Source: Sphaerosporella brunnea (Eukaryota; Ascomycota; Pezizomycetes; Pezizales; Pyronemataceae). From it: a DNA stretch of 64,000 nt. Each line of letters opens with the position of its first letter. Position 1 is the stretch's first letter. Shown here piece after piece: positions 1-64,000 of the stretch. The notes beneath the pieces were generated by a model. That model was not told where the DNA came from. It searched no databases and saw only the letters and a list, made by a program, of their open reading frames with translations. The position numbers were made by a program, and so were the translations under genes. The DNA is taken from the NCBI GenBank assembly GCA_008704415.1, contig VXIS01000229.1, positions 1-64,000 on the forward strand, read 5' to 3'.

Positions 1-583
1 CAGTTACCCCGCATCAATCGAGGCGAAGCGAGGCGCTCCTCACGGTATTCAACATTTCAAAACGACAAGGGGAGAAGGTCATCAATAGAGTTGCCACTGG
101 GTGCCGTCGCCGGGGCAACTTGTGTTGTTTTTACAGGGATGTTTTTGTGTTTGTATTCTGCGTCCCGGTCGCGTCCCGGTCGCGTCTCGGGCGGGCTTCA
201 GGTGTTTTTCTTTTTTGTAATTTTCCAACATACTCTACAATACATAAGAATTCGAAGCACCTGTATATGAGGACCACCAAAAAGCTGTTGCTATTTAGAC
301 GAAACATATCAAATGTACCTCAGTCGATGAGATTGGTTCGTTGAAAATAGACGGGTTCAGTGGGCGGGCGCTGGGCATTCTGGGTTTGACTCGAAATATT
401 TGATGTTGCCTAAGTTGTGTATACCTCTTTTCAATAGCGACGACCTTCCCGGAGCCGAGCCGAATGCTTGAGTTCGGGAAGTCCGCATTGAGCTCGAAAT
501 CAGTCGTGAACTGGTCCGGAACCAGATGACACATCTGCCGTGAAAAAAATAAAAAAAATTGCTCAGCTGCATCTAGCTCTCTG

Positions 584-1126
584 CAAAAGCCACTACAAGG
601 CGCAACGATCCCGAACCAACCGCGTAGCGGCCAAGGCCCCTAAGGCGATTGCCTGACGCTTCTTCCAGCTGAGACTAAACAAGGCCATACCTGTTATGGA
701 CCAACAGGAGGACGGATGGCAAGTGCTGGTGGTGCGGGCAAGGTGCTATACAAACCCGCAGCCATCTCTTCAAGTTCTGCAAGAGGTGGAAGGCCGAGCA
801 GATGGTGCTGTGGAAAGCAATAAAGGATGCCATCAAGGATGGTGGAGGTATGAAGCGCTGGCCGTCCACTTCGGTGGTCGACCTGCTGGCGGCTGACAGA
901 TGCACGGCAGTCTTGGATTACCTTCGTGCTGCAAAGATTGGCTGCTGGCCCGATAAGCGCGACATGTAATGACTCTTCCTCCTTTTTCCTTTGTTGGTCC
1001 TCCTTGGTGCGTTTACTTTACCTGGTGCGATTCCCTTCCCGGTGGGTAGCATAGTCTCTTCTTTCTCCATATGTCATGGCCGCAAGCGGCCGAATACAAC
1101 ATGATTAAAACAAAACAAAAACAAAG
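584..1126 (+). mobile_element. 5'-truncated Tad-like LINE (left arm copy)
   Basis: The 11-bp target duplication ctagctctctg flanks the insertion at 573-583 and 1127-1137. It ends in an A-rich tail (attaaaacaaaacaaaaac). The coding part, ending with a stop at 967-969, encodes the end of a fungal LINE ORF2: a CWWCG zinc-knuckle start, a conserved HLFKFCKRWK segment, and a C-terminus finishing in PDKRDM. One frameshift near 690-700 separates the upstream FFQLRLNKA segment from the zinc knuckle. The 3' UTR contains the palindromic sequence ggccgcaagcggcc, shared with the LINE copies at 27683 and 54694. It has a mirror copy in the right arm, so it inserted before the palindrome formed. Confidence 0.85.
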
Positions 1127-1161
1127 CTAGCTCTCTGGAATACTATATAGGATGAGTTCCA

Positions 1162-1377
1162 CCCTACTTTTCTTCTTCTGCCTTCTCCTATTAGCAGGCC
1201 ACTGATGCCCCGGTCGCAGCTCTGCCTGGAAAACCCGACGTGAACTGATAGGTATGCATGCAATGCATGCCCTACTCTTCTTCTTCTGCCTTCTCCTATT
1301 AGCAGGCCACTGATGCCCCGGTCGCAGCTCTGCCTCGAAAACCCGACGTGAACTGATAGGTATGCATGCAACGCATG
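1162..1377. repeat. 108-bp direct tandem duplication (left arm)
   Basis: Units 1162-1269 and 1270-1377 differ at only a few positions. Each holds a TTCTTCTGCC pyrimidine tract, a CCCGGTCGCAGCTCTGCC segment and a palindromic ATGCATGCAA end. It lies just beyond the LINE insertion and has a mirror copy at 21190-21405. No coding role is visible. Confidence 0.85.
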
Positions 1378-4300
1378 CAAGCGCTCTCAACAGCTGGCCA
1401 GGCAGCAATGACGTTGTGCACTCCTGATCACTGGAGATTCCGTCTTTCCACACAAACGGGGACGCAAAGGGTCAAAGCAAAGGGTCAAAGAAAAGAGTCT
1501 TGCTAAGGCGGGGGGAGGAATCTTCGGCCGCCAAGGCTACGGGGACGGTCTTCACCGATGATCGGTGGTGTTAATTTGTTGAGGGAAGCAGGGTTGACAG
1601 ATCACATCTCACAAGCCCAATATGATCGTAACAGTTCAGACTGATGGGCTGAGACCTTTTGCTTTCACCTTTCAGGTTCCCTTTTGGATGGGCGGACAGG
1701 CTCTATTGCAGATGTCTGATTGCGGGAAGTTCTGGCTATCCTTCCATGTTTACATATGATGCGAACAGTCCTTTCGATATGTCTCAGCTTCACGCTCGAA
1801 AACGAGGCGGCCTGTCCCCGCCTGCAGCTAGATAAATTTCAACTTGTCATCACACCCAAAATGTTCTGCTCAAGTCTTACAGGGATTCCCTTTTTGATCA
1901 CACGGCATGTGTAGGTTTGGAGTAGAACACCACTTCGGCCTTAGGAACTACCTTAACGGTTCCAAGGGGATCAGGGCGTAGATCCCGCGGTGAAAACCAC
2001 GGCTACACCGACAACAGCTAAATGGACCTACTGTCCATATCCCAGCTCCAGCTCTCTTACAAGGGAACGAGATGGAAACAGTTAGAAAACTGAGCCGAGT
2101 GATTAAACATGAATTCAATCAACCACCCAGATTGACAGCAAGAGAAAATGGTTGCGGCACGGGTATTGTTGTGTAACTTAGAAGCACAGGCTAGCCGTTC
2201 AGAATAAATTAAACGACAAAAGACCGATAACTTGATGAATACAATGCAACATTCGCTACAAGGAATCTGATTCCACCCGCAATGTGGTTATCTGCACCCA
2301 CGAAGACCCAGCTGACAGGAGGAGAGCAGCGAGCGCGCCTTGCAGCATTTCAGGGAGCCCCGGAAAATATCACTGACGGCATATAACGGTGCTCTCGTTG
2401 CCATCAAGAAGGTCACAATGTATTCCGCTGCCGAGCCATCCCTGTGGAATTTTAAATACGGCGCGAGGTTTTGGTGAATTTCGGGGCAGGTATTTTGTAG
2501 ATAGATCTCTCGGAGCGCCCTATGTTGTATTGTAGCATATCTACCCACGTGAGCAAAAAGACTCCAAAACAAAAATGAGGCTTGTCCTACCCCAATTACA
2601 TCCAGGGACCCCCTAGTTTGCGGTCAAGACCCACCCCTCCACATCCACGTTGGACGCTGATGGGATTTATCAAGCAGCAAAATACCGTTTCTTTGGCTAA
2701 GCGGATAGAGACAGGTAAACGTGGAAGGGCGATCACTAAGTCAGATCGCGAGGGCAAAAATCCAGAATAGACTGGCCATCGGTTTTTTAATTCTTGAGTT
2801 TATGTTCTTAGCATTATTTTGATCCCTTGCTTGATTTTTGGACCACAATTGGTGGTCCCTTCCGCGTTCGTCTGGCACCCGGACTCTCTACTTACTCTAG
2901 GGTTGCAATTGTAGAAAGACCAGCCTCAGACGCATGCTCATGATCGGCTGATTATGGCTTTTGACTCCATCGAGGAGGTAGCACAATATAGGCTGTCAAT
3001 CATTTCGTCTTGCTATCGCGCGGGCCGCTTCCCATTTGTTGAAGGGTAACGGCGTCGTGGCTAGCCCCTTGTGGTGGTTCATCCTCGTGAGAAAAACAAA
3101 CTCTCGTAGAGAAGCATCCGGGATCAGTGCTTAGTAGGATGCCTGACAGTCTATTAGAGTGTGAATCATCCATCCACCAGTCCATAGCTATTATTTTTCA
3201 ACCGACATTTTTTGAACCGTCTTCCTGTTAGCCTCGTTGCTGAGCTTGCCTTGATGGTCAAAATCCACCAAATGTTTTCCGAGTAGCTAGGAGTTCTCGA
3301 TGTTGGATGGTTTTCAGCGTGTGTTTTTCTTCAGCAGTCCCTCGGAATAAATCGCTTTTCCAGCCAGCCCGACAGCCAGACCGCTTCAAGGAACCCTGCT
3401 CTGTCCATAAGCTCAATGTCGGCAGTCCCTGGCGAAAGTTCGCAACTTTTCTTGCCACCCACACCAATTTCTGTTGGAAAATGTTGACTGCATAACTGCA
3501 CATTCTCCGTCCCGCATTAAACTTCTCTTCCTGGCATAATTGTACGAGGCTGGGCTCAAAAGTCACCTAAAAAGTTTGGTTGCAATTATACTTGAAAATT
3601 TTACTAGAGCACCCCGTGGCGAGCAAGATTCGATCCCTACGTCATCTTGCTACTCATGCGAGCAAGGTGTCTCTTAAGTGAGTTAGTGATTTCTTATGTC
3701 TGTTTTGGGAAATTACGAGTGATTTCTAGTGAGGCGCAGCCGCAAGCATTTTTTCCGGCCCCGGTTTAAAGCGCCTTGCACCATAGTAGAAATATTTTTA
3801 CCAACGCTCCGGAAGAGCTTAAGAGCGAGCGCCATATTTAACGTCAATGTCGACATGGAGTTTCAAGCGTATTCGAGTCACCCAAACTCTCAGTGATTCG
3901 AGCTGGACCGGAGTTCTAGATAGTAGAGAGTTTGCGATTTGCATCCAGACGCAAATTTAAGCTGGCCAAGACTTCGGGTCACCGCCTGATTTTTGCGTCT
4001 AGACGCAAATCGCAAACTCTCTAGTAAGTTCGGTGTCTCTGACGTTGGGAATAACTCAGGGGTACTTGCCGCGGCGGCACAACACTACCATACTCTCGGT
4101 AGTCAGCACCCGTTATTCGGTAGAAGGAAGAGACTTCCGGAAACTCTCTGCTGCATATGCCTGCTGGACAAAAAGATGCTGCCCCGCCTCAGTCAGGTAG
4201 TGCTCAGTGGTTACAGCCCGCGGAACCGACTCGGGGTAATTCATATCCGCGTCGTCTTCACTTAGGAACCATCGAGGGTGGATTGCTTGTCAATACGGTG

Positions 4301-5690
4301 CTTTCGTCCAAAAGGGTTTAGCGTGATAGGGTAGTCGAGCACCGACGATATCCTTGGCTGCTTTTCTCTGGCCGCAAAGAGTTGGGATTTTTAAGTCTTG
4401 GGACACCTGAGAAACCCTAACCCAAAACCGAAAAGCGGAGAAAAATCGATATCTCCACTGGCTTTGCTCCAAAAATTGCGATTGCTGACTCAAAATTAAT
4501 GCGAAAGAGCCTTCGTCAGTTCTGGCAGTAAGATATTCAGCATTTATTTTTTCATTGTGACGATATCGTGTTTTGCGTTGCTGTTTTTTCGTGGGGCGCG
4601 CGTGGGTTAGGGGAACTGCGCCCTGCGCGCGTTATGCGCCCTTGCGCAACACTCGCTACTGCTCCTCTTGCGTTTGCTTTTCATAATTTGCGCTCTCTAC
4701 AATCCATCTACTCCTCTTTATCTACACATCTAGAGAGCCCTTTTCCGCTCTTTCTTGGTTGCCCGAACTCGTGAAGGATAACTCGACGATCCAGCCGAGA
4801 TTCATGGATCTCCCAGTCCCCCTGGCGGAATCCGTTCCTATGAGAGGTGGGATCATGATGATGCGATGCATGCCTTTGTTTCGACAGCGCACCTCACACT
4901 TTCAGCAGCTAATTCACCAACATGCCTCGCCGCCCTGGCCCAGAAATTTTCGCTGCTTTTTTGATTCTTGATGCACCTCCTGATAGAATAGTAAGTCCAA
5001 ACTACGAGGGCCTGATGGTGGGCATGAGGTTACGCGACGGGTCTTGGTGGGGCGGCGGGCGGGGGCGACGACGTCCAGAAAAGCTCAAAAAAAAACTCTT
5101 CCATAATTATGGGTACCAGTCAATAGCCCGCCGTTTTGCTGGCTTTTGAAGTCGCAGCCCGACCGGCTTTATCAGCTGTTGGATACAAGGAATAGAGACC
5201 TGCCCACCCAAAATGGAACGCAAATGGTGTCAGCAGCCCACATTAAGCTGAAGATGATCAAGATATACCACTAATACTAGTAGTTTAGACTGATGGTCTC
5301 TAATACAACATAAAAAAAACATAACCTTCGTTGAGTATCTTGGCGCCAAGCACGAACGAGCGAACCTCTCGGATGCCACAAACCTGACCACACGGCCAAC
5401 GAAACTGAGCAAGTCAAGATGGATGCGCGCTTCACACACTCTGCGGAAATCATGCACTCTACTTGTGTTTACGTAACAATGCAGTAAGCGCCAAGCATTG
5501 GCACTAGGTACTCTAGAGTTAGCCTCATTCAATGCTCTAGTGCAAGCCTCCTCCGCAGAGCCGCATACGTTTTCGGTTGCACCATCCCAACTGGCACCTT
5601 CGCCCTGTTACAGCCTGCATCACCCCAAACGCGTCGACAACATAAAACCACAAATCGAATCAACAGCACGAAAACTCAACACCCGCAACG
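1378..5690. other. Intergenic stretch of left arm
   Basis: About 4.3 kb with no recognisable gene. Only short unrelated open frames occur, none with a known motif or plausible splicing. It contains the MITE at 3926-4021 and the 5' flank of the Acinus-like gene. The last bases before the start codon (about 5560-5690) are pyrimidine- and A-rich, as in a fungal promoter or leader. Confidence 0.6.
3926..4021. mobile_element. 96-bp MITE with TAGTA target duplication
   Basis: Near-perfect terminal inverted repeats of about 30 bp start GAGAGTTTGCGATTTGC and end with the complement. TAGTA flanks both sides (3921-3925 and 4022-4026). Each terminal repeat itself contains a smaller inverted repeat around TCTAGA (right end) or TCCAGA (left end). 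There is no coding capacity. TA-type duplication fits a Tc1/mariner-like mobiliser, but the family is not identified. The same element is mirrored at 18533-18628. Confidence 0.75.
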
Positions 5691-7883
5691 ATGGCGATCG
5701 ATCCCGATAATGTAATGTCGCTAAAAGTCACTGAGCTGCGCGCTGAGCTCAAGGCCCGCGGCCTGCCCGGCAAGGGACTCAAGCAGGAGCTGGCAGACAG
5801 GCTGAGGGAGGCGTTGTTGGCGGAGCGCGCAAAAGAGGAGAAGGAGGGCGCAGCTCAGGAGGAAGCTGTGGAGGGGGAGGAGGAGGGGAAATCGACAGAG
5901 GAGGAGGAATCGACAGAGCAGGAGCAGGAAGCGGCTGAAGAGATAAAGGAGAGCGCCCCCAATGACGCGACAGTTACCCGCGAAGAAGCTTCTCCGGAAG
6001 TTGCGAAACCAGTTCCAGAACCTTCGGTCGAGCTTGTGCCTAAGGTCGAAGCTCTTGAGGCCCTACCAGTACCGCCCACGCATGAAGACTCTGCTGCGCA
6101 AGAACAAGCGAAAGAGGACGAGAACTTGAAACCGGTCACCGAAGTACCAACCAAGGAGCAAGCGGAGCCGATCGTAGAAGCTTTACAAGAAGAAGGAGAA
6201 GCGGAGCTTGCGCCGGAGCCGGAAGCTGAGGGAGTCAGCCACGCGGAGCCGATCGTAGAAGCTCCGCAAGGAGAAGAAGCGAAGCTTGCGCCGGAGCCGG
6301 AAATTGAGGGAGTCAGCCACGCGGAGCCGATCGCAGAAGCTCCGCAAGAACAAGAAGCGAAGCTTGCGCCGGAGCCGGAAGTTGAGGGAGTCAGCCACGC
6401 GGAGCCGATCGTAGAAGCTCCGCAAGGAGAAGAAGCGAAGCTTGCGCCGGAGCCGGAAATTGAGGGAGTCAGCCACGCGGAGCCGATCGTAGAAGCTCCG
6501 CAAGAAGAAGAAGCGAAGCTTGCGCCGGAGCCGGAAGCTGAGGAAGTCAGCCACGCGAAGCCTGTGTCTGCGCCAGAAGACAAGATGCCAACCCCCACTG
6601 CCGAACCCGAAAAGGTCCCTGCCGAACCGTTGTCGTCGCCTGTCGTGCCCGCAGAATCGCGCGATATTGAAATGCAGTCGCCGCCGCAGGAACAACTGCC
6701 CTCTGCAGAAGTCATGGAACCGAAGGAGCCAATCGCAATGGAAGCCCCTCAGTCAGAGGAACCTACCATGGCGAAGCCTGTGGACACCACCCCTACGGTC
6801 CCTACCGAAGCTGTCTCCGACGCTCTCACGACCGACGATGTACAAGCCATGGATGTCGATACCACCGACACGCTGAAGCGCAAACGCCGTTCCACGAGCC
6901 CCGTACCTCACGAGGGTTTACGTGAGCACGACCCCGAAGTTGTGCCAGAAGCCGAAGAAGAATCCGTCCCCACCGCCAAAAAGCACCGCGCCGAATCTCC
7001 AGCTCGTCGTGGCCGTGACGCGCGCTTTAAAGGCCTCTTCAACGACACCCACGCGACCACCGAGCAGGATCTCGATGACGCTGCCAACGACGAAGATGAG
7101 GCTCCGATCGAGCCTTCTATCCACCCTGCTACGCGTGCCCTCTACATCCGCAACCTTGTGAGACCGCTTCATGAACCCAATCTTCGGAATCATGTGCTCT
7201 CGCTTGCTACGCGCAGCGATGAAGAGCCTGTGGACTCCAGCATCGAATCCTTTTACCTAGATAGTATCAAGAGTCATGCGTTGATTGTGTTTGAGAGCAC
7301 TGCTGCGGCTACCCGCGTTCGTGTTGGTATCCACAACAAGGTGTTCCCGCCTGAGAAGACCAGAAAACCTCTTTGGGCCGATTTCGTCCCGGAGGAGAGA
7401 GTTGCAGAGTGGGTTGAGCGCGAGAAGGCGCGCGGCATGGGAGGAAGATGGGAAGTCGTCTACGATGATGTCGATGGAGAGATTTTGGCCGAGCTTGTGG
7501 AGGCTGGTATGGGAAGCGCTGGCGGCAGACTAGCTCGACGAATGGGAGCTATCGGTGGAAAGGCCCCTACAGCCGCTCCGCCGGCTAGACCCAAAGGCAG
7601 TATCGATATTTCGAACGCCCCTTCCGGCTCGAGAAAGGAAAGCGAACGTATGTTTTCTGGCCCCGAGACTGTGGGGAATGTGGCTGACACAGGTGCAGCT
7701 GGCGTTTATGTTCCCCCACCCATGAACAGCAAGCCAACCGAACGTCGGGCCAAGGTTATGGATCTCGACCAGCTGTTCCGCAGCACGCGGACCAAGCCGA
7801 AGCTCTACTATCTTCCAGTGGACCCCGAGATCGCGAAAGAGCGGCTAAGGAAGCAGGGCCGGGACTCAAAGGGCAGATACTGA
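5691..7883 (+). CDS. Acinus-like SAP/RRM/RSB protein (intact copy)
   Basis: A 730-residue single-exon protein. A SAP DNA/RNA-binding domain lies at about residues 8-42 (SLKVTELRAELKARGLPGKG). It is followed by a long acidic, Pro/Glu-rich region with five 26-residue repeats and a basic KRKRR patch. An RRM-like domain starts near residue 483 (RNP2-like LYIRNL, RNP1-like HALIVFES). Near residue 690, DLDQLFRSTRTKPKLYYLP matches the RSB motif that binds RNPS1 and SAP18 in Acinus proteins. The order SAP, RRM-like, RSB is that of Acinus, the scaffold of the nuclear ASAP complex acting in splicing and exon-junction biology. The start was chosen because the SAP domain follows directly. The mirror copy at 14671-16863 is broken. 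No symbol is given because fungal orthologues are seldom named. Confidence 0.85.
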   Translation: MAIDPDNVMSLKVTELRAELKARGLPGKGLKQELADRLREALLAERAKEEKEGAAQEEAVEGEEEGKSTEEEESTEQEQEAAEEIKESAPNDATVTREEASPEVAKPVPEPSVELVPKVEALEALPVPPTHEDSAAQEQAKEDENLKPVTEVPTKEQAEPIVEALQEEGEAELAPEPEAEGVSHAEPIVEAPQGEEAKLAPEPEIEGVSHAEPIAEAPQEQEAKLAPEPEVEGVSHAEPIVEAPQGEEAKLAPEPEIEGVSHAEPIVEAPQEEEAKLAPEPEAEEVSHAKPVSAPEDKMPTPTAEPEKVPAEPLSSPVVPAESRDIEMQSPPQEQLPSAEVMEPKEPIAMEAPQSEEPTMAKPVDTTPTVPTEAVSDALTTDDVQAMDVDTTDTLKRKRRSTSPVPHEGLREHDPEVVPEAEEESVPTAKKHRAESPARRGRDARFKGLFNDTHATTEQDLDDAANDEDEAPIEPSIHPATRALYIRNLVRPLHEPNLRNHVLSLATRSDEEPVDSSIESFYLDSIKSHALIVFESTAAATRVRVGIHNKVFPPEKTRKPLWADFVPEERVAEWVEREKARGMGGRWEVVYDDVDGEILAELVEAGMGSAGGRLARRMGAIGGKAPTAAPPARPKGSIDISNAPSGSRKESERMFSGPETVGNVADTGAAGVYVPPPMNSKPTERRAKVMDLDQLFRSTRTKPKLYYLPVDPEIAKERLRKQGRDSKGRY
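6162..6551 (+). repeat. Five 78-bp coding repeats in the Acinus-like gene
   Basis: Five tandem 78-bp units each encode a 26-residue acidic block of the form HAEPIVEAPQGEEAKLAPEP plus a short linker. Units differ by few substitutions and keep frame, so they arose by recent in-frame expansion. The region is predicted to be disordered. All five units are retained in the right-arm copy. Confidence 0.9.
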
Positions 7884-8183
7884 TGGCTATTGCATGATTC
7901 TCTTTGTGCTGGCTTCGTAATGTACAGTGGTGTATTCTAGACGGTGGGATAGGCTGGCACGGGGTTTACTGTCTTCTACGCGTTTTCTTCTGGCACTGCA
8001 TTCCACATACTTTCGTTTTCTCTGCGTGACGAGAAATCGCCGGGTGTTGCCGACACTCAATCTCGGCAAACCCCGCCAACCGACACGTGCTTTTATTTAA
8101 CCCGCCCCGCGTCTTCTCTCCGCCCCACAACCGCTCCCCCACAATCTACCCATCACCAGCACCACCGCGAAAAAGTCGCCACG

Positions 8184-9004
8184 ATGTCGGCCCTCCGTAT
8201 CCTCGTCCCCATAAAGCGCGTCCTCGACTATGCCATCAAGCCGCGCATCGCGGCTTCCGGCAAGGCCATCGACCTCACGGGACAGAAGATGTCGCTCAAC
8301 CCCTTCGACGAGCTGTCAATTGAAGCCTCAGTTCGGCTCCGTGAAGAGCACAAGACCCGCATCGAAGACATCCTTGCCTTCTCCGCTGGCCCCCAGAAGT
8401 CCCAGGACGCGTTGCGCACGGCGATGGCCATGGGCGCGGACCGCGGCCTGCTGGTCGACACGGCAACTACGGAACTCGAGCCCCTTGCCGTCGCAAAGAT
8501 CCTGAAGCGGGTCGTTGAGAAGGAAAAGTCAAATCTCGTCATACTTGGAAAGCAGAGTATCGATGACGATGCGGGACAGACGGGACAGATGCTTGCTGGC
8601 TTGCTGGGGTGGGGACAGGCAACCCAGGCGGCGGATATCAAGTTGGAGGGTGACACAGTCACTGTGGTTAAGGAGGTTGATGGCGGTACCGAAACCGTTA
8701 AGGGAAAGCTGCCGATGGTCGTTACGACTGATCTGAGACTTAACGAACCCCGATATGCGAGCTTGCCGAATATTATGAAGGCGAAGAAGAAGAAGCTGGA
8801 GCAGATTCCGCTGAAGGATTATGGAGAGGGATTGGAGGGACGCTTGGAGGTTTTGCAGCTTGTTGGTTAGTACACCCCCGAGGAAGCCGCGGAAGGAGGC
8901 GAGAAACTGATTGTGTTGCAGAGCCCCCTCCACGCCAGGGCGGCGGAAAGGTCGCGGATGTCAGTGGAATGATCTCAAAACTGAAGGAGCTCGGTGCTCT
9001 TTAA
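8184..9004 (+). CDS. Electron transfer flavoprotein subunit beta
   Basis: Two exons, 8184-8865 and 8922-9004, joined across a 56-bp intron (GT at 8866, CAG ending 8921, branch site ACTGAT). They give 254 residues, close to the roughly 255 of human ETFB. The family start RILVPIKRV, the NPFDELSIEASVRL segment, the ILGKQSIDDDAGQTGQMLAG stretch that contacts AMP/FAD in the ETF fold, and the RYASLPNIMKAKKK segment are all present. The intron restores the conserved Lys-rich tail (GGGKVADVSGMISKLKELGA). The protein is the mitochondrial matrix partner of ETF-alpha, passing electrons from acyl-CoA and amino-acid dehydrogenases to ETF-ubiquinone oxidoreductase. The gene lies 300 bp downstream of the Acinus-like gene, same strand, and has an identical mirror copy. 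Confidence 0.95.
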
Positions 9005-11277
9005 GCGCGTTAGACGCTGTGGCCTGTAGATGATGATGGAGTAGTGTATGCATATCGGGTGTACGAAGTACAAATAGAAGAGTCTTTGCACGCATTCTAA
9101 ACTGCTTGACAAGCCCATCCGTCGGCCATGGCCACAGCGCGCTGCATATATTCTGCTTACATAATCCCTAAAACCGCTAGGAGCTGGGAGGCATCGCCAC
9201 AGTTGGTTTTCCCACCGACCTCCCTCAACAGGATCTAGCTCTCCGGAGACTGGGAGGAGCAGCAAAGCGCCGAGCCTGAGGCAGCCGCCGCCGGTTCGAC
9301 GCTGCGCTCAGGGCAACCATGAGCATGTAGTTAGCCGAGGGTGATATCCTCCGGCGACGCACCGCCACATGCACAGGGCGGTCTTCCATCCACCTGAACT
9401 CCTAGCCCTCTAAGAGTAGCTCACCACTCGCCGTTAGATTTACGTGGATGCTGGTAGATGTGATTGAGATAAGATGAGATAAGGCTGAGTTTGGCGCAGC
9501 GTATCGAGTACTCTGGTAAGCCAACCTTGTCTCCGGCCATGGAAACTCCGCAGCCCCAGCTCCACTACCGCTCACGACGTCTGCCGAAGCGCGCCATCAC
9601 CTCCCGTCACGACTAGGTCGAGTACATGTGTCGCCATCATCCGAGCCTGAAACCCCGCGAAATCGTCGGTACGTGGACGAATATGCTCACGAGCATCACG
9701 AACTGTTCAAATCCGAAATGCTGCTCCAAAAATCGTCGCATGTGCACTCGTGAGCTTCTCAGGGCCTACCACAAAAAGGATCGTTTCGCTCGGGAACTTT
9801 ATGCTCTCTAAGCGATCTTATGTTCGCTTTGGGCTGGTCGCGTTGGAATGGCACTTTTCAGGCGAGACGTTGCTTCGCAAACGACCTTCATGCTCGTTTG
9901 TACTGTGGTGCCCAGCCTATCCACACGTCCGACACGGCCCTGATACACCTCTGATTGTGTTCACGGGGTCGCTCCTCGGATAAAGCTATTGCCGAGGAAC
10001 TTTTCAAACGCTCGTTGCTCCGGCCTCCGCATCCACACGATAAATTCTAATTCGATTGTAACACCGCAAAAGAAAACCGTCCATCCCCAGCCGCCTAAGA
10101 CGCCTCGGGAATCTAGTCTTTTGGTTATAGTGCCAAGGCACAACGCGCGGCGCGGCGGGGCGCCCAGGGCCTTCGGCCGCCCACCAACCATATCGGCGAT
10201 CGCTGAAGGTGATGCGATTCCGGTTGTCAGTGGGTGGGTCTTCCCTTGTCGGCATCGTCAACTCTGGCTATGGCCATGGTCAACCTCAGGCTGACCGGTG
10301 GATCGCCAGTGCGCATGCGTACGCACATGCGTACGCACATGCGCCCGCCCAGCAGAGCGCGGAATCAGGTTCGGCGACCGAATCTGACTCCCAACGCCGA
10401 CATTCCGGTCCGGTAGATGATGTTAAACAGTTGAGGCAACTGCTAGGGTTTCTGGTATATATGCACTGCACCTAGCAAGCATTGTTGGATAATGGACTGA
10501 ACAGACGTCATTGCGGAGTGTATCGAGGCTTTCGGAAGCTGGTTGTAGAGGTCCTCGGATGATGACGATGACGCATTCATTAACTTTTGAATGTATCGCA
10601 AACGAAAGGTGTTCCGAATGGGAACGTTGCCACACTTCCAAGACTCGCTGATAGTCCCTAAGATGTGTTTTTTTTTTTTCACTTGCCTGTATACTCTGCT
10701 TGTGCTGTGATTTACGTCGGGTAGAGGGAAATATAAAGCAGTGTGCAGTTTGCGGATGTATGTGTGATTCCTCTCGTGCAGCGTACAGTAGGACATGTTT
10801 CTTTTGTCGACTTGGCTGGCAATGTTGATGTAGGCAGTGGTGATCGCGTATTACTCTACTTTCTGTGGCCAATCAGAACCGGCCCGTGTCTAGTACTACC
10901 TGTGTCTCGAGGGTTCAACGTATTCCTACGCATGCGCAGATGCCGCCATGAGTTACATGCGTTCATTAGCGTGGCTTCCCGTGGATAAAACTCCAGTTCG
11001 TGCACCATCACTGGTGAAGGCCGATACACTCGCTCTATTCAGTTTTTTTTTTTTTTTTTAATCGTCTGGAACGCAGATTTATCTAAGCACTGTCTGGAGG
11101 CTCCGAAACCTCCAGTGCGAAAAAAAACTTAATTCCTGACGAGTTGCACAGCAGCTTAATGCAAGTGATATAGTGACACGGGGCACCGGGGGGAACGGCT
11201 GTGCGTGGAAAAGCCCTAACCCAACGGTCGACGTCGTTTCTTGAAGATGAAACCAGCTGGAAAAAGGAAAGCCTTCT
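9005..11277. other. Non-coding stretch up to the palindrome axis (left)
   Basis: No recognisable gene. It holds short tandem ACGCACATGCGT-type units near 10310-10340, a T run near 10667-10679, and a T17 run at 11043-11059 close to the axis. Open frames present are duplicated in mirror image and show no family motif. Confidence 0.55.
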
Positions 11278-11284
11278 AGAAGGC
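11271..11284. other. Axis of the giant palindrome
   Basis: The self-complementary core gccttctagaaggc has its centre between 11277 and 11278. The arms pair directly with no loop or spacer, and complementarity continues outward in both directions. A spacer-free axis is unusual for a stable chromosomal palindrome and resembles a fold-back template-switch junction. Confidence 0.95.
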
Positions 11285-13549
11285 TTTCCTTTTTCCAGCT
11301 GGTTTCATCTTCAAGAAACGACGTCGACCGTTGGGTTAGGGCTTTTCCACGCACAGCCGTTCCCCCCGGTGCCCCGTGTCACTATATCACTTGCATTAAG
11401 CTGCTGTGCAACTCGTCAGGAATTAAGTTTTTTTTCGCACTGGAGGTTTCGGAGCCTCCAGACAGTGCTTAGATAAATCTGCGTTCCAGACGATTAAAAA
11501 AAAAAAAAAAACTGAATAGAGCGAGTGTATCGGCCTTCACCAGTGATGGTGCACGAACTGGAGTTTTATCCACGGGAAGCCACGCTAATGAACGCATGTA
11601 ACTCATGGCGGCATCTGCGCATGCGTAGGAATACGTTGAACCCTCGAGACACAGGTAGTACTAGACACGGGCCGGTTCTGATTGGCCACAGAAAGTAGAG
11701 TAATACGCGATCACCACTGCCTACATCAACATTGCCAGCCAAGTCGACAAAAGAAACATGTCCTACTGTACGCTGCACGAGAGGAATCACACATACATCC
11801 GCAAACTGCACACTGCTTTATATTTCCCTCTACCCGACGTAAATCACAGCACAAGCAGAGTATACAGGCAAGTGAAAAAAAAAAAACACATCTTAGGGAC
11901 TATCAGCGAGTCTTGGAAGTGTGGCAACGTTCCCATTCGGAACACCTTTCGTTTGCGATACATTCAAAAGTTAATGAATGCGTCATCGTCATCATCCGAG
12001 GACCTCTACAACCAGCTTCCGAAAGCCTCGATACACTCCGCAATGACGTCTGTTCAGTCCATTATCCAACAATGCTTGCTAGGTGCAGTGCATATATACC
12101 AGAAACCCTAGCAGTTGCCTCAACTGTTTAACATCATCTACCGGACCGGAATGTCGGCGTTGGGAGTCAGATTCGGTCGCCGAACCTGATTCCGCGCTCT
12201 GCTGGGCGGGCGCATGTGCGTACGCATGTGCGTACGCATGCGCACTGGCGATCCACCGGTCAGCCTGAGGTTGACCATGGCCATAGCCAGAGTTGACGAT
12301 GCCGACAAGGGAAGACCCACCCACTGACAACCGGAATCGCATCACCTTCAGCGATCGCCGATATGGTTGGTGGGCGGCCGAAGGCCCTGGGCGCCCCGCC
12401 GCGCCGCGCGTTGTGCCTTGGCACTATAACCAAAAGACTAGATTCCCGAGGCGTCTTAGGCGGCTGGGGATGGACGGTTTTCTTTTGCGGTGTTACAATC
12501 GAATTAGAATTTATCGTGTGGATGCGGAGGCCGGAGCAACGAGCGTTTGAAAAGTTCCTCGGCAATAGCTTTATCCGAGGAGCGACCCCGTGAACACAAT
12601 CAGAGGTGTATCAGGGCCGTGTCGGACGTGTGGATAGGCTGGGCACCACAGTACAAACGAGCATGAAGGTCGTTTGCGAAGCAACGTCTCGCCTGAAAAG
12701 TGCCATTCCAACGCGACCAGCCCAAAGCGAACATAAGATCGCTTAGAGAGCATAAAGTTCCCGAGCGAAACGATCCTTTTTGTGGTAGGCCCTGAGAAGC
12801 TCACGAGTGCACATGCGACGATTTTTGGAGCAGCATTTCGGATTTGAACAGTTCGTGATGCTCGTGAGCATATTCGTCCACGTACCGACGATTTCGCGGG
12901 GTTTCAGGCTCGGATGATGGCGACACATGTACTCGACCTAGTCGTGACGGGAGGTGATGGCGCGCTTCGGCAGACGTCGTGAGCGGTAGTGGAGCTGGGG
13001 CTGCGGAGTTTCCATGGCCGGAGACAAGGTTGGCTTACCAGAGTACTCGATACGCTGCGCCAAACTCAGCCTTATCTCATCTTATCTCAATCACATCTAC
13101 CAGCATCCACGTAAATCTAACGGCGAGTGGTGAGCTACTCTTAGAGGGCTAGGAGTTCAGGTGGATGGAAGACCGCCCTGTGCATGTGGCGGTGCGTCGC
13201 CGGAGGATATCACCCTCGGCTAACTACATGCTCATGGTTGCCCTGAGCGCAGCGTCGAACCGGCGGCGGCTGCCTCAGGCTCGGCGCTTTGCTGCTCCTC
13301 CCAGTCTCCGGAGAGCTAGATCCTGTTGAGGGAGGTCGGTGGGAAAACCAACTGTGGCGATGCCTCCCAGCTCCTAGCGGTTTTAGGGATTATGTAAGCA
13401 GAATATATGCAGCGCGCTGTGGCCATGGCCGACGGATGGGCTTGTCAAGCAGTTTAGAATGCGTGCAAAGACTCTTCTATTTGTACTTCGTACACCCGAT
13501 ATGCATACACTACTCCATCATCATCTACAGGCCACAGCGTCTAACGCGC
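11278..13549. other. Non-coding stretch from the palindrome axis (right)
   Basis: Mirror image of 9005-11277. The only length difference seen is A16 here against T17 on the left. No gene recognised. Confidence 0.55.
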
Positions 13550-14370
13550 TTAAAGAGCACCGAGCTCCTTCAGTTTTGAGATCATTCCACTGACATCCGC
13601 GACCTTTCCGCCGCCCTGGCGTGGAGGGGGCTCTGCAACACAATCAGTTTCTCGCCTCCTTCCGCGGCTTCCTCGGGGGTGTACTAACCAACAAGCTGCA
13701 AAACCTCCAAGCGTCCCTCCAATCCCTCTCCATAATCCTTCAGCGGAATCTGCTCCAGCTTCTTCTTCTTCGCCTTCATAATATTCGGCAAGCTCGCATA
13801 TCGGGGTTCGTTAAGTCTCAGATCAGTCGTAACGACCATCGGCAGCTTTCCCTTAACGGTTTCGGTACCGCCATCAACCTCCTTAACCACAGTGACTGTG
13901 TCACCCTCCAACTTGATATCCGCCGCCTGGGTTGCCTGTCCCCACCCCAGCAAGCCAGCAAGCATCTGTCCCGTCTGTCCCGCATCGTCATCGATACTCT
14001 GCTTTCCAAGTATGACGAGATTTGACTTTTCCTTCTCAACGACCCGCTTCAGGATCTTTGCGACGGCAAGGGGCTCGAGTTCCGTAGTTGCCGTGTCGAC
14101 CAGCAGGCCGCGGTCCGCGCCCATGGCCATCGCCGTGCGCAACGCGTCCTGGGACTTCTGGGGGCCAGCGGAGAAGGCAAGGATGTCTTCGATGCGGGTC
14201 TTGTGCTCTTCACGGAGCCGAACTGAGGCTTCAATTGACAGCTCGTCGAAGGGGTTGAGCGACATCTTCTGTCCCGTGAGGTCGATGGCCTTGCCGGAAG
14301 CCGCGATGCGCGGCTTGATGGCATAGTCGAGGACGCGCTTTATGGGGACGAGGATACGGAGGGCCGACAT
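13550..14370 (-). CDS. Electron transfer flavoprotein subunit beta (mirror copy)
   Basis: Exact mirror of the left-arm gene. Exon 1 is 13689-14370, the intron 13633-13688 and exon 2 13550-13632, encoding the same 254 residues with the same splice signals. Both copies keep intact frames, so if the palindrome is real the strain carries two functional copies converging on the axis. No divergence between copies was seen, so the duplication is very recent or artificial. Confidence 0.93.
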
Positions 14371-14670
14371 CGTGGCGACTTTTTCGCGGTGGTGCTGGTG
14401 ATGGGTAGATTGTGGGGGAGCGGTTGTGGGGCGGAGAGAAGACGCGGGGCGGGTTAAATAAAAGCACGTGTCGGTTGGCGGGGTTTGCCGAGATTGAGTG
14501 TCGGCAACACCCGGCGATTTCTCGTCACGCAGAGAAAACGAAAGTATGTGGAATGCAGTGCCAGAAGAAAACGCGTAGAAGACAGTAAACCCCGTGCCAG
14601 CCTATCCCACCGTCTAGAATACACCACTGTACATTACGAAGCCAGCACAAAGAGAATCATGCAATAGCCA

Positions 14671-16863
14671 TCAGTATCTGCCCTTTGAGTCCCGGCCCTG
14701 CTTCCTTAGCCGCTCTTTCGCGATCTCGGGGTCCACTGGAAGATAGTAGAGCTTCGGCTTGGTCCGCGTGCTGCGGAACAGCTGGTCGAGATCCATAACC
14801 TTGGCCCGACGTTCGGTTGGCTTGCTGTTCATGGGTGGGGGAACATAAACGCCAGCTGCACCTGTGTCAGCCACATTCCCCACAGTCTCGGGGCCAGAAA
14901 ACATACGTTCGCTTTCCTTTCTCGAGCCGGAAGGGGCGTTCGAAATATCGATACTGCCTTTGGGTCTAGCCGGCGGAGCGGCTGTAGGGCCTTTCCACCG
15001 ATAGCTCCCATTCGTCGAGCTAGTCTGCCGCCAGCGCTTCCCATACCAGCCTCCACAAGCTCGGCCAAAATCTCTCCATCGACATCATCGTAGACGACTT
15101 CCCATCTTCCTCCCATGCCGCGCGCCTTCTCGCGCTCAACCCACTCTGCAACTCTCTCCTCCGGGACGAAATCGGCCCAAAGAGGTTTTCTGGTCTTCTC
15201 AGGCGGGAAACACCTTGTTGTGGATACCAACACGAACGCGGGTAGCCGCAGCAGTGCTCTCAAACACAATCAACGCATGACTCTTGATACTATCTAGGTA
15301 AAAGGATTCGATGCTGGAGTCCACAGGCTCTTCATCGCTGCGCGTAGCAAGCGAGAGCACATGATTCCGAAGATTGGGTTCATGAAGCGGTCTCACAAGG
15401 TTGCGGATGTAGAGGGCACGCGTAGCAGGGTGGATAGAAGGCTCGATCGGAGCCTCATCTTCGTCGTTGGCAGCGTCATCGAGATCCTGCTCGGTGGTCG
15501 CGTGGGTGTCGTTGAAGAGGCCTTTAAAGCGCGCGTCACGGCCACGACGAGCTGGAGATTCGGCGCGGTGCTTTTTGGCGGTGGGGACGGATTCTTCTTC
15601 GGCTTCTGGCACAACTTCGGGGTCGTGCTCACGTAAACCCTCGTGAGGTACGGGGCTCGTGGAACGGCGTTTGCGCTTCAGCGTGTCGGTGGTATCGACA
15701 TCCATGGCTTGTACATCGTCGGTCGTGAGAGCGTCGGAGACAGCTTCGGTAGGGACCGTAGGGGTGGTGTCCACAGGCTTCGCCATGGTAGGTTCCTCTG
15801 ACTGAGGGGCTTCCATTGCGATTGGCTCCTTCGGTTCCATGACTTCTGCAGAGGGCAGTTGTTCCTGCGGCGGCGACTGCATTTCAATATCGCGCGATTC
15901 TGCGGGCACGACAGGCGACGACAACGGTTCGGCAGGGACCTTTTCGGGTTCGGCAGTGGGGGTTGGCATCTTGTCTTCTGGCGCAGACACAGGCTTCGCG
16001 TGGCTGACTTCCTCAGCTTCCGGCTCCGGCGCAAGCTTCGCTTCTTCTTCTTGCGGAGCTTCTACGATCGGCTCCGCGTGGCTGACTCCCTCAATTTCCG
16101 GCTCCGGCGCAAGCTTCGCTTCTTCTCCTTGCGGAGCTTCTACGATCGGCTCCGCGTGGCTGACTCCCTCAACTTCCGGCTCCGGCGCAAGCTTCGCTTC
16201 TTGTTCTTGCGGAGCTTCTGCGATCGGCTCCGCGTGGCTGACTCCCTCAATTTCCGGCTCCGGCGCAAGCTTCGCTTCTTCTCCTTGCGGAGCTTCTACG
16301 ATCGGCTCCGCGTGGCTGACTCCCTCAGCTTCCGGCTCCGGCGCAAGCTCCGCTTCTCCTTCTTCTTGTAAAGCTTCTACGATCGGCTCCGCTTGCTCCT
16401 TGGTTGGTACTTCGGTGACCGGTTTCAAGTTCTCGTCCTCTTTCGCTTGTTCTTGCGCAGCAGAGTCTTCATGCGTGGGCGGTACTGGTAGGGCCTCAAG
16501 AGCTTCGACCTTAGGCACAAGCTCGACCGAAGGTTCTGGAACTGGTTTCGCAACTTCCGGAGAAGCTTCTTCGCGGGTAACTGTCGCGTCATTGGGGGCG
16601 CTCTCCTTTATCTCTTCAGCCGCTTCCTGCTCCTGCTCTGTCGATTCCTCCTCCTCTGTCGATTTCCCCTCCTCCTCCCCCTCCACAGCTTCCTCCTGAG
16701 CTGCGCCCTCCTTCTCCTCTTTTGCGCGCTCCGCCAACAACGCCTCCCTCAGCCTGTCTGCCAGCTCCTGCTTGAGTCCCTTGCCGGGCAGGCCGCGGGC
16801 CTTGAGCTCAGCGCGCAGCTCAGTGACTTTTAGCGACATTACATTATCGGGATCGATCGCCAT
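14671..16863 (-). pseudogene. Acinus-like gene, right-arm copy broken by two frameshifts
   Basis: Mirror of 5691-7883. An extra T in the coding strand (AAA at 15208-15210 on the plus strand) follows the codons for HNKVF and ends the protein at 554 residues. A missing C (GGG at 14987-14989, against four on the left) then returns the rest to the original frame. The truncated product keeps the SAP domain, the five repeats and most of the RRM-like domain, but loses the RSB motif that docks RNPS1/SAP18. Both changes are in homopolymers, so base-calling error is as likely as real inactivation. Confidence 0.85.
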
Positions 16864-18532
16864 CGTTGCGGGTGTTGAGTTTTCGTGCTGTTGATTCGAT
16901 TTGTGGTTTTATGTTGTCGACGCGTTTGGGGTGATGCAGGCTGTAACAGGGCGAAGGTGCCAGTTGGGATGGTGCAACCGAAAACGTATGCGGCTCTGCG
17001 GAGGAGGCTTGCACTAGAGCATTGAATGAGGCTAACTCTAGAGTACCTAGTGCCAATGCTTGGCGCTTACTGCATTGTTACGTAAACACAAGTAGAGTGC
17101 ATGATTTCCGCAGAGTGTGTGAAGCGCGCATCCATCTTGACTTGCTCAGTTTCGTTGGCCGTGTGGTCAGGTTTGTGGCATCCGAGAGGTTCGCTCGTTC
17201 GTGCTTGGCGCCAAGATACTCAACGAAGGTTATGTTTTTTTTATGTTGTATTAGAGACCATCAGTCTAAACTACTAGTATTAGTGGTATATCTTGATCAT
17301 CTTCAGCTTAATGTGGGCTGCTGACACCATTTGCGTTCCATTTTGGGTGGGCAGGTCTCTATTCCTTGTATCCAACAGCTGATAAAGCCGGTCGGGCTGC
17401 GACTTCAAAAGCCAGCAAAACGGCGGGCTATTGACTGGTACCCATAATTATGGAAGAGTTTTTTTTTGAGCTTTTCTGGACGTCGTCGCCCCCGCCCGCC
17501 GCCCCACCAAGACCCGTCGCGTAACCTCATGCCCACCATCAGGCCCTCGTAGTTTGGACTTACTATTCTATCAGGAGGTGCATCAAGAATCAAAAAAGCA
17601 GCGAAAATTTCTGGGCCAGGGCGGCGAGGCATGTTGGTGAATTAGCTGCTGAAAGTGTGAGGTGCGCTGTCGAAACAAAGGCATGCATCGCATCATCATG
17701 ATCCCACCTCTCATAGGAACGGATTCCGCCAGGGGGACTGGGAGATCCATGAATCTCGGCTGGATCGTCGAGTTATCCTTCACGAGTTCGGGCAACCAAG
17801 AAAGAGCGGAAAAGGGCTCTCTAGATGTGTAGATAAAGAGGAGTAGATGGATTGTAGAGAGCGCAAATTATGAAAAGCAAACGCAAGAGGAGCAGTAGCG
17901 AGTGTTGCGCAAGGGCGCATAACGCGCGCAGGGCGCAGTTCCCCTAACCCACGCGCGCCCCACGAAAAAACAGCAACGCAAAACACGATATCGTCACAAT
18001 GAAAAAATAAATGCTGAATATCTTACTGCCAGAACTGACGAAGGCTCTTTCGCATTAATTTTGAGTCAGCAATCGCAATTTTTGGAGCAAAGCCAGTGGA
18101 GATATCGATTTTTCTCCGCTTTTCGGTTTTGGGTTAGGGTTTCTCAGGTGTCCCAAGACTTAAAAATCCCAACTCTTTGCGGCCAGAGAAAAGCAGCCAA
18201 GGATATCGTCGGTGCTCGACTACCCTATCACGCTAAACCCTTTTGGACGAAAGCACCGTATTGACAAGCAATCCACCCTCGATGGTTCCTAAGTGAAGAC
18301 GACGCGGATATGAATTACCCCGAGTCGGTTCCGCGGGCTGTAACCACTGAGCACTACCTGACTGAGGCGGGGCAGCATCTTTTTGTCCAGCAGGCATATG
18401 CAGCAGAGAGTTTCCGGAAGTCTCTTCCTTCTACCGAATAACGGGTGCTGACTACCGAGAGTATGGTAGTGTTGTGCCGCCGCGGCAAGTACCCCTGAGT
18501 TATTCCCAACGTCAGAGACACCGAACTTACTA

Positions 18533-18628
18533 GAGAGTTTGCGATTTGCGTCTAGACGCAAAAATCAGGCGGTGACCCGAAGTCTTGGCCAGCTTAAATT
18601 TGCGTCTGGATGCAAATCGCAAACTCTC
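18533..18628. mobile_element. 96-bp MITE, mirror copy
   Basis: Reverse-complement copy of the element at 3926-4021, including its TAGTA-type flanks (18528-18532 and 18629-18633, reading TACTA on the plus strand). It was duplicated with the arm and is not an independent insertion. Confidence 0.75.
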
Positions 18629-20327
18629 TACTATCTAGAACTCCGGTCCAGCTCGAATCACTGAGAGTTTGGGTGACTCGAATACGCTTGAAACTCCATG
18701 TCGACATTGACGTTAAATATGGCGCTCGCTCTTAAGCTCTTCCGGAGCGTTGGTAAAAATATTTCTACTATGGTGCAAGGCGCTTTAAACCGGGGCCGGA
18801 AAAAATGCTTGCGGCTGCGCCTCACTAGAAATCACTCGTAATTTCCCAAAACAGACATAAGAAATCACTAACTCACTTAAGAGACACCTTGCTCGCATGA
18901 GTAGCAAGATGACGTAGGGATCGAATCTTGCTCGCCACGGGGTGCTCTAGTAAAATTTTCAAGTATAATTGCAACCAAACTTTTTAGGTGACTTTTGAGC
19001 CCAGCCTCGTACAATTATGCCAGGAAGAGAAGTTTAATGCGGGACGGAGAATGTGCAGTTATGCAGTCAACATTTTCCAACAGAAATTGGTGTGGGTGGC
19101 AAGAAAAGTTGCGAACTTTCGCCAGGGACTGCCGACATTGAGCTTATGGACAGAGCAGGGTTCCTTGAAGCGGTCTGGCTGTCGGGCTGGCTGGAAAAGC
19201 GATTTATTCCGAGGGACTGCTGAAGAAAAACACACGCTGAAAACCATCCAACATCGAGAACTCCTAGCTACTCGGAAAACATTTGGTGGATTTTGACCAT
19301 CAAGGCAAGCTCAGCAACGAGGCTAACAGGAAGACGGTTCAAAAAATGTCGGTTGAAAAATAATAGCTATGGACTGGTGGATGGATGATTCACACTCTAA
19401 TAGACTGTCAGGCATCCTACTAAGCACTGATCCCGGATGCTTCTCTACGAGAGTTTGTTTTTCTCACGAGGATGAACCACCACAAGGGGCTAGCCACGAC
19501 GCCGTTACCCTTCAACAAATGGGAAGCGGCCCGCGCGATAGCAAGACGAAATGATTGACAGCCTATATTGTGCTACCTCCTCGATGGAGTCAAAAGCCAT
19601 AATCAGCCGATCATGAGCATGCGTCTGAGGCTGGTCTTTCTACAATTGCAACCCTAGAGTAAGTAGAGAGTCCGGGTGCCAGACGAACGCGGAAGGGACC
19701 ACCAATTGTGGTCCAAAAATCAAGCAAGGGATCAAAATAATGCTAAGAACATAAACTCAAGAATTAAAAAACCGATGGCCAGTCTATTCTGGATTTTTGC
19801 CCTCGCGATCTGACTTAGTGATCGCCCTTCCACGTTTACCTGTCTCTATCCGCTTAGCCAAAGAAACGGTATTTTGCTGCTTGATAAATCCCATCAGCGT
19901 CCAACGTGGATGTGGAGGGGTGGGTCTTGACCGCAAACTAGGGGGTCCCTGGATGTAATTGGGGTAGGACAAGCCTCATTTTTGTTTTGGAGTCTTTTTG
20001 CTCACGTGGGTAGATATGCTACAATACAACATAGGGCGCTCCGAGAGATCTATCTACAAAATACCTGCCCCGAAATTCACCAAAACCTCGCGCCGTATTT
20101 AAAATTCCACAGGGATGGCTCGGCAGCGGAATACATTGTGACCTTCTTGATGGCAACGAGAGCACCGTTATATGCCGTCAGTGATATTTTCCGGGGCTCC
20201 CTGAAATGCTGCAAGGCGCGCTCGCTGCTCTCCTCCTGTCAGCTGGGTCTTCGTGGGTGCAGATAACCACATTGCGGGTGGAATCAGATTCCTTGTAGCG
20301 AATGTTGCATTGTATTCATCAAGTTAT

Positions 20328-20341
20328 CCCCCCCCCCCCCC
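20328..20341. repeat. C14 homopolymer present only in the right arm
   Basis: Fourteen C residues follow AAGTTAT, where the left arm has a single complementary base (ATAACTTGATG with one G, near 2226). This 13-base gain is the exact step by which the mirror coordinate sum changes from 22554 to 22567. Confidence 0.9.
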
Positions 20342-21189
20342 GGTCTTTTGTCGTTTAATTTATTCTGAACGGCTAGCCTGTGCTTCTAAGTTACACAACA
20401 ATACCCGTGCCGCAACCATTTTCTCTTGCTGTCAATCTGGGTGGTTGATTGAATTCATGTTTAATCACTCGGCTCAGTTTTCTAACTGTTTCCATCTCGT
20501 TCCCTTGTAAGAGAGCTGGAGCTGGGATATGGACAGTAGGTCCATTTAGCTGTTGTCGGTGTAGCCGTGGTTTTCACCGCGGGATCTACGCCCTGATCCC
20601 CTTGGAACCGTTAAGGTAGTTCCTAAGGCCGAAGTGGTGTTCTACTCCAAACCTACACATGCCGTGTGATCAAAAAGGGAATCCCTGTAAGACTTGAGCA
20701 GAACATTTTGGGTGTGATGACAAGTTGAAATTTATCTAGCTGCAGGCGGGGACAGGCCGCCTCGTTTTCGAGCGTGAAGCTGAGACATATCGAAAGGACT
20801 GTTCGCATCATATGTAAACATGGAAGGATAGCCAGAACTTCCCGCAATCAGACATCTGCAATAGAGCCTGTCCGCCCATCCAAAAGGGAACCTGAAAGGT
20901 GAAAGCAAAAGGTCTCAGCCCATCAGTCTGAACTGTTACGATCATATTGGGCTTGTGAGATGTGATCTGTCAACCCTGCTTCCCTCAACAAATTAACACC
21001 ACCGATCATCGGTGAAGACCGTCCCCGTAGCCTTGGCGGCCGAAGATTCCTCCCCCCGCCTTAGCAAGACTCTTTTCTTTGACCCTTTGCTTTGACCCTT
21101 TGCGTCCCCGTTTGTGTGGAAAGACGGAATCTCCAGTGATCAGGAGTGCACAACGTCATTGCTGCCTGGCCAGCTGTTGAGAGCGCTTG

Positions 21190-21405
21190 CATGCGTTGCA
21201 TGCATACCTATCAGTTCACGTCGGGTTTTCGAGGCAGAGCTGCGACCGGGGCATCAGTGGCCTGCTAATAGGAGAAGGCAGAAGAAGAAGAGTAGGGCAT
21301 GCATTGCATGCATACCTATCAGTTCACGTCGGGTTTTCCAGGCAGAGCTGCGACCGGGGCATCAGTGGCCTGCTAATAGGAGAAGGCAGAAGAAGAAAAG
21401 TAGGG
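21190..21405. repeat. 108-bp tandem duplication, mirror copy
   Basis: Reverse complement of 1162-1377, both units retained. Confidence 0.8.
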
Positions 21406-21440
21406 TGGAACTCATCCTATATAGTATTCCAGAGAGCTAG

Positions 21441-21983
21441 CTTTGTTTTTGTTTTGTTTTAATCATGTTGTATTCGGCCGCTTGCGGCCATGACATATGG
21501 AGAAAGAAGAGACTATGCTACCCACCGGGAAGGGAATCGCACCAGGTAAAGTAAACGCACCAAGGAGGACCAACAAAGGAAAAAGGAGGAAGAGTCATTA
21601 CATGTCGCGCTTATCGGGCCAGCAGCCAATCTTTGCAGCACGAAGGTAATCCAAGACTGCCGTGCATCTGTCAGCCGCCAGCAGGTCGACCACCGAAGTG
21701 GACGGCCAGCGCTTCATACCTCCACCATCCTTGATGGCATCCTTTATTGCTTTCCACAGCACCATCTGCTCGGCCTTCCACCTCTTGCAGAACTTGAAGA
21801 GATGGCTGCGGGTTTGTATAGCACCTTGCCCGCACCACCAGCACTTGCCATCCGTCCTCCTGTTGGTCCATAACAGGTATGGCCTTGTTTAGTCTCAGCT
21901 GGAAGAAGCGTCAGGCAATCGCCTTAGGGGCCTTGGCCGCTACGCGGTTGGTTCGGGATCGTTGCGCCTTGTAGTGGCTTTTG
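21441..21983 (-). mobile_element. 5'-truncated Tad-like LINE (right arm copy)
   Basis: Mirror of the insertion at 584-1126, with the same target duplication and the same zinc-knuckle C-terminus of ORF2. The shared frameshift shows that decay began before the arm was duplicated. Confidence 0.82.
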
Positions 21984-22342
21984 CAGAGAGCTAGATGCAG
22001 CTGAGCAATTTTTTTTATTTTTTTCACGGCAGATGTGTCATCTGGTTCCGGACCAGTTCACGACTGATTTCGAGCTCAATGCGGACTTCCCGAACTCAAG
22101 CATTCGGCTCGGCTCCGGGAAGGTCGTCGCTATTGAAAAGAGGTATACACAACTTAGGCAACATCAAATATTTCGAGTCAAACCCAGAATGCCCAGCGCC
22201 CGCCCACTGAACCCGTCTATTTTCAACGAACCAATCTCATCGACTGAGGTACATTTGATATGTTTCGTCTAAATAGCAACAGCTTTTTGGTGGTCCTCAT
22301 ATACAGGTGCTTCGAATTCTTATGTATTGTAGAGTATGTTGG

Positions 22343-22369
22343 AAAAAAAAAAAAAAAAAAAAAAAAAAA
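22343..22369. repeat. A27 homopolymer, A4 in the left arm
   Basis: Twenty-seven A residues follow ATGTTGG. The left arm carries only four T residues at the matching site (GTAATTTTCCAAC, near 225). It lies near the outer end of the recognised palindrome. Confidence 0.9.
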
Positions 22370-22588
22370 TTACAAAAAAGAAAAACACCTGAAGCCCGCC
22401 CGAGACGCGACCGGGACGCGACCGGGACGCAGAATACAAACACAAAAACATCCCTGTAAAAACAACACAAGTTGCCCCGGCGACGGCACCCAGTGGCAAC
22501 TCTATTGATGACCTTCTCCCCTTGTCGTTTTGAAATGTTGAATACCGTGAGGAGCGCCTCGCTTCGCCTCGATTGATGCGGGGAACTG

Positions 22589-23548
22589 GGGCCGCATCGT
22601 AATTTTCTTTGTGGTTTCTATGACAGGTCCACATCCTTCGACAAGCTTCTGCATTGTAAGTCAGCATGTGCATGTGCACGTGTATAGATGGGACCGCAAG
22701 AAGTCGGGGAGAACCAACGCGTGCCCTTTGCTGAGCTCCTCTAAGACCTGGGGCGTTGTGATCCCTTCTCCTAGTTGTCGAAGGGCGTTTTCAAGTCTCT
22801 GGTTGAGGCGGCCAGTCCTTCGAAACCAGTTTTTCAGGTTTTGAATATCACCCCCCCTGCCAATTTTTATAGCCACAGGCATGGCCTGGGCTAGGAGAGT
22901 GTCCGTTGTGGTGTTCATTTCGCTTTGCAGTTGGAGATGACAGTGAAAATTTTGCAAGAGAGGAACGCTGGAATGCTCATGAACAGAGGCTTCGAGGGAA
23001 TGACAGCCGCCGTAGACAAGAATTTAAAGGCCCACCGTAATCGTACGCGAGTAAGGGCCAGCCATATGCATCGAATCGCACGCTAGGACCGTGCGTAAAT
23101 ACTGGCTCAGCACCGGCTGGAAGCGGGGCAAGCACCGCATGCCAAACTAGCACAAGTTCACAGGTTTGTACTGTTGTAGAGCGCAGGCCTTGGCATCCAT
23201 ATCTCCCGTCCACAACGAAGACTGCTAGAGTATCCGCGCTCAGAGCTTCCTAGTCAATTGACAGGTTGTGGAGACTCAGACGCGTACGCAAAATCTGCTG
23301 CTCTTGGGTTCTCTCCTCATCTTCGTTCCTCTCTGGACAAAGTGTTGAATTGGCTCTGGAGTAAGCGGTGGATCCGTATGTGGGTTGCCGGAGTCAGAAA
23401 AAATTCCATCGCTCTGGATACACATCTGTCAGGAAAAAGGGGGTTAACGCAAAAGGAATAAGAAATCGTTGGCAATAAACGCTGAAAAAAGCTCTAAATC
23501 GCCAAAAAAACAATCGCATTTATTGTTTCCTTCTTGTTCATGAAGTAA
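22589..23548. other. Unique DNA beyond the right arm, one unexplained open frame
   Basis: Mirror symmetry can be followed to 22588, which pairs with window base 1; what follows has no counterpart in the window. A minus-strand open frame at 22661-22957 encodes a 98-residue peptide with a helical, basic segment (NWFRRTGRLNQRLENALRQL). I do not recognise it. No other gene is evident up to the patatin stop codon. Confidence 0.4.
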
Positions 23549-25417
23549 TTATGCCCGATTTCCTTCAAGCTCGTGCGCGCGCAGTTGAGAGAACCATGCA
23601 CAAGGGCTAAGTAAATCATTGTTGAGCCTCTCGGTTGAGGAAATGAAGTACCCCAGTGAAGTTAGGGTGTCGCGGTGTTTTGCTATCTGACCGCTCAACT
23701 CGTATGCCCTGGTCAGCCTGTAGAAAGTCAAGCTGAGCTCACAAAAGATCCTGCAAGTCTCCTCCGTGACCCCCTGCTCACGCAAGCGTTTGAATTCGGC
23801 ACACTGTACTTCCTTAACGCGACGAAGTAAGAGAATCGCGGGCTCCAACTCAGGCCCGTCGACGATGGCGTTTCTGATCATGCCGCTCGCTTCACGAAAC
23901 TCCGCGAATGCTTCGGGTAGGTTTTGGGAGGTATCTGGAGGTGTTAGTATTGCAACCTTCATTATAAGGTAAAAGAAGCCCGACTCACATGGCGTCCACT
24001 CTGCTGGAATATCACGAAGAAAAAACTCGGAATCCCGCCCACTAAAAAGGTTGCAATCAGCATCCGCTTTAGGCACTGATCGAGTGATACACTATGATTG
24101 TTTTTTTTTTCATACACTATCATTCGACTGCCAAAGTAACTTACTTCAAAAAACAAACACCAGGATGAGTGTCGAGCGGCTTGATGAGGTTGCAGCACTG
24201 AAGGAATCTGGCAAGCTCTAAAGAAGGGGACGTGTCCTTGGAGTGTGTTCCTGTAAGTGCATCCACAATACGGCGGGATGCCCTCTGAACGTGTTCATTC
24301 AGTTCCGAGTCCGTTCGCAAAACTCCGACCACATAGTTTTCCAACTGGCTCAGCTTCTTGTAGTCACCCGGGCCCACTAGCTTCCATTCCCGTGGGAACT
24401 TTACATCCAGCCGATAGTATGTAATCTCGCCTATGTTGTTGTTGCAGGCTGCCCTGACGAGCTCGGAAGCCTCCTCTGGGCTGGTGTACATTGTGCGCAG
24501 TTTCCGAAAGAGAGCCGTAAGGAACTTTAACCCGGCGAAGTCTGAAGTTTCGAGGCTGTCCTCCAAAGTGCCTGTCCCGACGTCTAAGAAGAGGACCTCC
24601 TTGCAATGCGGCGCCCAAAGCTTCTTCATCTCGAGATAGGTGATCCTTGCTGGGTTGTTTAGACTCCAAGCGGCGGCATCTGCCCAGTCCTTGTTGTTAT
24701 ATCGGTAGCTGGGGAAAATCGACGGAGCAGCGGTAGCTGCCATGATTGCGGCCTTTATAGTCCATCCAGCACCACCACCATCACTGCAACCGTATGTCCG
24801 AAGAAGTCTGATGACGAACCGCTCGTCTTCTATCTCGACTACGGGCATCAATCTTTCGATCATACAGTCAGTCGCGTTCGAATTTCACCACAGAAGTAGT
24901 CGTCCTTCCAGAAGGCACTTACACCTTACACGGCCCTGTTGCAGTCGACGGATCCGGAATGAGGGGTTCGTCTATATCAAGCCCCAATCCAGCAAGGACC
25001 TCATTGACAACTTTCTCCAGTCTTTTTTGGTTGAACTTATAAGGAAAAATCGCAGTTTCTGGTCTGTGGATCAAGGTTGAGAGCCAACGCCAGACGACTT
25101 TGAGCCATGAGGCACCGAAAATTTTCTCGGCAAGGTTCCTGTATGCTCGCTTGCACTCTCCGATCGTCATCTGGAGGCGTCCGAGCATGATTGCTATTAT
25201 CCTGCCTAAAGTTAGCGGCAGGCCGGTAAGGGCATGTGTTCCAGTGCTCATACGCCCCCGTCGATGTTCCGCAGATCAGTTTGAAGTATTGACAAGGCTT
25301 CAAGTCTTCCGAATACTCCACACCGAGCGGCCCCAGCAGTTGCTTGACTTGCTCCTCGACGGCATCTAACAGGCATAGACTAACAATCCCTTTCACCCCA
25401 CCTCCATCTGAAAGCAT
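23549..25417 (-). CDS. Patatin-like phospholipase, five exons
   Basis: Exons (minus strand) 25254-25417, 24923-25201, 24145-24852, 23989-24041 and 23549-23934 join in frame to 529 residues. Introns are 52, 70, 103, 54 bp, each with GT..AG ends; CTAAC-like branch sites are clear in several. The protein opens with DGGGVKG (patatin oxyanion glycine motif). GTSTG follows in exon 1 (nucleophile elbow GxSxG), then IIAIMLGRLQMT, and DVGTG in exon 3 supplies the catalytic Asp of the Ser-Asp dyad. It is a stand-alone lipid acyl hydrolase; no NB-ARC or TPR part follows the stop. The first ATG is used, but TGATGCTTTCAG just before the DGGG codons could be an acceptor for an undetected upstream exon. Confidence 0.82.
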
Positions 25418-26406
25418 CAAAAGTCAGCGTTCTTCTTCGGCCATGCTGCGGCAGCAGATGCGCTAAAAGGAGGTTGGTAGGTCTAACGTAAGTTCAAAAC
25501 CATCGGCGGTAGAAACGGAGGCAGCGCGGACATGTTGAATGGGTAGGTGCAAGTGATTTGAAAACTAGGGAGGGTTTCTGGTTGCCAAAGGCGTTGGGGG
25601 CAATAAGATCAGATGGACTCAAGATATACAGCTTGTGTCCCAGAAGCCTCTGCTATCGCTTTGGTGACGGGTATTGCATAGCCACGGCGAGGCTGTATCC
25701 ATTGCCAATGAGAAAGGTCCTTCGTACACCCTCTTTACTGAAATCTTGTCTGCGCATGGCCATTTTGGTTGGCGTTTCCGAAAGCTTATTTTGGGTGAGA
25801 AAGTCGGAGGGTGCAGCATGTCAGAAAATAAAGTGGATATCTACAGGTGCCAACCTGAGGGCCAATCACGCTAGCCAATATACGACATCATGTGTTCTCG
25901 TGAGGCTGCTTCTCGTTGTTGGTTGCGACGAAAGCGTTGACGAGCTTCCTAGCCTACTTTTCAATAGATCTAGAATGGAAACCAGAACCATCGTTTCACA
26001 GAAAAGATCCCCACCTTTGGGCGCAGTAATGATGTAGTCCAGAGGGCGTGCGTACTCGTCGAAATCGTCCGACACATAGCTCGCGGCTCCCGCGAGCGGT
26101 GGAAGTTGGCATGCAATGGTAATAAATCATAGATGCTCTGATATGCACATAAGAAAGTAAAGCAGCGATGAGGAATGTAGTTGAATGCTCTCAACACAGG
26201 TTCAGAACGAGGTGAGTAAAGTAAAGGGAGTTTGCTCTCGGCAACTGGAACCTGGACAACTGGCAACAACTCACGGCTGTCGGTAAACTACGATTGAATT
26301 TTATACTCGCGCCAAGTCGACATCCCACAGATAGCCCCTCATTTGGTATACTACATACCTACTCTGCTCTAGATGCACCAGTGAGAGAACATGCTCTAAC
26401 TATAGC
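25418..26406. other. Stretch upstream of the patatin gene
   Basis: About 1 kb. It contains the patatin promoter side and open frames (for example plus strand 25558-26037) that resemble no family and look like chance. No RNA gene or repeat seen. Confidence 0.45.
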
Positions 26407-26706
26407 CAGTGTTCCTAATAGCAGCCGCGGGCTGTTTGGGCGGCAGCCCACGTCGGGCTGGCTTCCAGCGGATGCAGGGATCATGCGCTATGGGGAATGG
26501 AGCAACAGCTACACAGAAACGCTCTTCCGTTTAAGACGTAACTAGGTCAAACTGATGGTTGCATGACAAGTTCACCTCAGTCGAAAGTGCTTGGCAGCCC
26601 GACAGCCCAACAGCCAGCCCGTCGTGATTTTGAGACAGCCGGGCTGTTGCCTTTTGGCAGCCCGCCCGCACAGCCGGGCTTTTTGGGCCGGCTATTAGGA
26701 ACACTG
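26407..26706. mobile_element. 300-bp non-autonomous hAT element (MITE)
   Basis: The 8-bp target duplication ACTATAGC lies at 26399-26406 and 26707-26714. The ends are CAGTGTTCCTAATAGC and its complement GCTATTAGGAACACTG. An 8-bp duplication and CAGTG-type ends are classical for hAT transposons. The interior is made of GC-rich subterminal repeats of the type CAGCCCGGCTGT, and there is no transposase reading frame. Confidence 0.88.
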
Positions 26707-26714
26707 ACTATAGC

Positions 26715-27669
26715 ATATATCAATCGGCTTTTTTATTGAAAGGTAAAACAAGCCTTCGGTTGCCGTTGCCGTCCACCTTCGCTTCGAAGCTTCGGTGAGT
26801 GGAATTTCCGGATGGATGGGGAAGAGAAACCTCATCATCACACAGCGTTTTAGTTAGGCGCAGAAAGGGGTATTCATCATGGACCGCGATTTGCTTGCTT
26901 TCCGAGATCGCCCCCAAAAAAACTAGAGTGGAGAAGAGTTGTCTGCAAGCTGCTTGCTGGCCATAAGCGCTGCGTCTGTTAGCGTAGGACAACGGCATGC
27001 ACAGTTTCTTTCCTGTCATGAAGAGCTCACCAGCTGAGTCGTTCATGGCATGAATTTAAGGTTGTCCAACATGACCTCTCCATGCCTAGAAGGGCCAATG
27101 GAAGTGGCTCATGTTTCTCGAGGAGTGCTTGGAAATCAAGGAGACATTTATTCCTACGGATTGAAGGAAACTCACCGACTTCTACGTAGGCTCTAGGTAG
27201 AATACCTCTGACGCACGAAACAATCAGAAAAGGCCGGCAGCTGAGATTTTCTTGGTCTGGCGATTTGCACTTTTCACCACTTCCACAACTTCGGGACGTC
27301 CAAACGGCCGCTTTCCTTAAACAAGACACCGTTGGAGCGCAACCCGGTTTGGTTCTTTCTACATCTCCACCTGTTGGGACTTGGTTCATTATTTCGACCA
27401 GTTTCTCGACGTCAGGCCTTGAGGTAATTCTACGCTATGATTAGGACTGCCTTCAGGCAACAAGAGTTGTGTTACTACCCGCGGCTTGGTCGGTTGATGA
27501 TCGCATGGATGCATGCAACATGATAAACAGATAGCCGATTGGTCCAAGGTAAGACAGGGTCTCCTTGCGGCAGTGCAGGGGCATGGATGTGAACCAGCCA
27601 ATGGTATTGCTTCCAGAGAGCTTCAGTTCGAGTACATAATACATTGATGAGTCAGCGTAGGCCGTCCAG
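26715..27669. other. Unassigned stretch with minus-strand open frames
   Basis: Minus-strand open frames at 26720-27046, 27027-27389 and 27389-27601 cover most of the stretch, but the peptides show no recognisable domain and no convincing splice joints. They may be a decayed gene interrupted by the LINE to the right. Confidence 0.35.
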
Positions 27670-27682
27670 ATGGCCAGCCTGT

Positions 27683-28663
27683 TTGTTTTAATCATATTGC
27701 ATTCGGCCGCTTGCGGCCATGGCATATCATATAGAGAAGAGAGACTGTGCTACCCCCCGGGATACAGAAGTCCCGCTACCGGGGCCTGCGGCTCTCTTAA
27801 GGAAAGAAAATCAAAAAGTACACAGAAAGGACTGTGTTTCACCCCCTCTTCAACCCCGCACGCCCGGAGCCCGCTGCTCCCTCTCCTTCCCCTTCCCCTT
27901 CTTCTCCTTCTTCTTTTCCCCCCCTATGGGCTTGCGAGGCCTGTGTGTCTTGGTGTTAGCGGCTTCGCCTATGAAAATGTTGATGCTCACACCACTGCCT
28001 CGAGCCACTTGGGCCCAGGACGGGACGCCCTTCCTTGTCGCGGCGCGGCCCGAGGGCCGCCTGCGTTTCTTCCTTTCGACCACCCTTCTTTCGCCTCGGT
28101 GTTATCGCGGGGGCGGGTCGGGTCTGGCACGTCTCGCTTGCCGGGTGTTGGCGTCACTCGGCCCTGCATGCTTTGAATGCATCAGGGAGGGGGGGGGGGG
28201 ACCTCCCGTGCGTGTTTCGTCGGCTTTTGCGTCGGGCTAGACGGCGTGAAGCGTTTGCGTTTCGATTTGTCAGCCGCAGGTCGTTGGCGTTTCCGTTGCG
28301 TCGCCGTTGCCGTTATTGTTGCCAGGACAGGCAGAACCGGAAGAGGCGTCTGGGTGTCTGTTTGGGCCACATATACCGTGTCGCTGTGGCTTGTGAAAAG
28401 AGCGAAGGCGACGCTTTTGTCTCGATCCTCTTGAAACGAGCCAGAAGCTCCTCGTTCTGCGCAGAGAGCTTGTCGACCGTTCCTTTCAGCTCAAGTACGA
28501 TCGTGACCAAACTGGCCATGCTGGTATCGTGTCCTTCCTTGAAGGCGTCGATGCGCCGTTCTAACATTTTTTCGATGTCTTCGAGATAGAGGACGCCCGA
28601 GTCCGCGTCCTGCATCTCCGCATCGTGCGCCACCGGGGCTGGAGGTGGGTTATGCACCTCCGA
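27683..28663 (-). mobile_element. Internally deleted Tad-like LINE
   Basis: The 13-bp target duplication atggccagcctgt lies at 27670-27682 and 28664-28676. Read on the minus strand, the element starts inside a coiled-coil, gag-like ORF1 (AEMQDADSGVLYLEDIEKML, 28657 downward). It runs through basic, Pro-rich remnants broken by frameshifts (KKRRRPSGRAATRKG), then passes straight to the LINE 3' end with the ggccgcaagcggcc motif near 27705-27720. ORF2 (endonuclease, reverse transcriptase, RNase H) is missing. It is either a deletion derivative or a non-autonomous family moved by the related LINE. Confidence 0.75.
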
Positions 28664-28676
28664 ATGGCCAGCCTGT

Positions 28677-31083
28677 ATGTAGAACCAAAAAAAAACTGCG
28701 GAGGGTGAAGCTTTCTCGAATTGGTGATTTGCACCTCAATAATTCCTCCTTCAAGTTTCAGCCATTCTAAATGCCTGCCACGAGAACACTCGGGTAGGAA
28801 AGAAAAACAAGGGGAGCGAACAGCACTACATTCCTATAATACCCGGCGTCCTGCAGCCAAGATCCTGAAAGTTGTGTGATCCGGCCTGGGCGTAATGACT
28901 CTTCTCCGCCATCTTCGGGGGTGTTTGGAAAATGATCATGTAAGCGTTATATGAGCATTATGCGTGAAAAACATCGTCACATAATGGTTATAATGTCTCG
29001 GAAATAAGCTCTACCACGCGACATGCTTTCTATTTTGACTATCCTAACCGTGTTTGGGAGTGCTTCATTACATAACCCACAGCCTCAAAACATCGTGCAC
29101 ATCACCAGCAGGCGACAACAGCGAGTGACTTCCTGTGTCTCGCGAGTGACGCAGTTGCACGATTCATCAGCCATCGCAGCGAGTTTTTCAACAAGCTATC
29201 CCTCTGCGACAAGCATGCTTCCGGCTTTGCGACATTTCCCAGTTACTTTTTTATGCATGATTTGGCCGTCTCTCGCTCTCCCCGTTTCTCCATCTATCTG
29301 CTGACTTTGCCCGATAGAAATGTATCAATTGCTGGTGTCGTCTCTGCTTTGGGGGGTTACAGGAGGCGAGGCATCAGTCGGGTACACGCCTCGACGGTGA
29401 TGTTGATGATGAAGAGATGGAGAGAACTAGTGCCTAGCGGGCACCACCGCCGCCGCGGGGTTGGATGCCCGCCGTGCGGCGAGGGATCTCAGGTTCAGAA
29501 GTTATAATAGTCTCCACGTTTTGCCAGGGCCCACAGGGCTATTAACGTGGCCAGTTGTGGCGCAATACTACGCGAGCAATAATATCTGTTGTGCGCGAGA
29601 ATTTGAGCGCCCCCTGCTCACCGCCGCAGAGGAAAGGGCACAGCTGGACTACCTATTTGGGCAATAGTCAGGAAGTAAGACAACCGTCCAGTCGCTGTTC
29701 ATACGATCGAGGCACTTGTTGACTGCGTGGAATTTCAATAGCGATGCCTTTCGATCGATTCCTCAAGCGTCCTAATAACAAAATGCCAACTTCAAAGGAC
29801 GATATCACTGCCAAATCCAATCCAAGTTGGACAACTGCTGTGTCCCCCGCATCGTTGAAGCACCCCAGCCATTACCAGCCTGGGTGGGTCGCAGTGATGG
29901 ACCAATGGACTTCATTACATAAGACTTCAGCGCGCTCTGCATTCGGCACTTTCAACACCGTACGCGAGCCGCTGGCCCACAGTGCCGAGAAAAGCTTGAA
30001 TACAGCGTAGGACCATAACTGCCGGTATTTGGTGGTACAAATGGCAAATGATCGGCTGACCGCCTCGAGGGTTAGGGGTGATACTGCATCGAACATGCAT
30101 CGAACACAAGTTTAGTGTCGCGCTTCGGCAACAGCTCAGGTACCAAGTAAGCTTAAAGCTTCCTCTAATGCTATAATCGCCCTTGCAACGTACAGCACAC
30201 CAAATGTATCAATCTGCTCGTCCAACTCTGTCCAGAATGTTGAGTTGTGATCGGCTTGTACCCCCTGCATTGGCTGCGAAACGAGGAACCATTCATTTCA
30301 AACCGGGCTTCAAGTTAGGTGGACGGGATTTTGCGAACCCAGTTAAAACGAACGATCCGGCTCTGTAGGCGAATATCAGCCAATGGGGGGAAAAAAAAAA
30401 AGCAAATGGCGAGGATGTGGTGTGCTTGTTAATAACGGGCTGATTCTGCATCACATGCTCCATTCCATCAATCTGCACTTTACTGTAGACGACACAAATG
30501 GCCTGCAGAGGAGCCTACAGCTAAAGATATTTTCCCGCTACCATGAAACACCAGGATAAGAAAGTGGCAAAGAATAGCGGGATCGATCACAAGCAAAATG
30601 GACATTGAGTTTCTAGAAGCTCTTGGCTACTATATCGCTCGGTACCGGTTTGTTGCAATCGACCGTTCTCGAAACGGACGTATGCGAGCTATCCAATCAC
30701 TAGCTTAATGGGCGCTTCGCTATGGGAGTTTTCCTCGTAGCGGAGCGGAGGTATGCACAGATCTGGAATGTTACATTACCCCCACACGTTCCTAGAAAGC
30801 AATTTCTACCTACCGAAAAACCCCATGGCGACAGGCTGTTACAACTTACATAGAGTACATAGAACTCTCAAAAACCCATGTTCTTGCAGGCTTGGGGGTG
30901 GAATCGGGGAGGATGCCGGGGGCTGTCTGTTGATACACATGAAACGGCATATCAGGTTACGTAGTCCCCCGCAAGCGAAAAAGAAACTGCCAGACTCTAA
31001 TATGAAGTATTCTATATAGCGAAGCTCCGCAGCCGATCGTCTCCAATGAATGCAAACTTTCTCGAATCCCCGGCGTGGGACGA
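28677..31083. other. Gene-poor stretch
   Basis: About 2.4 kb without a recognisable gene, RNA gene or terminal-repeat element. Short open frames only. The last few hundred bases are the 5' flank of the rhodopsin-like gene. Confidence 0.45.
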
Positions 31084-32225
31084 ATGAACTTCGACCTGCA
31101 CCGCCGGTCACTCGCAACAATGGTGGACGCAGTTGGGGTGACCGTGGCCCTCTGGGTGATGCAGGCGGCGAATCTCGTGCTCCTCGCCGGCCGCTTGTCC
31201 CTCCGCATCCGCCGTCACAAACAATCGCCGAAGCCTTCGGATTACCTGATGATTGTCAGCTTTCTATGCATCCTGACGCAAACAATCTCGTTAACCTACC
31301 TCAACGTCGACGAAGTTCGGTTTTTGAACGAACACCCTGATTTTCCTGAACACTTGGATCCCCTCTCGGTGCCAGTAGTGGGCTATAACCAAAAGAAGAG
31401 AACGTTGGCGCTGAAGGTTTTTTTTCCCCATCTTTTCCTGAGCTGTAACGACTCAGTGTGTTAATGGGGGGGAAATACAAGATTTTCTATGCCCTCACCT
31501 TTCCAAATCACCTCGCGCTCTGGTTCGCGAAAGCCACGCTTCTCTGCTTCTTCTACGAGATCTTCCCCGCCCGATTCCGAAAAGTCCTCCACGTCATATC
31601 CGCCATCCTAGCCGTTGCGTTCCTGGCCAACATTTTCGAGTCCCTCTTTTGGTGCTTCCCATTCAGATCGATGTGGGAGCCAGTCGAGGGCCACGGCCCG
31701 TCCGCCGGCTTTTGCGCGCAGAAGCTCGTGTCCGCCTACAACTCGGCGCAGTTCGGGGCGCACCTAAGCAGCACCGTCGTGGTGGTAATACTCCCAATGC
31801 TCCTCCTGCGATCGGTGGGGTCGGGACGGCCAGAGGCCGCGTTCGCGCTTTCGATCTTGGGCGTGGGCCTCTTGAGCATCGTGGCGAGCATTGCGACATT
31901 CGTCACGCTGCTGCGTATGCGAGTGTACATGCTGGACTTGAGCGTAAAGCATGCCGCCGTCCTCAGCACCCAGGCCGACCAGTGCGTCTTGTTCACGGCG
32001 GCTTGCGTGAGTGTGTTCAGGTTTCGGTATATGAATGCCGCCACCGCGATGAAGAGGAGCCCTAGTCAGGTCGAGGCGCTTGAGATGAGTACAAACCCAC
32101 CGGGACTTGTTATTGAGGTTGAGAGGAGTTGGAGCATTACTGTGGAGATTGTGGAGGCTTGGGGACATGGCTGGCGGGATCCGTGGATTATTCCCAATCA
32201 ACCAAATTCGCCACGGGAAGGCTGA
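31084..32225 (+). CDS. Fungal rhodopsin-domain integral membrane protein
   Basis: Two exons, 31084-31416 and 31482-32225, give 358 residues in frame. Several hydrophobic helices can be read (for example ALWVMQAANLVLLAG, YLMIVSFLCILTQTI, ILAVAFLANIFESLFWC, SSTVVVVILPMLLL, ILGVGLLSIVASIATFVTL). Their arrangement, with an ALTFPNHLALWFAKATLLCF helix and a charged C-terminal tail, is that of the large ascomycete family of seven-helix proteins related to PTH11-type receptors. The substrate or ligand is unknown. The intron has a weak GTTTTT donor and an unusual ACAAG acceptor. A CAG acceptor at 31456 would need a frame change, so the exact junction is uncertain. Plasma-membrane location is inferred. 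Confidence 0.75.
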
Positions 32226-32570
32226 GACGCTTCGGGTGAGAGGACAGCTCTATGTTTTTGCATCTGTATATAGTTACACTGAGAAGGCGATTAGAGGAAT
32301 TAGAGGAATTTTGGGATTGGCCTCCGGGAGAAGGCTCGAGAGTCGTCAAGAACGTTAAAAGTATTCCTTTTGCTGGAACAAACAAAGATTCCTGTCCATG
32401 AATTATGTACCCACACAGCAAAACCCGGCTACCCTGCAAGCTACACGGGCCGCGGCTTTGTGTGACGGCGGAATCCCGCATCCTGCAAGTTGCCGCCTCA
32501 ACACGTAATGTCAACAAAAACCTCCAACAGCTCACCGCCCGCGATCGACGGAGAGTAGGAAGTCAACATC
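32226..32570. other. Short intergenic spacer
   Basis: 345 bp between the rhodopsin-like gene and the putative glycosyltransferase gene; no feature seen other than AT-rich 3' and 5' flanks. Confidence 0.5.
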
Positions 32571-33623
32571 ATGGCTCGTCTATCGATCCGTCTAGCAGCT
32601 GTAATCGGTACGTATGCCCACCCCAAAATGTTCTATCTGCCGCCTGATCTGATCGAACAACACCAAGTCTTTGTCTCCACCTCTCTCCTCTTCCTCTCGG
32701 GCTACTTTCTGCAGCAACAATCGCTGCGAGCCCTCGAAGCGGCGATTGCACCGCGACATCCACCGCCTCCACCTCCCCGAAAACAGAAGCTCACGACGCA
32801 GCGCAACCGTGACGACACCACCCAACGGCTGCTCGCCCTCGGTCGCAAGAAGCGCCTAGCCTATGCCGCCTCCGTCAACAGCCAGCGCGACCTCTGTCAT
32901 GCCCTGATGCTCTTTGCCGACATAGCACAAGCGGGAAGCGATGCTGCCCGAATCCTTTACTACCCACGAGTCTGGGAGGACGAGAACGCACACACGGGCC
33001 GCACATGGAAGCGGCTGATGCGAGCAGCCGAGCTGGAATACGACGTTTTGTTACGACCGCTAGAGGGGAAGGTAGATGAGCGCACTGTGCTAACCGCCGC
33101 CTTTGCCGAGACCGGTTTTTCGCGAGTTGCGTGGCTGGACCATGGAGGCTCTCTGCTGCACAGTCTAGACGACCTACTGCTCTCGCTGCCTCCCGCGATA
33201 GTTGCGAAGCCCTGGCGGGCGGAGGGGCGGATGTGGATTTTGGAGCCGGCAGTGTCAGAGGCCGAGCGGTTGCTGGAGAGCGAGAAAAGCGTCCACGAGC
33301 TATATGCCGAGCACACACTGGTATTTCCTCAACATCCGTGGTTTTTGGAAACCGCCGAGTTCCGGAGGAGCGAGCATGCGGCGTATTTGAGGCCGGCGCA
33401 GACGTGGGAGCCCGTCGCGGTCCGCGATGCCGTCGCTTATCTTAGCTTCCGCGATCCCGAGGTGCCGATGCCGTGGACGCAGATTAGCGGCGGGGTGCTG
33501 GAGCGGGTTAGACCGAGAGATAGCAGCGATGCTGAAGTGTGGTGGATGCTTTATAGGAAATGGGAACGGTCTAGAGCTGACGTTTGTGGGTTGGACTTGG
33601 AGGCGCCGGAGAAGGCTATATAA
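32571..33623 (+). CDS. Putative GT8-like glycosyltransferase with altered DxD
   Basis: 350 residues in one exon. A hydrophobic segment near residues 33-48 (VFVSTSLLFLSGYFLQ) followed by a Pro/basic stretch suggests a type II Golgi membrane protein. The middle resembles fungal GT8-type nucleotide-sugar transferases: a first strand with LAYAASVNSQRDLCHALMLF, then ARILYYPRVW, a conserved RAAELEYDVLLRPLE, and AAFAETGFSRVAWLDHGGSL. The last stands where these enzymes have a metal-binding LDSD. Here the motif reads LDHGG, so catalysis may be lost or metal-independent. Assignment rests on fold-pattern resemblance only; sugar donor and acceptor are unknown. Confidence 0.5.
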   Translation: MARLSIRLAAVIGTYAHPKMFYLPPDLIEQHQVFVSTSLLFLSGYFLQQQSLRALEAAIAPRHPPPPPPRKQKLTTQRNRDDTTQRLLALGRKKRLAYAASVNSQRDLCHALMLFADIAQAGSDAARILYYPRVWEDENAHTGRTWKRLMRAAELEYDVLLRPLEGKVDERTVLTAAFAETGFSRVAWLDHGGSLLHSLDDLLLSLPPAIVAKPWRAEGRMWILEPAVSEAERLLESEKSVHELYAEHTLVFPQHPWFLETAEFRRSEHAAYLRPAQTWEPVAVRDAVAYLSFRDPEVPMPWTQISGGVLERVRPRDSSDAEVWWMLYRKWERSRADVCGLDLEAPEKAI

Positions 33624-35884
33624 TGGCTGCATTATTTTGATGCAATGTTTAAAGCTGTTTAGTCGCTTTTATCAGAGGGATTACTTTTCAACACTGGAAA
33701 GTGAGGGACGAGCCGTTTTTGCTGCCAAACTCGGTGCGAGGGTTTGATGGCGGGTGATTAAGATAGGCAGTTTTCTTGGTCACGTCGCGGTGTTGGTAAG
33801 TTACTATGTCGGCGGCCGAAGGAGCTCAATTATTCTCGACAACTCCATCATCAGTTTGCGAAGCAGGCCCTAGCCCTCCTGCTCCCCTCAGCGCTCTCCT
33901 CATGAAGCATCATGAGGCCCGGGTGGTATGCCGTGGTTACCGTGTATCTTTGCTGCTGCTGTTGATGTTGTGGTGATCATGCTCTCGGGAAGTGGAGGCT
34001 GTTGTTGCTGCGAAGCGCGGCGAGTGGATGGGCCAGAAGTATTAGGAGTTGTCAACAGGTCAGAAGTCTCGGACTTGGGAGAATGTTGTTAAAAAGGTGC
34101 CGTTAAATGCTGGTGGTGGTAAGGTTCTCAGGAAGGGTCGTGGTACATCGTAAAACGAGCTCCAACATGTGACGCATAACTCCAACTTGCCACATCGAAT
34201 TTCAGCAGCCTCCACAATAGCTCAATTCGGGGCTTTCTCAAGGATACAGCTGAATCCTTGAGCTTTTTGCATCGCAAGTTTCTGGAGTCATAGTGAAGCA
34301 CTCGCTACTGTTCCTTTTTGCTGGACGCGAACAAACTACAGCAGCGGAGATTCGAAGCATCTCGGTGGGCAGGTTTCTAGTCCAGCCGACAAAAATCTCC
34401 ACATTTCATCGATAGAGACTTTGAGCCCAGCCTCTATGTTCCATTCGAAAACGGCTTTTTTTACTTCGAGAATTCTCTCGATGCTTCACAACTAGGTAGC
34501 CTGCCAGCGCTTGCCCTGGATAGTTTTGGGTGAGTAGGCCTAGACAGCAGGAATGAGCGAGGAAGAATGTAGAGCTAGTTTTAGTTGTATACATGGATAG
34601 CAACTCGGAAGCCTGAAAGCTGACGGCAACTCCTAGTGCGCAAAGGCGAACACCTACACACAGCAAACACCATCAGTGCCTGCAGCTCGCCGCAGCTCCC
34701 ACTCGCCCTGATGACAATTGCACTGGAGCTACATGTGGACTGGGCAGTCCCTGTACAAACGCTGCTGGTTACACGGAATGCTCCAGCACCGCCGAACAAA
34801 CCGCTGCATAGAGTACCTGCCTCCCGAACCAGCTGTCGGCCGGGAGTCAGGCGCACAGTGAAGAGAATCGTCGGAGGGGGGGGGGGGGGAGCTATAGCAC
34901 CACCAGGATAGTCGAGCCGGCCGTGTACCCAGGTTCGGGCGATTGCGATTGCAGAGGCGTGAGTGACTACACAATGCTGCGGTTTTGCATAACTGACGGT
35001 CTCGGCCTCGTAGATCAGCTCGCAGCTCCACGGGGGGGGGGGGGGAATCACTAGCAGCAAGTAAGAGGAGGCCGTCCCTCTATCCCTCATCCCCCGCAGC
35101 ATCCCCAAGTCTTTTATCCAGTATCTATCTAGAAGGCTTTGGATCCCAATCCCCAGCTCCGGCTTCCCCACCATTTCCCAAGTCCAATCCAGCCAAACTT
35201 TGATAGAGTATCAACAGAGCATTCGTATGTCCGAGACCGCAAAACCAGCTCCCAGCACCTTGACCTCCACAACTAACTGGAACGTCAAGGGCCTCACACA
35301 AAAAATTCCTAGCTAGTGCTTACTCAGCAGCTGCACCAAGCATGCTAGCACGTGCGTAAGCCAGTTCGTGATATTTATCCAAAAAAACATCCACACACCT
35401 ACCACGTGCAAAAACAAACATTCATTAGCACACAACCCTCCATTCAATCAGTAGGTAAGCTCCCTCCCCAGGGCTGCTAGGTAGGTAGATGAAACCTAGA
35501 TTTAGACGCCGCAGTCTCTAACGCTGGAGCTTAGCACCACCATCCGCACCTACTTACAGCGATGTAGGCTGTGATGCCCCTTTCTCCAAACACTAGGTAG
35601 AGTAACCTCGGTGGTCAGAAAGAAGGCTTTATCCTACTGCTGATATCTCTGAAGTTGGAAAGTTGGAAGTTGCCGGTGGGGCGAGAAGTTGGTTGTGATG
35701 GAGGCAGAGGCGGCGTTTTGGGGTCCTTAGGTACGGCCGTCGAGTTACTGTAGGAGTAGCATTTCTAAATCCAGCACATTTATTTTGTGCGTCTATCCCC
35801 ATGCAATCGTAGCTTCTACTCATACAAGCCCTCGCAAAAGCCATCGAACAAAAAAAGAAAAAAAAAGTAACAAATAAAGCATTT
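33624..35884. other. Non-coding stretch with two long G runs
   Basis: No gene recognised. It contains a run of 13 G at about 34867-34879 and of 14 G at about 35032-35045, and CA/AG-rich segments. The right end is the 3' flank of ALG5. Confidence 0.5.
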
Positions 35885-36983
35885 CTACCTCCCGGGGCCA
35901 CCAGGACCAACAGTGTAAACGCCGACCGCATAGCCGGCTCTAACAACGCCCAAATCCCACGCCATCCTAACCGAGTCCTTCAGCAAATCCACCTTTGTCC
36001 CCTCAACCTCATGCCAACTAACGGGGCACTCGACAACCGGGATGCCCTTATACGCAGCCAACAGCAACACCTCAATATCAAAAATCCACCCCTCGGTCCT
36101 CAGGTCACTAAACACGGCGCCCACGGCCTTTCGCGAGAACAGCTTGAAGCCACATTGAGTATCGCGGATCTCGCGCACGCCGACAGTCTTGAGCAGCGTG
36201 TGGAACGAATGCATCAAGAAGTTACGGATGAACGAGCGCTTTACCACCGCGTCGGTTTTGACCATGTGGGCACGGCTGCCGACTGCGATGCCATAGTTGG
36301 ATTTCTCGATCTCGCTGAGTGAGGCCATCAGTGATGAGAGATCCGAGAATTTACTCGCCCCGTCGGCGTCTGCAAAGATTGCGTAGCGCCCTCGCACGTG
36401 CCTCATCCCGTGGGCTACCGCCCCGCCTTTGCCGCGGTTGCGCTCGAGAATGATCACCCGCATCTGCTCCGGCTTGATTAGGTCATTGTGGGCCAGCGCG
36501 AAGTCGAGTGCTACGTGAGATGTCCCGTCGCTGCTGCCGTCATCGACTATCAGGATCTCCCAGTCATGAGGATAGGCGGCGGTCAGGAATTCGACGGCTT
36601 CTTGGAGCATTGCTGGGAGGCGGGCGCGCTCGTTGTAGGCTGGCACCACGACGGAGATGGTGAGGGCTGCGGGGGTGGTGAAGGCATCTGGCAGGGGCAG
36701 CGGCGAGGAGTGCTGGCCGGTGCTGGTGGTGGTCAGGTATGTTCGCTCGGAGGAGGTGGAGGGCCGTGGGTGGTGCGCGATCAGACGGAGGAGAAAATAG
36801 GCCTGTTTAAGTTACCATTACTAATTAGCTTTATATGCGGGAGTGCCTGGATCATGCAGAGAGGGGTACAAAGGTTAATCCTGTTGAAACGAGGAGCACA
36901 AAGGCGGTAATGATGTAGGCGGGCGGGATTTGGAGGAGTATTCGGGGGTCGAAGAATAATTCAAAGGGGTCTTCGGGAGACAT
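35885..36983 (-). CDS. ALG5: Dolichyl-phosphate beta-glucosyltransferase
   Basis: Two exons, 36870-36983 and 35885-36802, joined across a 67-bp intron (GTACCC donor, AAACAG acceptor, phase 0), give 343 residues, near the 334 of yeast Alg5. An N-terminal membrane helix spans the junction (AYIITAFVLLVSTG, then LTF). The GT2 family core follows: VVPAYNERARLP, ILIVDDGSSDGTS, NRGKGGAV, ADADGASKFSD (DxD), GSRAH, and DTQCGFKLFSRKA with the conserved EGWIFDIEVLLLA. The enzyme makes dolichyl-phosphate-glucose from UDP-glucose on the cytosolic face of the ER for N-glycan assembly. It is divergent from the UTP3 relic, sharing an upstream region of about 400 bp. Confidence 0.95.
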
Positions 36984-37409
36984 GATTGCGGCGGGCGTCG
37001 TGGAACGAGAAGGAGTGAAAGACGCAGCAGCAAGAGAAAGGAGTGGAAGGAAGTGAAGTGAAGGACAGTTGACGCGTCGCTGTCGGGTGTTTAGGTGTTC
37101 ACTTCCTGATCGTCGGCATTCTCCTTGCGACAGGCAGGGGGAGCTGCTGAGAAGAGAGAGCTATCTCGGTATCCCTGTCGATCTGTCGGAGTTTTCCCGA
37201 GCAGCCACGAGGGAAGGAGGAGGGTAACGGCTTGTGGCTGTGGCTGTGGCTGTGGCTGTGGCTGTCATCTCGGGGCACGTGCTTTCCGAGTGATCTGACA
37301 TGCCTCGCTCAGCGCGCCAAGCCATTCGCACGGTAATCCCTGCAGAAAAAGTTCTCCGGCAACCCAACCCCGTCCGATCCAATCCACAAGCAATCGACCA
37401 CCAGCAACA
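36984..37409. promoter_or_regulatory. Divergent promoter region between ALG5 and the UTP3 relic
   Basis: Start codons of the two divergent loci bracket this stretch. It contains a TGTGGC hexamer repeat (about six units, 37232-37265). No TATA box is obvious. The role is inferred from position only. Confidence 0.4.
37232..37265. repeat. TGTGGC hexamer microsatellite
   Basis: About six contiguous copies of TGTGGC inside the ALG5 upstream region. Confidence 0.85.
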
Positions 37410-38870
37410 ATGGCCGTTCCACCACCACCACTTCTCGTGCGGGCCCGCGCGAAGTCAACCCGAAGGATGCAAAGATCGGCGCCGTCAACACGAGGAGGAC
37501 GAGATTCATCTTTAACGCGATCAGGTGGCGCTGGAGACTTTGAGTGGTGGAAGTGGGAGGCGGGATGCGAAGGAGGAGGAGTTTACCGATGAGGAGGAGG
37601 TGATGGGGTTGGGCGAGTACGGGTACAACGATTCAGAGGAAGACGACGAGGAGGAGGAAGAAGCGGCGAAGGGCTGGGGAAGTAGCGAGAAAAATTCCTG
37701 GAGGAGGAAGTAGATGCGCTCAGGATCCAGTCGAGGCATCTCGCGGGGATGGCGGCAGGTGATTTCTCATTCGATGACTGCTCCCACTACCACCTCCACC
37801 GTGCTTAAGCTTTCGAAATCTACGACCGTCACCGAAACCCTAGCTACCAAACTCACCGACGCGCCCGAAGACCGCCTTAAGCTGCCACATACCCGCCATC
37901 CTGAGTTCGCACCTCTCACGCAGGAGTTTTTGGCGCTGCAGAACTTGTTCCTCGCGCTGGAAATGAGTGTAATGGCTGTGACAATTGTGGGTGAAACCGA
38001 GAAGTCCTCGGCTGTGGTTAGGAAGTGGAAGGTCGTTTCTACATATTTGGGTGTGTTCAGTATGTACTTTGCCATTTCGACGGACGCAGGGAAGGAAGAC
38101 GACGGTGATATGGATTGGGTTCGAGAGCATCCAATTATGAGTGCACTCCTGAGCGTGTGGCAGGCTTGGGAGAAAGTCAAGGACGAGCGCGTGGAGTGTA
38201 TCGAGGCGCACGTGGAGCGTATCGAAGAAGCTTGGGAAAACATCAGCGGCGAAAAGGGCGGAAACCGAAGCTCGACTCGGAAGACGAGTCCAACAGCGAA
38301 GGCTCAGACTCGGACGTTTCCGATAGCGCAGTGCAAGTAGTCAAGAAGCTGCGGGCCACGACCATCAAGGAGGACTTTACCGACTTCGACGGCCTCACAG
38401 CAATCCCCTCCAAGACTACCAAGAAAGGCCGCGAATGCGAACGACGACCTTGGAGAGGAATCAGTGCTCAACACTACCGACGAGGAGGAGGAGTCAAACC
38501 GCAAGAGGAACCTACGGTTCTACAGCTCAACTAGAAATCTTCCAAGCGTGACGCGGCGTCCAGAGGTGCTGGCGGTGATGCGGATATCCCTCACCATGAA
38601 TGGAGGAAGGAACGCGAGCTGCAGTTGCGTGCCGAGGCCAGCGGCAACGCGATCTGGGTGTCGGTGCGGACTTGTCTGACGGCGAGCCTGACTCGCCGCC
38701 CCCAGTCTGCCACTCCCACAGACGACCTGGACAACGAATACTACGAGCTCCCCGCAGTAACATCTAAGAAGCGCAAAGAAGACAAGCTGGCGTTGCAGCA
38801 GGGCGCTTACGGTGGTGAGGCTACCGGTATTAAGAAGAATATCGTCAAGAGTACAAAGTTTAGATCGTAG
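37410..38870 (+). pseudogene. SAS10/UTP3 ribosome-biogenesis gene, multiply frameshifted
   Basis: Fragments in family order lie in alternating frames: AGPREVNPKDAKIGAVNT (37439 on), DQVALETLSGGSG with an acidic run ending GWGSSEKN, LEEEVDALRIQSRHLAGM, DDFSFDD-type end (GDFSFDD), LKLPHTRHPEFAPLTQEFLA, VVSTYLGVFSMYFAI, REHPIMSALL, DFTDFDGL, RKRNLRFYSS, and the C-terminal ATGIKKNIVKSTKF with a stop at 38868-38870. At least six frame changes are needed. Two family segments are also missing: the tyrosine-rich stretch after WGSS, and about 75 residues before the GGEATGIKK tail. Sas10/Utp3 is a nucleolar U3 processome component, normally essential. Either another copy exists, or the locus is decayed, or the assembly is poor here. 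Confidence 0.8.
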
Positions 38871-41557
38871 TCGTTGCGGGGTTGCTTGTACATATACAAA
38901 AGTCTCAGGTGGGCGGGGTGGCGGTGGATTGCTTGAGGCGTTAGCAGAACTCGAGGCGGCTGTAGGGGTTGATAATCACGGTTCGATTAGGTACGTTTCT
39001 GGACGTGACTTAAGTTTAGGTAAACTTACACTGTAGATTATTGCGCCTGGGATCGGTGTGATCCACAGGTACCAACGGAGGATTGGCGGAAGCTGTGCGT
39101 ACTGCAAGCTAGCCTACGGGCTGTATAGCAGAACGCCCTATACCTCTAGAGTATGTAATGTGGCCATACCTAAACATTTGTTTTTCTCACAAATTATCTA
39201 CGGACAACCGCGCCTCGATTTTCTTGGTCCAGCAAATCGATAGGAGTCTGAGTGCCGGCGCTTAACTGCAAATGTGACTCGATTCACCTGCGCGTAAAAG
39301 CGCAGAGTGATGATATCCAGTGAAGCAACAATGGCGTCTTCATACAGCTCATGCAGCCCACAGCCAGCTGCGAGTCAAAATGCCAGCCCGGCTCCTTGAT
39401 CAGTCCTCGAGGAGTCGGTAAAGGAAACCGTCAAGTTGGCAGGACTCAGCGGATCCGAAATTGTGGGCGCCGCCCTTGTGCCTCATGGTTCCACGATAGT
39501 TACGCTTGACCTTGATTGAGCCACGACAGAGGAGGGTTTGTTCACTTTCTACACTGCGGCGGAAAAAGACGAGAGGTTCACACTCGGTAATGGGGATTTG
39601 GAACAGTCAGCGGATGGCGGATCGCAATTGAGTTCTTGCTCTACGAGGGCAGATATTTACCAGAGTTGCCAGCTCGAAATCCTGCCATTAACGGCATCAT
39701 GATGTTATCTTGGCCGCATTTAGCTCTTTGTAAGGCATACCTATAATAATCGTGGAGAGCCAAAAGATCGGGAAGGGTTGGCCTCCTTAATGTCGCCCAA
39801 CGAAACGGCAAGAGATGGAACAGGCCGTCGAGGGCCTGCCTATAGTGATGGACACAAGCCGAGCCGGGTCGAGCCCGTTGCCCTGGGAGCCGAGCTTTGG
39901 CTCGAGCTAGGTGGTCGTAGAATACTCTAGATGTCCGTCGTTGGAACATTCAAACAGTGGAGCAGCTGTGGCGTCCTCTGTAGGCTAACTGCAATTTGAA
40001 CACACACTATCATCTACAGATCTCTCTGCACTGACATTAAGTCATCATCATGGCGGCACCAGACACAGTCTCCGACGGCGCTGGTGCCTATGTAGCAGAA
40101 CAGGAAATCCAGGCCTTGTACAAGAGGACGGCCGGGAGCTGGGGTAGGAACTTTGCCTTGAAGTCCCGGCCCGCTTTACGCGAAGAGATCGAACGCCGGG
40201 ACCAAATTAAGGCTGGGAAGAGCTCCGATCAGGCCCGGGTCGACACTGATTGCTGCTGCTGCTTTTCTCCGGGGTCATTCACTCCAGCAACGTCGTTACC
40301 AGATGCCCAACGCAGCTAGCCGACTCCAGTGGAAAAGTCTGCACCACGCTCTTGCTTTGTGCCGCACTGTCGCAAATACGGCAAGAGAGGGGACAAGCCC
40401 TCGTCACAGGAGATGTCCACTCGCAGGAAGAACTGCCTCTCCCCGCCTCGAACCCAGCGATATACTTTTCCCCTGCGTTGAAAACGACGCTGCAAACGTC
40501 ATATTGGCAGGCGATAAACCTGGAGTACGTGTCCGCGGGCTGCTTCATTTCGAGATTGGGAGATGAAGAGAGTGTGGAGGACAAGGAGAGACGAGGGCTT
40601 CGCCGAGTCTGAGGATGCTCTTGCCGATTGCCACGACGAAGATGGTGCATAAACTTCCGTGCCTGCTCCGTTGCTTCAGCGGCGAGCTTTTGAAAAGACC
40701 GTGTTCGAGCGCTTAGTCGTTCACTGTTTCTGACTTCGCTTTTCCTTTCTTTTTGACAGACTGCGCCCGTTTATTATTGACCGTGTGTCACGATTTTAAA
40801 GACCGTGGCAGAGTGCATATTACGAATAAATCAGGGAAAGAGCTTCTTGATGAAGTGCCAGACCAATTTAGATGCGGGTGGGGTGCTACACAAGGCGGTG
40901 TCGTCAACAACCCTCTGACAAAACTCAAAATAAAGGTATAGGAAATACCGCCTTGATGAGCTCTATAAATTTACGAGCGAACACCGGTGTGGTGACCACA
41001 CGGCAAGCCATCTGTACAACGCGCCGCACAATTTGAGTTATTGGGACAACGATTCGAAGCCGGACGTAGACTCGTAGGTCATGGTTGGGAGTCAAGCGTT
41101 GCTTCACAGCTAGCACTCGCATCACTTCAATTCTACAACAGTCTACCACCACCAACCACAGGTCTACCAGCTTCATATGACCCCGGGAGTTGTGCAGTCG
41201 CTCCGCAATTCCTCTCGCTGGCACTCGTTCTATGGCTCCGTTCCACAATGCTAGAGCTTCGCAGTCGCTCCGCAGTATCGTCGCTAAAGCTCCTCCACGG
41301 CACCAGAATGCGAGAGCTTCAATCACCAGGCCCTGCAAGTGAAATACAGCGGAGACCGGAAGTTCAGTGGATGGAAGGTGCGTGGTATTTAGACACTGAG
41401 AGGGGCAGGCGATTTCACACTTAGCACTGTGCTCTATTCCAACATTACACGCCACTGCCGGCAGTGTTCAATGAGAGAGCGTGCATGGGCTCTCGGCGCG
41501 AATGATCTCGCCCATGAAATAGGTGCTATCAAAATTCCCTATAAAAAGGAATAATCA
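38871..41557. other. Gene-poor stretch with a solitary hAT-like end
   Basis: No gene recognised. At 39844 the sequence tagtgatggacacaagcc matches the left end of the hAT element at 43533 but has no partner end nearby, so it is a relic. Open frames at 40050-40319 (plus) and 40925-41455 (minus, 176 residues) show no domain and are not called as genes. Confidence 0.45.
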
Positions 41558-41674
41558 GCTACGGTCATAGAACACTGAAAGCACGGCTTCCCGTCCGCTC
41601 AGCCCTAGTTAAGCAGTGTATCGCGAGGTTAGTACTATGGTGGGTGACCACATGGGAATCCCTCGTACTGTAGT
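41558..41674 (+). rRNA. 5S ribosomal RNA gene
   Basis: About 117 nt. The core ggcttcccgtccgctcagcc, a TTAAGC internal promoter element, the GAGGTTAGTA segment and GGTGGGTGACCACATGGGAA match fungal 5S rRNA. The 5' CTACGGT pairs with the 3' ACTGTAG to close helix I. A run of five T follows directly, as a Pol III terminator. It is a single dispersed copy, as usual in Pezizomycotina. The ends are set by helix I and could differ by one or two bases. Confidence 0.9.
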
Positions 41675-42945
41675 TTTTGTTTTGCAGTGTATCTACGGCT
41701 TATCTATTTTACTTACCGCTCGAGAACTAAGCGCTGGGTGTTGGTTGGTCTTGAGGTTCCGTGGCTGCGGGGGCTGGCTGTGTATTTGCGATTGCAACTA
41801 CGATAAAGGTCCGGTGGAGGCCACCAAATTCTGCATACTGTGCAGTCCTAAATGGAGGACTTTCATTATGTAGGACCAGGCTAAATCTCATCAGGAGTGA
41901 TGTGGCTAGCCAGACTAAGTTCAGGGGCAAAGAAATGCGCATACCTCTTGGAAAAAGCATATGGCTGTGCTGTCACTTCTCGCTCCACGGGCATGGCCTC
42001 TCTATGTCAAGCAAGGAGTATGACGAACACAAACCTTCTTGCGACAAGCCCGGTTCAATGAAGGAGCATCATTTTTGGTGGGTATGAGGTATGAGAGAAT
42101 CCAGCCATAGCAATACATTCGTCCATGCTGGGCCAGAGGGTAAGGAAACTCTCGGTGAGTTTTAAACCGATATAGGTATACGCAGAGAGAACAGAGAAGA
42201 AAAATAGAAAGTAAGCAAACAGGATGTGAAGTTCAAAAGGAATGGACCACGAGAGGGAGATTAAAAAAAAGCGGCAGAAAAATGGGTATCCACTTACTTG
42301 CCGTTTGGCGTTGTATGTAATCAGTGAACACCAGGCTGGTACATGATTATTGGGGCACCTAGAGGGAGAGTCAACTTGGTTCTCTTCGGGGCAACAAACC
42401 AATGAGAGGGCGTAAAGCCAGCGCATGGTGCGGTGTGATATACAGTACTAGGACAATGTTTCGCCTAAACCCCTGTTTTTGGCTGTTTTACACCAAAAAT
42501 GCCCATATTCGAGCAATCATAACTCCACCACAGCATAACAGAAAATTTTGGATGGTCTTTGAAGTGATAGAGAAATCCATAGGATTTCAATAATTATGGT
42601 GACATTGTGAAAACCGGGGCGTTGTGGTGGAGTGAGGAGCTGGATTCGTAAAATGAAGGCGTTGTCACGGCCCCATACAAAACCTCGAATTTTCGAGCTC
42701 TCCCAACCACCTCCCAGCTCATTGCACCTTCAGATTTTGAAAACTTTGAGCGCCCTTTCAGGAGGCAAAGTTTCAGGTGGTTCCCAAGCTCGTCCTCGAA
42801 GGCTGAATTTTTAGAACCTGAGGAAGGGTAGCTGAACATGGCTACTTTGTCTGTAAAATGGCAAAGCTGCGAATCTTTTGTCCCCTGACTGTACTAAAGA
42901 CCTACTATGGGAATGTTATTCTTATTGTTTCTATTTCCTGACCTA
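41675..42945. other. Stretch between the 5S gene and a MITE
   Basis: No gene recognised. A minus-strand frame at 42055-42426 has a hydrophobic stretch (FELHILFAYFLFFFSVL) but no family signature. Confidence 0.4.
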
Positions 42946-43192
42946 CCGTATTATCTCATTTAAGAGTCACACTTTTAAGCGGTCTTGGCGCGTACCAGCG
43001 CGTTTTCAACTCACTCCAAAATGCATGAAATGCTTTCTATGTGCGATTCTGAGGTGCTTCAAGTAATCTTTTTGCTGGCGAAAATTAAAGATGGCCCGCT
43101 TTCGAGCTTTTGGAGCCTTAAACGTCGAAAATTTCCTAATTAGGGTGAAAATTGCCTAATTAGAGGAGTGACTCTTAAGTGAGATAATACGG
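42946..43192. mobile_element. 247-bp MITE with TA target duplication
   Basis: Terminal inverted repeats of about 25 bp with a single mismatch start CCGTATTATCTCA and end TGAGATAATACGG. Both sides are flanked by TA (42944-42945, 43193-43194). The interior contains two close copies of TCCTAATTAGGGTGAAAA-like sequence and no coding frame. TA duplication and A/T-rich ends fit a Tc1/mariner or pogo-type mobiliser. Confidence 0.8.
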
Positions 43193-43532
43193 TATCTGGA
43201 TAACAAAGTGAAATTATTGATGCTATCTCATGGGTCAACTGCGGCTTGAAAGGTTGCTAGTAGGCATATCGGCCTAGCGTGTGACAGTCAAAGTAAAAGT
43301 CGTGACAGTCATGACCGCTCTACCATACCAAAATAGGGATGTACTGTTCCCGAATGGGCAGGCAGCCACCATAAGCCACGGGCACGGCTGTTCAAGAAGG
43401 CAAATCGTGGCACAACATATGACAGCCAAGACTTGACAATGTGACATGACATGTTCCGTAGGAACGGAACTGCAAGATCTCCGCCATTGACCGCCATCTC
43501 CAGCCGCGGTACTTAGCTCTTTCTCCACAGAG

Positions 43533-44287
43533 TAGTGATGGACACGAGCCGGCTCGAATCAATCCTTCAAGGCCAGCTCGAGCTGGCTCGGCTCGTGGAG
43601 GTGGAGGCTCGGGCTCGCGTCCGAGCCTTGGGTGTCAGCTCGAGCCAGCTCGAGCTGTTCTGCTTTACCACATAATTGTAATAGTATTCAACATATCTAG
43701 GAATATAAACTGACTACAATTCCTCGGCATCCGAATCATTGTCACTATCTAGTAGTGATTCCTGATGGGTATTGGGAACCGGAACCTCATCGCCACTGTG
43801 AATCTCTCCTGCATCCTTCTTGCTTAACCTTTCACGTTCCCACTGCTCCACATCATCCTGCCCCAACCAGCTTTTAAGCAACAAGCAAGCGCTACATGAG
43901 GCTTCTAAGAGCCTGTTTCGCTTTTTGGAGATAAGATCTCCCGGTTGGGAGAAAAGACTCTCAGCCAGGATACTTGTGGTATAGACGCATATTAGCAAGC
44001 ATTCAGTGAGTATACCCCAGTTCCCTGATAGCTTTTTAAAATAAGCAGCACGCTCATCCGGGGGCAGTGCATCCGACGATTTGTCTGCCATAGCTGCACG
44101 AAGTTGGTAGTTATGGGTAGGTAGGTAGTATTGGGTTGCGTGACGGGAACAAGCGACCCGAAGTTTGTATATGATTATCTGTTTTCATTGTATATCCCTC
44201 GCCCCGCCCCATCAGAACCCCCAATCACCGATCATGGTGAAAACTCGAGCCAGAAGCTCGAGCTGGCTCGGCTCGTGTCCATCACTA
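43533..44287. mobile_element. 755-bp non-autonomous hAT transposon
   Basis: Perfect 8-bp target duplication CCACAGAG at 43525-43532 and 44288-44295. Terminal repeats start tagtgatggacacgagcc, with subterminal clusters of AGCTCGAGCTGGCTCGGCTC. A minus-strand frame at 43714-44091 (125 residues) contains ESLFSQPGDLISKKRNRLLE and CLLLKSWLG, a remnant of the hAT C-terminal dimerisation region, and ends in an acidic tail. The catalytic core is missing, so the element needs a helper. Confidence 0.9.
43714..44091 (-). pseudogene. hAT transposase C-terminal remnant
   Basis: 125-residue open frame lying fully inside the hAT element. The match is to the family's dimerisation motif (SISKRR-NRL...CLKSWL pattern, here LISKKRNRLLEASCSACLLL). 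The DDE core and zinc finger are absent. It is open from ATG to stop, so expression as a small dimerising protein is possible but unproven. Confidence 0.65.
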
Positions 44288-44500
44288 CCACAGAGGTCGC
44301 ACTCTTTGATGAGGTGCTCTCTGCTCTGCCACTTGCCTGAGAGACAAAACCAACATTCGTCGGAGTCTCTCTTGCGAAGCTTCTCCTCGAGGTAGGGTGC
44401 TGTAATCGCATGCCCGGTGAGGAGTCGGTAACTAATACCGGGCTGAACGGTGGTAGCATTTCAAGAAGGCCGCCATGTAGCGCACTCCCGCTGGGCTACA

Positions 44501-45539
44501 TCGCGCCCCATGGCCGCACACCCGCCCTCGTGGCCCCGCTTCTTCTGATCTCTCTCTCTAGTCACAAACAGTGCACCGAAGAATTTTCATCGCTTGATTC
44601 TGAATTTATCTCCGTTCTTCGCATTTTACGTTGATTCAGCCAATCAGCATGTTTGTCGCTTGGCGCTCGGCCGCCAGAGTAAAACACTCCCAGACAAAGA
44701 AAGTCATTTCTCTTTTTTATTCCGAAGATTGGTGAAGTATTATTGCCCAGAAACATCCACAGTTTACCTTAAGCTTAGCCATCGAGGTCGTTTCGATGTG
44801 GATCACATCGCCTCAACCTGAGAACTGTTACCACCCACCATCTTGCAATCTTTTGGGAAGTTCAGAGATATAGATATTTTTACAGACGTCCCTCTTGTAT
44901 AAAGGATTCATGTCGCAAGCTATCCTATTCACAACAACACCCTTTTTGTCTTACTGGTTTCTTGAGACGCCGGCACGCTTTACCTCGCTGGATCACCAAA
45001 AGCTGGAAGATAGAGCTCTTCGTGATCGCCATGGGCACAGCAGCGGTAAGGGACGCTTGGAAGATTAGGTAGATTGATTTTCAAGTTCCCAGGACGACAG
45101 GCAGTCATAATGGAAACTCACAGTCCCTAAATTACATACTTGTAGGCCATAGTCGAGGATAACGTCAGGTGTGTGGCAGGATTTCTTGCAAATTCCGGGC
45201 CTCAAACCGTCTAGTCGGACGTATTACTCCTCCCCCAATAAATTCTGTCCCAGTCGTGTCCGTGGGAGGACATGGGCACTTTGACGGCCGCGACGACTCC
45301 ACCGCCGAGATATTCCCGTCATCCCGTCAAGCTTGGATCCGGACGCTTTGGGGACGATTTCAAAAGCTGCTGGGGGAAGTAGACTATAAAGCCTTGTGCT
45401 TTGTTCTTCAACACCCTACCTCCTCCCTCCTGCCTCATAACCCCCTACCCATCAAAATTAACAACCGCCCGAATAAAGAAAGTAAAGCGACATCAAACAA
45501 ACAACTCACAAACAAACCATCGACAATCAGCAGCACTAA
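44501..45539. other. Intergenic stretch upstream of the exon-cassette gene
   Basis: No gene recognised. A TATA-like CTATAAA lies at 45384-45390, about 150 bp before the start codon of the next gene, followed by a pyrimidine-rich then A-rich leader; this is a plausible core promoter. Confidence 0.5.
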
Positions 45540-47999
45540 ATGGATACCATGGAAGGCCTCATCACCAAAGGCGAGTCCCGAGGCTCGAGCGACGTCCACG
45601 AGAAAGACTCCGCCTCGAGCCCAGGCTTCCTGGAGTCCGTGAGTCCTCAGATGGAGGAATCGGGCTTGTCTACCCCCTCCCCTCCCCCGCCTACCGCTGC
45701 CGTCGCTGCCTCGGACGTCAACTCCGAGTCCCCGGCTGGAAACGCTGGCAACACAGAGCTCGCGCTCCACGAGGAAGCGTCGCAGGACTCCTCGCGCGCA
45801 AGCGTTGTGGAGCTTAGTCTTCTTGATGCGACTGATGCGAAGGACTCCTCCACCAACGGCGACGTCGCTGTCTCTGACAAGCCGCTGATTCTAACTGGTA
45901 CGTCGCTCTCACCTTTTCTCTTCTCCCCAGGCCACTAACACCCACCCAAAGATTCCATCAGCTTGGACTCCATCGACAGTGTGCATGAGGACTCTTCCAA
46001 CAGCGTGATCGCTATGCATCAGAACTCCGTCTCTGCCGTGGCCATCAAGAAGCCGCAGTTGGACCCTTCCAGCAGCGCCACCGCTGTGCATGAGGGATCC
46101 TCCTCTATTGTCAAGCCGCAGACTCCAGCTGGTATGTCTCTGCCCTTTCTTCTCTCCGCAGGCCCCAAATAACACCCACCCAAAGAATCCACCAGCTTGG
46201 ACTCCATCGCCAGTGTGCACGAGGACTCCCCCTCTACCATCGCCGTCAACAAAGACTCTTCCAACAGCGTGATCTCTATGCATCAGGACTCCGTCTCTGC
46301 CGTGGCCATCAAGAAGCCGCAGTTGGACCCTTCCAGCAGCGCCACCGCTGTGCATGAGGAATCCTCTCCCGTCGAGCCGCAGATTCCAGCTGGTACGTCC
46401 CTGCGCTTTCCTCTCCGCTTCCAAGGCCCCACTAAACTGACACCTACCCAAAGATTCCGCCAGCTCGGACTCCATCGACAGTGTGCATGGGGACTCCTCT
46501 ACCAGCGCCCTCGACAAGCCGGAGTCGGACTCTCCCAGCAGTGCCACCGCTGTGCATGAGGAATCCTCTACCGTCGAGCCGCAGATTCCAGCTGGTACGT
46601 CCTTGCCATTTCCTCTTCGCTCCCCAGGCCTAGACTGACACTACCCAAAGATTCCACCAGTCAGTCGCAGTCGGCTCTCACCAGCAGTATGCACGAGGAC
46701 GCCTCCTCTATCATCGCCGTCGATAAGGGCTCTTCCAACGGCGTGGTCTCTGCGCACAAGGACTTCCCTATCATCGCTGTCAAGGAGCCGGAGTCGGGCT
46801 CTTTTAACAGCGTGATCTCTGTGCACGAGGACTCCGTTAACAAGTCGCAGATTCCAGCTGGTACGTCCCCTCTCCTCTCTCTATGCCCCACTAAACTGAC
46901 ACCTACATAAAGATTCCACCAGCTCGGACTCCATCGACAGTGTGCATGGGGACTCCTCCTCTACCAGCGCCCTCGACAAGCCGGAGTCGGGCTCTTTCAA
47001 CAGCGTGATCTCTGTGCACGAGGACTCCGTTAACAAGTCGCAGATTCCAGCTGGTACGTCCCTGCGCTTTCCTCTCCGCTTCCAAGGCCCCACTAAACTG
47101 ACACCTACCCAAAGATTCCGCCAGCTCGGACGCCTCCGGCAGTGTACATGGGGGCTCCACCTCTTCCAGCGCTGTCGAGTCTTCCAACAGCGTGATTTCT
47201 GTGCACGAGGGTTTTTCCTCTACCATCGAGCTGCATATTCCGGCTGGTACGTCCCTGCCCTTTCCTCTCCTCTCTGCAGGCTCCCACTAACACCTACCCA
47301 AAGAGGCCACTAGCCATTCGCAGTCGGACGCATCCGGCAGTGTGCACGAGGACTCCTTCTCTACCATTGCCGTCGATAAGGACTCCTCCAACGGCGTGGT
47401 CTCTGCGCACGAGGACTTCTCTATCATCGCTGTCAAGAAGCCGGAGTCGGACTCTTCCAACAGCGTGATCTCTGTGCACGAGAGCTCCTCCTCTACCATC
47501 ACCGTCGACAAGGACTCTTCCGACAGCGTGATCTCTGTTCACAAGGGCTCCGACAACAAGTCGCAGATTCCAGCTGGTGCTGGTACGTCCCTGCCTTTTC
47601 CCGTCCAGGCCCCAACTAACACCCAACCCAAGATTCCACCAGCTCGGACTCGCACGAAGCCTCCTCTTCCGTCGCCATCAAGAAGCCGCAATCCAACCCC
47701 TGCGACCCCACCGCCCCCATGCTCACACTCGGCGGCACGTCCCGCTTTCCCCCCTTTTTTTTGCCCACACATACTAACAAGCCCCAGACCTCTACGCCAC
47801 AACCCAGCAGCTTCAACACCTCGCCTTCCGCCTGGCGCACTCGCTCGGCAAGATGGAGCAGAGCATCAAGACGTACCAGATGTACGGCGGATGTCTCTCC
47901 ATGATCCCCGCGTGGGGAGTCAAGAACGAGGTTGCCGCCCTGCGCGAGGTGTTGGGTGAGATGCAGGAGGTGGGTACGCAGCTTGTGATGGGTGACTAG
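45540..47999 (+). CDS. Ser/Asp-rich protein built from amplified exon cassettes, ten exons
   Basis: Exons: 45540-45897, 45952-46131, 46186-46392, 46454-46594, 46651-46860, 46913-47053, 47115-47246, 47304-47582, 47633-47734, 47788-47999. They sum to 1962 bp (653 residues). Every intron (about 50-61 bp) is phase 1: exons end CCAGCTG or similar and the next begins ATTCC, giving Asp or Glu at each joint. Introns 1-8 share GTACGTCC-type donors, a CTAAC/CTGAC branch and a CCCAAAG or CCAAG acceptor; intron 9 has a GC donor (GCACGT). Exons 2-9 repeat variants of DSISLDSIDSVHEDSS and SSNSVISVHEDS. The last exon is unique and probably helical (LYATTQQLQHLAFRLAHSLG, then MYGGCLSMIPAWGVK). No signal peptide or membrane helix. 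No known family recognised; function unknown. Confidence 0.8.
45898..47632 (+). repeat. Tandem exon-intron cassette array (introns 1-8, exons 2-8)
   Basis: Successive units of about 190-330 bp carry one exon plus one intron that align to each other in both parts. Units ending with introns 3 and 6 are nearly identical across exon end and intron (the intron from GTACGTCCCTGCGC to ACCTACCCAAAG), as are the starts of exons 4 and 6. This shows segmental duplication of whole exon-intron units rather than independent intron gain. Confidence 0.8.
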
Positions 48000-49939
48000 G
48001 CTGTTGATGGGATGGAATGGGCACGACGGATCTATCAATAGCTAGTGGCACAACAACGGCTCTATACACTTGAAATGAAAAAAATTGCAAATCAACACGG
48101 CGGCCAGAAAAGGTACAGCATCACAGATCCTCATTCGCAGACGCTAAGTATGATATACCAATATTAGTTACGATATTTTACCATACATTTCAATACCTTT
48201 CGGAAAACAATACAGAGCTAAGGTAAAAACAGCAGTGAAACATTTAGAGTTGCACCGATGCTGAGTGACAGCTCATGATTCGCGCCTCTTTTTATGACTT
48301 TCCTCGACGTCGCTCCGTCCCGCCTGGTATTTTCACTGAACCCAAGGCCGCCCCAGAACCTCATCTTCGAGTTCCATCAATTCCGCCTCGATTTCCAGCA
48401 ATTGTTCTTCAACCTGGTGCCAACCTAAAGGAACGATTCAGAATGCACCTTTTTACATGGATGTAGGACAGCTTGTCTTCACGCTCTGCTGTGAGGCGAT
48501 TACGCCTTTTGTCGTGGACCAAATTCTTTGTAGAAAATGGCCGCTCTGAGGGTACACAGAGAGAGTGTGAAGCAGGATCAGGGCAAGCCCAGCAAGACCC
48601 GGTGCAAAGGGGGCTATTTCTTTCCAGAAATTCACAGCATGATCTGGCGACGGAAAGGATCTTGGCGGCTCCTGTATTTGGCAAACTGGCTATGTGCTGA
48701 CATTGGGTTTGCGCAATGCTTCCTGATGAACTGGCACACTTCGTCCGCACTGTCCAAGGTATAGGGCTCTTCGTGTACAACCGTGGCAGAGTCTAAACAG
48801 CTTGCAACAATGTGGATATTGTCTTGCTGCTTACCCTTTCGTTTGGAAAGCGGAAGAAGCTTAGCAGTAGCATCTGGGTGCATAGGGAAGGTTTGCAACT
48901 CAGTAGTTGAGGTAGTGAGATGTGCTTCGATAGCATCTCAGCGTGGAAGAACACGGTGAATAGCTGTGCGTCCAGACTCTGACTTTTTGATCTCTTTGAG
49001 ATGCCTTTACCGGGAGTCAGGAGATCACCAAGACCCGCCTAGAGGCGTTTCTGTTGATCGCTTTAACATATCTACCTTTGGATCGTTGATAAACAGTTAA
49101 TGAGCATATTTGTTATCCACAACAGCCTGCAGCAAGGCTGCTTGAGTCTATCTCACTTCCTCTTGGGCTCCGACACCGAGCTCTATCTATACCTATATAA
49201 TGCAGTTGGCGTGCCCATGCCGTTTACCGGTGGCGTTTTCCGGAGGCTCAACCCCAACCCACTACCGCCTCTCCTTACTTTACTGCGCCGTGTTTCACAC
49301 ACATACGCCCTGACTGCAACGTACATATGACCTTACATTAAGTGGCGCTGTACTAATGACTGCACGCCGTGTGGTCGCCCCACGGCTGTTTACTAGTCTC
49401 ACTATAAGACAAACTTCTATACCGGTCCCAGGCGCAATAATCTACAGTGTAAGTTTACCTATACTTAAGTCACGTACATTAGGCAGCAGAGGACGCAGGC
49501 CCCCAACACGCGCACGACCTCACCATAATTGAAACCCCACGGCACTACACTCGAACTTGAACAAGGCACCCTCCACCCCACACTTCAGTCCTCATTACTC
49601 CCGACTTGCTCGAAGCCTCGAACACGACCCCATCATTGCTTCCTCAACACTTGCTCAACTGCGAAGTTGAACTCAATGCCAACTCGTATCTCCCGCTGAT
49701 CAGACGCCGAGATGCCCCAGACCCAAGTCCCCAACAAAGAGCGCGGAAACCAGGGCGAGTAGATAGGACAAGAGAAGCAGAACTAGGCTGTGCAGGACAC
49801 TATGGGACTGGGTAGTAGAGCACTCCTCTCCCCTACATCCCCATCCCTATTGCTGTCAATCGGCTCCGCTCTCGCCCTCGGTGAAACAAGTCCTTCGGAG
49901 TTGGATTCAAATGCTGACTTGGATGTACCTCTTAACAGA
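48000..49939. other. Gene-poor stretch
   Basis: No gene recognised. A minus-strand frame at 48632-48898 continues by a frame change into 48409-48660, which might be a decayed exon, but no motif is present. Confidence 0.4.
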
Positions 49940-50244
49940 CGCGGTGTTCGCAGCTATGCTACAAGGAGGTGTACAACGAGCTGGTTCGAAAGGATATCTC
50001 CCCAAAGGGAGGCGATAAGAGGGTCCGAGCAGAAGATGGCAAACCTAGATTAGCCTACGACCACAGTTTACGCGGCAAGGGCGAAAAGTTTGTGCTGATC
50101 ACTGGACAACCAAGCATTGGAAAGACATGGTTTTTGTCGTATGTCTTGGTGCGACGCTTGCTGGCAAGCCGATCCGCAAAGCGCCAAAGCGGCTCTACTC
50201 TACTGCCCATGTCCACGTGCATCCGAACGTCGATGCAGGAGTAA
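49940..50244 (+). pseudogene. P-loop NTPase fragment, possibly Crinkler-like
   Basis: An in-frame stretch reads KEVYNELVRKDISPKGGDK, then KFVLITGQPSIGKTWFLSYV, and LVRRLL. GQPSIGKT is a Walker A motif. The surrounding pattern (VTGQPGIGKT-F-YVLLRRLL) resembles the NTPase part of fungal Crinkler-type (CRN) proteins. No start codon, Walker B or C-terminal nuclease-like region can be seen, so this is a fragment. Confidence 0.5.
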
Positions 50245-50584
50245 CTTCCACCGCAGTCACAGTTAGTTAACCATAAGAACCGCTACCGCTTCCCCCGGCA
50301 CCTAAAAGTGTCCTGACATCCGGACACCAGACCGGTGGCGGGAGGAAACAAGACCGTGCATTCCACAGCCGCCTTGTTATAGAAAGCGTTAAATTCATGA
50401 ACACTGCGCTCGGGTACGAGGTGACGACCATAGTCATCTGGTGAGTTCCTTTATCAATACTACTATCTGATTGTTACCTAACCTCAACGCAGCGGTGTTC
50501 CACATTGCAACAGGCTGCAAGCACTCGCTCCGACGACCCTCATATCACTCTTTGGGCCAAGATTAAACCCTCGTCGGCGTCATG

Positions 50585-50905
50585 TCTAGAGTATCTGGAG
50601 CCGCCACAATCTAACCAACCTTGGTATCTCGCAGAAACTGCAGGATCGAAGGGATGGCATTCTCCTCCTGGAACAGCACCGCCACCGACCGCTACCGGAG
50701 GTGTTTCCAACACAGAACCTTTTCCACCGAGCGCCAAAGGGCACGAATTTGCGGAAGCCACCGATCGCACTCCTTATATAAACAAGTGCTCTCAACTCTG
50801 CTTCTTGCCAGAGAGTCAAAACCAGCACTCATCGGAGTCGACCTTCTGAAGCTTGTCGTTGAGGTACGGCGCTGTAATCGCATGCCCGGTAAGAAACTGA
50901 TAGTA
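50585..50905 (-). mobile_element. LINE ORF2 C-terminal relic
   Basis: The minus strand reads YHQFLTGHAITAPYLNDKLQ, a zinc-knuckle remnant (DSDECWF), then after a frame change YKECDRWLPQIRALWRSVEK and a degraded tail. It is similar in order and sequence to the relic at 44300-44470, so both come from one LINE lineage. No target duplication found. Confidence 0.65.
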
Positions 50906-50940
50906 CCGGAATGCTACCGCCTTCCTCTCCTTTTTTTTTA

Positions 50941-52953
50941 GAGCTGGTCTGAAGCCTGTCTTCCGCGGATGTGGCCGTGGCGGCTTGCCACGCTCGCGTT
51001 CCGGTCCAGCTGGTGCTCCTTTACTTTCATTGTCCTTAGGCTATACCGATATGTGTACGTAATATAGTCCCGGTAGGCACCGCCTATATACTATGTGGGG
51101 AGCTTTGACATAGGCGTCCGGCCGCTTAGTGGGCGGGTGTGGAGTGCGTGGGGTGTGGTTGGTTGCTGCAGTTTGAAGGGCTGGGATAGCCAAAATATAC
51201 AGCTGATTAATTTCCTCCGACTCCCACTTTGAGTCGCTGTCTTCATTCTTTTCCTTCGCATTCCTGGCCGATCGTTCGTATCAGGCTTTTACCAGACCTT
51301 CCTGGTCTGTTGACCGGTCAATGCACCTACCTCATCTTTCCGCCTTCTTTCAAACAGGTTTACATATGTCGCAGAGAACTGGATAGAACTTACAGCGCCA
51401 CCGGAAAGGCCATAGCTATAGTTTGGCCATTTAGTTGTCTTCGATATTCCAGTGGATGGTTGGTTTTCTGCACCCCACCAACTACCCTTAGAGATTGTGA
51501 AAGCCGTATGATAGGGACGCAAAACATCACTTTAGCTTAAGATACTTTACTCATGCAGTATAGTCAAGATTTACCAGCACAACCGGTATTTTTATATCAC
51601 TCTCATAGTCCAAAAAGCCATCAGCTAGCTACGTACCAGTGATGATTTCTCCACCCTGTAGCCGCATATCCTTTCCCCCAAGGCCTCACCATGCTTTATA
51701 CCGACAAGCCGGAAAGTGTGTTGTATTCACTCAGCAGGGGTGGCTTCAAGTTGCCGGTGTTCGATGGCTCACTCTCTATCTATATGACATATATGCCCAC
51801 TGTCAGCGCCGCTTCCATTATCATGGCCTTGACAACGTTGCTGCCCTCCATTAAACCTAAGCCCTTCCGCTTGTGGCCACTGGGAAAAGAGGAAAGAAGA
51901 GAAAGCCGCTGCATGTGCGAGTGGGGAAGGGCTTCATTTTTGTTCAATAGGCCCTTTCCAGATGGCCAGTAGAACTCGTGATAGCAACCCTCCCTGGAGT
52001 TCTTTCGTGGCACTCTATACCCTGCTCTCACCCTTCCTCAAAATAGTATTGCCTGTTTGCAGTCGTTGGAAAATGTGTCATTCGAGTTGCAGAAGCTCGA
52101 CTTGCATATTCTAGATATCAAATTGGATTCTGAACATCCGCAGTATGATATCGCTGTTTCCTATATTCTAGTCTTTGTGGTAACCTGAATAGCAAGCTTG
52201 AGATGCTGTATAATATTCTCCAGGGCCAAATACTAGATATCACGCCATTAGGACTGCCCAAAAAGATGCTCGAGTACCCGGCCTTTTCAGGTTATACAAG
52301 GGTCCTCAAGGTGGTTTTTGAAGAAAGTCAGCGAGAAATCACTGCTCCAACTCGCTCCGCCGCCCAATCGAACCCTCGGTTGCACGAACTGTGAGGACCC
52401 TTAGTGTTTGTTGACCTCACAACTTAGTCCGCGCCGAATCGATGCCGATATGCATATTTGCTTTTTTGTCCGAAACGATGCCGCGCCCGATTGGCTGTCG
52501 TATTCTCTCCAGTGCCATCTGACGATCCCAGCCTGGAATCGCCGCCAATGCGTTTGCCCAATCCCATTTAACGACGTTGCTTCCCCGCTCCGTTCCCATT
52601 TAAGATAGTGCCGACCTCGTCTTGACAACGTTGCTGCCCTCCGTCAAAAGGGAAAGAAGGGAGAGTCTCTGGGGTTCAACTGACCCCGCACAACCGCCAA
52701 GCTGGCTTCCTGTTGTGCCACCGGTGATCTTCTCAAAAGTTATCTCGATGGCACATAGAACTCGCGATAGCAACCGCACTGCATACCCCTTCTGAGTTAG
52801 CTCTGTATCTATTACATGGCCGGAGAGAATCAATCAGACTGCTCGTGACTCGCCCCCTCCACGCGCGGGCTGAAGCACTTTTCAGCCTCTTCATTGACAT
52901 CGTGCAGAAGGATTACACAGCAACCCCGTGTCGAGAACCACATACGCAAGTCT
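50941..52953. other. Stretch with a diverged direct duplication
   Basis: No gene recognised. Segments near 51823-52030 and 52615-52800 share ttgacaacgttgctgccctc, a GGAAAGAAG-rich stretch, and AGAACTCGTGATAGCAACC against AGAACTCGCGATAGCAACC in the same order, so they are diverged copies about 790 bp apart. Confidence 0.5.
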
Positions 52954-54642
52954 ATGGAGGGTGGTACTAACGACCTCGCACATGTTCACGACACCTCGGC
53001 AACCAGCTCATCCGCCGCCACGATCGCGTCTAAAAACTTGAAATCCGCTGGCGAGGCTGAGGTTTGATTGCCGTCCGCGGTTTGACGGCTTGAAGTTTTT
53101 CCGCTGATACCGTCCCAGTCGTCCGATCCGAGAAGCTCAAGGACACACTCAGTCGATTCCGATCAGCATCCCATCTACGAAATTCGGCACAACTCCGGTC
53201 TTGAGAGGCTCGAGCGCTATGAAAAGGGCGGATACCATCCCGTCCAACTCGGAGAAACATTCGGCGATGGCCGATATCGCGTCGTTCATAAATTTGGCTA
53301 TGGATCCTACGCCACCGTTTGGATGGCACGAGACCAGCATCAAGACCGTCTCGTCGCCCTAAAATGCATGGCTGCAGAGTTTTCATCACCGGGCAACACA
53401 CTGCACGAAACCGAGATTCTACGTCATTTGGCCTGTCGGATGCTCCAAGAAGCATTACTGCACGAGCAACTATCAGATGAAGCGAGAAGGTTAGATAATG
53501 AGGAGCCGCGTACAAACTATATTCAGCAGAGGCAGGAAGAGCACAACGGGTGGCTTAGTTGCCTCCACCAAAAATCAGTACCGGACACAATATGTGATAG
53601 CCGCCGATCTTCATTCTTTCCAACTATTTTGGATGAATTTGAGTTTCAGGGAATAAATGGTATTCACCGGTGTATCGTATCCGAAGCTGTGGGGCCGTCC
53701 CTACAAAGCTTGGTCCACGTTGCACCGGAGCGCAAACTTCCTTTGGAGGTTCTGAGGAAGGTAGCATCGCAACTCGCCCAAGCAGTAGCGAAGATGCATC
53801 AACATGGTGTTGTCCATGGAGGTGCGTTCTGTTCCGCCACCTTTCGAGTGGGATTCCACTGACCAAGATAGCAGATATCCACCCGGGCAACATACTCTTC
53901 CAGATAGAGGATCTGGAATCCTGGAGTGATTGGCAGGTCTGGTGGAATTTTGGCAGGCCTGAAAGAGCACCTGGCGTGCGGTTAGACAGGTGCTCCGTCT
54001 ATCCGCCGGATTATAGCAAACTCTTGGAACGCTGTTTGAAGCACGTCAACATCAAGCTAGTGTAGGCCCTACGCGGTCAAACCGTCACATCTTGGAGCAA
54101 ATGCGCTGACTGGGTTGCATAGGGACTTTGGCGAAGCATTTTTATCCCACAAAGGAATAAAGGAGCCCCTCAACACCGCTCTCTGTTTCGCTGCACCGGA
54201 AACCCTGTTCCGCGATGAGACCGTAACTTCTGCAGTCGACATCTGGGCGCTCGCCTGCATATTCTATCAGTTATTCTCCAGCTGCATCATGTTTCAGGCG
54301 GGTGCAGGTTGGGCGGACGATGTTATTTCTAACATTGTGCTCACTTTTGGTAAAATTCCGCCGCGCTGGTGGAACAAGTGGAGCAACCGGCCGAAGTACT
54401 TCACTGAGGATGGGAAGTTTGGACCCGAGTTGCAGAGCGAACGAGAAGGTGGTGGCCGTCTTGATGTGTTGCCATTGGAAAAGAGACTAGAGGCGTTGAC
54501 GGAAAGCGTGGGGATGGGGAAAGAGGAGGCATTGCAGTTTAAGGCGCTATTAGTCGGGATGATGAAGCTGGAACCCCAGGAGAGGTTTACTGCGAGCGAG
54601 GTGCTGAAAAATCTGCCTACTTCCTGGATGGGCAGCAAGTAA
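52954..54642 (+). CDS. SRPK-like serine/threonine protein kinase, four exons
   Basis: Exons 52954-53061, 53119-53821, 53875-54061 and 54123-54642 join in frame to 505 residues. Introns are 57, 53 and 61 bp with GCTGATA, ACTGACC and GCTGACT branch sites. After a Ser-rich N-terminus comes the SRPK hallmark RYEKGGYHPVQLGETFGDGR, a Gly-loop GYGSYATVW, the ALKCM lysine, a catalytic loop HGDIHPGNILF (HRD replaced by HGD, as common in the fungal expanded SRPK-like group), DFGEAF, APETLF, and SAVDIWALACIFYQLF. The C-terminal EPQERFTASEVLKNLP matches the end of the kinase fold. The usual large SRPK spacer is short. Catalysis looks possible. Substrates are unknown; typical SRPKs act on SR proteins. The first exon is the least certain part. 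Confidence 0.82.
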
Positions 54643-54693
54643 GGGCGATCCACACGGTCGGCCCTTTTCCCGGCTCGGGTCTGTGGCTAGCTT

Positions 54694-55567
54694 TTGATTT
54701 TAATCATATTGTATTCGGCCGCTTGCGGCCATGACATATATAGAAGAGAAGAGACTATGCTACACCTTAGGTCGGAGCCTACTGTTGGTGCCTGCGGCCC
54801 TTCTAAGGAAATAGAAACAAGGAAATCGCACCGAGTGTGTGAGTCGCACCAAGGAGATTCGTAACAAGAGGAGAGCACTTAGGGGAAGGACAAAGGAAAG
54901 ACAATTTCAATACATCGTGCAGCCCCGCTGGGCCATGTCGCTACTTTGGTAGAGCCTAGGAAATCCAACACCGCTTCCGTGCCTATCGTCGGCCAGCAGT
55001 GCAGTGGTCGTCGCTGTTGGCCATCGCTTTTGCCCGCCGTCCTTCGTCGCCTCCTTCACTGCCTTCCAGAGGACTCTCTGCTCCTTCTTCCACCTCTTGC
55101 AGAATTTGAAAAGATGGTCTCGGGTCTGGATGGAGCTGGAGTTGCGCCGCCAGCACCTGTCGTCCTGACGGCGACCGGTCCAGTGGAGGTATGGGCCGAT
55201 GGGAGCTTTACGCAGCTGGTAGAAGCGCGATGCGAGGGTCTTCTTGGCTTTAGCCTCCATGGGTTGGCCTTTCTTCTCCGTCTGTAGTACCCTTCGGGCT
55301 TGCAGTGCGTGGCTAGCCACGCTTCTCTGTCCCGTATCTTGGCTTCGGTGACTCTGCGGCCGATCGCAGCTAGCGAGGTGGTATATAGAAGGCTATCGGC
55401 CAGGGGCTTGATGTGACCGCGTGCTGCTTCCTTTGCTGTCTGGTCCGCCAGTTCGTTGCCTGGCACGTCGGCGTGGCCTGGCACCCAGTGGTACACAACC
55501 GACAATCCTTGAGCTTTCAAGGCCATTTCTGCGCGGGCAATGCGGGGCAGCAACTATTGCCCTGGCC
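54694..55567 (-). mobile_element. 5'-truncated Tad-like LINE with RNase H end
   Basis: Target duplication tctgtggctagctt at 54680-54693 and 55568-55581. The minus strand encodes the end of RNase H (YHWVPGHADVPGNELADQTA), then the C-terminal region (SRFYQLRKAPIGPYLHW; HLFKFCKRWKKEQRVLWKAV) with frameshifts between them. The 3' UTR carries ggccgcaagcggcc and ends near ATTAAAATCAAAAG. It is the same lineage as the copies at 584 and 27683. Confidence 0.85.
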
Positions 55568-55581
55568 TCTGTGGCTAGCTT

Positions 55582-56557
55582 GTGTGTTACGACGCTGGAA
55601 GCCGTCGCTCTATTGGGGCCGAATAGAACTAGAATGTTTCGACATGATTTTTGACGTTCTATCCATGCCAAATAAATCATTGCTATAGACAGGGGGTTTC
55701 CACTGTTCTATGTATATGGCACGAATAGATGGCTGTTTGTTTTGTTTTTTTGCGATAGAACATCGACCTCTTCGTCGCATGCGGTCACAGCGTCGGCTTC
55801 GGCGCGCTCTTCGGCGGCGACTGTCTGTTCGTACCGCTCCCTCATAGCCTTCCAGATTTCTTGCGCAGCCATCGAAGGCTCATTCGGCGGGAACCGCGCG
55901 GTGGATCTTATAGGAGTTGCACTCTAGCGCGGTCTTGATTGGCATCATATTTGTAGAGATCGATCCCAATTTTTCGAGCTAGTCCAGGCCCCAGCATGCC
56001 GGCTTGTCGGCCCGTGGAGATGGCCGGCTGCTGAGGCCTCGTAAGCGTCCCCAGCCGTCTACCTAGCAGCTTCGGGACCGTTGAGCGTGGTTACGGCCAT
56101 CAGGCATCGGGGTGCTCGTTATCTTCGTCTTTCGCATATGTGTGACCGCTCTACACAGTCCCTCCCAATACACCTCTTCACCAAAACGCACTCTCCACAT
56201 AAAACACCGTGCACGAGGTGATTCATTAGCTGCTGATATGAGGACTTGGCAGGCAAAACTGGTTGTGTACTTAATTCCCATTTCTGGTAATTTCTGAGCC
56301 CCCACCCCTGCTTACAGGCGTCCCCAAACTGTATTCACTGTTTTAGTGCATTGTAGGCGGCAGTTCGCTGCTTTGCGCAAGCGCTGGCCCAGTTCCTAGG
56401 TATTGTCCTGCCGCAGAAGCGAATAGTGGGCTTGGTAGCGCTTCTGGGTATACTCAAATGTACCCTCAAAATCGAGCTTCTGTATGGTTGTAATTATGGC
56501 ATCCGCCGTCAGACTGACCTCGTTTGAATTCACAAACGCTGCGATGACTTCTTTTCC
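55582..56557. other. Unassigned stretch
   Basis: No gene recognised. A minus-strand segment near 55750-55900 reads AAQEIWKAMRERYEQ with an acidic continuation, possibly a decayed retroelement gag, but too short to assign. Confidence 0.35.
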
Positions 56558-57771
56558 TCAAACTTCATTAATTGCCACTGTTTTGAGTATAGTTGCGTCG
56601 ACTTCCACGCCACTGGAATGACCAAGCAATTCCCTCATGACACCAACGCCGCTCCTCTGGTTCCCGGCCGCGGCAACAAGCATGTCCTTCGTGATTTGGA
56701 TATTGGAATGCCTTCTCAGGATAGATCGCATGGTGTTTTCGTCGAAATGCCGTGCAATTGGTTCCATTGCGGCTTCATCAAATTCGACGCCGTCTCGGTT
56801 TGCAAGTCCTTCCATCAACTCTTTCCCATTCACCCAGTTGACTGCGGCTTTTTTGACAATCTCATCCGTGATTTTTTGGCTACCCTTAAAGCCCTCCCTG
56901 AAGACACTTCGATCGGCATTACCGTTGTCCATCACCAATTCCAGTGCCTGCGTCTTATTCGCATGGTTGGACATTGCGGCTGTGACAATGACGGGGGTGC
57001 CAAAAGATAGGGCGTATTCAAAAGCCTCTGGCGTGATGGAGATGCTGTTGTCTTTGTGGCCCAGGATTAACAGAGCCAGCTCGATATCCGCCTTCATAGC
57101 CGCCACCAAAGAATTCTGTCGCGCTAACTCGTCCCTTATACCCGCCGCTTGGACCCAAAGGCGAAGTTTTGAAGACTTTGTTTGAAGAATTCGGAAGAGG
57201 AATTCCGCACGCGAGGCTTGTTGATCGCGGAGGTGGGAGTGCCAGAAGCGAGACGCATGGTCGAGGAGCGGAAACCGACTTTTCAATTCTTGGAGCTTGC
57301 GTACGTCTAACTCTTGAGCTGCCGTCGAGTCGAAGTCGTCAAAAACAAGGTAGGCGATGCAATTTTTGGCAATGTAGATATCGGGGAGGATAATTCGAAA
57401 TCATCGTGGACGTTGAAGAAAGAGAAACGAGCGAACACGTTGTTTTGCGTGATGAACTCCTTTGCAGACTGGTGTATCAAATGAACGATACCATCATCTG
57501 TAGTCTCCAAGACAAGTCCAACCGCTGTCATCAAAGTCTCCGAGGTGATCTGGATTCGGTAACCTCGTGTTGAGTCCTCATTTGCGGAGTCGACCTCAGC
57601 TACGTTAAGACCAACCTCACACAGAATTTCTGGTGTGAGTATTTCGCTCTCACTGTCGCTGTCACTGTAACTGTCGGACTCAGACTCAGATTTTGAGTTT
57701 CTGGTGGATTGGTAGTCGCGTTTCATGGTGGATAATTTTGACTGCTGGAGTCGGTGCAGGGCGTTCATCAA
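56558..57771 (-). pseudogene. NLR-type protein, C-terminal part only, frameshifted
   Basis: 57307-57771 encodes GLVLETTDDGIVHLIHQSAK followed by EFITQNNVFARF, the winged-helix-like segment after the NACHT domain in fungal NLRs. After a one-base frame change near 57385-57400 the match continues (DIYIAKNCIAYLVFDDF; RFPLLDHASRFWHSHL) into 56558. There it carries repeats of the type KKAAVNWVNGKELMEGL and LVAAAGNQRSGVGVMRELLG, the NGKEVM-type repeats of some Eurotiomycete and Dothideomycete NLRs. The N-terminal effector domain and NACHT P-loop are missing upstream. It is a truncated, probably dead immune-type receptor. Confidence 0.7.
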
Positions 57772-58647
57772 AATAATGGACGGTAGGTGGCGGGGAATAA
57801 TTTATGGTCACGTGAAAAATATGTCACGGTGAGCCGAGGGCTAGCAACAGAGACGCTGCACCGTGGCGGGTGGCCGGCCGCCGACGGCGGGTTGGCTCCG
57901 CTCGCCCGGCCGGCGCAGGAACTTAAGGGTACGGCCACGCCGCTCCCTTCTGTTCCTCACCACGGTTCTCGTTCGCTCCCACCCAACCGCTCCATTTCTC
58001 AGTAGCTCCTCGGAGACTGGGAGGAGTTGTCGGCAGCTTCGCTGCCGCACCCGGGCAAAACACAGGAGGAACATAAGGATCGAGTGGAGGAGGAAGGGAG
58101 AGGAAGGATGGAGATGGAGGACGGAGATGGGAAAGTTGTGCTTTGCTTGTCCGCGCTTGCTTGCTTGTCCGCGTCTGCTTGCTTGTCCGCGTCGGCGCTC
58201 ACTTTGTATTTGGTTTCAAAGGGCTTTTGTTGGTTCGGGGTTTGCAGACGCGATAGTTGCTAGTGTGTGGCTCCGCGAGAGATAGCGTGGGGTGGATGCC
58301 CATACGGAGAAAAACTGACCTCTGGAGGTCAGTATAAATTTTCGCGTGCAGAGCCTCACGGTTTCTGTTCTGTTCTGATCTTTGAAGTTGGATACCGAGG
58401 ACGGCGTCTCGATATTTCTGCGAAATACCGCCGTTTCGCTTGAGTACCGAGCTATCCAAACAGGCCCTAAACATTATCTCGCACTGGACTGTCGCAGGTG
58501 GGATGGCGAGATGAAATGACGGAGTTAGATAGCGGTGATGACAGCAATAAGATGCGAGACAGTAACACGGTTAGAAATTTCATGAATTAAAAAAAAGATT
58601 GAATTATGTCACATGCATGATCATTTGAGGTTGTAACCAATATTGAT
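57772..58647. other. GC-rich stretch with a short minisatellite
   Basis: No gene recognised. Three 18-bp units (gcttgtccgcg plus 7 bases) lie at 58145-58196. A segment near 58013 (cggagactgggaggag) also occurs near 9244. Confidence 0.45.
58145..58196. repeat. 18-bp minisatellite, three units
   Basis: Units start with GCTTGTCCGCG at 58145, 58163 and 58181. Confidence 0.75.
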
Positions 58648-60124
58648 TTACATACCTCCGTGTATGTTGATTTCATCTAAGCAGGATCGAAGGTGCTTCA
58701 GAAGCGTCAAATACGTTGTATCTCCCTTATGTGCAAATTTCACCAGCTCGGTGTGGTTTTGATGGATAGGAATTCGTTGCTCGTTTGATAGGAAAAGTTG
58801 GGCCGAAACTTTTTTAACCATTTCGGCCATGTCCCCAGTCCTTTCGTAATGCCCTTGGGAGGACTACAGATGGTTAGGAACTCTAAACTTCCAAGCGTTT
58901 CGGCTAGCTGTACGCACCTTTTGTACTGTGGGTGTGGACCGCGTCTCGTAAAAGCTAAACACCTTCCTCTCATTCCAGATAGTAGCGAGAGATTCCTGTT
59001 GAGTCTCCAGGTATTCGGAACCCTCCTTCAATTGCGCAAGCAGTTTCAACCTTGCGGTTTCAACACCGCCTGACAAATCATCAACCATGGCTTCCAGTTC
59101 TTTGGTCCGCAAGCCTTGGTGGGGAGTTCCAAACAGAAAGAAGGCACGCGTGGCATCTAAAAGATGCTTATGCTGCGGGGTATTGCTGGCTTGGATTAAT
59201 GCCTAATGTAATCAGCAACAGAACGTTTAATCTTCCCTCGGGATCGTACTTGCAATATTAGGATACCTCCGAGGCTGTGGCCGATGAAGATTATGGGTCG
59301 ATGTTTAGCCTTTTCGTTCAATGTCAGTAACTCCCGGGCAGTATCAAGACTATCTTACCGCGGGGAAACATCGTGCGTTCTCCAATTGCTGGACAAAAGC
59401 CCGTCTGAGGTCCAATATCGAACTATTGTCGATGGTGCTCGCCAGGTTGGTATCGTAGCCATAGGTCATGACACGGACACCCCGAACGTCGAAAGGCAGA
59501 AAGTCCTGCAGCCACATTTGCTGACTGTTGTGGTTGCGCCAAGATCCAAACGCATGGCCCGCCACTGCGATGACACTATGTGTACATTATATTAGTACAA
59601 ATTCTATATCTAGCAACAATGGGGGTCGCGAACTCTGCCGTAATATCCGGATCAGGAATGTTGAGAGGCGTCAAATCATGGAAATGATAATCTACCGAAA
59701 GCATTGCCCCTTCAGGGGCTTCGAGAACCTTGTCCTCGTCGGGTTTAATATCCTTGAAGCACTGGGGATAGTTGTCCATGTTCACCAGTGCTGTCTGATG
59801 GGTGTTGTAACATGATGGATAGAGCGAAATAATGCACGTGCTAGGTTCCCAGCGCTCATCCAGTTGCTGAAGCCATGTACGTAGATGAGACGCATCCCAT
59901 GATGCAGGAATGTTACTGACGCGAAAGCACTTCTTCGACTTGGAAGCGGAGCTATGGAGAGAGGCGGATCTCGGCCCAGTGGCTGCAGATTGTGGGTTGC
60001 CAGCTAAGTTGGTCGATCCGGAGTCATGGCTGGTGGCTGATGTACGGCGTTGCGACAACTGAAAGACGATGATGACGCAAAACAGAACGAACAAAACGTA
60101 GTCCATTGACGTAGATGAAGTCAT
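58648..60124 (-). CDS. SERAC1-like alpha/beta hydrolase, five exons, one junction out of frame
   Basis: Exons (minus strand) 59618-60124, 59359-59575, 59250-59309, 58918-59202 and 58648-58863. Introns 2-4 (49, 47, 54 bp) are phase 0 with good signals. Exon 1 has an N-terminal membrane helix (YVLFVLFCVIIVFQL). The later exons give AVAGHAFGSWR (oxyanion HG-like), FDVRGVRVMTYGYD, IIFIGHSLGGILIL (nucleophile elbow GHSLGG), FLFGTPHQGL, and a C-terminal HTELVKFAHKGD with the expected His. This is the serine-hydrolase layout of SERAC1-like fungal proteins. Intron 1 (59576-59617; TACTAAT branch) leaves the frame off by one; one base fewer in the CCCCC run just before its donor would repair it. So either a base-call error or a recent inactivation. 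Confidence 0.75.
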
Positions 60125-61059
60125 GATTGAGGATGGTTTACGCGCTCAGTGGTTAGGCGATATCGCGATGGAATTAGAATTAGAACACCGCCGAGGCCAT
60201 ACCATCATAAAAAAAAACCGGTCTGTTGCAGCGGCTGAGCAAGACGCGCCTGGCAGCCAATCAAACAGCGTATTCACTCAAAGAAGGGTTGTATCTAGAG
60301 TAGCGTGACAGGGGTCAACGCCCGCAATAACCCCCCCCCCCACGCCGACCTTTATGACACCCCACAACGAAAAAAAGATTTTGATTAAGTCCCCGGAAAC
60401 GATAGAGTAGGATGCAAAGAGCAATCCTTGGGGACTAAAATTCGATTTGGTGGCCTGGTTGTGGAGTTATACCGCATAAACTCGCGAACAAGAGACTGGG
60501 CTGACCCCAGCGGCCCGAAACAAAAACGAATGCTCGGCCCGCGACTCCTCACATGTCATATCTCACATCTATCTATCTAAGGACCACCACCACAGGCGGG
60601 GCAGATTTTGTGAGACATCCAACAGCAACCGCATTCCTTACCCTAACTCGACGACGTTATTATGCCAGCGTCTTCAGTCAGTTGCTCAAGCACCTTATTG
60701 GATCAGGACCGGCATGGCCAATCTGGGCACTTCATACCAACATATATATAGAGGTTACTTTGAACTGCAACGATGCCTACATCAAAACGTGTTTTTGTAG
60801 GCCCGGCTCAAGCTCACTAGCCCAGCCTGAAAACCCCCCAAGCCGGATCGGGCCTTCCCCCCAGCTCATCTCGAGCCGTAGGAGTACCTTCGACGATCTT
60901 TTGAGCACCTCAGACGGATTGGCCGGCCCCTGGAGTTGGACCAGTGATCTCAATAGCTGGCCCTCTATATGCAACTCTTGACGGCCATTTAATTGACGGC
61001 GAACACAACGGGGTAATGCTAGCAACGAATTTACACAAGAGGTTTGGCAAGCTCGAGCT
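60125..61059. other. Intergenic stretch with a C11 run
   Basis: No gene recognised. Eleven C lie at 60331-60341. Short frames near 60553-61059 may be degraded upstream exons of the relic that follows. Confidence 0.4.
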
Positions 61060-61851
61060 ATGGTTCAAGGCAACCGAGGTCAATCTACTCACGTTCACAC
61101 CGGATCCTACTGGTTCTTGCCCGCGATTATCTCTTTTTTGGGCGCCTGCCTGCGACACACCCAGCGTTTGCAAATTGCAATGTCCCATCCACAGTTAAAG
61201 GACTTCCTCGATTTCCTGCTGGGACATGATTTAGTGACAAAAGGCTTTTACAACCTACTAGATAACCGTCCTCGGCCACGCGGAAGAAAAGGTGACGCAG
61301 TCGGCCCCGACTACCTGCTCAATTTCACACATTTTACATATACCACGAAGCACCTTGACCTCTCTACTTCTCCAAGTATGCTAGTGGATCTACTTCGCTC
61401 TCATGCAGCATTGCAGCTTTGTCCGACCCAGAAAGAATGGGACCTGCTCATCCCGGTGTACTTTGGAGACCCCAACTCAAACCTCGATCTTGATCGTATT
61501 GGGGCAGGCCAAGAATTGCATCTCGCAGGAGAACCTCAAGATCGGCGATGAGTACAAGAAATCCTTCCGACCCGTCATCTGTCTCCAGTTGGAGTTTGGA
61601 ATGAACCATTCGTCATGGGTGTGCATGTGCGCGGACATGGCCCTGATACCTTCCCTTTCCTTTCCAATAACGGTCTGGCAGCTCCTTGCGAACTTCTTGT
61701 CAAGGAAATAATGCCCACCCAGACGGGCCTTGAGAGGCAGATCTGCAACCGACTTCAGGGTTTGCATCTGATTGAGGAAGTTTGCCCGGTGGTCCAGAAT
61801 GATTGCGTTCAGGCCGATGATGATGGTGTGGATGTGGACCTAACCGATTGA
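61060..61851 (+). pseudogene. C-terminal part of an unnamed fungal protein, frameshifted
   Basis: Three overlapping frames in family-like order: SHPQLKDFLDFLLGHDLVTK and LIPVYFGDPNSNLDLDRIGA, then ENLKIGDEYKKSF, then GVHVRGHGPDTFPFLSNNG up to a stop at 61849-61851 after an acidic tail. Two frame changes (near 61495 and 61610) are needed. The pattern recalls the C-terminal region of large uncharacterised fungal proteins often found in transposon-rich areas. Function unknown. Confidence 0.5.
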
Positions 61852-62462
61852 TGGGGGTGGGGGGGGGTTTTTTTTCCACTTGTTATGATCGTCGATAGCG
61901 CGTACACCGGTACTTAAGTAGCTTGGAACTGTTGTTGAACAGGATATTTCTCAGGGCGCGCATTGCTATGTATAGTGCAGGCACTTATAAACCTCGTCGT
62001 CGCACGTCCCCGGTTGGTGGAGATGGGTGGAGATGGACGACCATAATGAACGCAGTTATCCCCGCGTGCAAACTCTGAGCAGACACCACGTTTCTCGACC
62101 AAACAAGATGCGCTCTATAATTCTACGTGGTGCAGCCCCACCGGTTTAACACCGGTGTACTCTGATTATGGGGTCGCAACTACGGATTGTGAAAAGCTTG
62201 GACCAGCTGAATGGCACGGCCCCGCAGCCCTGGCCAGCTGCCAACGCTACCACCTGCCAATATCTTGAGGGTGAACTCGGTCCGAGCACTGAGGTTCTTT
62301 CGTCATGACTTTGATCCATAATGCCGGCTCTCAACTTCGTATACCACTGGTACAACGACCCTCCAGCAGCAGCAACTTGAACACAATGGGCAGGCCGAAC
62401 AAAAGAAAGGTACAATCACGACAAGCGGGCATCTCGGACTCGGAAACGCAGTTGTCTCGGCG
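61852..62462. other. Short unassigned stretch
   Basis: Begins with a G-rich then T-rich run (61852-61877). No gene recognised; the right end may be degraded upstream sequence of the transposase relic. Confidence 0.4.
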
Positions 62463-62672
62463 ATGCCGAGTCTCTCGGCGGCAGTGAATCTCTCGGCGCA
62501 GCCTGACTTTGAGGGTCAGCGCAGTCGGATTGAGGGGATTGTCGAGGATGCGGGACACCTAGTAATGTTCTATCCTAAGTTCCACTGCGAACTTAACTGG
62601 ATCGAATATTACTGGGGCGCATGCAAGCACTATGCCCGGAAGCACTGCAACTACACTCTGCCCGGTATTTAA
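62463..62672 (+). pseudogene. DDE transposase C-terminal relic
   Basis: Contains AGHLVMFYPKFHCELNWIEY followed by YWGACKHYARKHC, the end of the catalytic domain of a fungal DDE endonuclease family in which HCELN-IE stands where Tc1/mariner enzymes have SPDLNPIE. The first two catalytic Asp residues are not present. A fragment only. Confidence 0.65.
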
Positions 62673-62730
62673 CCCTTCCTCAGTACGGGGTGCAACAGTA
62701 GCTAACAGCCATTAGGTCTTATGGAGGCAG

Positions 62731-63857
62731 TAGTGTTGCGCACGAGCGCACTCGAGTCAAGCTAGGGGTAGACTCGAGTCCGCTCGTGAGATTTTCACGC
62801 TCGACTCGTGAGCCCGAGCCGGGGAAGTATGAACTCGAGCCAAAGTTCGAGTCCCCCATATGAAATCACATTTCAACGCACGCGGGAGCTGTTGCAGGGG
62901 CAATGTAAATTATCTATGAGAGTATAAAGAGCGCAGATCAGTCGGATAAGTCTGAGAGGCCCGAAGAGGAGTTCAGGGCAGCTTCCACCTCTGATTCAAC
63001 AGCCTCCGCTGCATCATGGTCACTCTGAGCGGTCTCTGCACCCGCGGTAGCGTCCATAGTTTCACCGGTCGGCACTGGCCCTTTCTCCGCCTCCTCATGC
63101 CCCCATTTCCCCCAGGGCTTCACATCCGTCTGCTTCAATCAATGTTTGAGCAGTAGAAGCACGCTACTCGACACTTCGAGAAGACGGTTCCGCTTCTTGG
63201 AGCTTCCAGCGGTGGAGCGGGTCGGTCTCTAAGCCCACCTGCGGTTCGTATCAATATCGTGCAGTCTCTGATGCCTCCATTGTGCCTGAGGCGTTTTTAC
63301 TGGCCTGCACTCGTCGTCCGATGTTTCCAAACATTGCAGCAAGGTCTGCATCTACTGTCTGCGAGCGGTTACTGCAACCCCCCCACGAAATATTATCTTG
63401 CGGGTGTAGTGAAAGTCGATACACGATGAGGTTGTCTGTCCACTGAGCGTCTGTGCCCCAGCGGCAGCGTGCAATGTATCTAGAGCCGTTAGACAACAGC
63501 AATGAGAAATGCAGGCAGCTCCTTACCCCACGTCCACTGAGCTCTTTGTTGAAAGCTCTCATCGCATCTTCTTCCGTACGTGCGCTGAGCGCTGGCTGTT
63601 GGTTGACTGACATCCGTGAGGTTGTCCGGGTGAAGTTCGGGTTTTGGAGTTGGGAGGGGGGGGACCGGGTGGTCGTAGGACGGGGAGTCAACCTGAGGGT
63701 ACCGGCGGCGTCGCGGCAAAACCTCGTGCTATCTAGAAAGCTCCAATGACTCGAGTCCGACCCGAGCTCAACCATTTTTCGATCGAGCGGACTCGAGCGC
63801 AAAAATACATAGACTCGAGCTTTGTGCTCGAGCTGGCTCCGCTCGTGCGCAACACTA
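62731..63857. mobile_element. Non-autonomous hAT-like element of about 1.1 kb
   Basis: Ends tagtgttgcgcacgagcg and cgctcgtgcgcaacacta are complementary, with subterminal ACTCGAG-rich repeats like those of the element at 43533. The minus strand at 63138-63240 reads KKRNRLLEVSSSVLLLLKH, a remnant of the hAT dimerisation motif, followed past a stop by an acidic tail like that of the other element. No matching 8-bp flank was found, so one flank may have changed. Confidence 0.7.
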
Positions 63858-63935
63858 GTCGTAGAACTCAGTGAACACGGCTTCCCGTGTCAAGTATGGT
63901 ATCGCGAGGTTAGTTAGCACTATGTCCTCAGGATT
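63858..63935 (+). pseudogene. Truncated 5S rRNA-like sequence
   Basis: Shares cacggcttcccgt and tatcgcgaggttagt with the 5S gene at 41558, in the same order, but lacks the CCGCTCAGCC segment and the 3' part. It begins immediately at the right end of the hAT-like element. Confidence 0.65.
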
Positions 63936-64000
63936 CCGAAGAAATGAGCGGCGCATAGAACTGCAACTTCGACAACCAAACTCAAAGCTGGCTGACCCTA

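What the first reader, a model, noticed from the sequence alone, without database searches (positions are those of the whole stretch)
1..22588. A 22.6-kb near-perfect palindrome without a spacer
Two arms of about 11.3 kb, each with two genes, a LINE, a tandem repeat and a MITE, mirror each other around a 14-base self-complementary core. Spacer-free palindromes of this size are rarely stable in eukaryotic chromosomes, and near-zero divergence means it is very recent or artificial. If real, it could be an inverted duplication from a fold-back break repair, an isochromosome-like end, or a linear amplicon. If the window start is a contig start, an assembly hairpin is likely.
Basis: seen in the sequence. 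Interest (0 to 1): 0.9.

Follow-up and report, generated by a model that had tools for sequence, protein, structure and literature searches.

The report
Fold-back assembly artefact at contig end

Summary
Bases 1-22588 form a spacer-free palindrome, axis 11277|11278, with no substitutions and six indels between the arms, five in homopolymers. The window starts at base 1 of a 79,967-base contig, so the palindrome's left edge is simply the contig end. The contig belongs to the draft genome of the ectomycorrhizal fungus Sphaerosporella brunnea, made from PacBio low-input 10-kb libraries with Falcon, FinisherSC and Arrow. The arm length, 11.3 kb, is close to the nominal insert. Five other contigs begin with inverted duplications: C1, C3, C86, C622 and C640 (C86 and C622 seen in pieces). 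Of the six, five reach contig base 1; C3 stops about 525 bases short. Of 19 contig starts chosen by number, 3 carried one within the first 10 kb. The right arm has two compensating frameshifts in a gene that reads open in the left arm, which fits imperfect polishing. Verdict: a fold-back read artefact kept at a contig end, not a biological palindrome. No raw reads were available to prove it, and the interior control is small.

The parts
1..11277 (+). left (terminal) arm of the palindrome; its outer edge is contig base 1
11278..22588 (-). right arm, joined to unique sequence at 22589; likely the genomic copy (inference)
11277..11278 (.). axis; no spacer, 234 perfectly complementary bases on each side, no SMRTbell adapter remnant (best local score 14 of 90; adapter sequence recalled)
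5691..7883 (+). gene with SAP domain and RSB motif, open frame of 730 aa in the left arm
15199..16863 (-). start of the same gene in the right arm; the frame breaks after 554 aa
8181..8867 (+). ETF-domain coding stretch (electron transfer flavoprotein domain), left arm
13687..14373 (-). ETF-domain coding stretch, right arm, identical; no further copy reported in the assembly
640..1100 (+). dispersed repeat, probably the 3' end of a LINE (label from a recalled cysteine motif; no Pfam match)
21467..21927 (-). same dispersed repeat in the right arm
6162..6562 (+). 78-base tandem repeat inside the SAP gene, mirrored at 15992-16392

Best explanation
The palindrome is an artefact. A single long fragment from the fungus was read along one strand and then straight back along the other, giving a read of the form insert plus reverse complement (about 2 x 11.3 kb). 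The assembler accepted this read, or a few like it, as the end of a contig. The right arm and everything beyond 22588 is genomic; the left arm 1-11277 is a spurious reverse copy. Shown: the palindrome's presence in the file, its contact with contig base 1, and the recurrence of such structures in the assembly. Inferred: the origin in fold-back reads. Not resolved: whether those reads came from missed or absent SMRTbell adapters, hairpin-ended inserts, or whole-genome amplification. I favour a missed adapter or hairpin-ended insert for the spacer-free cases (C145, C622).
For: (1) The palindrome's outer edge is contig base 1. (2) No substitutions; 5 of 6 differences are homopolymer lengths, which look like consensus errors rather than mutations. 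(3) The right arm has two compensating frameshifts, the first in a stretch conserved in relatives; the left arm reads open and matches them. (4) Recurrence: inverted duplications open C1 (1-9490 / 9560-19017), C640 (1-3071 / 3608-6681) and C3 (528-13626), C622 (1-1999 mirrors 33141-35140; axis 17563|17564) and C86 (1-600 mirrors 14759-15355; central 1361 bases 98.7% self-complementary). C622 and C86 were predicted from mirror-placed, equal-scoring repeat hits, and both were confirmed. (5) In C3 the arm at the contig end has 220 gap runs against 34 in the other arm, as expected of a poorly covered arm. (6) The library was PacBio 'low-input' 10 kb, assembled with Falcon (PMC6908789, part 1 of 2 of the full text). 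[quoted passage not shown]
Against: No raw reads could be examined, so read support and depth are untested. Two other axes have spacers (about 69 bases in C1, 536 in C640), which a simple missed adapter does not give, and no adapter remnant was found at the four axes tested (C145, C1, C3, C640). Arm lengths vary from about 3 kb (C640) to 17.6 kb (C622), so only some match the 10-kb library; C622 exceeds it clearly. The interior control is small, and 5 of its 9 stretches come from C145 itself: 0 of 9 against 3 of 19 starts is not significant (Fisher p = 0.53). In C145 the terminal arm is not visibly worse than the right arm (3 against 3 gap runs), and in the SAP gene it is the terminal arm that reads open. 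The genome paper mentions neither amplification nor palindromes nor chimeras. On checking, I lowered this confidence from 0.95 to 0.9 because the three readings did not sum and the C622 arm length leaves more room for an assembler-made join.
Confidence: 0.9

Rival explanations
1. A rival inside the best explanation: the fold-back reads arose during whole-genome amplification in a low-input preparation, by template switching of the displaced strand, rather than from missed adapters. This is still an artefact, with another physical cause; its odds are a share of the 0.9 above.
For: 'Low-input' protocol; spacers of about 69 and 536 bases in C1 and C640 fit strand switching; high palindrome rates in amplified libraries.
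Against: The paper does not mention amplification; C145 and C622 have no spacer.
Confidence: 0.4
2. A real inverted duplication in the fungus, such as a breakage-fusion-bridge product, isochromosome-like end or palindromic linear amplicon, with a contig that stops because reads cannot cross the arms.
For: A real long palindrome would also end a contig inside one arm; near-identical arms fit a very recent event.
Against: At least six such structures in one assembly, five of six reaching contig base 1; no run of three or more TTAGGG units in the 26 loci scanned; excess of gaps in one arm of C3.
Confidence: 0.03
3. Assembler joining of a contig to its own reverse complement during graph traversal or FinisherSC extension, without any chimeric read.
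For: FinisherSC was used to improve the assembly; some contig ends look redundant (equal-scoring hits in C150/C210, C434/C179 and C75/C421); the C622 arm of 17.6 kb is long for a 10-kb library.
Against: A join needs an overlap at the axis. The 601-base axis region here was found only in this contig, and C1 and C640 have spacers.
Confidence: 0.06

Closest known systems
Palindromic chimeric PacBio reads (whole-genome amplification; missed or missing SMRTbell adapters), as described with Pacasus, PMC6218980 (part 1 of 6 and passages seen)
   Same: Read followed by its own reverse complement; disturbs assembly; inverted duplications in contigs reported there
   Different: Described there at read level and in assembly comparisons; here seen in a deposited assembly, at contig starts, after polishing, with the reads not examined
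Biological fold-back inverted duplications and breakage-fusion-bridge palindromes (recalled)
   Same: Large arms mirrored about a short axis
   Different: Those belong to a locus with flanks; here the structure recurs at several contig starts and C145 has no left flank

Membership tests
Fold-back (palindromic) read artefact in an assembly | Outer edge of one arm coincides with the contig end | tested here: met
   Contig base 1; likewise C1, C640, C622, C86; C3 only to about base 525
Fold-back (palindromic) read artefact in an assembly | Arms differ by consensus-type errors, not mutations | tested here: met
   0 substitutions, 5 of 6 indels in homopolymers
Fold-back (palindromic) read artefact in an assembly | Recurs at other places in the same assembly | tested here: met
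   3 of 19 contig starts chosen by number, plus C622 and C86 picked by mirror-placed hits
Fold-back (palindromic) read artefact in an assembly | Confined to contig ends | tested here: inconclusive
   0 of 9 interior stretches (70 kb), but Fisher p = 0.53; of far ends only that of C145 was looked at
Fold-back (palindromic) read artefact in an assembly | Only fold-back reads cross the axis; normal depth in the arms | not testable with these tools
   No raw reads are held
Fold-back (palindromic) read artefact in an assembly | Adapter remnant at the axis (not a required feature; present in some cases, recalled) | tested here: not met
   Best local score 24 of 90 at four axes, 14 at C145; C622 and C86 not tested; absence does not exclude a missing adapter
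Biological fold-back inverted duplication | Unique flanks on both sides, or a telomere at one end | tested here: not met
   No left flank exists in the contig; no run of three or more TTAGGG units in the 26 loci scanned. A truncated contig could hide a flank
Biological fold-back inverted duplication | Doubled copy number of the arms in DNA of the organism | not testable with these tools
   Needs read depth or Southern blot

The most novel reading that the evidence does not exclude
Some nuclei of this S. brunnea strain carry real inverted duplications at many chromosome break ends, several without spacer, kept long enough to be sequenced. The contig starts would then record true fold-back fusions rather than library chimeras.
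Probability: 0.03. Interest if true: 0.85.

Novelty: not a real feature. Interest (0 to 1): 0.07.

Why it matters
As biology it is very probably ordinary error. As a warning it is useful. At least six contigs of a public fungal genome open with inverted duplications that are very probably false. They duplicate genes: the SAP and ETF genes appear twice at this locus. They may also distort annotation: the deposited SAP protein (676 aa against 730 in the open left-arm frame) lacks two stretches that lie beside the right arm's two frameshifts, and a third that does not.

Tried and rejected
Telomere fusion or telomere-loss palindrome: GGGTTAGGG, 9 bases, lies about 60 bases from the axis, and C3 has a similar motif near its axis. 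The 8-base motif CCCTAACC occurs 19 times in 313,527 bases (the window and 30 of the loci held), twice the random rate, so I took it as incidental. No run of three or more units was seen in the 26 loci scanned.

Self-priming from a native hairpin at the axis: the arm end can form a 4-base-pair hairpin (RNA parameters), too small to argue from, and the native continuation past the axis was not found elsewhere in the assembly.

Adapter remnant at four of six axes: not found.

Paper searches with no hit: PacBio with palindromic and missed adapter, contig-end misassembly, JGI low-input amplification, fungal breakage-fusion-bridge palindromes, missed adapter with SMRTbell. One search listed 15 papers; by title and start of abstract none was to the point and none was opened. 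One search listed 6 papers, of which 2 were opened: PMC6218980 (part 1 of 6 and passages) and PMC8495745 (passages only; they give chimera rates and do not mention palindromic reads).

Repeat probes: read by eye, they showed me no mirror pair within one contig beyond the short inverted arms of the element itself; the lists are capped at 40 scored candidates.
Full report
OBSERVATION. The window is bases 1-64000 of contig C145, 79,967 bases long, in an assembly of 50,565,648 bases in 640 contigs. A reverse-complement self-match covers 1-22588 with no mismatches. The axis is 11277|11278, with 234 perfectly complementary bases on each side before the first indel. The arms differ by six indels and no substitutions over 11,274 aligned positions. 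Five of the six are homopolymer lengths (4 vs 27 T, 1 vs 14 G, three of one base); the sixth is a single A near base 6.

SOURCE. The SAP/RSB-motif gene of the arms hits a deposited protein, Sphaerosporella brunnea FN846DRAFT_911061, at 92% identity, on a contig whose length of 79,967 equals that of C145. The published genome was made from mycelium of a single spore, with PacBio low-input 10-kb libraries, Falcon 0.3.0, FinisherSC 2.1 and Arrow, at a stated depth of 907.91x. It reports 872 contigs and 51.6 Mb (PMC6908789, part 1 of 2 of the full text, which runs into the reference list). The copy held here has 640 contigs and 50.6 Mb, so it is not identical with the published count; I take it to be a reduced deposit of the same assembly (inference).

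COPIES. The axis region (11000-11600) and the boundary region (22000-23500) find only the two arms of this contig, and so does the ETF-domain coding stretch. I did not probe the rest of the arms as a whole. No contig was found that shows a different continuation at the axis. The dispersed repeat at 640-1100 has many diverged relatives (56 matches listed, only 40 of 567 candidates scored), and a 70-base piece at its end is commoner still (40 of 1032 candidates scored).

RECURRENCE. I took the first 10 kb of 19 other contigs, chosen by number only (C1-C5, C50, C140-C144, C146-C150, C300, C500, C640). Three of 19 held a large, near-identical inverted duplication: C1, C3 and C640. Further sequence showed C1 1-9490 mirrored by 9560-19017 (3 mismatches, 60 gap openings); C640 1-3071 by 3608-6681 (0 mismatches, 7 gap openings); and C3 528-13626 about its own centre at 95.1%. 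A 10-kb view misses axes lying further in, as in C145 and C622, so 3 of 19 is a lower bound. Shorter or more diverged inverted repeats in the other stretches were not counted: C142 (56 bases), C147 (80 bases), C150 (384 bases, 78%), C5 (170 bases), C50 (209 bases, 88%) and C500 (a 386-column self-complementary stretch, 78%).

PREDICTION. Repeat probes gave two more contigs with equal-scoring, opposite-strand hits in mirror positions, the only two besides C145 that I saw by eye in those lists: C622 and C86. Small fetches confirmed both. In C622, 1986 of the 2000 bases fetched about the centre are perfectly self-complementary, and bases 1-1999 mirror 33141-35140 at 99.95%, with axis 17563|17564. 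In C86 bases 1-600 mirror 14759-15355 at 93.6%, and the central 1361 bases are 98.7% self-complementary. The stretches between were not fetched in either contig. In all, six contigs including C145 open with such a structure; in five the terminal arm starts at contig base 1, and in C3 about 525 bases in.

CONTROLS. Nine interior stretches (four of 10 kb and L004 in C145; four of 5 kb in C1, C2, C3 and C640; 70 kb in all) held no inverted repeat beyond a 22-base one: 0 of 9. L005, the far end of C145, held only a 38-base one. This control is small; 3 of 19 against 0 of 9 gives Fisher p = 0.53. The argument rests on the coincidence of arm edges with contig base 1, not on this count.

CONSENSUS QUALITY. 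The SAP gene reads open for 730 aa in the left arm. In the right arm an extra T and, about 220 bases on, a missing C shift the frame between them. The left-arm reading through the first shift (VFPPEKTRKPLWADFVPEE) resembles the relatives: of 40 proteins looked at, out of 98, 37 show the motif searched; P0001, P0032 and P0033 do not. P0001, the deposited S. brunnea protein, lacks this stretch and a second one near the other shift. A gene model would do so by placing false introns over the frameshifts of the right arm; this is inference. Against it stands a third missing stretch (around RMFSGPETVGNVADTGAA; compare) that lies at no frameshift. Errors of this kind at the stated depth fit polishing that failed where reads map equally well to two places (inference). 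In C3 the terminal arm has 220 gap runs against 34 in the other arm, which points to thin support there. C1, C640 and C145 show no such imbalance of size (26/33, 5/2, 3/3).

MECHANISM. A read made of an insert followed by its reverse complement explains the lack of substitutions, an arm length near the nominal insert size, the contact with contig base 1 and the recurrence. Palindromic reads are documented for PacBio: 43.6% and 47.8% of reads in two amplified Arabidopsis sets, 11.8% in a gorilla set and 0.5% in an unamplified control (PMC6218980, part 1 of 6 read, passages). Falcon uses the longest reads as seeds (recalled), which at very high depth would favour such double-length reads. Spacer-free axes (C145, C622) fit missed or absent adapters or hairpin-ended inserts. 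Spacers of about 69 bases (C1) and 536 bases (C640) fit strand switching better. The C622 arm, 17.6 kb, is long for a 10-kb library. No adapter remnant was found at the four axes tested, with scores of at most 24 of 90 (adapter recalled). I cannot say which process dominated.

VERDICT. The palindrome is real in the file and very probably false in the fungus.

Noticed in passing
contigs C1 (1-19017), C3 (528-13626), C86 (1-15355), C622 (1-35140), C640 (1-6681) of the same assembly: Each opens with a large inverted duplication like that of C145 (C86 and C622 seen in pieces only); genes in these stretches may be counted twice.
   Followed up: partly
contigs C75 and C421, both 951-1375; C150:6900-7350 and C210:54045-54495; C434:7734-8172 and C179:260477-260915: Equal-scoring hits of one repeat probe in pairs of contigs, several near a contig start, suggest that some contig ends are redundant copies of each other.
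   Followed up: no
window 41557-41676: A complete 5S rRNA gene (Rfam RF00001, 103 bits) is the only Rfam match at gathering score in the window; it lies in the unique part of the contig.
   Followed up: no
window 14990-15210: The two frameshifts of the right arm in the SAP gene lie beside stretches missing from the deposited protein FN846DRAFT_911061, so that gene model is probably wrong; a third missing stretch is not explained this way.
   Followed up: partly
window 1046-1115 and 54692-54763: A 70-base repeat (40 matches listed; only 40 of 1032 candidates scored) overlaps the end of the LINE-like repeat at 640-1100 and is found at several of the same places, so it may be its 3' tail rather than a separate MITE.
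   Followed up: partly
window 45990-47482: A stretch of overlapping direct repeats, 77-86% alike, in the unique part of the contig.
   Followed up: no
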